From assembly GCA_017965445.1 (NCBI GenBank), contig JAGCPZ010000044.1, positions 1-36,204 of the forward strand: DNA of 36,204 nt, given 5' to 3'. This document shows, piece by piece, positions 1-36,204 of the stretch (position 1 is the first letter of the stretch; each line of letters starts with the position of its first letter). The position numbers and the translations under genes were made by a program. Under the pieces are notes generated by a model, which was given only the letters and a program-made list of their open reading frames with translations, was not told the DNA's origin and did no database searches. Origin of the DNA: Fibrobacter sp. Lineage in GTDB: Bacteria > Fibrobacterota > Fibrobacteria > Fibrobacterales > Fibrobacteraceae.

Positions 1-429
1 TGGGGCTCCGGTTTCCAGCGGATTAATACGTTGTGTCAGGAATATGGCGTGGCCCTTCCTGAATTCACCGAAATCGGGGATATGTTCCGAGTGAATTTTT
101 ATCGCCACAATAACGACGAAAAAGTGGCGATAAACTCAAAAAGTGGCGATAAAACGGCGATAAATCCCGAAAATGGCGATAAATATGGCGAAAAAGTGGC
201 GATAGACGCTGAAAACGGCGATAAAAGTGGCGATAAAAAATCAACAAAATTCAAGAAAATGATTGTCGAATATCTTGCCGAACACGAAGAAGCTCGCTCT
301 CAAGAAATCTCCACTTACATCGGCTTGAAGATTTCTCGCACAAAGATTTATCTCTCCGAACTCGTGGAAGAAGGCAAGATTACTCCCAACGGAGCAAATA
401 AGAATAGGACGTATTCGTTGAAAAAATGA
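1..429 (+). CDS. C-terminal part of a RecG-like/AlbA_2-type ATPase protein with winged helix (5' truncated by window edge)
   Basis: The reading frame is open from base 1, so the gene starts before the window. The first residues (WGSGFQRI, then CQEYG, PEFTEIGDMFRVNFYR) match the end of the GHKL-like C-terminal ATPase domain of 'putative transcriptional regulator / RecG-like' proteins that carry an AlbA_2 (Schlafen-like) domain at their N-terminus. A low-complexity linker rich in NGDK/SGDK follows, encoded by short GGCGATAAA-type repeats. The last ~60 residues (EYLAEHEEARSQEISTYIGL...RTKIYLSELVEEGKI) look like a winged helix-turn-helix. Such proteins often sit in accessory regions; their role is poorly defined. 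The AlbA_2 part is not visible here, so the family call rests on the C-terminus only. Confidence 0.7.
   Translation, partial: WGSGFQRINTLCQEYGVALPEFTEIGDMFRVNFYRHNNDEKVAINSKSGDKTAINPENGDKYGEKVAIDAENGDKSGDKKSTKFKKMIVEYLAEHEEARSQEISTYIGLKISRTKIYLSELVEEGKITPNGANKNRTYSLKK
124..237 (+). repeat. Short degenerate GGCGATAAA repeats inside the first gene
   Basis: GGCGATAAA or close variants occur about six times in this stretch, at irregular spacing, in one reading frame. They encode the (N/S)GDK-rich linker between the ATPase domain and the winged helix. Related ATGGCGATTTT units occur twice just after the gene (481-511). Such repeats can change copy number by slippage. Confidence 0.7.
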
Positions 430-573
430 TGTCTAAATCGATGAAATTTAGACGAGACTTAGACGAGAATTAGACGAAAAATGGCGATTTTGGCTTGAAA
501 ATGGCGATTTTTTAGACGAGATGACCAATATCGCTGAATTATTAAAAGCCAATATGGAAACTGGGAAAAATTA
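430..573 (+). other. Intergenic region with TTAGACGAG and ATGGCGATTTT repeats
   Basis: TTAGACGA(G/A) occurs about four times (around 449, 459, 470 and 512) and ATGGCGATTTT twice (481 and 501). No terminator hairpin with a T-run is evident after the upstream gene. The repeats may be slippage products or binding sites; the sequence does not decide. Confidence 0.5.
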
Positions 574-574
574 A
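521..574 (+). CDS. Possible 17-residue leader peptide coupled to the SIR2-like gene
   Basis: An ATG at 521 opens a 17-codon frame (MTNIAELLK...TGKN) whose TAA overlaps the ATG of the next gene as TAATG. That overlap is typical of translational coupling. There is no clear Shine-Dalgarno in front of 521, so the frame may not be translated; it could also be the remnant of a longer gene's N-terminus (AELLK is common at the start of AlbA_2 proteins). Confidence 0.2.
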   Translation: MTNIAELLKANMETGKN

Positions 575-1788
575 TGTCTGATGTTTTTGTTATAGGTGCC
601 GGTTGCAGTGTCCCGTATGGATTCCCTACGGGCGCAGAGTTGATGCAGAATTTAAAAAGATTCAATTATGGCCGAAAATTTCCTAGAGACACTCATGACA
701 CATGCGATATTTTCCTGGTTGATTTATATCAAGATTTTTTTGGTTATTCAAGTTCTGATAATAAGATAAAGTATCAAAACGACTATGCAAAAGTCTTGCC
801 ATATCCAGAGCATGAAAAAATGTATAATCAATTAATGGATGAAATTGTTCTTCCGTTTTCTCAAAGCGTTCGAAATTCAATGATGGTTTCGACGGATGAA
901 TTTTTGAAGAATCGCTTAGGTCAAAAGCAAAACGAACAAGTTGATTTTGGAAAACGCCTGATTGCGTATGAAATTTTGAAGGCAGAACATAAGTCATTAA
1001 TTGAACCTTTATCCGATATAAATAGTTCAAAAACATCAAAAGATAAATGGCTTGGCAATATTGATTGGATTCAGCATTTGCTTTCTCAAATTGACCAGCA
1101 ATCCAATTGGGAAGAAATCCTGAAAGAAACGGTGTTTCTTACCTTTAATTATGACCGTGTTCTAGAATATTGCATCTTCTTGTATTTGACATCGGACAAG
1201 CAATATGCAGATGCTGTCGCTCATGCTTTCATAAAAGGAATGCAAATACATCATGTCAATGGATTTATCGGTCCTCTTGATAAAATTCCTTTTGGCGCAG
1301 TAGAAAATGGCAAGTATCAAGAAATTGCCGAGGGTATGGAAACTGTCTGGGAAAAACGCCAGAATCGTGATGAATCCGAAAAAGAAAAGTATCAAGGATT
1401 CCTGAAAAATGCGCAGAGAGTCTATTTCATGGGATTCTCTTATATTCCGGGTAATCTTGAATCTATAGGGATTCCTCGTGATGCAAAAATTATTCAAAAC
1501 GCAAAAGTCTATGCAACGGCCATGGGCTTGTCTCCTCAGAACCGTCTAAGGATTTCGTCGTATTTGGATCTCAAGGACTTCGAAAAAAGAAATGAACCTG
1601 AACCAATGCCTGAGATAGTAGTTCAACGCACAGGTCTTATGTCGGATGCTATGTATCGATGGGAATATGAAAACCAAGAAAAATTGGCGAAAGAACGGGC
1701 GAAAACAAGACAAAGATATCTCGAAAATCGAATCCTCAAGGACGCAAGTGCGGTTGATTTGATTCTTGATTATTATACGCTTCCGTAA
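574..1788 (+). CDS. SIR2-like domain protein (possible defence NADase)
   Basis: The 404-residue protein begins with a Rossmann-type glycine motif (VFVIGAGCSVPYGFPTG, residues ~4-20), has TFNYDRVLE at ~190-198, HHVNGF at ~226-231 and YFMGFSY near residue 287. These are, in order, the landmarks of the SIR2-like families (SIR2_2 type) known from anti-phage systems such as Thoeris and DSR, where they cleave NAD+. The motif normally read as HG appears as NG (N229-G230), so catalytic activity is uncertain, although H226/H227 lie close by. No transmembrane segment or second effector domain is visible; the C-terminus is charged. The ribosome site is weak (GGGAAAA) and the start overlaps a small upstream frame. 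A defence role is inferred from family and AT-rich accessory context. Confidence 0.65.
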   Translation: MSDVFVIGAGCSVPYGFPTGAELMQNLKRFNYGRKFPRDTHDTCDIFLVDLYQDFFGYSSSDNKIKYQNDYAKVLPYPEHEKMYNQLMDEIVLPFSQSVRNSMMVSTDEFLKNRLGQKQNEQVDFGKRLIAYEILKAEHKSLIEPLSDINSSKTSKDKWLGNIDWIQHLLSQIDQQSNWEEILKETVFLTFNYDRVLEYCIFLYLTSDKQYADAVAHAFIKGMQIHHVNGFIGPLDKIPFGAVENGKYQEIAEGMETVWEKRQNRDESEKEKYQGFLKNAQRVYFMGFSYIPGNLESIGIPRDAKIIQNAKVYATAMGLSPQNRLRISSYLDLKDFEKRNEPEPMPEIVVQRTGLMSDAMYRWEYENQEKLAKERAKTRQRYLENRILKDASAVDLILDYYTLP

Positions 1789-1887
1789 AAAAGCAGGGTC
1801 TTTTATTTCTTCCTCATCTTCCCACCATCAAGAAATTGCTGAAGCTAACCCCAAATAAGTCGAAATCTTCCAAATAAAGACAACCTA

Positions 1888-1916
1888 TTGACAACCTCTT
1901 GTTGGATTTTTTAAAA
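1888..1916 (+). promoter_or_regulatory. Likely promoter of the DUF1353-like gene
   Basis: TTGACA at 1888-1893 and TTAAAA at 1911-1916 are separated by 17 bases, upstream of the AAGGAGG-led start at 1953. Confidence 0.45.
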
Positions 1917-1952
1917 AAGTTTCTAGATTATTTTTATCACCAAGGAGGATTG

Positions 1953-2654
1953 ATGGGTTTCTGGAACTTTTTAAAATCGATTGCCAACACGATAAAGTCG
2001 GCGATTTCTTCTCGTATCGAAGAGGCTGAAACAAGAACAGATGAAATTAAAGTAAAAGATGTCAAAATCTGTTCTAGGTTTGAGTATGAAGGCGATTCCG
2101 TTTATGTATATAATGATGATTGTATAAAGGAGCTCAATAAAGATAACACGGATTTTGTAATCTGCTTGACGCGTGATGCGAAATTCGAAATAGATATAAA
2201 ACGTTTCACCCGGCTTAATAACGAAAGCGAGAAGAAATGGTATAACGCTAGGTTATATGTAGTGTTTAAAAAAGGTTTCAAGACGGATGGCACGTCAGCT
2301 CCAAAGTTCTTCCAGAATATATTGCCATCTTGTCGTGCGATGGATGACGATAGTAGCCAGGTGTACAATCTCGCGGCTTTTGTTCATGATGGATTGTATG
2401 CGTGCAATGGAGAGATTAAAGAAAAGGGTGCGCCGGGCAATGAGAGCGTCGGGAGGCGTTGTAAATTGACAAGGCACGAATGCGACAACATTCTCGCTGA
2501 TTTATGGACAAAATCGGGGCTTGTGAGCGATTTAACTGCAAATCTTGCTGAAGTGGGTGTCAATTTGGCCGCTGGTGGGAGGGATCACTGGGACAATGAT
2601 AGCTACAAGTGCAGGGATGATTTTTCTGTAGAGATAGAATATCTTGGGGAGTAA
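1953..2654 (+). CDS. DUF1353-like protein
   Basis: The start is placed at ATG 1953 because AAGGAGG lies at 1942-1948. A longer frame from a TTG at 1899 has no such site and would overlap the promoter. The 233-residue product has a short hydrophobic/amphipathic N-terminus (GFWNFLKSIANTIKSAI) and a core with FKTDGTSAPKFFQ, then NLAAFVHDGLY and LTRHECDNILADLW. This TDxxSxP...HDxLY arrangement is that of DUF1353, a small family frequent in phages and prophages and of unknown function. The gene is AT-rich like its upstream neighbours, yet it ends only 5 bases before the symporter start. Family call moderate; function unknown. Confidence 0.6.
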   Translation: MGFWNFLKSIANTIKSAISSRIEEAETRTDEIKVKDVKICSRFEYEGDSVYVYNDDCIKELNKDNTDFVICLTRDAKFEIDIKRFTRLNNESEKKWYNARLYVVFKKGFKTDGTSAPKFFQNILPSCRAMDDDSSQVYNLAAFVHDGLYACNGEIKEKGAPGNESVGRRCKLTRHECDNILADLWTKSGLVSDLTANLAEVGVNLAAGGRDHWDNDSYKCRDDFSVEIEYLGE

Positions 2655-2659
2655 CGATA

Positions 2660-4093
2660 ATGGTCGATTTCCTAAACACCGTTGACAGTGTTCTCTATTA
2701 CCCTATCTTGATTGTGGTTCTTGCTGCGGCTGGAATTTACTTCAGCATTCGCACGCGGTTCGTACAGATTAGGCTCTTCGTGGAATCGATTCGCACGTTG
2801 CTCGAAAAGCCGCATGAGGTGGGCGGTGTGTCTTCGTTGGAGGCTCTGTTTGTTTCGACGGCTTCGCGTGTGGGTACGGGGAACATCATCGGTGTCTCGA
2901 CGGCGATTTGCTTGGGCGGGCCGGGTGCTGCGTTCTGGATGTGGGTGCTTGCGATTATCGGTGCTTCTTCGGCTTTTGTCGAGAGTACGCTTGCGCAGAT
3001 TTATAAGCGCCGCGATCATCGTACAAATGAGTGCTATGGCGGTCCGGCGTATTACATCGAGAACGCTCTGCACAATCGTTGGCTTGGTGTTGTCTTTGCG
3101 GTATTCCTGATTTTGACGTATGCGTTTGGTTTTAATTTGCTTTGTTCGTACAATTTGCAATCGACTTTTGAAACTTACAGTTTCTATAATCCGTCGGTGA
3201 CGCCGTGGCTTATCGGTGCTATCCTTGCGGTGTTGGTGGGTATTTGCCTTTTTGGCGGTGGCAAGCGCATCGTGAAGACGACGGGCGTGCTGGTGCCTTT
3301 TATGGGAATTTTCTATGTGCTGATTGCGTACATTATGTTGGTTGTACATTACGACATGATTCCTTCTGTTGTTGTCGCGATTATGCGAGATGCGTTTGAT
3401 TTTGAGGCGATTGGCGGTGGTATTGCTGGCTCTTGTCTGATGTACGGTATCAAGCGCGGGCTGTACTCCAACGAGGCTGGCGTGGGTTCTGCACCGAACG
3501 CTGCGGCTGCGGCTCACGTTTCGCATCCGGTAAAGCAGGGACTTGCGCAGGTGCTTTCTGTGTATATCGATACGTTGTTCCTCTGCACGGCGACGGCGTT
3601 GATGTGTCTTGTTTCCGGCGTGCCGGGGACTGCGGAGAATGCGGGCGCAATGTATGTGCAGCAGGCGGTTTCGACGACGTTCAGCGCGGCGGGGCCGGTG
3701 TTCATCACGGTGGCGATGGTTTTGTTCGCGTTCACGACGCTTCTCGGGAACCTTTACTACGTGCATAATGCGATTGCCTACATCAACAAGAAGAAGATGC
3801 CTGGCAAGAAGGCGATGGCGTTGATTCATGTTTTGTGCTGCCTCGTGGTGCTTTTTGGTGCGGTGGCTCCGATGGATGCGTGCTGGGCTTTGGCAGACAT
3901 CACGATGGGCGGCATGGCTCTCATCAACTTGCCTGCGTGCGTTATTCTGGGCGGAGTCGCTGTCAAGGCTCTTCACGATTACGAGCGGCAGCGTAAGCAG
4001 GGGCGCAATCCGGCGTTTATCGCAAGGCATATTGGTCTTGACCCCGCCAAGTTGGACTACTGGAAGCATAAGGAACGCGACGAAAAGGTTTAA
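2660..4093 (+). CDS. Sodium:alanine/glycine symporter, AGCS family
   Basis: The 477-residue polytopic membrane protein imports alanine, glycine or a related small amino acid with Na+ (or H+). The AGCS signature is clear near residues 55-95: SSLEALFVSTASRVGTGNI followed by GGPGAAFWMWV. Further family blocks are ECYGGPAYYIE (~116), GIKRGLYSNEAGVGSAPNAAAAA (~265) and LLGNLYYVHNA (~363). About ten hydrophobic segments can be counted. Length is normal for the family. GGGGAG at 2646-2651 serves as ribosome site and overlaps the end of the preceding gene. Base composition and codon choice change sharply to GC-rich here compared with the upstream genes, so co-transcription with them may be fortuitous. 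Confidence 0.92.
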   Translation: MVDFLNTVDSVLYYPILIVVLAAAGIYFSIRTRFVQIRLFVESIRTLLEKPHEVGGVSSLEALFVSTASRVGTGNIIGVSTAICLGGPGAAFWMWVLAIIGASSAFVESTLAQIYKRRDHRTNECYGGPAYYIENALHNRWLGVVFAVFLILTYAFGFNLLCSYNLQSTFETYSFYNPSVTPWLIGAILAVLVGICLFGGGKRIVKTTGVLVPFMGIFYVLIAYIMLVVHYDMIPSVVVAIMRDAFDFEAIGGGIAGSCLMYGIKRGLYSNEAGVGSAPNAAAAAHVSHPVKQGLAQVLSVYIDTLFLCTATALMCLVSGVPGTAENAGAMYVQQAVSTTFSAAGPVFITVAMVLFAFTTLLGNLYYVHNAIAYINKKKMPGKKAMALIHVLCCLVVLFGAVAPMDACWALADITMGGMALINLPACVILGGVAVKALHDYERQRKQGRNPAFIARHIGLDPAKLDYWKHKERDEKV

Positions 4094-4111
4094 TTTCGTT
4101 TTTGTTGTTGT

Positions 4112-4158
4112 CCCCTCTTGGCCATGCATGGTTAAATAAAATGTATAATTAGAGGGGG
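4112..4158 (+). promoter_or_regulatory. Stem that would mask the ribosome site of the diguanylate cyclase gene, overlapping a possible -10
   Basis: CCCCTCT at 4112-4118 is a perfect complement of AGAGGGG at 4151-4157, and the latter is the ribosome site of the gene at 4168. The loop contains a 10-base palindrome (CCATGCATGG, 4122-4131) and TATAAT (4144-4149). If transcription starts upstream, the hairpin could hide the ribosome site. If TATAAT is the -10, transcription would start inside the right arm and the hairpin would not form. Confidence 0.4.
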
Positions 4159-4167
4159 AATACAAAT

Positions 4168-5325
4168 ATGGAGCCGCTTTTCAATTTAGAAAGCATATAT
4201 GTTACAAACGTAATCGGGATTGTTCTGATTGCAGTCATGATTGTGTGTAACCTTTGGCGCTTTCAGACGAGGAGTCGAGCCGACAAGAACTTGCTGATAA
4301 TGATGTTCCTCGCCTTGACTAGCTGCATTGCAGACCCGTTTTCTTATACGATGAAAGGCGTGCCTGGTCTTTTTCCAAAGATTGTTGTTTATGTGACGAG
4401 TACGTGGCTATTTGCCGCGAATATGCTGGCGGGCTTTTTCTGGGTGCGTTTTTTGTCGTTCCATTTGAACGGGGGGATGCGCCGCCGGTCTGGAGTTATA
4501 CTGAATTCGGTGGTCGGTGTGTGTCTCGCTTTGCTTGTGGTCAATTTCTTTGTGCCGATAGTGTTCTCTATTGACGAGAACAACCTTTATTCCGGGACCT
4601 ACCTTTATCCTTTGTACTTGACAATAGATTATTTGTTGATTGTCAATAGCCTTGTAATTTATTTTAAGGCTAAGGCAAAGGGTGGCTTTCTCAAGTTTTT
4701 CCCGATATGGGTTTATATTGTGCCGATTATCATTGGTGGCGTTGTCCAATCCATTTTTTACGGGATATCGGTTATCCCTACAAGTATTGCGGTCTCGATT
4801 GCAGGTGTACTTGCCAGCCTTCAAAACGAAATGATTTACCATGATCAGTTGACGGGATTGTTCAACCGCCATTATTTGCACTACTTGCTGAAAAAGTATA
4901 TCGATCGCCCGAAACTTAATATCACCGGAATTATGATTGACTTGAACGGGTTCAAACATATAAACGATGAATTTGGACATGCTGCGGGGGACGATGCGCT
5001 GTTGATGTCGGCGCGAATCCTTAAATCGGCGGTCAACAATTCTGGGAGTGTCATTCGCTATGCGGGGGACGAGTTTATTATTTTACTTAATACGCAAGAC
5101 GATGCGGCTATAGAACATCGTATTTCTAGAATTCGTGAACGCTTTGATGAATTCAACAAGACTGAATCGAAACCGTATGTACTGTCTGTATCTATCGGGT
5201 TCCACAAGTTTGACACGAAGACTGAAAGCGAAGATACTTTTATCAATGTCGTTGATTCCCGCATGTACGAAGACAAGAAGGCTTTTTATGCCGCTCATGC
5301 AGGGCTGGATCGTCGCAAGCGGTAG
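4168..5325 (+). CDS. Membrane-bound GGDEF-domain diguanylate cyclase
   Basis: The 385-residue protein makes the second messenger cyclic di-GMP from two GTP. The N-terminal ~220 residues contain about seven hydrophobic segments and probably form a membrane sensor of unknown ligand. The GGDEF domain begins at DQLTGLFNRHYL (~227), continues with MIDLNGFKHINDEFGH (~256) and carries the active-site loop as AGDEF at 299-303, a variant usually still active. It ends with SIGFHKF and a VDSRMYEDKK block. No RxxD inhibitory-site motif is present at the usual place five residues before the loop, so product inhibition is unlikely. The ribosome site AGAGGGGG (4151-4158) can pair with an upstream CCCCTCT. 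Confidence 0.9.
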   Translation: MEPLFNLESIYVTNVIGIVLIAVMIVCNLWRFQTRSRADKNLLIMMFLALTSCIADPFSYTMKGVPGLFPKIVVYVTSTWLFAANMLAGFFWVRFLSFHLNGGMRRRSGVILNSVVGVCLALLVVNFFVPIVFSIDENNLYSGTYLYPLYLTIDYLLIVNSLVIYFKAKAKGGFLKFFPIWVYIVPIIIGGVVQSIFYGISVIPTSIAVSIAGVLASLQNEMIYHDQLTGLFNRHYLHYLLKKYIDRPKLNITGIMIDLNGFKHINDEFGHAAGDDALLMSARILKSAVNNSGSVIRYAGDEFIILLNTQDDAAIEHRISRIRERFDEFNKTESKPYVLSVSIGFHKFDTKTESEDTFINVVDSRMYEDKKAFYAAHAGLDRRKR

Positions 5326-5369
5326 ATTGAATTGAGGCTTGTTTCCTCTTTTTCTATCTTTGGCGCAAT

Positions 5370-6887
5370 ATGAAATTTGAAGAACTTCCCTTGGCAAATC
5401 CGCTGCAGCGAGCTGTTCGCGCTGTTGGTTACGAAACTCCGACTCCGATTCAGGAACGCTCCATTCCGAGCTTGCTCGAAGGCAAGGACTTGTTGGGAAT
5501 CGCACAGACGGGGACCGGGAAGACGGCCGCGTTTGCCCTCCCGATTTTGCAGCGACTGCTGGATTCAGGGAAGTTCCGTTCGCCGAAGACGTGCCGTGCG
5601 CTGATTCTTTTGCCGACGCGCGAGCTTGCAATTCAGGTGGAAGATTGCTTCAAGGCGTATGCGCAGTTTACGGCGATTTCGACGGCGTGCATTTTTGGCG
5701 GTGTGGGGGACGCTCCGCAAAAGCGCAACTTGATTCGCGGTGTCGATGTGCTTGTGGCGACTCCTGGGCGATTGCTCGACTTGATTGGGCAAAAGGCGGT
5801 GTCGTTAAAGAAGTTGGAATTCTTTGTGCTTGACGAAGCGGACCGCATGCTGGACATGGGCTTTATCCATGATATCCGCAAGGTCGTGGCGATGTTGCCG
5901 CCGAATAGACAGAATTTGTTCTTTAGCGCGACGATGCCCGATGAAATTTCGAAACTCGCCGCGACGATTCTGCGTCCGAATCCGGTGCGTGTGGAGGTGG
6001 CTCCGCAGAGCACTCCGATTGAACGCATCCGCCAGGAACTGTACCGCATTGACAAACGCCGCAAGGGAGCCTTGCTGAAGGAACTTTTGACTGAGCACCC
6101 GGAGATGAAGAAGGTGCTGGTGTTCTGCCGTACCAAGCATGGTGCAGATAAAATAGTGCGTGTGCTTGAAAAGGCGGGAATCAAGTGTGCTGCCATTCAC
6201 GGGAACAAGAGCCAGAACCGCCGTCAAGAAGCGCTCGGAAACTTTAAGTGTGAACAAATTCGTGTGCTTGTCGCCACGGATATTGCGGCACGTGGCATTG
6301 ACGTGGATGACGTAAGTCATGTGTTCAATTACGATTTGCCGAATGAACATGAAACGTTTGTGCATCGCATTGGCCGTACAGCTCGCGCAGGGAAGGATGG
6401 TGTGGCGATTTCGTTCTGCTCGCCGGACGAGGAAGCTGATTTGCGCGGTATCGAAAAGCTGACTCGCGTGAAAATTCCGGAAGGCGACCAGAGCGTTTAT
6501 GACAAATTGCCTCCTCCGCAAAAAGAGACTGCCGAAAGCATGATGCGCAATTCTCGCGGTCGCATGTCCCGTGATGAGGCGCAGGCGCGTGCTGAGGAAA
6601 CCCGCAACAATCGCGGCGCACGTGGTCGTAAGGACAACCGCAATGAAAATCGCGGGAATCGTGACGACCGCGGAAATCGCAATGAAAATCGCGGGAATCG
6701 TGATAACCGCGGTAATCGCACTGAACGTCCTATGAACAACGTTGTCGCAAATGGCGGGGTTCCGCAAAACGTAAATGTGCCGAATTCGTCGAATACACCG
6801 AATCCGAACGGCAATCGCCACCATCGCCGCAACCGCCCCGGCTCCCGCGCCCGCCGCCGCATGCGCGAAGCACAAAACCAAGGATAA
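5370..6887 (+). CDS. rhlE: DEAD-box RNA helicase, RhlE-like
   Basis: The 505-residue protein is an ATP-dependent RNA helicase for RNA remodelling in the cytoplasm. All helicase motifs are present in order: Q motif (PTPIQERSIP, ~24), AQTGTGKTAAF (~45), PTRELAIQ, TPGRLLDLI, DEAD (~154), SAT (~187), ATDIAARGIDVDD (~304) and HRIGRTARAGKDG (~332). The last ~100 residues are a basic tail rich in Arg, Asn and Gly with two 13-residue tandem repeats, ending in a cluster of arginines; such tails bind RNA non-specifically. The gene follows the cyclase by 44 bases; the ribosome site is weak. The symbol is given by similarity of the RhlE subgroup and is not certain against other DEAD-box paralogues. Confidence 0.93.
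   Translation: MKFEELPLANPLQRAVRAVGYETPTPIQERSIPSLLEGKDLLGIAQTGTGKTAAFALPILQRLLDSGKFRSPKTCRALILLPTRELAIQVEDCFKAYAQFTAISTACIFGGVGDAPQKRNLIRGVDVLVATPGRLLDLIGQKAVSLKKLEFFVLDEADRMLDMGFIHDIRKVVAMLPPNRQNLFFSATMPDEISKLAATILRPNPVRVEVAPQSTPIERIRQELYRIDKRRKGALLKELLTEHPEMKKVLVFCRTKHGADKIVRVLEKAGIKCAAIHGNKSQNRRQEALGNFKCEQIRVLVATDIAARGIDVDDVSHVFNYDLPNEHETFVHRIGRTARAGKDGVAISFCSPDEEADLRGIEKLTRVKIPEGDQSVYDKLPPPQKETAESMMRNSRGRMSRDEAQARAEETRNNRGARGRKDNRNENRGNRDDRGNRNENRGNRDNRGNRTERPMNNVVANGGVPQNVNVPNSSNTPNPNGNRHHRRNRPGSRARRRMREAQNQG
6639..6716 (+). repeat. Two tandem 39-base units in the helicase tail
   Basis: Units 6639-6677 and 6678-6716 differ at only a few bases and encode RNENRGNRDDRGN and RNENRGNRDNRGN. 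A partial third unit (CGCACTGAACGT) follows. The repeats keep frame. Confidence 0.85.
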
Positions 6888-6888
6888 A

Positions 6889-7053
6889 CGTCATCCCGGC
6901 CTTGTGCCGCCATTTTGTCATTCTCGCGCAATTCGTCATCCCGGCCTTGTGCCGAGGCTGTTAACACAGGATTACTGATGCCGGCACGGTGGCCGGCATG
7001 ACAGTCGGGCATCTCCTATTACATTGTTACCCCGGACTCTGTTCCAGGGTCGC
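6889..7053 (+). repeat. Intergenic palindromic repeat cluster (GTCATCCCGGCCTTG family)
   Basis: GTCATCCCGGCCTTGTGCCG occurs at 6890-6909 and again at 6935-6954. The second copy continues through GAGGCTGTTAACAC to a hairpin (TGCCGGC 6979-6985, loop ACGGTG, GCCGGCA 6992-6998) and TGACAG. A degenerate copy (GTTACCCCGGACTCTGTTCC) follows at 7026. A nearly identical element lies at 10167-10236. No T-run follows the hairpin, so it is a mobile or REP-like element more than a classical terminator. The rest of the 404-base gap (7054-7291) is AT-rich upstream DNA, the promoter and the leader of operon 1. Confidence 0.8.
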
Positions 7054-7179
7054 CATTCCCTATTGAAATAAAAACTTTTCTACAATACGTTTGTGTTGTG
7101 GAAAATACTTAAAATTTTATAATATTTCGTAAAATCTCAAAAAATTTTGTAGAAATCAATATTTTGTGTTGTAAAACTA

Positions 7180-7208
7180 TTGACTTTTTGAAATTTATGG
7201 TGTATATT
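7180..7208 (+). promoter_or_regulatory. Promoter of regulator-lipoprotein operon 1
   Basis: TTGACT (7180-7185) and TATATT (7203-7208) are 17 bases apart. The preceding TTGTAAAACTA and A/T-tracts recur in front of the other operons and could be an UP element or a regulator site. Confidence 0.8.
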
Positions 7209-7217
7209 TGTTGTCAA

Positions 7218-7243
7218 GAACGAGAGGAAAAATTCCTCAGTTC
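7218..7243 (+). promoter_or_regulatory. Leader hairpin of operon 1
   Basis: GAAC (7218) pairs with GTTC (7240), and GAGGAA (7224-7229) pairs with TTCCTC (7233-7238) across an AAA loop. The hairpin itself contains a GAGGAA ribosome-site-like arm. It starts about four bases after the expected transcription start. Confidence 0.55.
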
Positions 7244-7291
7244 GAATATTAAGCGCACTTGAAAAAGAGTTGTCGCGTGTTAGGAGGAAAA

Positions 7292-8122
7292 ATGAAAGAA
7301 ATCTTAGAATATACGAGCTATCGTCAGTATATTGCAGATTACTATGCCGATAAAAAGACGAAATCTGCGTTTACTTGGCAAGAGTTCGCAAACGAAGCCG
7401 GTTTTTCTTCGCGTGTTTATCTGAAATACGTGAGCGAAGGCCGCTTTAATTTGAGCGATGCCGCGACTGTTCGTGTTGCGGATGCCATGCGTCTGGCGGA
7501 TTACGAACGCGAATATTTCACCGAAATGGTCAAGTTCGACCACGCCAAAACGGATGCCGAAAAGAAGGCTGCCTTCAACAAAATGCTTGCCATTGCCGAT
7601 GCGCACAAGGCCAAAATTCTAGAAGGCGATTCGTTCCGCTTTTTTGAAAGTTGGAAAAATCCGGTTATCCGCGAATTGGCTCCATCAATGCCTGGCGCAA
7701 AGCCGCTTGCGCTTGCCCATGCCTGCCGCCCAGAAATTACCGCCGCCGAGGTCAGCGATGTGCTGAACTTCCTCGTCAAGGGCGGATTCCTTGAAAAAAA
7801 CGACGAAGGCAATTACGTACAAACGGACAAATCCTTGACGACGGGCCCTATGGGGGTAACGCCGGTCGCGGTTCGCTCGATGCACCGCCAAATGGGCGAA
7901 CTCGCGCTTGACGCAATCGAGGGTGTAGCTCAGGACAAACGAAATTTTTCTGGTGTCACGTTTGGCATCACCAAAGACGGCTACGACGAAATCGTACAAG
8001 AAATTGCCGATTGCCGTAAAAGGGTTGTCGCCATTGCTCGGAAAAATGCAACAACAGACGAAGTCTATCGTCTGAATATGCAACTTTTCCCGCTGACAAA
8101 GAAACAGGAATTAAAAAGATAG
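7292..8122 (+). CDS. TIGR02147-family regulator, copy 1
   Basis: A 276-residue cytoplasmic protein of the TIGR02147/DUF4423 family, typical of Fibrobacter and found beside FISUMP genes. The N-terminal third holds an Xre-like helix-turn-helix (FTWQEFANEAGFSSRVYLKYVSEGRFNLS split over residues ~27-55). The C-terminal part is the family block with ELAPSMPGAKPLALA (~129) and HRQMGELALDAIEG (~202). The start is ATG 7292, not the in-frame upstream codon at 7259, because TAGGAGG lies 4 bases before it and the four paralogues all begin MK(D/E)-LEY. It is 14 bases upstream of the lipoprotein gene and shares its operon. It is the most diverged of the five array copies toward its C-terminal end. The likely role, DNA binding at its own or sister promoters, is inferred. 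Confidence 0.88.
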   Translation: MKEILEYTSYRQYIADYYADKKTKSAFTWQEFANEAGFSSRVYLKYVSEGRFNLSDAATVRVADAMRLADYEREYFTEMVKFDHAKTDAEKKAAFNKMLAIADAHKAKILEGDSFRFFESWKNPVIRELAPSMPGAKPLALAHACRPEITAAEVSDVLNFLVKGGFLEKNDEGNYVQTDKSLTTGPMGVTPVAVRSMHRQMGELALDAIEGVAQDKRNFSGVTFGITKDGYDEIVQEIADCRKRVVAIARKNATTDEVYRLNMQLFPLTKKQELKR

Positions 8123-8136
8123 TGTAGGAGGACAAA

Positions 8137-10089
8137 ATGAATTACTCAAAGTTTAGCAGGACTTTTGTCTGCAAAATGGCGATGCTGCTCGCCTTTATGT
8201 TCGCAGCATGCTCAGAAACGAATTCAGGAAACAATGTTGCCGGCGGCACTGTTGAAGAAACTGGCGTTTACGCCTTATCGGGCCGCGTGGGTGATGTGTA
8301 TCCTAAATTGCTTGCGAAGGAAGGCGATAGTTCGGCAAATATCCAAAATGACGAAGGTTCCCTGTATGCTGCGAAAGGAACCGTTGTGACTATTTACGAA
8401 CTGGATTCGTCATCTCTTGCGGCCACAGGTCGTACGTTTGTAGATACGATTGATAATGATGATGGTCGTTTTTCGTTCGAGAACCTTACCTTGAATAGCC
8501 CGTATGTATTGATTGAAACGCTTGATTCCTGCATCACCAAAAATTGTCGTGAGCGTGCTGGTGCGTGGGGCTTTACGACCGATCTTCCTACGAAATTTGA
8601 TTCAACTGGAGCAATGAGTGTATATGGATCGCAAAAATATCCGGTTTTGAGGAGCGCTATTGTTGACTTGAAAAAGTATAAGAAGATAAGCGTCAATACG
8701 TTGTCCAATAAAAAGGTCCCGCTAGTGCGGGCGTACTTTGCCGAAGGAAAGTCGTTTGCGGAGGCCAGCAAAAAGGCTGAACAGGACATTCTTGAAAACA
8801 TAGGCATTTACGAAGATCTTGGATGCTTTGAAGACCTGGAAAATGAAGAATTGAATTATGTTAGGGCATTGTACTTGGAAATTTCTGAACTTGACGATTT
8901 GGGACGTGAAGTTGGAGATGAAATAAAAAATGAATTATTGGGTTATAATTTTATCTGGATCTATAAAGAAGTTTACTTTGCGCCTTTGTCGCGATTCTCT
9001 GCGTCAGAAGAAATGCAGCAATATTATTTGAATACAATAAAGTTGTTCGAATATGAGGTTGGTTATTTGGCTCATAAGGTTGGCTTGGGACAATGTACGG
9101 AATTGCGTGAAAACGATGTAGATACTATTGCGATTCGTGAATTTTATGAATTGCCCAAGTTCGCAGTCGCCTGCCAGTCAAAAAAATGGGTGGTTGATTC
9201 CAAAAAGGCTTCATACACAAGTGGAACGATGGTGGACAATCGCGATGGAAAAACATATAAGACCGTTACGTATAACTGGGGTGATGTCACGCAAACGTGG
9301 ATGGCCGAAAATCTGAATTTTGCGGATACGGTGTCTTCAAGTGTTGATAGTACCTTGAAAAAGAATTTGCTTGGAAAAACGAATTGCTGGGAATACGATC
9401 CGTCATGTGAAAAACTGGGCCGTTTTTACAAGTGGACTGCGTTTATGAATATTGATGAATCTTCTCTTAAGTTGAAAGCCGATGTTTACGACTATGTGTT
9501 GGGTAATAGGGATATGATGCTAAAAACGGAGTCTGTTGAAGATCGGTGCTTGACGGTTAAGTATGATTTGCGTGCGTATGAAGATGAAAGTAATAGGATT
9601 GAATATTGCCGTATTAGAACTGAAGCGGGTGAATGTTATGAATTAGATACTGCTAGAACGTTGTGGGATTATTGCTACCATAAATATGTAAATGGAATCT
9701 ATTTTGATAGTTCGAGTGTTATCCCTGAATCGGAACTTGCAACTTATCAGGGCGTGTGCCCAGATGGATGGCGAATCCCCAATAAAGCTGATTGGGATCT
9801 CTTGATTGAAAACATGGCAAGTCAAGGAGTCTTGTTAAAGGACGCTGATGCGAGTGGCTTTGGGAATATTGAAGGAAAAGTTGTGGAATCCTATGGTTCG
9901 GGAGTTCCTAGGCCGAACGTGATAACATACGGTTACTATACATTTGCCTCGGTTCTGGATCAAGATGGTAGTTTTGTCCATGTTGGCAAGAGCGAGCAAA
10001 CGCCTCTTTTGGGTACTGCATCCTATAAGAAACGCCTCTTCGACCTTTTTAACTCTGAGTTTTTCGTTGTCCGCTGCATCAAGAATTAA
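8137..10089 (+). CDS. FISUMP-domain lipoprotein, copy 1
   Basis: A 650-residue surface or periplasmic lipoprotein: signal peptide with lipobox ending FAAC (Cys25). After a short linker comes a GRVGDVYPKLL block, a beta-rich segment (TIYELDSSSL...FVDTIDNDDGRFSFENL, ~87-115) resembling carboxypeptidase-regulatory-like folds, and a helical segment (YFAEGKSFAEASKKAEQDIL). The FISUMP domain runs from ~362 (GTMVDNRDGKTYKTV, TQTWMAENL) to the end, with the hallmark GVCPDGWRIPNKADW at ~538 and the VRCIKN terminus. Many cysteines in the domain may form disulfides. TAGGAGGACAAA precedes the start. Its signal peptide type (MNYSK...FVCKMA) is shared with copy 5, but its body is like copies 3 and 4. Function unknown. 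Confidence 0.88.
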   Translation: MNYSKFSRTFVCKMAMLLAFMFAACSETNSGNNVAGGTVEETGVYALSGRVGDVYPKLLAKEGDSSANIQNDEGSLYAAKGTVVTIYELDSSSLAATGRTFVDTIDNDDGRFSFENLTLNSPYVLIETLDSCITKNCRERAGAWGFTTDLPTKFDSTGAMSVYGSQKYPVLRSAIVDLKKYKKISVNTLSNKKVPLVRAYFAEGKSFAEASKKAEQDILENIGIYEDLGCFEDLENEELNYVRALYLEISELDDLGREVGDEIKNELLGYNFIWIYKEVYFAPLSRFSASEEMQQYYLNTIKLFEYEVGYLAHKVGLGQCTELRENDVDTIAIREFYELPKFAVACQSKKWVVDSKKASYTSGTMVDNRDGKTYKTVTYNWGDVTQTWMAENLNFADTVSSSVDSTLKKNLLGKTNCWEYDPSCEKLGRFYKWTAFMNIDESSLKLKADVYDYVLGNRDMMLKTESVEDRCLTVKYDLRAYEDESNRIEYCRIRTEAGECYELDTARTLWDYCYHKYVNGIYFDSSSVIPESELATYQGVCPDGWRIPNKADWDLLIENMASQGVLLKDADASGFGNIEGKVVESYGSGVPRPNVITYGYYTFASVLDQDGSFVHVGKSEQTPLLGTASYKKRLFDLFNSEFFVVRCIKN

Positions 10090-10116
10090 AGTAATGACAA
10101 CTTAACGGAAATACTG

Positions 10117-10161
10117 TTAGGAGGAAAAAGGAGACGGGCTGCGGCCCGCCTTCTTTTTTTT
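10117..10161 (+). terminator. Terminator of operon 1, preceded by an AGGAGG sequence
   Basis: CGGGC-TGCG-GCCCG (10135-10148), extended by flanking purine/pyrimidine pairing, is followed by TTCTTTTTTTT. TTAGGAGGAAA directly precedes it, as in the other operons. Confidence 0.9.
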
Positions 10162-10166
10162 GCATT

Positions 10167-10273
10167 GTCACCCCGGCCTTGTTCCGAGGCTGTTAACACG
10201 GAATAACTGATGCCGGCACGGTGGCCGGCATGACAGCGTGAAGATGTCATCCCGGCCTTGTGCCGGGATCACC
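10167..10273 (+). repeat. Second copy of the GTCATCCCGGCCTTG palindromic element plus a short copy
   Basis: GTCACCCCGGCCTTGTTCCG followed by GAGGCTGTTAACAC, the hairpin TGCCGGC (10211-10217)/GCCGGCA (10224-10230) and TGACAG repeats the element at 6935-7004 almost base for base. A short palindromic copy (GTCATCCCGGCC...GGGATCACC) occupies 10246-10273 and may stop transcription of the convergent GSCFA gene. Confidence 0.85.
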
Positions 10274-10275
10274 TT

Positions 10276-11358
10276 TTACACGTTTAACTCAAGTCCCGCA
10301 ATTTGCGTCTCGAGCTTTGTGGCTTCTTCGAGCATTCTTTGTCTGAATTCCACAGTGGCGGGTGAATGTTCATCTTGAATTCTGTGTTTTGCCATTTTCA
10401 GGAACTTCTCGACTTGCTTGATGTTGTCGCGAGTTTTGCCATCGCAGTAAGCTTCTGTCATGCGCTCGAAGATGTACTCTTCGGCAGTTTTGGACAAGTG
10501 AACCATGTCGCTGTCGTAAAAACGGTAGTCGCGCAGTTCGTCCATTACAATTTCGTAACTCGGGAAGTAGCTGATGGTGGGTGTCGGTATTCCCACATCA
10601 TTGCGCAGAGCGCATGACTGGTTCGCCTCGGCGATGGAAATGTGAACATTTCCGCCGCGCTCGGCTCCTACGTCATTGCGCGGAGCAATCTCTTGAATAA
10701 CTTTATCAATAGCGAGTTGCAGTGTCGCTTTCGAAAGTGTGTTTGCGTGCGCGCCGTCGCTCAAGTGCCGTAGCGGCGAAACCGTGAAGACAATTCGCAT
10801 ATCGTATTTTATTTTCTGCAGATCTTGCACGATGCTTTTCAGTGCCGCTACTACGTGATCTACGGAAATCATTTTGCGTATGAACAAATTGGGGTTTTGC
10901 TGGTGGCAATTCGAAACGGCCGCCCCGATGTCCTTCAAGAAATACACGAATGAAGTCCCGAGCGTGATGAATGTGACATCGGTCTTTTGCAAAAATTCCA
11001 GCGTACGGGTCGAGGCTTCGTTTAGCTTCGCGACGCAGTCTTCACGGGTCGCCGCCGAAAGTGAACCGTGCGCATCCCAGCAATGCCAAAGGGCGTTGCT
11101 CCCCGTGCGATCAGGACGCATGTCCTGAAAAATTTCTGGACCTCCAAAAACTTTCTTATTCGCGATTGCCTTGATTTGCATTGCAATGGAGAGCGGATTA
11201 TACACCGTTCCAAAGGGATTCGTCAAAACATTGAATTTCCTCGATGCAAATTGCGCCGAAATATTGTCGGCGAAACACGAACCGAAAAAAGCGATGTGAG
11301 AATTGTAGTCGATTTGCCAATCTGTGGCGGGAATGTCGATTTTTGTGAAAAAGTCCAT
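10276..11358 (-). CDS. GSCFA-domain protein (SGNH-hydrolase-like)
   Basis: The start chosen is the ATG at 11358 (MDFFTKIDIPATDW); a TTG 13 codons upstream lies in poly-T DNA and adds residues not seen in the family. The 360-residue protein carries the eponymous GSCFA motif (FFGSCFADNI, ~25) followed by NPFGTVYNPLSIA, then FTVSPLRHL and YFPSYEIVMDELRDYRFYDSDMVHL, all family hallmarks. GSCFA proteins resemble SGNH esterases, common in the Bacteroidota/Fibrobacterota. No signal peptide is evident. Odd: about 35 residues between IQEI and ISYFPSYE read APRNDVG...CALRNDVG, and correspond to palindromic repeat DNA inserted in frame. It is the only minus-strand gene inside the lipoprotein array. Confidence 0.85.
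   Translation of the reverse strand: MDFFTKIDIPATDWQIDYNSHIAFFGSCFADNISAQFASRKFNVLTNPFGTVYNPLSIAMQIKAIANKKVFGGPEIFQDMRPDRTGSNALWHCWDAHGSLSAATREDCVAKLNEASTRTLEFLQKTDVTFITLGTSFVYFLKDIGAAVSNCHQQNPNLFIRKMISVDHVVAALKSIVQDLQKIKYDMRIVFTVSPLRHLSDGAHANTLSKATLQLAIDKVIQEIAPRNDVGAERGGNVHISIAEANQSCALRNDVGIPTPTISYFPSYEIVMDELRDYRFYDSDMVHLSKTAEEYIFERMTEAYCDGKTRDNIKQVEKFLKMAKHRIQDEHSPATVEFRQRMLEEATKLETQIAGLELNV
10595..10695 (-). repeat. Palindromic repeat insertion within the GSCFA reading frame
   Basis: On the minus strand the stretch reads GAGATTGCTCCGCGCAATGA, then after a spacer TGCGCTCTGCGCAATGATG. Both resemble the widespread intergenic repeat usually written GATTGCTTCG...CTCGCAATGACG. The insertion is in frame and encodes two RNDVG peptides. 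It splits a conserved family block, so it looks like a later insertion. Confidence 0.6.
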
Positions 11359-11403
11359 GAAAAAAAATATAAAAACTTTTTTTGTGTGCGTAACCAAGTC
11401 GGA

Positions 11404-11642
11404 TTTACATACTAAAAAGCCATTTTTACTTTTTAGGATATAATTGAAGTTTTGTTACTTTGTTTGTTTACATACTAAAATTACTTTTGTGGCTTTTAGT
11501 ATGTAATTATTGCGGCAAAATTCAGCTTTGAAGTCGATTTTGAAGGGATTATGTCGAAAAAGTGTGCTTTATAACCCTTTTTAAGCTTTTTTCTGCCTGG
11601 TTTTACATACTAAGATGTCGAATTTCTTGTTTTAGTATGTAA
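11404..11642. repeat. Three hairpins built from TTTACATACTAAAA and its complement
   Basis: Pair 1: 11404-11418 with 11430-11443 (two mismatches). Pair 2: TTACATACTAAAA 11468-11480 with TTTTAGTATGTAA 11494-11506, 13 bases perfect. Pair 3: TTACATACTAA 11603-11613 with TTAGTATGTAA 11632-11642, perfect. Loops are about 11-18 bases and differ in sequence. They lie in the 559-base gap 11359-11917, whose remainder is AT-rich DNA plus the operon 2 promoter. No coding potential is evident. Confidence 0.75.
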
Positions 11643-11811
11643 CGCGGTAAAATAATGGGCTTTCCCCGTGTGGATAATGGCGTTAGACTCTCCAACGCCG
11701 GCAATATAACTCAAATTTAAAATTTCATATTGTAAAAACTAACGATTTTTAGATATTTAATAAAAATCTTTAAAATTTTAATAAAAATCAATAAAATATA
11801 TTGTAAAACTA

Positions 11812-11840
11812 TTGCTTTTTTAAAAATGATGTGTTATATT
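11812..11840 (+). promoter_or_regulatory. Promoter of operon 2
   Basis: TTGCTT (11812-11817), 17-base spacer, TATATT (11835-11840). The TTGTAAAACTATTG block upstream is shared with operon 1; the -35 differs at one position from the sister promoters. Confidence 0.75.
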
Positions 11841-11850
11841 TAGAGTATCG

Positions 11851-11906
11851 ACAAACGGCCCGCTAGAACAATTGTCAGAAAAAGTTGCTAGAAGAGGCCG
11901 TTTTGT
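11851..11906 (+). promoter_or_regulatory. Leader hairpin of operon 2
   Basis: ACAAACGGCC (11851-11860) pairs with GGCCGTTTTGT (11896-11906) with one bulge. Inside, CTAG at 11863 can pair with CTAG at 11888. The right arm ends two bases before the GGAGG ribosome site, so folding could affect translation. Confidence 0.6.
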
Positions 11907-11917
11907 AAGGAGGAAAA

Positions 11918-12751
11918 ATGAAGGATATACTTGAATACAGGGACTACCGCCAGTATATCGCAGACTATTACGCCGATCGCAAGGCGAAGTCCGCGTTTTC
12001 TTGGCAGGAGTTCGCCAAAACGGCGGGATTTTCGTCGCCGGTTTACCTTAAATATGTGAGCGAGGGCCGCTTCAACTTGAGCGAAGAGGCCGCCGGACGC
12101 ACGGCAAAGGCTATGCGTCTTGCGGATTTCGAATGCGCGTTCTTTGTCGAAATGGTCAAGTTCGATCATGCGAAGAACGATGACGAAAAGCGGGCGGCGT
12201 TCAGCAAAATGATTTCGATTGCGGATGCGAACAAGGCGAAAATCCTGGAAGGCGAATCGTTCCGCTTTTTCGCAGACTGGAAGAATCCGGTGCTCCGTGA
12301 ACTGGCTCCCGCCATGCCCGGCGCAAAGCCGTTGGCGCTCGCTCATGCCTGCCGCCCGGAGATCTCTGCTGCCGAAGTCAGTGAATCGCTGAACTTTCTG
12401 GTCAAGGCGGATTTGCTCAAGAAAGATAAAAACGGCAATTACGCACAAACGGATAAGGTCGTAACGACCGGCCCGATGGATGTTACGCCGCTTGCGGTCC
12501 GCGGGATGCACCGCCAGATGGGCGAGTTCGCGCTCGACGCTATCGAGAGCGTGCCGCAGGACGAACGCCATTTTTCGGGCCTTACGCTTGGCATCACCCG
12601 CGAAGCGTACGAAGAAATCGTGCAGAGAATTGCCGAGTTCCGCAAGGACATCATCGCGATTGCGACACGTAAACCTGCGACAGACGAAGTCTATCGCTTG
12701 AACGTGCAGTTCTTCCCGATGACAAACAAAAGTTTAAACAAAAAGGACTAG
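11918..12751 (+). CDS. TIGR02147-family regulator, copy 2
   Basis: 277 residues, starting after TAAGGAGGAAAA. The helix-turn-helix segment (GFSSPVYLKYVSEGRFNLS, ~45-63) is identical to copy 3. The C-terminal family block (ELAPAMPGAKPLALA, HRQMGEFALDAIE) is nearly the same as in copies 3-5. It ends KSLNKKD, and its TAG stop is part of the AGGAGG ribosome site of the lipoprotein gene 9 bases downstream, which makes coupled expression likely. GC-richer than its lipoprotein partner. Confidence 0.88.
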   Translation: MKDILEYRDYRQYIADYYADRKAKSAFSWQEFAKTAGFSSPVYLKYVSEGRFNLSEEAAGRTAKAMRLADFECAFFVEMVKFDHAKNDDEKRAAFSKMISIADANKAKILEGESFRFFADWKNPVLRELAPAMPGAKPLALAHACRPEISAAEVSESLNFLVKADLLKKDKNGNYAQTDKVVTTGPMDVTPLAVRGMHRQMGEFALDAIESVPQDERHFSGLTLGITREAYEEIVQRIAEFRKDIIAIATRKPATDEVYRLNVQFFPMTNKSLNKKD

Positions 12752-12760
12752 GAGGAAACC

Positions 12761-14353
12761 ATGAAAAACTTCAATCGTAACACGCTTATGCGTGATTTTA
12801 TCGGGGCGGCGTTCTGCTTGACGATGGCGTTTGCCCTTCTCATGATATATTCGGGTTGCTCCGAAGACAGTTCTCCGATAAACGGTGCCCATGGCGGAGC
12901 CGCCGAAGAACAAGGTGTGTATGCCAGTCTGGAAAACTTGACGATTTCCGGGATGGCCAAAATAGCTTTGGCAAGCCAAGGCGGAGGACTCCCACAGATT
13001 GACATGCGGGGTCTTGAAATAGGAACCGTGATTACCCTTTATGAACTTGATTCAATATCATTCACAAATACAGGCGTCGTACTTAAAGATACCATCGTGA
13101 ATGACAGTGGAGACTTCTCGTTCCAGAATGTGACCTTGACAAGTCCATACATCCTTATTACGGCAGAAAGACCTTTTCCTGAAACCGAATACGCCTATAG
13201 CGTCTTTGCCGATGTACGCGATACGGGAAAAGTACAAATTAACGTATTGACACATCTGGAGGCCCTGCGCTCCCTGCATCTTGTGAAAACGGGAATTGGA
13301 TTTTCACAAGCAAAGCAACAGGCTAGAACAGAAATCTTGAACGCTTTTGGCATCTATGGATTGTCTGATAATATCATGAACGAAGACCCCATGGAATATA
13401 CGGCATTGATTTATGCGTTATCCGTTGTCTTGCCTACGTATGACCATGAAGGGATATATCCTGAAAACCTGATATTTGGAGGTGAACCTCTCGAAATGCT
13501 TTTTGACGCTATTGCCGAGCATGGTTCGTTCCAAAATATTGATGTATCAGTGGATTCAGGTTTCGTGGACATCGTTAACGCCAATATCAGCCTTGTGCAA
13601 CTTACCTTAGCAACTCCGTACGAATACTTCGAACAAACTGGAGAAGAAGGAGTTCGTTTTTACAGGACAGAACAACGTATGGTGGAATATTTTGCAAATA
13701 TGTTGTCTGTTGTATTTGGCATTGGACGCTGCGACCAAACTCGCGAAGGAGAGACTTTCGATGCTCCTGAACCGGATTATAGTCAATCCAGTATTATAGG
13801 TTACGATTTGGTGTGCCGTTCAGGAAGCTGGCGGTTGACGATACCTGAAATGGAACATACCGAAGGGACGATGACAGATGCGCGCGATGGAAAAACGTAC
13901 AAGACGGTCTCGTACCTTATCGATGGTGACTCGGTGACTTGGATGGCGGAAAACCTGAGATACAATGCGCAAGAAGGTTCGTCGTGCGATGAAAAATGGA
14001 GCTTTGCCGAAGGCTGCTTCTACTCGAACGAAGCTTTGATGGGTAGCGTGTGTCCTGATGGATGGAAACTGCCAAAATCAACCGATTGGGAGAAACTTGT
14101 GTCGTCTGTACGAAATCATTATGGTCTTCCCGAACGATTTGAACTCCTTCACCTGTTTGACTTGGCGGATTTGGGGAATCCCCTGGGTTTTGGTTTGACA
14201 TCTCGATTCGGTTATTCTGGACCAGGGTTGGCGATGGATCCGGATGGAAAAGATGCAGAAGTAGGCGATCTCGCCATAACTTTACCTGTAGCGGTGGAAT
14301 ACGGATATTCAGAGCCGTCAGAATGGCTGCCAGTCCGCTGCATCAAAAATTAA
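12761..14353 (+). CDS. FISUMP-domain lipoprotein, copy 2 (short form)
   Basis: 530 residues. Signal peptide of the MKNF-NTL type with lipobox YSGC (Cys33), as in copies 3 and 4. The following body is of the ASLENLTISG type shared with copies 5 and 6, so the gene is a mosaic. The beta-rich block (ITLYELDSISF...DSGDFSFQNVTL) is followed by helical segments. FISUMP starts near 368 (GTMTDARDGKTYKTV, VTWMAENL); the long variable insert seen in other copies is missing, so CPDGWKLPKSTDW (~430) follows only about 50 residues later. Ends VRCIKN. Probably a surface lipoprotein; function unknown. Confidence 0.87.
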   Translation: MKNFNRNTLMRDFIGAAFCLTMAFALLMIYSGCSEDSSPINGAHGGAAEEQGVYASLENLTISGMAKIALASQGGGLPQIDMRGLEIGTVITLYELDSISFTNTGVVLKDTIVNDSGDFSFQNVTLTSPYILITAERPFPETEYAYSVFADVRDTGKVQINVLTHLEALRSLHLVKTGIGFSQAKQQARTEILNAFGIYGLSDNIMNEDPMEYTALIYALSVVLPTYDHEGIYPENLIFGGEPLEMLFDAIAEHGSFQNIDVSVDSGFVDIVNANISLVQLTLATPYEYFEQTGEEGVRFYRTEQRMVEYFANMLSVVFGIGRCDQTREGETFDAPEPDYSQSSIIGYDLVCRSGSWRLTIPEMEHTEGTMTDARDGKTYKTVSYLIDGDSVTWMAENLRYNAQEGSSCDEKWSFAEGCFYSNEALMGSVCPDGWKLPKSTDWEKLVSSVRNHYGLPERFELLHLFDLADLGNPLGFGLTSRFGYSGPGLAMDPDGKDAEVGDLAITLPVAVEYGYSEPSEWLPVRCIKN

Positions 14354-14371
14354 TCTCTCTCTCTGCATTTT

Positions 14372-14417
14372 GTTGGGAGGAAAAGGAAGACGGGGTTCGC
14401 CCCGCCTTCTTTTTTTG
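14372..14417 (+). terminator. Terminator of operon 2, preceded by a GGGAGG sequence
   Basis: CGGGG-TTCG-CCCCG (14391-14404), a very stable UUCG tetraloop, then CCTTCTTTTTTT. TTGGGAGGAAAAGG stands in front, parallel to the other operons. The loop and stem differ from the TGCG versions elsewhere while pairing is kept. Confidence 0.92.
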
Positions 14418-14512
14418 TTTTGATATATTGTAAAAAATACTTGATTTTTTTCTAATTTTTCGTAAAAATGCTAAAATTTAATAAAAAACTGAATTTTATA
14501 TTGTAAAAACTA

Positions 14513-14540
14513 TTGACTTTTTTGAAAATGATAGTATATT
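14513..14540 (+). promoter_or_regulatory. Promoter of operon 3
   Basis: TTGACT (14513-14518), 16-base spacer, TATATT (14535-14540); TTGTAAAAACTA directly upstream as in sister operons. The remainder of the 254-base gap is terminator 2 and AT-rich DNA. Confidence 0.8.
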
Positions 14541-14551
14541 TGAATTATGGG

Positions 14552-14593
14552 ACGGCCCGACGCTTTTAGCCGAGCGTGAAATTAAAAAGCCGT
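14552..14593 (+). promoter_or_regulatory. Leader hairpin of operon 3
   Basis: Outer stem ACGGC (14552-14556) with GCCGT (14589-14593); inner stem ACGCT (14560-14564) with AGCGT (14573-14577). The right outer arm ends a few bases before AAGGAGG. Confidence 0.6.
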
Positions 14594-14608
14594 TTGTAAG
14601 GAGGAACA

Positions 14609-15442
14609 ATGAAAGATGTACTAGAATACACTAGCTATCGGCAGTTCATTGCGGACTATTACGCCGATAAAAAAGCCAAGTCCGCATTTACTTGGCAGAT
14701 GTTCGCCGAGATGGCGGGCTTTTCTTCGCCTGTTTACCTTAAGTACGTGAGCGAAGGTCGCTTCAACTTGAGCGAGAAGGCCGCGCTCCGCGTCGCTTCT
14801 GCAATGTCCCTTGTGGATTACGAACGGGATTATTTCTGTGAGATGGCCCGCTTTGACCACGCCAAGACGGACGAAGATAAAAAGATTTTCTTCAACAAAA
14901 TGCTTGCGATCGCCTCTGCACACAAGGTAAAAATCATAGAGGCTGATTCCTACCGCTTTTTCGAAGACTGGAAAAATCCGGTGCTCCGCGAGTTGGCGCC
15001 TTCGATGCCGGGGGCAAAACCGCTTGCCCTTGCCCGTGCTTGCCGCCCGGAAATTACCGCCGCCGAAGTGACGGAATCGCTCAGCTTTTTGGTCAAGGCG
15101 AATTTGTTGCAAAAGGACAAAGACGGTAATTACGTACAGACGGAAAAATCCGTGACGACGGGTCCCATGAAGGCGACTCCGGTAGCGGTCCGTACGTTGC
15201 ACCGCCAGATGGGCGAGTTCGCGCTCGACGCCATCGAGGGCGTATCCCAGGACGAACGTCATTTTTCCGGACTTACGCTTGGCATCACGCGTGAAGCCTA
15301 CGAAAAAATCGTTCAGGAAATTGCCGAGTGCCGCAAACGCATCATCGCGATTGCAAGAGAAGACGAGGCAACGGAAGAAGTGTATCGCTTGAATATGCAA
15401 TTCTTTCCGATGACAAATAAAAGTTTAAATAAAAAGGACTAA
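14609..15442 (+). CDS. TIGR02147-family regulator, copy 3
   Basis: 277 residues after TAAGGAGGAACA. Helix-turn-helix segment identical to copy 2; partner residues around it (WQMFAEMAGF) differ slightly. The family blocks ELAPSMPGAKPLALA and HRQMGEFALDAIEG are present, and the end KSLNKKD equals copy 2, so copies 2 and 3 are probably a recent duplication. Ten bases to the lipoprotein start, which has AAGGAGG overlapping the stop region. Confidence 0.88.
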   Translation: MKDVLEYTSYRQFIADYYADKKAKSAFTWQMFAEMAGFSSPVYLKYVSEGRFNLSEKAALRVASAMSLVDYERDYFCEMARFDHAKTDEDKKIFFNKMLAIASAHKVKIIEADSYRFFEDWKNPVLRELAPSMPGAKPLALARACRPEITAAEVTESLSFLVKANLLQKDKDGNYVQTEKSVTTGPMKATPVAVRTLHRQMGEFALDAIEGVSQDERHFSGLTLGITREAYEKIVQEIAECRKRIIAIAREDEATEEVYRLNMQFFPMTNKSLNKKD

Positions 15443-15452
15443 GGAGGAAACC

Positions 15453-17342
15453 ATGAAAAACTTAATTCATAACACGCTTGTGCGTGATTTTATCGAGGCG
15501 GCATTCTGCTTGATGATGGCCTTTGCTCTTCTTATGATGTATTCGGGCTGTTCCGAAGATGCCAATTCGCCAATAAATGTTGGCCATGGCGGTACTGAAG
15601 AAGAAACGGGCGTGTATGCCTTGGCGGGTCGAGTTGGCGATGTGTATCCCAAATTGCTGAAAGTTGCGGATCCGTCGGATGGAGCCGTTGATACTGCAAA
15701 ATATGAAGGCTCGGTGTTTGCGGAAAAAGGATCGGTTATAACCGTTTACGAATTGGATTCTTTGACTCTCGATACAACTGGTCGCTTTTTTAAGGATACC
15801 GTAGATAATGATAGTGGCCGCTTTGAATTTAAAGAAATGAATCTAAGAAGCCCGTATGTGTTAATTGGAGAGCAGGTTGACTCTCCTGATGTCCGCAATA
15901 AACGGGGTACTATAGTTTATACGTATTATAACTACAGCGCGATAGTAGATTTGCGAAACGTGAAAAATGTAAATGTCAGTACCTTGACAACGATGAAAGT
16001 CCCACTTTTGCAGAAATATTTTGCAGAAGGCAAGTCTTTTGCCGAAGCGGGAAAGATGGCTGAGCATGAAATTCTCGAAAGCTTTGGAATATATGAGGAC
16101 TTGGGAACATTTGAAGAAATGCCTGAAAGTGGTTCCGAATTGGATTTCGTAAATGAACTATCTCTGTTGGAAGAACTCGAGGTGCGTCATTATGTGGAAA
16201 CTAAGGGCATTATTCTTTCTTTTATGTCGCCCAAGGTGTTCTCTAAGAGCGAGGTGATGGAACGGTACTATTTGAATTCTATGAAAATGATCGGTTATGA
16301 AATTGGTTATTTGGCGCATCGCGATAGTTTAGGACGTTGTACTGAATCTCGCGAAAATGAGGCTAGTATGGTAAAGGGACGTGTCGGTAATATTGCTGTT
16401 GTGTGCCGTTCTGGAAAATGGGTTATGGGCTTTAAAGCGGTTGAACATACCAAGGGCAGTATGACGGATAACCGCGATGGAAAAACGTATAAGACCGTAA
16501 CGTATAATTTTGGCGGAACTTCGCAGACGTGGATGGCTGAAAATCTTGATTTTACGGATACGGCGTCTTTGAGCGTTGACAGTTCGTTAAGGGCGAATTT
16601 GTCTGGAAGTATATATTGCTACCATGATTCTTATTTGGATAATGATGAAGAAGGATGTGGTGCTTATGGGCATGAATATCTGTGGAGAGCTGCGATGAAT
16701 ATCGGGGGCGATGATGTAAAATCGTATTCAGTTGGTGCCCAGGGCGATTCGTTACTAGTAAGTAAAAGATGTATGGAGGCGTATCGTAATCTTATTCCTT
16801 GGGATTCTGTAACAGCTGTTGAAGATTCTTGTAATGCTGCTCTGTTTGGGGAAAATGATAATACGGAAATGTTTTCTACAAGGACGTGGACTTGGAATTA
16901 TACGGACTTTATTACGCCTTCGAATCAAAATTCTTACCAAGGTGTTTGCCCGGATGGATGGAGGATTCCGACATTCGAAGATTGGATGACTTTGCTGCAA
17001 AATCTGGGCGAACAATATGGCGTTGATTTTGGAAGCGTTGTGCCGGTGCTGTATGATGAGACTGCGACTGGTTTTGGATTAAATAATGTAGCTAAGATTT
17101 TGGGAGTAGAAATTGATCATGTACTGGTGAGTTCGTTTAGTTTTTACAATTATTTTGTTATGGCGGATGTTTCCTATTATAAAGCTGAATTTTTCAATAT
17201 GTGGGAAAAATTCCGTGGGTTCAATTTTGATTTTCCGGATAATTGGCACGTTCTTCTTTACAAATACAATAATCAAGAAGAACTTCAGAGCATTGGGGGC
17301 GATCCGTATACTTCTGCTGCAGTCCGCTGCATAAAGAACTAA
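15453..17342 (+). CDS. FISUMP-domain lipoprotein, copy 3
   Basis: 629 residues with MKNL-NTL signal peptide and lipobox YSGC (Cys33). Body of the GRVGDVYPKLL type as in copy 1, then TVYELDSLTLDTTGRFF and DNDSGRFEFKEM, and the helical KYFAEGKSFAEAGKMAEHEIL block. FISUMP from ~335 (GSMTDNRDGKTYKTV, SQTWMAENL) with a cysteine-bearing variable insert of about 135 residues before GVCPDGWRIPTFEDW (~497). C-terminus VRCIKN. The variable parts are markedly AT-richer than the regulator gene. Predicted surface lipoprotein of unknown role. Confidence 0.88.
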   Translation: MKNLIHNTLVRDFIEAAFCLMMAFALLMMYSGCSEDANSPINVGHGGTEEETGVYALAGRVGDVYPKLLKVADPSDGAVDTAKYEGSVFAEKGSVITVYELDSLTLDTTGRFFKDTVDNDSGRFEFKEMNLRSPYVLIGEQVDSPDVRNKRGTIVYTYYNYSAIVDLRNVKNVNVSTLTTMKVPLLQKYFAEGKSFAEAGKMAEHEILESFGIYEDLGTFEEMPESGSELDFVNELSLLEELEVRHYVETKGIILSFMSPKVFSKSEVMERYYLNSMKMIGYEIGYLAHRDSLGRCTESRENEASMVKGRVGNIAVVCRSGKWVMGFKAVEHTKGSMTDNRDGKTYKTVTYNFGGTSQTWMAENLDFTDTASLSVDSSLRANLSGSIYCYHDSYLDNDEEGCGAYGHEYLWRAAMNIGGDDVKSYSVGAQGDSLLVSKRCMEAYRNLIPWDSVTAVEDSCNAALFGENDNTEMFSTRTWTWNYTDFITPSNQNSYQGVCPDGWRIPTFEDWMTLLQNLGEQYGVDFGSVVPVLYDETATGFGLNNVAKILGVEIDHVLVSSFSFYNYFVMADVSYYKAEFFNMWEKFRGFNFDFPDNWHVLLYKYNNQEELQSIGGDPYTSAAVRCIKN

Positions 17343-17366
17343 ATCTGTTAAGATTCGTTAGAAATA

Positions 17367-17414
17367 CTGTAGGGAGGAAAAGGAAGACGGGCTGCGGCCC
17401 GCCTTCTTTTTTTG
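17367..17414 (+). terminator. Terminator of operon 3, preceded by a GGGAGG sequence
   Basis: GAAGACGGGC-TGCG-GCCCGCCTTC with a T-run to 17414; TAGGGAGGAAAAGG stands directly in front. Confidence 0.9.
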
Positions 17415-17518
17415 CTAATGACTGTTTTATATGTATTATCAAAAATGCATAAAATTTTTAATCAATGTTAAAAATTGCTTAATTTTTAATAAAAATCAAA
17501 ATTTTTTATGGTGATGTA

Positions 17519-17547
17519 TTGACTTTTTTGAAAAATGATTTTATATT
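17519..17547 (+). promoter_or_regulatory. Promoter of operon 4
   Basis: TTGACT (17519-17524), 17-base spacer, TATATT (17542-17547). The TTGTAAAACTA block upstream is more diverged here (GGTGATGTA). Confidence 0.8.
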
Positions 17548-17566
17548 TAAAATTGCGGACGACGCA

Positions 17567-17578
17567 GACTAAAAAGTC
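17567..17578 (+). promoter_or_regulatory. Small leader hairpin of operon 4
   Basis: GACT (17567-17570), loop AAAA, AGTC (17575-17578). No convincing outer stem like those of operons 2, 3 and 5 was found, so this is the weakest of the leader structures. Confidence 0.35.
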
Positions 17579-17606
17579 GAGACGCTGTTTGTGTTAGGAG
17601 GAAACA

Positions 17607-18440
17607 ATGAAGGATATACTTGAATACACAAGTTATCGTCAATATATTGCGGATTATTACGCCGAGAAAAAGGCTAAATCCGCGTTCACTTGGCAAGAGT
17701 TTACCCGGGCGGCGGGCTTCTCTTCGCCGGTTCATCTAAAATATGCAAGTGAAGGTCGCTTGAACTTGAGCGATGCTGCTGCATTGCGTGTGGCGAAGGC
17801 CATGCACCTTGTCGATTTCGAACAAGAATATTTTTGCGAGATGGTCAAGTTTGACAACGCAAAGACGGATTCCGAGAAAAAAGACGCTTTTGGCAAAATG
17901 CTTTCAATCGCGGAAGCTCACAAAGCGAAAATCCTAGAGGGCGATTCATACCGCTATTTTGAAAGCTGGAAAAATCCTGTGCTCCGCGAACTTGCCCCTG
18001 CGATGCCGGGCGCAAAGCCACTTGCGCTTGCGAAAGCGTGCCGCCCGGAGATTACGGCCGCCGAGGTCAGCGAATCGCTTAATTTCCTCGTCAAGGCGGA
18101 CTTGCTCCACAAAGATAAAGATGGAAATTATGTACAAACAGAAAGGGGCGTGACGACGGGTCCGCTGGACGTGACTCCTGTGGCTATTCGCGGGATGCAC
18201 CGCCAGATGGGCGAGTTTGCGCTGGATGCCATCGAGGGCGTCGCCCAGGACGAACGTCATTTTTCGGGACTTACGCTAGGCATCACGCGCAAGGCTTATG
18301 AAGATATTGTTCAAGAAATCGCAGAGTTCCGCAAGAGGATTATTGCGATTGCGACACGGGAAGACGGTACGGACGAAGTTTATCGCCTGAATGTGCAGTT
18401 CTTTCCGATGACAAAAAAGAGTGTCAATAAAAAGGTCTAG
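17607..18440 (+). CDS. TIGR02147-family regulator, copy 4
   Basis: 277 residues after TTAGGAGGAAACA. The helix-turn-helix recognition region carries changes (HLKYASEGRLNLS instead of YLKYVSEGRFNLS), so its DNA specificity may be shifted. C-terminal blocks ELAPAMPGAKPLALA and HRQMGEFALDAIEG intact; ends KKSVNKKV. Its TAG stop lies within the AGGAGG of the lipoprotein gene 9 bases on. Confidence 0.88.
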   Translation: MKDILEYTSYRQYIADYYAEKKAKSAFTWQEFTRAAGFSSPVHLKYASEGRLNLSDAAALRVAKAMHLVDFEQEYFCEMVKFDNAKTDSEKKDAFGKMLSIAEAHKAKILEGDSYRYFESWKNPVLRELAPAMPGAKPLALAKACRPEITAAEVSESLNFLVKADLLHKDKDGNYVQTERGVTTGPLDVTPVAIRGMHRQMGEFALDAIEGVAQDERHFSGLTLGITRKAYEDIVQEIAEFRKRIIAIATREDGTDEVYRLNVQFFPMTKKSVNKKV

Positions 18441-18449
18441 GAGGAAAAC

Positions 18450-20474
18450 ATGAAAAATTTCAAACGAAACACGTTGATATGTGATTTTATAGAAGCAGCA
18501 ATCTGCTTGATTATGGCGTTTGTGCTTCTTATGATATATACGGGCTGTTCAGAAGACGCCGGCCAGTCTCCCGTTGCGCATGAAGGCGGCTACACGGAAG
18601 AACAGGGCGTTTATGCCTTGGTCGGTCAGGGAGGCAATGTTTATCCTAAGTTGTTGAAAATGCGTTCGGATGAAAGTGGAATGGCTGGCGATCCTCAAAA
18701 TGTTAAAGGTTCTTCGTTTGCTAAAAAGGGAACGCCTGTAGTCGTTTACGAATTGGACTCCTTGACTCTTGTGGGTACTGGTCGCACTTTTGTGGATACG
18801 GTTTACAACGATAATGGACAATTTGCGTTTGAGAAACTTTCGCTGAATAGTCCGTACGTTTTGATTGAAATCAAGGATTCCTGTACGGCCTACGAGGGCT
18901 GGAGACGGGGTCTGTGGAGCGATTCTACCTATCCTATGTCGTACGAAGTTCCGTGCAATTATGATTCGCTCGAGGCTCTGGGTGGTGCGTTGCCTTCCAG
19001 TTGCGGAATTACAGATACTACAAAGTATCCGGTTCCTTTAGGAGCTCTTGTCGATTTGCGGAAATATAAAGAGATTAGCGTTAATTCGTTAACTTATATG
19101 AAGATTCCGCTTGTGAAAAAATACGTTGGCGAAGGAATGAACTTTGCTGCGGCGAGCAAGAAAGCGGAATCGGAAATTTTGGAAGGTTATGGAATCTATG
19201 AGGATTTGGGAAATTTTGAAAGTCTGGAGAGCGTGAATGGAGATTTGTCTTATGTATTGCATATGGTTTTCCGCATGATGCGCAGAGGCTCCCCTTTCGA
19301 AGTTGGACTTAGTGATGATATGGAGTTTTTCTATGGCGTATCGCCAGCCGCTGTCGCCGCCTTGGGTGAATCCGCGGAACAGTACTATCTGAATACGCTT
19401 AAGTCGCTGGAGTATGAGATTGCCTATTTTGCCCATGTGAAGGGTTATGGGCAATGTACGGAATCCCGTGAAAATGAAACACACAGTGTTATGGATCAGA
19501 GCGGAAACGAGTGGTTTGGATTATTCGTGTCATCGGCTTCGATAGTTTGTCGTTCGAAAAAATGGGTGCAGGGATGGAAAAAGATTGATTTCGAAAGTGG
19601 ATCGATGGTCGATAATCGTGACGGTAAAACGTATAAGACTGTCACGTATAACTGGGGTGGTGTTACGCAGACGTGGATGGCTCAGAGTCTTAACTATGTA
19701 GATACGGCGTCTGCAGGTGCTGATAGCGCGTTGAAAAGTAATTTGCTTGGAAAAACTAAGTGCGATAATGGAGATCCCACTTGTGAAATATATGGTCGTT
19801 TTTACATGTGGCATGCAGCTATGAATCTTGGCATGTCTGACCTTAACCTGACTTCAGCCTTGCTACGTGATATTGTGTATGAAGACGAAGATGATGAAGG
19901 AACGGAAATTTGGGATACCGTAGCCGTGGAGAAAGTATGCTTGGCCGCCGATAGAAACGATAGTACGAAGTATGAATATTGTTCTGGGGAATCGGAAACG
20001 GGCGAATGCATGGCCCGTGATACCGCAAGATCTGTATTCGAATACTGCCGTTTTAAATATGAAAGCTGCCGTTTAGATTATTCTGCGTTTACTCGACAAT
20101 CGGGACGTGTGGTCCATCAAGGTGTGTGCCCGGATGGATGGCGTATCCCCAATAAAGAAGATTGGGAACTTTTAGCAGAAAACGTATCCAAGCAGGGGGC
20201 CATCCTTGGTGACGCGGGTGGAAGTGGCTTTGGATATATGGATTTGACGACTATGTATTTTGTAGATGGGGAAACTCCTGAACTAAGGATGGATTATAAA
20301 AAGGTTGGGCCTGGTTTCGCATCTGTTCCTGATGTGAATGATGCTCGTGAATTTGCTTATGTCTTCTACGTTTCAGGTAAATTCTCTACTGGCTCATCGT
20401 CTGAGTATTATTACGGGAATATAGGATTTGATGATCTTTATAGGGATGTTTACGTCCGCTGCATCAAGAACTAG
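18450..20474 (+). CDS. FISUMP-domain lipoprotein, copy 4
   Basis: 674 residues. MKNF-NTL signal peptide with lipobox YTGC (Cys33); then VGQGGNVYPKLL, VVYELDSLTLVGTGRTF, DNGQFAFEKLSLNSPYVL and the helical block GEGMNFAAASKKAESEIL. FISUMP from ~384 (GSMVDNRDGKTYKTV, TQTWMAQSL; Q-S replaces the usual E-N) with a long insert closely related to that of copy 1 (GRFYMWHAAMNLG, CLAADRN, GECMARDTARS), then GVCPDGWRIPNKEDW (~558) and VRCIKN. Together with copy 1 it forms a sub-family for the FISUMP half. Function unknown. Confidence 0.88.
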   Translation: MKNFKRNTLICDFIEAAICLIMAFVLLMIYTGCSEDAGQSPVAHEGGYTEEQGVYALVGQGGNVYPKLLKMRSDESGMAGDPQNVKGSSFAKKGTPVVVYELDSLTLVGTGRTFVDTVYNDNGQFAFEKLSLNSPYVLIEIKDSCTAYEGWRRGLWSDSTYPMSYEVPCNYDSLEALGGALPSSCGITDTTKYPVPLGALVDLRKYKEISVNSLTYMKIPLVKKYVGEGMNFAAASKKAESEILEGYGIYEDLGNFESLESVNGDLSYVLHMVFRMMRRGSPFEVGLSDDMEFFYGVSPAAVAALGESAEQYYLNTLKSLEYEIAYFAHVKGYGQCTESRENETHSVMDQSGNEWFGLFVSSASIVCRSKKWVQGWKKIDFESGSMVDNRDGKTYKTVTYNWGGVTQTWMAQSLNYVDTASAGADSALKSNLLGKTKCDNGDPTCEIYGRFYMWHAAMNLGMSDLNLTSALLRDIVYEDEDDEGTEIWDTVAVEKVCLAADRNDSTKYEYCSGESETGECMARDTARSVFEYCRFKYESCRLDYSAFTRQSGRVVHQGVCPDGWRIPNKEDWELLAENVSKQGAILGDAGGSGFGYMDLTTMYFVDGETPELRMDYKKVGPGFASVPDVNDAREFAYVFYVSGKFSTGSSSEYYYGNIGFDDLYRDVYVRCIKN

Positions 20475-20498
20475 ATCTGTCGGGACGCGTTGGAAATA

Positions 20499-20546
20499 CT
20501 GTTAGGAGGAAAGGGAAGACGGGCTGCGGCCCGCCTTCTTTTTTTT
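20499..20546 (+). terminator. Terminator of operon 4, preceded by an AGGAGG sequence
   Basis: TTAGGAGGAAAGG, then GAAGACGGGC-TGCG-GCCCGCCTTC and eight or more T. Confidence 0.9.
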
Positions 20547-20680
20547 GACCATTGACCAATATCTGCTGATTTACGACTTTAAACTACTTTATATGTATCA
20601 CAGAAAATGACGAAAATTTAAAGAAAATGGCAAAAATGCTGAAAATTAAGTAAAAAAGGTAAATTTTTATCATAAAACTA

Positions 20681-20709
20681 TTGACTTTTTGTTTTTTATG
20701 GTTTATATT
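20681..20709 (+). promoter_or_regulatory. Promoter of operon 5
   Basis: TTGACT (20681-20686), 17-base spacer, TATATT (20704-20709); upstream ATAAAACTA as in operons 1-3. The rest of the gap 20475-20768 is terminator 4 and AT-rich DNA. Confidence 0.8.
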
Positions 20710-20721
20710 TAGGAAACGAAG

Positions 20722-20750
20722 ACAGCTCGGCTTTGTGTCCAAAGGGCTGT
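20722..20750 (+). promoter_or_regulatory. Leader hairpin of operon 5
   Basis: Nested stem: ACAGC (20722-20726) with GCTGT (20746-20750), and CTTTG (20731-20735) with CAAAG (20740-20744) around a TGTC loop. The right arm stands just before TTTGTGTTAGGAGG. Confidence 0.65.
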
Positions 20751-20768
20751 TTGTGTTAGGAGGAATCA

Positions 20769-21602
20769 ATGAAGGATGTACTAGAGTACTCGGATTATCG
20801 CCAGTACATTGCGGACTATTACGCCGAGAAAAAGGCTAAATCTGCGTTTACTTGGCAGTCGTTTACACGGGCGGCCGGTTTTTTTTCGCCTGTGTTCCTT
20901 AAGTACGTGAGTGAAGGGCGCTCCAACTTGAGCGAAGATGCGGCGGGCAACGTGGCCGCGGCAATGGGCCTTCTCGGCTATGAACAAGAGTATTTCTGTG
21001 AAATGGTCAAGTTCGACCGTGCAAAAACGGACGACGAAAAAAAGTTTGCTTTCAATAAAATGCTGGCTATTGCCGAAATGCATAAAGTGAGGGTCGTCGA
21101 GGGCGATTCTTTCCGCTATTTCGAAAGCTGGAAGAATCCCGTGCTCCGTGAACTTGCCCCTGCGATGCCTGGCGCAAAGCCTTTGGCGATGGCGCGTGCA
21201 TGCCGCCCTAAGATTACTGCTGCCGAAGTCAGCGAATCGCTGAACTTCATGGTCAAGGCGAATTTGCTCCAGAAGGACAAAGACGGAAATTACGTACAGA
21301 CCGAAAAATCGGTGACGACGGGCCCTATGGCGGTGACGCCTGTTGCGGTTCGCGGGTTGCATCGCCAGATGGGCGAATTTGCGCTGGATGCGATTGAGGG
21401 TGTACCGCAGGACAAACGCCATTTCTCGGGCTTAACGCTCGGCATTACTCAAAATGCTTATGACGAAATTGTTCAGGAAATTGCCGAATTCCGCAAGAAA
21501 ATTATCGCGATTGCGACAAGGGAAGACGATACGGACGAGGTTTACCGTCTGAATGTGCAATTTTTCCCGATGACGAAAAAGAGCGTGGATAACAAGGGTT
21601 AG
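20769..21602 (+). CDS. TIGR02147-family regulator, copy 5
   Basis: 277 residues after TTAGGAGGAATCA. The helix-turn-helix segment has the largest number of changes in the array (GFFSPVFLKYVSEGRSNLS; SS to FS, Y to F, F to S). Family blocks ELAPAMPGAKPLAMA and HRQMGEFALDAIEG present. It ends KKSVDNKG, close to copy 4. Nine bases separate it from the first of two lipoprotein genes. Confidence 0.87.
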   Translation: MKDVLEYSDYRQYIADYYAEKKAKSAFTWQSFTRAAGFFSPVFLKYVSEGRSNLSEDAAGNVAAAMGLLGYEQEYFCEMVKFDRAKTDDEKKFAFNKMLAIAEMHKVRVVEGDSFRYFESWKNPVLRELAPAMPGAKPLAMARACRPKITAAEVSESLNFMVKANLLQKDKDGNYVQTEKSVTTGPMAVTPVAVRGLHRQMGEFALDAIEGVPQDKRHFSGLTLGITQNAYDEIVQEIAEFRKKIIAIATREDDTDEVYRLNVQFFPMTKKSVDNKG

Positions 21603-21611
21603 GAGGATAAC

Positions 21612-23636
21612 ATGAATTACTCAAAAATGTGCGAACAGTTTGTTTGTAAAATGGCTGCGTTGCGATTCTTTTTGTTTGCGTGTTTGGCCATTGCCTTGAA
21701 CTTCGCCATCGCGACGCTCTTTGCGGTGCTCTTTGTGGGGTGCTCAATGGGTGGCTCGACTGAAGAGACTAGCCAGTCTATAGGCGGCCCATCTGAAAAC
21801 CCGGGCGTTCAAGCTTCGCTTGAAAATATTTCGGTGAAGGGGCTTGCCATGGTGGGTGCACGGCCAGAACCTCTTGATTCGGCAAAACCGGAAATGGGCG
21901 TGTCTGTCAGCGGAATGCCGAAGGGTTCCGTAGTGACGCTTTACGAACTGGATGCCGATTCTCTCGAAAGGACGGGGGTGTCCTTCGCGGATACGATTGA
22001 TAACGATGGCGGCATGTTCGATATTCAGGGCGTGACGCTAAAGTCCCCGTATGTGTGGATTACGGCTGTTGAAAGAAATGGCCTGACCATGAATGTTGAT
22101 GGTTCTTGGGGGGAACGGCATGATGATGTACTTAGCGTGAATGCGATTGTTGATGTCAGGGATTCGTCTCCTGTCACTGTTGACGTGTTCTCTGATTTGG
22201 TGGCTTATCGAGTACGGGTCCTGATGCTCGTCGGGAATGATTTTGCGGACGCCATGGCGCAGGCCAAACGGGAAATTCTCGAAGCGTTTGGAACCTACGG
22301 TGTTGCTTTCGACAGCTTGGATCGTACGGGCCTGGATTACTATGCGATGCAGTCGGTATTTGTAAGGGTTGTATTTTGTTTGTATGGTTCCGGGAACCTC
22401 ATGGCTAGCGCCCCAATCTCGAAATCGTTTGAACAGACGGGATCCTTCTTAAGAGAAAAAGAAGAAGTGAAACGTGGAGTGAGGACGGTCTTTAATGATT
22501 TGAGATTTAAACTGAGCATTCCTCAGGGGGTTTACGAAAAAATGGGGCCCCAAGTGGCAAGGGAATACCAGGCGATGCTGCTTTATGAAAAATACCTTGC
22601 GGGAATGATGTCTGTGATGCTCGATGCCGGACGCTGCACCGCTGAACAGGAAGGAACTTCTGTAGATGCATCCGAAGGATATCGCAGTTCCTCTGAAGCA
22701 ACATTCCGTATTGTCTGCCGTTCGGGAAACTGGCATTTGGCTTATGAACAGGTTCCGCATACTTTTGGTACGATGACGGATGCTCGTGATGGCCATGTTT
22801 ACAAGACAGTGACTATAGACTTTGGCGACAAAACGCAGACTTGGATGGCCGAGAACTTAAATTACAAGGGCGTCACGACAAATTGCCTTGGCGGTCATGA
22901 ACAAAATTGCGATATCTACGGAAGTCAATATGATTGGCATGTAGCGATGGGACTTAGTGACTCTATCTTTTTGGTTGAATTTGCTTCCATGCAGGAATGC
23001 ATTGACTCCTTGTCTCCGCGATATTCGACAACACCGATGCCGTATGATTCCGTGTATATCGAAAAGTGCATTGCGGGATTACAGGAACCGGATTCTACCG
23101 ATATTGAAAAATGCAAGTATTATGGTGGTGGAATTCCTGTCAATTACGACTCCTTACGAGCTGTGTATGATATTGAAATACAGGAACGTTGTGAGGAATA
23201 TATGAGTGCATCGGCAAGTTTTATCGATGCTGGAAAGGTGAACATGGACAGTCTCGCAATCACTCAGGGCGTGTGCCCGGATGGCTGGAGAATCCCCAAT
23301 TTTGACGATTGGGAGGCTATCTTCGGATATATTGACCGTAAATGGCGTTCTAATGTCGAAGGGAGGTTCTTGCTTGCAGCCCCCTCTATAGAGGATCCTT
23401 TTGGATTTAACTTGTACAATACTGTCGAAATGGAATGGGACGGCGATAGATCGTTATTGATTAAAAGAATGCTGGGAGACTATATCATGATATCCAAAAG
23501 TGACGATAGGTATAGGCCTCGGGCTGGCTTCGTCAACATGACGGAGGTGATTAATACGTCATATAGGTTTAATTATGATGCCGTCGGGATTGACGCTTTC
23601 TTCAGGAACTTGTTTGTCCGTTGTATCAAGGATTAA
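21612..23636 (+). CDS. FISUMP-domain lipoprotein, copy 5
   Basis: 674 residues. The start (MNYSK...FVCKMA) is like copy 1, but the hydrophobic stretch is long and the lipobox (LFVGC, Cys44) late. The body is of the ASLENISVKG type (as copies 2 and 6), followed by VTLYELDADSLERTG and NDGGMFDIQGVTLKSPYV. FISUMP from ~387 (GTMTDARDGHVYKTV, TQTWMAENL) with a cysteine-rich insert, then GVCPDGWRIPNFDDW (~553) and VRCIKD. No terminator separates it from the next lipoprotein gene, so both are probably read from the operon 5 promoter. Confidence 0.87.
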   Translation: MNYSKMCEQFVCKMAALRFFLFACLAIALNFAIATLFAVLFVGCSMGGSTEETSQSIGGPSENPGVQASLENISVKGLAMVGARPEPLDSAKPEMGVSVSGMPKGSVVTLYELDADSLERTGVSFADTIDNDGGMFDIQGVTLKSPYVWITAVERNGLTMNVDGSWGERHDDVLSVNAIVDVRDSSPVTVDVFSDLVAYRVRVLMLVGNDFADAMAQAKREILEAFGTYGVAFDSLDRTGLDYYAMQSVFVRVVFCLYGSGNLMASAPISKSFEQTGSFLREKEEVKRGVRTVFNDLRFKLSIPQGVYEKMGPQVAREYQAMLLYEKYLAGMMSVMLDAGRCTAEQEGTSVDASEGYRSSSEATFRIVCRSGNWHLAYEQVPHTFGTMTDARDGHVYKTVTIDFGDKTQTWMAENLNYKGVTTNCLGGHEQNCDIYGSQYDWHVAMGLSDSIFLVEFASMQECIDSLSPRYSTTPMPYDSVYIEKCIAGLQEPDSTDIEKCKYYGGGIPVNYDSLRAVYDIEIQERCEEYMSASASFIDAGKVNMDSLAITQGVCPDGWRIPNFDDWEAIFGYIDRKWRSNVEGRFLLAAPSIEDPFGFNLYNTVEMEWDGDRSLLIKRMLGDYIMISKSDDRYRPRAGFVNMTEVINTSYRFNYDAVGIDAFFRNLFVRCIKD

Positions 23637-23645
23637 GGGGGATAT

Positions 23646-25415
23646 ATGTTTAGTTGGAATAAAATAATTTTGGGCTGTGCTGCGGTGATGCTTGTGTTCG
23701 GCGCTTGCTCCAATGAAGATGCTAGTGCTGTTGCTCCGGTTGGTGCGCAAAAAGTGGAATCCGGGGAAAATGCCGCGAAGGTGGGCGCGGTCGAAGATTT
23801 GAGCAACGCCCATATAGAGGGCCGTGCGGTCAATTTGTCGGATATGGACAATGGCCAGAAATTCGAGTATCACAGTTACGAAATGGCATCCAAGGTGAGG
23901 GTGTATGAACTTGATTCGGTAACGCTTGATACGACAGGGACCATTTGGAGAGGCTTTGTTTTCGATACGAATGGAAACTTCCGCTTTGACAGCTTGTCGT
24001 TAAATAGTCCCTTTGTGATGATTGAAACGGAACCGACAAAAAGCTCTCATTTGCAAATTAGCCCCAGGTTGATTGTTGACGTTCGAAAAACGAATAGCGT
24101 ATGCGTCAACATGCTCACGTATCTCGAAAGCTTCCGTTTACGTCACTTGGTCCAGACGGGTGTGCCTTTTGATTCCGCAAAGGCTATGGCGCAGCGTGAA
24201 GTCCTGGATGCTTTCGGCTTGTACGATGAATCTCCTGATTATGAGAAGAAAGACAATGAGCATGCTCAGGATTATTTGAATTTTACAGGATTCTTCTTCA
24301 AAAATATATTTATGGATTCCGTAGCGGAATCGTTTAGCCAAAGCGGATTGTTAAGAGGTCTCGATAGCTGGTCTATGCAATCGCTCATTAGCTGGGCTTC
24401 TAACACGGTAGAGGCTAATGGCAATAGTTTGGAAATTCCTTATGAGTATTACGAAGCCATAGGTAGGACGGACTATTATCAGCATTTGTACAAGCAGGTG
24501 AATTTTGCGATAAATTTCTTGTCGGCTTTGCATGGCCTAGGCAAATGTACTGCAAATATTGAAGGTACCGATTACGAAATCTCGGATGGCTACTTCACCC
24601 TCAGATGTAGTGACAATCAGTGGAAAATTTCATGGAACGGATTCAAGAAAATTGACTATTCCGTGGGGACGATGACGGATAACCGTGACAGGAAAACGTA
24701 CAGGACGGTTACATACAACATTGAAGGAACCCCGCTGACGGTGATGGCAGAAAATTTAGACTTCGGTGATGGCACCCATAAGGAATGGTGTTTCGAAGCC
24801 AAGCCAGAAGATCCCAATCTATATGCGCTCGAGTTGCGTAATGTTCGCCCCGCTGAATCTTCGGGTTGCGGTACCTATGGTGGCTTGTATAGGGCTTTTG
24901 ACGCTTTGTCGCTAGATACGACGTTCTTGGTAGAAAATGCGTTTGATACATGCGTTGCCAATTATCAAAAATACTGGCAGGGCGATGGACCGGTCGTTAT
25001 TGATTCTAATGAACTTCGTGAGACTTGCTATTACGTTTATTTGGACGAAACGAAAATTACGAAATGGGCAGATTCTGTTGAAACCGCTAATGGCCATATC
25101 CAGGGAATTTGCCCTGATGGGTGGCATATTCCTTCAGTTAATGAATGGAAAACTTTGTGGTCGCATTTGAATGGCTCGAATATTGGTGAATCTCCGTTCT
25201 GGGACCCCTCGGGTTTTGCGTTGAAATATGTAGGCCAAAAAGAGGAACGGGACGATTATCTTGGAATTGATAACGAAATTTATTTTGCGACGAAACCCGG
25301 ATCTATTTCCGAGTATGACAACTGGTTATGGTCTTGGACGTATCATGCGGGGAGTGCAGATTATGGTTACGGTATAGCCGTTGTGACCTCGTTCGTCCGC
25401 TGCATGAAAAATTAA
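23646..25415 (+). CDS. FISUMP-domain lipoprotein, copy 6 (no regulator of its own)
   Basis: 589 residues starting 9 bases after copy 5, with ribosome site GGGGG. Short signal peptide, lipobox VFGAC (Cys21), unlike the other two signal types. VRVYELDSVTLDTTG and FDTNGNFRFDSLSLNSPFVMIE keep the beta-rich block. FISUMP from ~341 is the most altered: GTMTDNRDRKTYRTV (R for G) and LTVMAENL (for QTWMAENL), then GICPDGWHIPSVNEW (~488) and VRCMKN. It is either a tandem duplicate that lost its regulator or a second component of the copy 5 system. Confidence 0.86.
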   Translation: MFSWNKIILGCAAVMLVFGACSNEDASAVAPVGAQKVESGENAAKVGAVEDLSNAHIEGRAVNLSDMDNGQKFEYHSYEMASKVRVYELDSVTLDTTGTIWRGFVFDTNGNFRFDSLSLNSPFVMIETEPTKSSHLQISPRLIVDVRKTNSVCVNMLTYLESFRLRHLVQTGVPFDSAKAMAQREVLDAFGLYDESPDYEKKDNEHAQDYLNFTGFFFKNIFMDSVAESFSQSGLLRGLDSWSMQSLISWASNTVEANGNSLEIPYEYYEAIGRTDYYQHLYKQVNFAINFLSALHGLGKCTANIEGTDYEISDGYFTLRCSDNQWKISWNGFKKIDYSVGTMTDNRDRKTYRTVTYNIEGTPLTVMAENLDFGDGTHKEWCFEAKPEDPNLYALELRNVRPAESSGCGTYGGLYRAFDALSLDTTFLVENAFDTCVANYQKYWQGDGPVVIDSNELRETCYYVYLDETKITKWADSVETANGHIQGICPDGWHIPSVNEWKTLWSHLNGSNIGESPFWDPSGFALKYVGQKEERDDYLGIDNEIYFATKPGSISEYDNWLWSWTYHAGSADYGYGIAVVTSFVRCMKN

Positions 25416-25429
25416 TCCCTCTAATTGAG

Positions 25430-25482
25430 TGTTAGGAGGAAAGAGGGATAGAAGACGGGTTGAGGCCCGCCTTCTTTTTTTG
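25430..25482 (+). terminator. Terminator of operon 5, preceded by an AGGAGG sequence
   Basis: TTAGGAGGAAAGAGG, then GAAGACGGGT-TGAG-GCCCGCCTTC and a seven-T run. Closes the two-lipoprotein operon. Confidence 0.88.
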
Positions 25483-25500
25483 TCACTCCCGCTGTACACA

Positions 25501-25530
25501 TGTCATTCCCGCCTCCGAGCGGGAACCTCC
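25501..25530 (+). repeat. GTCATTCCCGC palindromic repeat
   Basis: TTCCCGC (25506-25512) and GCGGGAA (25519-25525) form a 7-base stem; the GTCATTCCCG...GGGAACC layout is that of a widespread intergenic repeat. A GTCACTCCCGC half-copy stands just before it. Confidence 0.7.
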
Positions 25531-25591
25531 TTGCGTAAATATTGTATCTTTATACCATGTTGCACTTTACGTGCGTAATGAAGGATTTGTT

Positions 25592-26347
25592 ATGAAACCA
25601 GGTAAGACAGAACTCCGCTTGAATGCTGAAATTGAGAAACGCGGTGCACTTTTTGCAGTGTTGCTCGACCCCGATACTTCGGACGAGGCTGCCTTTGTGA
25701 AGGCTGGTGCGATGGCTGCGGAAAACGGTGCGGACTTGCTTTTGGTTGGCGGTTCTTACCTCGGAAATTTCACGCTCCCGAAGCAGGTGGCGGCTCTCAA
25801 GGCCGCGGTGAATTTGCCGGTGGTGCTTTTCCCGGGTGGTGCGTCTCAGGTGGTGCCGGGTTTTGACGCGATGCTCTTTATGACGCTTGTGAGCGGTCGC
25901 AATCCGAATTACCTCATCGACGAACAGGTGCGCGGTGGCGCTTTGGTACGTGCGCTCAACATGGAAGCGATTCCGACGGCGTATCAGCTCATCAATAGCG
26001 GCAAGCGCACGACGGTGGAATACATCAGCGGTACGATGCCCGTGCCGGCCAACAAGCCGAAGCTCAGCATGGTGAACTCCATTGCCGCAGAACTCATGGG
26101 CATGCGCTATGTCTATCTTGAAGCGGGGAGTGGGGCTGAAGCTCCTGTGCCCGTGGAGCATATCGCATACACGCGCAAGGCGACCGAGATGACGATTATC
26201 ACTGGCGGTGGCATCAAGGACCCGCAGACGGCTGCAGTCCGTGTGGCGGCTGGTGCCCAGATTATTGTGACGGGTACGCTTTGGGAAAAGGTCGAAGACC
26301 CGGCTCTGTTGAAGGAATTCGCTTCTGCTATCCACATCAAGGGATAG
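25592..26347 (+). CDS. Geranylgeranylglyceryl/heptaprenylglyceryl phosphate synthase (PcrB/GGGPS family)
   Basis: The 251-residue TIM-barrel enzyme joins sn-glycerol-1-phosphate to a polyprenyl diphosphate, giving the ether bond of archaeal-type lipids. Landmarks: FAVLLDPDTSD (~21), ADLLLVGGSYLG (~47), PVVLFPGG, LVSGRNPNYLI, the diagnostic YLEAGSGAEAPVP (~177) and TIITGGGIKDP (~202), then an IVTGT phosphate-binding end. The start is ATG 25592 with AAGGA 6 bases before; an upstream in-frame start would translate the preceding terminator and repeat. GGGPS homologues are known from Bacteroidota and other FCB bacteria. Chain-length preference cannot be read safely from the sequence. Confidence 0.9.
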   Translation: MKPGKTELRLNAEIEKRGALFAVLLDPDTSDEAAFVKAGAMAAENGADLLLVGGSYLGNFTLPKQVAALKAAVNLPVVLFPGGASQVVPGFDAMLFMTLVSGRNPNYLIDEQVRGGALVRALNMEAIPTAYQLINSGKRTTVEYISGTMPVPANKPKLSMVNSIAAELMGMRYVYLEAGSGAEAPVPVEHIAYTRKATEMTIITGGGIKDPQTAAVRVAAGAQIIVTGTLWEKVEDPALLKEFASAIHIKG

Positions 26348-26371
26348 TTCCTGAAACATTCTTGAAAAACA

Positions 26372-26402
26372 AAAAGCCAGGTTTTGAAACCTGACTTTTT
26401 TT
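26372..26402 (+). terminator. Terminator of the GGGPS gene
   Basis: CAGGTTT (26378-26384) pairs with AAACCTG (26387-26393), followed by ACTTTTTTTG. Confidence 0.85.
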
Positions 26403-26421
26403 GTTTCTGTGTTACTAAAAA

Positions 26422-26450
26422 GGAGATGCCCGCTTTCGCGGGCATGACAA
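26422..26450 (-). repeat. Palindromic repeat at the end of the PorV-like gene
   Basis: ATGCCCGC (26425-26432), loop TTTC, GCGGGCAT (26437-26444), perfect 8-base stem followed by GACA: the GTCATGCCCGC...GGGCAT repeat in minus orientation. It lies just downstream of the minus-strand operon. Confidence 0.7.
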
Positions 26451-26491
26451 GTTTACGCTTTTCGTTGGTGCCGTAGGCGGGAAAGCCGCGC

Positions 26492-28657
26492 TTAGAATCT
26501 GAACAGCATGCCGAAACGCATCTGGCCGTCGCGAACGCCGTCTGCACGGCCTACGTTCTTGATGGTGGCCCAGTCGAACTGTAACACGTCGGAGAGCATT
26601 ACGCCCACGCCGAAGTCCACTTCGTTACGCTTGCCCACGCGGTCGTAGAGATAGCCCAGGCGGAGTGCAATCGTGTTAGAATAAATGAATTCCGTACCGA
26701 AGTTGAACACGCCCTGGAGGAAGGAGTTCGTGTCGTCATCAGGATCGACGATGTCTTTCCAGCAGGCGATGTAGAACGGTTCCGGATCGCCCTTCTCGTC
26801 ATCTCTCACGACTTCGCGGTTGTAGTCGAAAGCGACTGTCCACTTGTAGTCAGCCATGCTGAGAATTTCATAGGAGAGGCCGAAACGCCAGGTCAGCGGG
26901 ATCGGGTCTTCTATGGTCTTATCGACGTAATAGACGCTCGGACCGATGTTGGCGAGAACCAATGCGATGTTCAGCTTCGGGACGAAGAAGTTCTTCTTCA
27001 ATACACCGATATCGAAAGCGTAACCGAACGTTGTGGCTTCTTCTTCGCCGGCTGCAGCGCCAGAGCTCAAGTCGGAGTAGAAGAACTTGATGGAGAGGCC
27101 GAGGCCCCAGTCGTTCGGGAAGCGCGTGCCGTAGCTGATGCCTCCGACGATTTCAGAACTGTTGTATGCAACGAGATCGTCTGCATCCAAATCGCCAGAA
27201 ACGACGGTCGAACCGAACGAGACGAAGTTCACGGAAACACCGAGCGTTCCCCAGTCGTTCAGCGGGATGGTCATGCCGCCGTAGAGGTGGTAGAGGTCCG
27301 GGATGTTGAGGACCGGCAAAAGTTTTTCGTAGAAAGCGGTGAGCTGGTAGTCGGCGTCCTTGTACTGCTCCATGCCGTTCGCGGTGCTGAACCAGACGTC
27401 GTTGCCTTCGGGGAGCACGGCCCAGACCTTGTTGGTCGAAAGGCCGTTGCCTTCGTGGTAGTGCGTCCATTCGTCATCGCGCTTGGTGACAGTCGGGTCT
27501 TCCTTGGAACCGCGTTCGAGTTCGGCCTTACGACCACTTGCGGTGGCGTAGTCCGGCATGTGGCGCCAGACGCCGAGGTTGGTTGCAATCCAGATGGCGC
27601 CCTTGCGGTCAACGGAAACATCGTTCACGGTGTTGTTGGCGAACTGAACCTGTTCCCACTTGCGGAGCGTGAAGTGCGAGAGGCCGCCCTGGTGGGCTGC
27701 CCAGACGTGGCCCGAGCTATCGACGGCGAGTGCGGTCGGGGAGAGGTCCATGATGCCGTCTTCCTGGTTGAACAGGCTCCAGCGGTCTTTGTCGTTTGCG
27801 CTCTTTTTCGGGGTGAGGCGTGCGACACCGGCCCCATCGACGGCGACGTAAAGTTCCTTGCGGTTTTCGGACCAGACCAGCGCGTTAATCTTTTGGCTCG
27901 GGAGCACCTTGCCCTTCTGTTCGAAGGCGCCATTGCGGTAAACGAAGAGACCGTTGTCCGTACCAATCCAGAGCGAAGCACCCTGTTTTGCAAGTGCGGT
28001 TACGTGGCGTTCGCCGAGTTCTTTTTCGAAGGTCTTCCAGCCCTTGCCGTCAAAGCGGAAAAGGCCCTTCGGTGTTCCGACCCAGAGTTTTTCGGTGAGG
28101 CTTTCGTAGAGGATGGCCGTGATGGTGTCCTTGACGACCAGGTCCCAGGGCATCTTGACTTCGACCACATGCGATTCGTCGTCCGCGTTTTTCACGTCAT
28201 TGAATGCTTTCACGACTCGGGTGTATTCGTCGAGGCCGCGTTCCGTGCCGACATACGTGCGTACGGCGTCCTTGATTTTGGCGTTGCCCTGCAAGGTGAC
28301 GGAGTAGTAGTTCACCCACTGTTCGCCGTCGAACTTGAGAACGCCTTTCGAGGTGCCTGCCCAGAGTTCGCTCTTGTCGAAGAATCCGTTCTTGGGGCGT
28401 GATGCCATGTGCGTAAAGAACGGGGTCGTTTTTGCGTCTGCGCTGTAGGAGCTGCGCCATTCGTCGGCGAGAGGGCCGAATGCAAGCCCTGCCGGGTTGT
28501 AATACATGGCGGTTGCGTCATCGGCGAGTGCGGCTCCGACTTCGCCCATACCGAGCTGGCGGGCGCCGACCGGCATCTGAAGGGTGATGATGGCCGAACC
28601 CGTGGCGAGCGCCATGGCTGGTGCCAAAAGAATAGCTGATAATAATGACTTACGCAA
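26492..28657 (-). CDS. PorV/PorQ-like outer-membrane barrel with inserted beta-propeller
   Basis: 721 residues with a signal peptide ending about ALATG. Residues ~28-58 (MPVGARQLGMGEVGAALADDATAMYYNPAGLA) are the N-terminal hallmark of PorV/PorQ, outer-membrane proteins of the type IX secretion system. Then comes a stretch (~95-430) with eight W(V/I/A)GTxxGLxxF-type repeats such as LWVGTPKGLFRF and LWIGTDNGLFVY, the pattern of two-component-regulator-type propeller blades. The C-terminal ~290 residues are alternating beta-strands ending in FRF, as for an outer-membrane barrel. The start codon is TTG, supported by GGAGG 6 bases upstream. It overlaps the upstream gene by 8 bases, so translation is probably coupled. 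Confidence 0.85.
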   Translation of the reverse strand: MRKSLLSAILLAPAMALATGSAIITLQMPVGARQLGMGEVGAALADDATAMYYNPAGLAFGPLADEWRSSYSADAKTTPFFTHMASRPKNGFFDKSELWAGTSKGVLKFDGEQWVNYYSVTLQGNAKIKDAVRTYVGTERGLDEYTRVVKAFNDVKNADDESHVVEVKMPWDLVVKDTITAILYESLTEKLWVGTPKGLFRFDGKGWKTFEKELGERHVTALAKQGASLWIGTDNGLFVYRNGAFEQKGKVLPSQKINALVWSENRKELYVAVDGAGVARLTPKKSANDKDRWSLFNQEDGIMDLSPTALAVDSSGHVWAAHQGGLSHFTLRKWEQVQFANNTVNDVSVDRKGAIWIATNLGVWRHMPDYATASGRKAELERGSKEDPTVTKRDDEWTHYHEGNGLSTNKVWAVLPEGNDVWFSTANGMEQYKDADYQLTAFYEKLLPVLNIPDLYHLYGGMTIPLNDWGTLGVSVNFVSFGSTVVSGDLDADDLVAYNSSEIVGGISYGTRFPNDWGLGLSIKFFYSDLSSGAAAGEEEATTFGYAFDIGVLKKNFFVPKLNIALVLANIGPSVYYVDKTIEDPIPLTWRFGLSYEILSMADYKWTVAFDYNREVVRDDEKGDPEPFYIACWKDIVDPDDDTNSFLQGVFNFGTEFIYSNTIALRLGYLYDRVGKRNEVDFGVGVMLSDVLQFDWATIKNVGRADGVRDGQMRFGMLFRF

Positions 28658-29213
28658 GTTGCCTCCAATCCGGGACGTTATAAGTGTTTCCGTGTGTCGG
28701 GACTACAGCCTTCCATCCGGACTTGCTTGGGTTTTCCCAAGGTTGCTTCGGTAAAAGCTTGCAGTCGCAGCCCAAAACATAGGGGGGTAAAATTTCCGCA
28801 TGATTGCGAATCTGTTCGCGGGTGATGAAATTTTCCTCGCTGACGAATTTACAATAATTCTTGCCTTTCGGACCAATCACGATTCTGTAAGTGGCGGTGC
28901 CGGCCTTGTCCCCTTCGTCAATCGTCTTGATGGTCTCTTCGAGAGTTTGGTTCCACTGGTCTATGTATAATTGTCTTTGCTCTGGCGTGAGGTCCTGGGT
29001 TTCGAGCCATGCCCTGAGGGATGCTTCGGAGGGCTTCACGGCGGTGAGCGTCTCGCGGGCGGGGCGTCCGATGGCGGCGTATTGCCCCGAAACATCGATG
29101 ACCGGTTTAGATTCTTCTTTTTCGTCTGAATTGTGCGTGCCAACGTAGATGCCGATTCCGGCAAGGACAATGGACAGTAGCACAATCGCAATGATGATGA
29201 TGATTGATAGCAT
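28650..29213 (-). CDS. Membrane-anchored hypothetical protein
   Basis: 187 residues. An N-terminal hydrophobic helix (LSIIIIIAIVLLSIVLAGIGIYVG) acts as anchor or uncleaved signal, followed by a hydrophilic region. The middle has a helical stretch (EASLRAWLETQDLTPEQRQLYIDQWNQTLEE split over ~62-95). The end contains YKF-like charged blocks, CDCKLLPKQPWENP and NVPDWRQLA. I do not recognise the family. It is the first gene of a two-gene minus-strand operon with the PorV-like protein and overlaps it, which suggests a shared envelope role. Confidence 0.75.
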   Translation of the reverse strand: MLSIIIIIAIVLLSIVLAGIGIYVGTHNSDEKEESKPVIDVSGQYAAIGRPARETLTAVKPSEASLRAWLETQDLTPEQRQLYIDQWNQTLEETIKTIDEGDKAGTATYRIVIGPKGKNYCKFVSEENFITREQIRNHAEILPPYVLGCDCKLLPKQPWENPSKSGWKAVVPTHGNTYNVPDWRQLA

Positions 29214-29285
29214 ATTTAAATCCGTTTACAATAAATCTTTACTCTCAAAAACTAGCATTTTCTATTTTATAAGATAGGAGATATT

Positions 29286-30476
29286 ATGTTAAAATTAAAG
29301 TTTTTTCTTGTGTTGCTTGCCTGTAGTGTTGTCTGGGCGGTTCCTTTCAAGGTCGAAATTGTAAAGAACGGTGATGGAGAGCCCATTCGTGCGGGTCAGC
29401 TGATTCAAGTCCATTATAAAGGATATCTGGCGGTGGATAGTGCTACTGTGAACCAGGCGGCGACAGATTCTACAGTTGAAGCTCCTTATTTTGCGAATTC
29501 TTACTACAGCGGTTCGCCCCTTGAATTCACTATTGGCATAGGTCAGGTGATTGAAGGCTGGGACAAGGGCCTCGTGGGCATGAAGGTGGGTGAAATCCGC
29601 AAGCTCTCCGTGCCGTCGGTGATGGCGTACGGCGACAACTCCCTCGAAGGCATTCCGCCCAATAGCGACTTGATGTTTGTCGTTGAACTTGTTCATGCAG
29701 ACAAACCGCTTGAAGCGGACAAATTCCCTGCTGATGTAGATAAACTAAAATGGCGCGATGTGGGTCGCGGACTTAAGGTCTTTGATGAAAAAACTGGAAA
29801 TGGCAAACAAAATATTGCAGGTAATATAATTAAGGTCCACTATACGGGCTGGCTCTTGTCGGGCCGCAAGTTTGGAAGCTCCAAGGACCTGGGCAAGCCG
29901 CTTGAAACCGTGATGGGCGCAGGCAAGATGATCAAGGGCTGGGAAACGGGCCTCGAAGGCATGCGCGAAGGCGGCGTGCGCTGGTTGCGTATTCCTCCGG
30001 CACAAGGCTACGGCGCTACGGCGTTCTCGATGATTCCGCCAAACTCCACGCTTTTGTTCCGCGTTGAGATGGTCTCGTCAGATGTTGATCCGGAACTTGC
30101 GAAGAATATGGACTTCTTCCCGGATACGACGCTCCTCAAGTACGAGAACGGCCCTGAAGGTTTGCGTTATGCTGTCGTAAAGCAGGGCGAAGGCGAACCG
30201 GCTCGTTCTGGACACCGCGCGATTGTGCATTATACGGGCTGGATGGTGAACGGCTACAAGTTCGACAGTTCCCGCGACCGCGGTCAGCCGTTTGCGTTTG
30301 AGCTCGGTGCAGGCAACGTAATTCGCGGCTGGGAACTCGGCGTGCAGGGCATGCTGCCTGGCGAAAAGAGAATCCTCGTGGTGCCGCCTGGCCTTGGCTA
30401 CGGTAGCCGCGGCGCAGGCCCGATTCCTGGTGGCGCAACGCTTATCTTCGCTGTGGAATACCTCGGGGAAGAATAG
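29286..30476 (+). CDS. FKBP-type peptidyl-prolyl isomerase with three FKBP domains
   Basis: 396 residues, exported (signal peptide ending SVVWA). Three FKBP modules lie at ~22-137, ~150-263 and ~283-396, each with VHY(K/T)G(Y/W), a VIEGW/MIKGW/VIRGW motif and a PPN/PGGATLIF end. They would speed proline isomerisation in periplasmic folding. Domain 3 keeps the complete active-site set (KFDSS, FELG, VIRGWE, GYGSRG). Domain 2 has KFGSS, so the usual Asp is Gly, and domain 1 has a longer insert and no FD pair. Domains 1 and 2 may thus serve as chaperone or binding modules. Ribosome site TAGGAGA. The gene is divergent from the minus-strand pair, with a 72-base shared promoter region. Confidence 0.92.
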   Translation: MLKLKFFLVLLACSVVWAVPFKVEIVKNGDGEPIRAGQLIQVHYKGYLAVDSATVNQAATDSTVEAPYFANSYYSGSPLEFTIGIGQVIEGWDKGLVGMKVGEIRKLSVPSVMAYGDNSLEGIPPNSDLMFVVELVHADKPLEADKFPADVDKLKWRDVGRGLKVFDEKTGNGKQNIAGNIIKVHYTGWLLSGRKFGSSKDLGKPLETVMGAGKMIKGWETGLEGMREGGVRWLRIPPAQGYGATAFSMIPPNSTLLFRVEMVSSDVDPELAKNMDFFPDTTLLKYENGPEGLRYAVVKQGEGEPARSGHRAIVHYTGWMVNGYKFDSSRDRGQPFAFELGAGNVIRGWELGVQGMLPGEKRILVVPPGLGYGSRGAGPIPGGATLIFAVEYLGEE

Positions 30477-30718
30477 CGGCGGAGCCGCAGTAGGACAAAT
30501 GCGTAAGCCGAGCGTTGCGACAAAAACTTGTTTTGGCATAACCGAGGCTAGCATTTGGCACTTGAGCGAAGCGAGAGTGCAAGTGGACAGGATTGCTGTC
30601 AGGAACTGCTTGTGTTAGTTGCTCGTAAACGAGAGTGCTTGTCATTCTGAGTGGCAAATAGCCACGAAGAATCCAGTGTTTTTTCGTTGCTTTATCACCC
30701 CGGTTTTATGACCGGGGC
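30476..30718 (+). other. Structured non-coding region with several hairpins
   Basis: Hairpins in order: GCGGC/GCCGC (30476-30488, over the stop codon), CAAATGC 30496 with GCATTTG 30551, CACTTG 30559 with CAAGTG 30580, GACAG 30586 with CTGTC 30596, CTCGT 30622 with ACGAG 30629. Then comes a GTCATTCTGAGTGGC...GCCACGAAGAATCC repeat (30641-30674) and CCCCGG...CCGGGG (30698-30717). No convincing gene. It may be a set of decayed repeats or a structured RNA. Confidence 0.5.
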
Positions 30719-30725
30719 TTATTGT

Positions 30726-31223
30726 TTATTGCAAATCTTTGGGCAAATATTTTTTTGGCACTTTGTAGCCTAAGTTGTATAGCCTTCGTACATAGTTTTC
30801 GTCTTGCAGGCGCTTTTCGGATTCCTGAACGAGTTTTAGCAGAAGTTTGGCTTCTTTCCCTGACTTGATGCGGATTACAGTCCACCAATCGAGCAATCCA
30901 TACAGCATGAAAAGACCGCTTAATCCTAAAAGGAGCACTCTGATTTTTAGCGGAATTGTTAAACTTGGAATAAAATAAATGGCGCTCCAGCAAACGGCCC
31001 AAATTGCTGTGTAAATGAGTGCGCGTTTTAGAGGAATGCCGACATTGAGCCATTTCTTGTCGATTCCTTCCGCAGCGGGTTCGTGGAAGGCTTTGCATAG
31101 AAAATCCTTGCTGCATTTTGGGCAAGTTATTAACGGAGACTGGTAACCGAATGAGTTCCAGTCTTTTGTGCTCTGAGATTCGTTTTCTATTGATTTATGG
31201 CAATGAGGACATTTCATGCCCAT
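30726..31223 (-). CDS. Zinc-ribbon membrane protein
   Basis: 165 residues. The N-terminus has two CxxC pairs (CPHC at ~5-8 and CPKC at ~34-37), a zinc ribbon. Two membrane helices follow (YTAIWAVCWSAIYFIP ~71-86 and VLLLGLSGLFMLYGLLDWW ~95-113) and then a basic cytoplasmic tail. Family and function not recognised. A start two codons later (ATG 31217, MKCPHC) is equally possible; neither has a clear ribosome site. Confidence 0.75.
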   Translation of the reverse strand: MGMKCPHCHKSIENESQSTKDWNSFGYQSPLITCPKCSKDFLCKAFHEPAAEGIDKKWLNVGIPLKRALIYTAIWAVCWSAIYFIPSLTIPLKIRVLLLGLSGLFMLYGLLDWWTVIRIKSGKEAKLLLKLVQESEKRLQDENYVRRLYNLGYKVPKKYLPKDLQ

Positions 31224-31270
31224 AATGTAGCTTAATTAAAAAATGCATTCTCAAACCCCTAACCACTTAT

Positions 31271-31466
31271 AACAGACGAAAGAACGGCTCTGCGAGCCTA
31301 TAGACGAGAGAAAAAAATGAAAATGAATAATGAAAAATCAAGAATGGAATACTCATTTTTAATTTTTAATTTTTAATTCATTCCTCATTCCACCCCCAAC
31401 CACTAGCCACTAACCACTACCCACTTCCTACTAATTACTATATTCCTTTCACCTCTCGTCTGTCCT
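31271..31466. repeat. Candidate inverted-repeat-bordered intergenic element
   Basis: AGACGAGAG (31302-31310) and CTCTCGTCT (31453-31461) are perfect inverted repeats; ACAGACGAAAG at 31272 is a further near copy. Between them lie A-rich DNA, three TTTTTAATTT units and (C)CACTA-type near-tandem repeats (31397-31435). Nothing coding. It fills most of the 327-base gap 31224-31550; the rest is promoter DNA. Confidence 0.5.
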
Positions 31467-31502
31467 CTAAAACGCCTATTGACAAAAAATCCATACCAAA
31501 TG

Positions 31503-31531
31503 TTTACATAGCAGGGTTAAGCCAGTAATAT
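31503..31531 (+). promoter_or_regulatory. Promoter of the diverged regulator-lipoprotein operon
   Basis: TTTACA (31503-31508), 17-base spacer, TAATAT (31526-31531). It would give a leader of only about 13 bases before ATG 31551. An alternative TTGACA lies at 31479-31484. Confidence 0.55.
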
Positions 31532-31550
31532 TTAAATATTTTAGTTATTG

Positions 31551-32414
31551 ATGGTTACTTTTTCTGACATAGCGGACTACCGCGACTTCTTGAAGGAATT
31601 CTACGACAGGCGCAAGGTCGAGATGCCCTTCTACAGCTACCGCATGATGGGTGATAAGCTAGGGCTAGACTCCAGCTATCTCTATCGGGTATTGCAAAAA
31701 AAGCAGCATCTGCCTGCTCATGCATTACCTGCGGCTAAGGAAATCCTTGCGCTGTCTGGTCGCGAGGCCGAGTATTTCGACCTGCTCTATTCTGCTGCTG
31801 TCAGCAAGGATAAGACTAAGCGCGAAGAATTGATGGCGAAAGCCCTCTCGCTCCGTGACGTGGAGCGTCATTCTTTACAGGCAGCTGAACTTAAACTCCT
31901 TGAAAACTGGTGGATTCCTGCGGTACGCGCCTACCTGGAATTGAACGGTGGGGTGGTGAACGTCAAACGCATCGCCAAGGACCTCTGTCCGCCGATTACC
32001 GAGGAGCAGGCTCTCGAAGCCATTGAAACTTTAAAGAGCGTCGGTCTCGTCAAGAAGCTTGCATCGGGTAAGCTTGCGCTGACCGAAGCCCATTTGACAG
32101 TAGGGGGCCCCGAAAAGGCCAAGGCTGTGCGCAATTTCCAGCGCCAGGTTCTGAGCCTTGCGAGCGACGCGCTCGAAAATGTCCCCGTCAATGAACGCAA
32201 TATTTCTACACTGACCCTTTCTGTAGATCAGTCCTGCTTCGAGGATTTGGGTGACATGTTAAGGGAATTCCGCCGCTTAGTCCAAAAAAGAGTGGATGGG
32301 GCCAAGAATCCCGATCGTGTTATGCAGCTTTCTATGGCGTTTTACCCGGTTGCTCGTAAAGCTGGGGCTGTGGAAAATACTATAATAGGGGAAGGTGCAG
32401 GAGATAAAAAATGA
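31551..32414 (+). CDS. TIGR02147-family regulator, diverged copy 6
   Basis: 287 residues from ATG 31551 (a TTG three bases earlier is also in frame). It has the same plan as the array regulators: N-terminal DYRDFLKEFYDRRK, then an Xre-like helix-turn-helix (YRMMGDKLGLDSSYLYRVLQKK, ~27-48), and the C-terminal block PPITEEQALEAIETLKSVGLVKK...RNFQRQVLSLASDALENVPVNERNIS, where array copies have ALDAIEG and DERHFSG. It is distant from those copies, as no long identical stretch is shared. No Shine-Dalgarno precedes it, in contrast to the AGGAGG of the array. Its TGA overlaps the ATG of the lipoprotein gene by four bases. Confidence 0.82.
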   Translation: MVTFSDIADYRDFLKEFYDRRKVEMPFYSYRMMGDKLGLDSSYLYRVLQKKQHLPAHALPAAKEILALSGREAEYFDLLYSAAVSKDKTKREELMAKALSLRDVERHSLQAAELKLLENWWIPAVRAYLELNGGVVNVKRIAKDLCPPITEEQALEAIETLKSVGLVKKLASGKLALTEAHLTVGGPEKAKAVRNFQRQVLSLASDALENVPVNERNISTLTLSVDQSCFEDLGDMLREFRRLVQKRVDGAKNPDRVMQLSMAFYPVARKAGAVENTIIGEGAGDKK

Positions 32415-33646
32415 TTAAACGGGCGTGGACATATGGAATGGCGGCATTGGCTTTCTGCTATGTCGCCTGCGATAGCGGTCGTACCGCGGGATCGTCGATG
32501 GAGACGGAAAACTCCATCGCGGTGCTTGTTCAATTGGCCGATGGCACGCCTGCTGCACGTATGGACGTTATTGTCCGCCCTGAATCTTATCTGTCGGGCG
32601 CGTCCGAACTCGGGTCGGACTCCCTCTTCCAGTTGCACTTTGAAACCGATGAGCAAGGTCGGGTTGTTCTGACGGATGTCCCGTCGGGTTCCTATGTAAT
32701 TGAAGCTCGTAGCGATGTCAAGAATCTGAAGGGCTTCGAGAAGATTGCCTATGTTGAAGCCGATACGACGACTCCTCTTACGGTTGAGGTCTCGGAACCG
32801 AGCAAGGTGTCCGGTCATGTCGGACTTCCGCAATTGGTCCGCCGTTCGGCGACTGTTTCTGTGCAGGGCTTGGACTACCAGGTCCCGATGGATTCTAACG
32901 GTTACTTTGAATTTGAATCGCTGCCGAACGGTAATGTCGAGATTGTCGCTTTTGTAAACGAAGACGACGATGACTCTATCACTGTTTACGGCAAGATTGA
33001 AGCGGACGTTGGAACCAAGTCTAGCAAGAAGCTTTACCTTGGCGACTCTGCGTATGTCAAGAAATACTTTGTATTTGAAGACTTCGAAAACGGTGTCGAT
33101 CGGTGGACTCCGGCTGGATCCAAGAATGTTGAAGTCAGTTTGGAATCCGTTACAGCAAATCGTGGTCGCAAGGGACATGTTGCGCACTTTATATGTAAAC
33201 TCGATTCGGCGGAGAACTGGGATTGGGGCCTTATCGGTCTTGAACTTGGCGGCTATGTCGATATGAGTGATCTCGATTCCGTTACTTTCTGGGCTCGTAC
33301 GTCGGTTGATTCGGCTAGAATTTCGTTCTCGTTCGATAGGTTCGTAAATAACGATTCCGTGACGAGTCCGGATAACGCCAAGTCTTGGAAGCATTTTGTT
33401 GCTAATAAGGAATGGACTCGCTATACTGTGATTCCTTCACAAATGGAAAAAGCGGATAGCAGTGGCGGAAACTATGGCTGGAATGCGGTCAAGGACAGTA
33501 TCACCAAGATTGGCATCTTTGGCGCCATGGGTACTGAGGTCTGGGTTGACGATATCGAGGTCTATGGTTACGGTATCTTTGATCCGTACGCGCCAGTCTC
33601 AAAGAAAAGTGCCCTGAAAAAGAGCGATCCTAAGAAAAAAGACTAG
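32411..33646 (+). CDS. Lipoprotein with carboxypeptidase-regulatory-like and carbohydrate-binding-like domains
   Basis: 411 residues; signal peptide with lipobox YVAC (Cys20). Residues ~35-185 contain two beta-sandwich repeats (AVLVQLADGTPAARMDVIV; DEQGRVVLTDVPSGSYVIEA; KVSGHVG...DSNGYFEFESLPNGNVEI), like carboxypeptidase-regulatory-like folds. Residues ~218-390 (FEDFENGVDRW...DLDSVTFWARTS...VWVDDIEVYGYG) resemble a galactose-binding-like/CBM jelly roll. The tail is lysine-rich. There is no FISUMP domain, although gene order and ATGA overlap with a TIGR02147 regulator mirror the array. A role at the cell surface, perhaps glycan binding, is inferred from the domains and from the GH43 gene downstream. 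Confidence 0.8.
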   Translation: MIKRAWTYGMAALAFCYVACDSGRTAGSSMETENSIAVLVQLADGTPAARMDVIVRPESYLSGASELGSDSLFQLHFETDEQGRVVLTDVPSGSYVIEARSDVKNLKGFEKIAYVEADTTTPLTVEVSEPSKVSGHVGLPQLVRRSATVSVQGLDYQVPMDSNGYFEFESLPNGNVEIVAFVNEDDDDSITVYGKIEADVGTKSSKKLYLGDSAYVKKYFVFEDFENGVDRWTPAGSKNVEVSLESVTANRGRKGHVAHFICKLDSAENWDWGLIGLELGGYVDMSDLDSVTFWARTSVDSARISFSFDRFVNNDSVTSPDNAKSWKHFVANKEWTRYTVIPSQMEKADSSGGNYGWNAVKDSITKIGIFGAMGTEVWVDDIEVYGYGIFDPYAPVSKKSALKKSDPKKKD

Positions 33647-33675
33647 TTTTATCCATTGTGGACATTTTATCCATG

Positions 33676-33705
33676 AGACCTGCAACATTTTGCAGGTCTT
33701 TTTTT
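33676..33705 (+). terminator. Terminator of the diverged operon
   Basis: AGACCTGCAA (33676-33685), loop CATT, TTGCAGGTCT (33690-33699), then a T-run. Two TTTTATCCAT direct repeats precede it. Confidence 0.92.
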
Positions 33706-33774
33706 GTTGCTTGATGGTAGATTTATTTATGGTGTATGGGATTGACCTTATTAGGCCAATCTTAAGGAGTGTGT

Positions 33775-36012
33775 ATGAGAAACAAGAAAATTATTACAAT
33801 GGTGGGATTGCTTGCCGGTTTTGGCGTGAATGCGCTTGCCGATAACCCCATTTCAACTTATCACTATTTGGCGGATCCTTCCTGTGCTTCCGATGGTGAT
33901 ACTTTCTACATCTTGACCGATGTCGATGATTACAGCCCCCAGCAGAACTACAATTACGACATCGTGGGGCTTAACGCGTTCTCCTCTCAGGACATGAAGA
34001 ACTGGACCGACCACGGCATGATTTTCCGCTCCAAGCGAGAATTCGGGAATTACCCCGACAATACCTGGGCTTCCGGCATCGCTGTCCACAAGGGTAGAAT
34101 CTACATTGTTTATCCCAATGGCGCCAGCGGCGTGGGCATGCTTACCGCGACAAGCATCGACGGCCCCTATACCGACCCCGTCAAGGAAACCCATGGCGTG
34201 AACTACATCGCCGCTTCCTTTGGCTCCAGCGTAATCGGAGGCTGTGATGGCATTGCTCACTGTTTTGACCCGGGCATTTTCATCGAAGATGACGGTACGG
34301 GTTATGTGATTTTCGGCGGCGGTGAAAATGGTCAGCGCCCCTATGGCAACAACCTGGACATCATCAAGTTTACCGAAAACAACGGCAAGATTACCATTGA
34401 CAAGAATTCTCTGACGCGCGTCAGTGCCCAGAATTCCTTCGAGGCTCCCTATATCCACAAGAAGGGGAGCAAGTACTACTTGAGCTTCAATACGCCTCCG
34501 CAGGTCATCGATTACGGCATGGCTGACAAGATTACGGGCCCTTACACGTTCGTTGGAACGGTCATTCCCGGAGTCGCTGGGGTACCCGATGCCCATAACG
34601 AGGGCGGCAACAACCACCAGGGCTTTGCGGAATTTAAGGGCAAGTGGTATGCCGTGTATCACGACCGCCGCTTGGTCACTGCGAGTGAACATCCGGGTTC
34701 CTGCACCCAGTCTGGCCAGTGCACCAATAGCCCGAACAAGGAAAACCACAGAAGCGTGTCCATCGACGAACTCACCTGGAATGGCGACAGGATGAACAAG
34801 CTGACCTTCACCCGTGAAGGCCCGAAGCAAATCAAGAACTTTGACCCTTACAAGACCTACAAGGCGCTCACCAGCTCCAAGCAACGTAACGTGCGCAGCC
34901 GTACTGACTGGACCAAGGGCAAGCCCGTCGTGCATGTGTTGACTCCGCTTGCTACCAAGGAATCCTGGATTCGCGTGTCTGGTGTGGACTTTGGCAACGG
35001 TGCCGAGAACCTCCGCGTGAAGGCGGCAAGCGTGGCTGACGGCAACAAGATTGAAATACACACAGGGAGCATTTCCGGTACGCTTGCCGGTACCTGCTCC
35101 CTCGCCAAGACGAATGGCTGGAATGACTACGTCGATAACGATTGCGAGATGAAAGGCCTTACTGGCGTTGTCGATGAACTCTTCTTCGTGTTCAAGGGAA
35201 GCAAGGATTCTACCATGGGCGTTCTGGAATGGGAATTCCAGGGAGCCAAGCGTGAACCGGAACCGCAGAAACCGTTTGGCGGCAAGGCTGCTGAAATTCC
35301 GGGCAAGATCGAGATGGAAAACTTCGACGAGCCGGGTTATGGCGCAGGGAACGATTCCTATTCCGATAGCGATACCGACGACCACGGTGCCGAATCCAAC
35401 GGAGGCAAGAGCTACCGCGAAGGCACAGGCGTAGATATTTACAAGAAAGCGACGGGCTACGTTGTCGGTTACAACCAGGCAGACGAATGGCTGGAATATA
35501 CGGTGAACGTGGCTTCGGCGGGCGATTACACGATGTTTGCGGCGGTGGCCTCGGGCAGTACGAGCGGCAGCTTCAAGCTTTCTATCGACGGTAAGGACAT
35601 CACCGAAGAAATTGCAGTGCCGAAGAACGAAGGCGAAGACAACTATGACGATTTCGGCAAGGTCAAGGCCAATGTGACGCTCCCGGCTGGTGAACATATC
35701 CTCCGTTTTACCGTGACTGGCAACTGGATGGACATCGACTATATCCAGTTTGTGTCTGGCAAGGACGCCAAGGATCCGGATGAAGGTGGTGATGTGGGAA
35801 TCCGTCCGTCCATGCGCATGAGCGTTAATTCTGCGGCGACTTTTGATGTGTTCGACTTGAGCGGCAAGAAGGTGGCTAGCTTTACGGCCCGCGGCATGGC
35901 CGAAGCGACGAAACTTTGGCGTGAAAGTGCCCAGTCGCAGAAGGTCCAGGGATTCTGCCTGATTCGCAACCGCAGTAATGGCATGGTCGCGAAAATTAGG
36001 ACGACCCGTTAA
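33775..36012 (+). CDS. Glycoside hydrolase family 43 enzyme with two CBM6-like modules and a secretion tail
   Basis: 745 residues from ATG 33775; AAGGAG lies at 33764-33769, so the GTG at 33769 is not the start. The signal peptide ends NALA. The GH43 propeller (~25-330) shows the three expected acids: D34 (ADPS), D165 (CFDPGIF) and E223 (FEAPYIH). GH43 enzymes remove arabinose or xylose units from arabinoxylan and related hemicellulose. A first CBM6-like module covers ~385-495 and a second ~506-660 (IEMENFD...ADEWLEYTVN...MDIDYIQFV). The end (~680-745; FDVFDLSGKKVASF, then FCLIRN and the basic KIRTTR) looks like a type IX secretion or Fibrobacter C-terminal domain. Exact substrate cannot be told. 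Confidence 0.92.
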   Translation: MRNKKIITMVGLLAGFGVNALADNPISTYHYLADPSCASDGDTFYILTDVDDYSPQQNYNYDIVGLNAFSSQDMKNWTDHGMIFRSKREFGNYPDNTWASGIAVHKGRIYIVYPNGASGVGMLTATSIDGPYTDPVKETHGVNYIAASFGSSVIGGCDGIAHCFDPGIFIEDDGTGYVIFGGGENGQRPYGNNLDIIKFTENNGKITIDKNSLTRVSAQNSFEAPYIHKKGSKYYLSFNTPPQVIDYGMADKITGPYTFVGTVIPGVAGVPDAHNEGGNNHQGFAEFKGKWYAVYHDRRLVTASEHPGSCTQSGQCTNSPNKENHRSVSIDELTWNGDRMNKLTFTREGPKQIKNFDPYKTYKALTSSKQRNVRSRTDWTKGKPVVHVLTPLATKESWIRVSGVDFGNGAENLRVKAASVADGNKIEIHTGSISGTLAGTCSLAKTNGWNDYVDNDCEMKGLTGVVDELFFVFKGSKDSTMGVLEWEFQGAKREPEPQKPFGGKAAEIPGKIEMENFDEPGYGAGNDSYSDSDTDDHGAESNGGKSYREGTGVDIYKKATGYVVGYNQADEWLEYTVNVASAGDYTMFAAVASGSTSGSFKLSIDGKDITEEIAVPKNEGEDNYDDFGKVKANVTLPAGEHILRFTVTGNWMDIDYIQFVSGKDAKDPDEGGDVGIRPSMRMSVNSAATFDVFDLSGKKVASFTARGMAEATKLWRESAQSQKVQGFCLIRNRSNGMVAKIRTTR

Positions 36013-36039
36013 AATTCTCCAACAAACACATTCTTCAGG

Positions 36040-36066
36040 AGGCTTCCCGAAAGGGAAGCCTTTTTG
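36040..36066 (+). terminator. Terminator of the GH43 gene
   Basis: AGGCTTCCC (36040-36048), GAAA loop, GGGAAGCCT (36053-36061), then TTTT. Confidence 0.93.
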
Positions 36067-36076
36067 TATAAATGAA

Positions 36077-36099
36077 AACCACCGGCTAGGCCGGTGGTT
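36077..36099. repeat. Perfect 10-base hairpin at the right edge
   Basis: AACCACCGGC (36077-36086), loop TAG, GCCGGTGGTT (36090-36099). It resembles the sub-terminal hairpins of IS200/IS605-type elements, but no transposase is inside the window to confirm it; it could also act as a bidirectional terminator. Confidence 0.4.
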
Positions 36100-36154
36100 C
36101 AAAAGAGCCTTCTGGCGTTGCGTCCTCGGATAAAAAGAAATCCCTTGATTACTA

Positions 36155-36184
36155 TTGACATGCGGTCTGCCAACTGCATAACAA
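36155..36184 (+). promoter_or_regulatory. Promoter leading out of the window
   Basis: TTGACA (36155-36160) with TAACAA (36179-36184) 18 bases downstream. The gene it would serve starts beyond the window. Confidence 0.4.
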
Positions 36185-36204
36185 TAAAACCAAAGGATTT
36201 AAAA

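Follow-up and report, generated by a model that had tools for sequence, protein, structure and literature searches.

The window, the whole stretch of 36,204 nucleotides that was analysed, belongs to a draft Fibrobacter genome (79 contigs, 2.76 Mb, 72% complete). Between positions 7180 and 25482 it carries five plus-strand operons (op1 to op5), in each of which a TIGR02147 regulator gene is followed by a FISUMP lipoprotein gene. All five units described in the first-pass annotation are present, and a profile search of the genome places the TIGR02147 matches of the array at 7292, 11918, 14609, 17607, and 20769. In op1, a TTGACT-17-TATATT promoter (7180..7208) precedes a leader with a predicted hairpin and AGGAGG (7215..7291, start approximate), the regulator (7292..8122, HMM match), whose predicted recognition helix SSRVYLKYV carries Arg41, a FISUMP lipoprotein of 650 amino acids (8137..10089, HMM match), and a post-stop AGGAGG with a terminator (10118..10163). 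The control region begins approximately 100 bp before 7180: a putative distal operator word, an inverted repeat around GTGTTGT, lies at 7082..7099 (lag-73 repeat; pattern match 7092-7172), and the proximal word GTGTTGT at 7157..7172 is indicated by the repeat, by relatives, and by the pattern match.

A GSCFA-family gene on the minus strand (10279-11397) lies between op1 and op2. Op2 consists of a putative operator pair with ATTGT words (11729..11807, pattern match, lag 71), a TTGCTT-17-TATATT promoter (11812..11840), a regulator with helix SSPVYLKYV (11918..12751, HMM match and structure model), a lipoprotein of 530 amino acids that scores above the NCBIfam cut-off and below the Pfam cut-off (12761..14353), and a post-stop GGGAGG with a terminator (14373..14417). 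Op3 has the same kind of operator pair (ATTGT words, 14427..14507, pattern match, lag 73), a TTGACT-16-TATATT promoter (14513..14540), a regulator with the same helix SSPVYLKYV (14609..15442), a lipoprotein of 629 amino acids (15453..17342), and GGGAGG plus terminator (17370..17414). Op4 and op5 both start with a TTGACT-17-TATATT promoter (17519..17547 and 20681..20709). In op4, the regulator (17607..18440, helix SSPVHLKYA) is followed by a lipoprotein of 674 amino acids (18450..20474) and AGGAGG plus terminator (20502..20547). In op5, the regulator (20769..21602, helix FSPVFLKYV) is followed by two lipoproteins of 674 (21612..23636) and 589 amino acids (23646..25415) before AGGAGG and the terminator (25432..25482), so that the earlier description of one lipoprotein per operon fits the other operons and not this one. 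The regulators and lipoproteins of op3 to op5 are all HMM matches.

The proposed common order of signals largely stands. The regulator and lipoprotein genes are separated by 14, 9, 10, 9, and 9 nt (op1 to op5), within the 9-14 nt that had been claimed; AGGAGG lies ahead of the regulator, and an AGGAGG-like sequence with a GC-rich terminator follows the last lipoprotein, in all five operons. The -10 element TATATT is likewise found in every promoter, whereas the -35 element TTGACT occurs in only four, with TTGCTT in op2. The leader hairpin also finds some backing, as folding of the five leaders is more stable than that of shuffled sequences (z -1.0 to -3.3), an effect that is modest. No Rfam family reaches its gathering score within 7000-25600.

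The four array regulators that were scanned reach 303-313 bits against TIGR02147 (NCBIfam cut-off 50 bits), and the six lipoproteins reach 58-94 bits against TIGR02145 (cut-off 41.65 bits). The array regulators are mutually 71-82% identical, whereas the lipoproteins share only 27-48%. In database searches, identity to regulator homologs was still 87% at the 120th match listed; for the lipoproteins, with scoring limited to candidates sharing most words, it was 41% by the sixth listed. Among named contigs, those whose regulators are most similar come from Fibrobacter, several of them from rumen or other gut samples. F. succinogenes S85 has a near homolog in FSU_1478. According to the structure model, the regulator (approximately 277 residues) consists of a lambda-repressor-like N-terminal domain and a winged-helix part, the latter similar in fold comparison to AdcR, CzrA, and MarR, which are mostly repressors. 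A sequence search of the PDB gave a best E of only 0.032, and Foldseek returned nothing at E 0.001 or better.

Pairing of TIGR02147 regulators with lipoproteins

The source genome contains 33 TIGR02147 genes above the cut-off, including all five of the array, and in 33/33 cases the next gene on the same strand encodes a predicted lipoprotein. One of these pairs lies in the window downstream of the array: a sixth, divergent regulator (31551..32414, plus strand, 186.8 bits) overlaps by 4 nt with the gene of a predicted lipoprotein of 411 amino acids (32411..33646, plus strand), which has a carboxypeptidase-regulatory-like domain and lacks FISUMP. No relative of the sixth regulator was found among viral contigs.

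Fifteen genomes of the same genus were searched, and 25 genomes (the source and 24 relatives, approximately 84 Mb) together contain 619 TIGR02147 matches, or some 12-45 paralogs per genome. Among 198 unique regulators (from the source genome, the 24 relatives, and named contigs), a lipoprotein gene starts at most 20 nt downstream in 194, compared with 7 of 111 control genes, taken from among the other genes of part of these loci; when gaps of up to 170 nt are allowed, the controls rise to 22/111. The claim that each lipoprotein is encoded together with its own predicted DNA-binding protein hence extends far beyond the five operons. Lipoproteins were called with our own sequence rule (a signal peptide ending in a lipobox cysteine), which 196 of the 198 partners satisfy; the two exceptions, L101 and L102 from another genome, start as lipoproteins and are truncated. 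An earlier, stricter rule gave 131/137 regulators. A scan of genome contigs kept 75 loci, all labelled Fibrobacter or Fibrobacterales apart from one labelled Treponema. Farther away in the class and order, 33 loci (L041-L049, L190-L213) show a lipoprotein partner for most regulators as well, and the two genes mostly overlap by 4 nt. Automated calling gave no lipoprotein in three cases (L190, L211, and, in L208, a second regulator that is truncated) and chose a wrong frame in L042; inspected by eye, the partners in L190 and L042 are lipoproteins and that in L211 is a membrane-anchored secreted protein.

FISUMP, on the other hand, is present in only 11/33 first partners of the source genome in Pfam and NCBIfam scans (the five of the array, two in L006, and those in L007, L017, L018, and L020), and there are 56 FISUMP matches genome-wide. 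FISUMP is therefore only one ectodomain among several in the module. In Pfam, seven further first partners have a carboxypeptidase-regulatory-like match (three of them above the cut-off), one (L005) has a CBM_4_9 carbohydrate-binding domain, two have weak matches only, and 12 are without a match at E 0.01. A strict post-cysteine motif occurs in 47/196 partners and in 0/13 other lipoprotein-like open reading frames, a comparison that is suggestive only, as the 13 include at least one miscounted partner (L010). Across the class, the partner of the regulator in the module is a lipoprotein, with or without FISUMP.

Promoters, leaders, and paired putative operator words

For promoter distances, the regulator starts were set by HMM (137 regulators). 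A TATATT-like -10 element lies exactly 7 nt upstream of the start codon in 42 of them, 6 nt upstream in 10, and 8 nt upstream in another 10, against a background of 1.9 per position. By rule, 64/137 regulators appear leaderless (2-16 in 18 shifted windows), and 0 of the 29 regulators bearing a Shine-Dalgarno sequence fall into this class. With 6-8 nt between the -10 element and the start codon, close to half of the regulators are predicted to have leaderless mRNAs. The array operons are of the other type, with 59-83 nt from the -10 element to the ATG and an AGGAGG. Over 62 leaders, folding relative to shuffles gave a mean z of -1.29, with 36 leaders below -1; the signal is real but modest.

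Among relatives, the post-stop AGGAGGA is mainly a trait of the array clade (46/60 operons compared with 10/52 others). Together with the much lower identity among the array lipoproteins than among their regulators, and with L101 and L102, where a regulator is followed by a truncated lipoprotein, it would suit a recombination cassette, in which the conserved regulator and the AGGAGG-terminator element flank a fast-changing lipoprotein that is swapped, duplicated, or deleted, regulation being secondary. Some variable proteins of diversity-generating retroelements contain FISUMP (PMC4159848, in the part available). No reverse transcriptase family match (RVT_1) was obtained in the source genome, itself 72% complete, which speaks against the cassette and gives a retroelement no backing, and the cassette leaves the operator words that match the helix type (see below) unexplained. 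We consider it unlikely.

Many regulators are preceded by two copies of a word of approximately 8 nt, both in one orientation and 70-74 bp (about seven helical turns) apart, with the inner copy just upstream of, or on, the -35 element. In many cases, the outer copy forms an inverted repeat, for example, TGATACATTTGTATCA. When lags of 40-130 were compared over 27 anchored promoters of the source genome, the repeat signal peaked at lag 73. A strong repeat at lag 69-75 is found in 34 of 82 non-redundant promoters (from 100 anchored of 137, 25 genomes), whereas 13 control windows give 3-11. A free-lag best-match test was weaker (sum 234 against a mean of 215.7, sd 7.3; 163/20000 permutations at or above). 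The words vary and include GTGTTCCC, TTGTATTC, ATGTTCT, TGTACT, TTTGTATC, TTTGTTTC, TATATTGT, and TTGTGTTG, among others. A uniform rule assigns a confident word pair to 14/33 regulators of the source genome; these pairs comprise 12 different 8-mers, including one of low complexity. Overall, such a pair is found in only 80 of 153 anchored promoters (out of 198 regulators). No word pair was found for the sixth pair or the distant clades.

Correspondence of words with predicted recognition helices

The first-pass annotation regarded the array as one system with shared control signals. This applies to the core promoter, but the upstream words differ, and they do so along with residues of the predicted recognition helix. 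Op1 has GTGTTGT words, op2 and op3 have TATTGT, and op4 and op5 have other words; the latter two are below the repeat threshold, and their word types were assigned only by comparison with relatives. In the types tested, word and helix type change together, and judged by these sequences the array appears to hold about four keys (op1, op2 with op3, op4, and op5).

Four word patterns were searched for in the 25 genomes. The op2/op3 pattern ATTGTRAA-N58-70-ATTGTRAA occurs 11 times, against none in reversed controls; in ten cases a TIGR02147 gene follows at 71-110 bp, its product always carrying helix SSPVYLKYVSEGRF, and in the source genome the pattern is found at op2 and op3 only. The op1 pattern TGTRTTGT-N61-69-TGTGTTGY has eight matches and none in controls, and the six that precede a regulator all go with Arg41. 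For TGTACTAT-N60-68-TGTACT, there are seven matches and one control, and 7/7 precede regulators with VSPSYLK[DMT]VC. The palindrome TGATACNNNNGTATCA has five sites, compared with three reversed-control sites; at four of the five, a regulator with [TI]SP[ST]YLKLVC follows after 116 bp. Moreover, TGATACNNNNGTATC occurs in the source genome in only two operons, both with the same helix. Summed over the four patterns, 27/31 sites are at TIGR02147 promoters, and the helix is of the expected type in 27/27. Because the patterns were built from known promoters, 19 of the 31 sites are known DNA. Of the other 12 sites, eight are TIGR02147 promoters with the expected helix (L215, L218, L225, L231, L236, L238, L239, and L244), and four are elsewhere, three inside open frames (L214, L235, and L237) and one just before another secreted-protein gene (L226). 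The correspondence is not strict in every type: GTGTTG is not exclusive to Arg41, being found in 2/3 of the SSSVY type, and SSLVH carries TATC, not TATG.

Such a correspondence would also arise by shared descent only, if the operons were duplicated with their promoters, words and helices being inherited together, while the regulators would have other targets or no activity. Mantel tests bear on this point. In the first, with 44 regulators, helix residues 38-50 gave a partial r of 0.12 (6/2000 permutations at or above); repeated on 80, the effect is small and sits mainly in residues 1-60, which argues against shared descent, and descent is only partly removed. The C-terminal domain correlates with the word too (r 0.49), the reverse test is non-empty (0.095, 80/3000), and three further windows (from residues 196, 256, and 261) likewise score positive. 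Against descent alone also stand the upstream sequences, which diverge outside the words while the fixed lag and the words persist, and the near absence of the word patterns elsewhere in the 25 genomes. We regard shared descent alone as quite improbable.

The reading that we favour, and hold to be probable, is that the pairs with helix-matched words are autoregulated operons, in which binding by the regulator would be confined to its own promoter and a small number of others. Autoregulation of the regulator-lipoprotein operons is likely, as is that pairs with a matching word each control themselves separately from most others. The regulator, probably as a dimer, would read the inverted repeat through its lambda-repressor-like N-terminal domain, and two bound dimers may assist each other across approximately seven turns. 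Activation is the most likely outcome of binding, because the promoters with the word on the -35 position lack a -35 hexamer. In these 28 of 80 promoters, the best -35 averages 3.2 mismatches to TTGACT (27/28 have at least three), compared with 0.7 in the other 52, a loss that is partly due to the word occupying the place. As the mode of the predicted autoregulation, activation, by a regulator that would take over the role of the -35 element, is thus more likely than repression.

Auto-repression with induction, in which the regulator would loop the paired words until a ligand binding to the DUF4423 part lifts the repression, making the lipoproteins separately substrate-inducible, is a possibility that we rate as rather doubtful. 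The spacing of the word pair suits a small loop, the winged-helix part resembles repressors for the most part, and a near-consensus -35 is available unaided in the 52 promoters; yet a repressor does not need its word to replace the -35 element, as it does in the 28, and no ligand is known.

Under autogenous activation, each operon would be self-reinforcing, the levels of regulator and lipoprotein rising together. Duplication and changes in the helix would have given about four keys for the five operons, since op2 and op3 share one, and each key would drive a strongly diverged FISUMP lipoprotein. The anatomy of the array is compatible with self-reinforcing switches without demonstrating them. 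More tentatively, and as a speculation with the odds against it, the Fibrobacter surface might be run by private self-locking switches: each of the 12-45 paralogs would read its own word, clonal cells would show different combinations of lipoproteins with unchanged DNA, and the array would be a birthplace of new keys through duplication and one or two helix changes (e.g., Pro41 to Arg). If the switches are self-reinforcing, single-cell surface variety in a rumen fibre degrader becomes directly testable. Beyond this, a large paralogous family without a stated function gains a testable one, and a reason is offered why many Fibrobacter lipoproteins carry their own regulator. The many natural helix-operator pairs within one genus are a ready set for a DNA-recognition code and suit the question of how duplicated regulators become mutually insulated.

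Relation to known systems

All five array regulators are members of TIGR02147/DUF4423 (PF14394), whose database entries state neither function nor partner, and all six lipoproteins match FISUMP/Fib_succ_major (TIGR02145, PF09603). In the open-licence literature, where absence is weak evidence, no paper was found under the names TIGR02147 or FISUMP, and no description of the regulator-lipoprotein pairing was found in the text available. The proteome table of one paper (PMC12546842) includes Bd3700, a DUF4423 protein from Bdellovibrio. FISUMP has been counted among accessory attachment genes (PMC4704652), and one FISUMP protein of S85 appears among envelope proteins (PMC4619616). In the parts available, Fibrobacter papers list or count FISUMP proteins and do not describe the pairing. 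The constant lipoprotein partner of TIGR02147 and the operator words are new here.

Among the closest known systems are HigA and other lambda-repressor-like helix-turn-helix regulators. A HigBA-like toxin-antitoxin system does not fit, as the partners are secreted and Pfam scans of the 33 partners revealed no toxin family. The closest working analogue is provided by the controller (C) proteins of restriction-modification systems (C.PvuII and C.AhdI), the latter ranking 19th among the fold matches of the regulator (E 0.19). As described in the available portions of two reports (PMC2997769, PMC5333194), an autogenous regulator gene comes first there and the effector next, with gene ends that are close or overlapping, the transcript is leaderless, and the promoter has a distal and a proximal site; here, leaderless transcripts are predicted for 64/137 regulators and not for the five array operons. 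The overlap of the PvuII genes did not couple translation (PMC2997769), and no coupling is therefore claimed for the TIGR02147 pairs. Membership in the restriction-modification controller family is ruled out by protein size and second domain and by the lipoprotein partner: C proteins are small single-domain helix-turn-helix proteins co-transcribed with a restriction endonuclease, whereas TIGR02147 regulators have the added winged-helix part and a predicted lipoprotein as partner. The TIGR02147 regulators differ from the C proteins also in the 70-74 bp between their sites and in their tens of paralogs per genome with different words.

The AGGAGGA sequence behind the operons and the lipoprotein partners

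In all five window operons (op1-op5), each of which encodes a TIGR02147 regulator followed by a FISUMP lipoprotein, a Shine-Dalgarno-like AGGAGGA without an open reading frame lies immediately 5' of the terminator, with one post-stop copy per operon at 10118, 14373, 17370, 20502, and 25432, respectively. The sequence was found in 46 of 60 operons of the array clade (the operons related to op1-op5) versus 10 of 52 other operons.

Many of the partner lipoproteins, in the window genome and in the loci L191-L207, carry a short motif of the approximate form AG-x-S-x-E-T-x-N-G past the lipid-anchor cysteine, which extends to distant members of the class and could serve as a sorting signal. At two loci from another genome, L101 (3443, oriented) and L102 (742, oriented), the regulator is intact and the lipoprotein that follows is truncated shortly past its start; in L101, the truncated gene leads straight into the AGGAGG-terminator block.

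Regulators and operator-like sites elsewhere

A contig labelled Treponema sp. UBA4326 (L162) encodes an array-type regulator with Arg41 in the predicted recognition helix and 71% identity to the op2 regulator, and is perhaps a mis-binned Fibrobacter contig. In L226, an operator-like TGATACGTTTGTATCA is located immediately 5' of the ribosome binding site of an open reading frame for a secreted, non-lipoprotein product, with no TIGR02147 gene nearby; this frame is a possible in-trans target.

Other genes and intergenic sequences of the window

At 574-1785, a weak AbiH-like match falls under the Pfam cut-off (22.9 versus 30.9 bits). The product of the minus-strand gene at 26495-28657 combines propeller repeats with a part resembling PorV, which scores 31 bits against a cut-off of 27; this protein may be a type IX secretion component. 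Between the minus-strand GSCFA-family gene and op2 (11405-11645), several inverted copies of the word TTACATACTAAAA / TTTTAGTATGTAA look like operators of a different regulator. Finally, GC-rich short inverted sequences of the type GTCATCCCGGCC... recur between genes (7000-7060, 10160-10275, and 25483-25530) and look like REP-type repeats.
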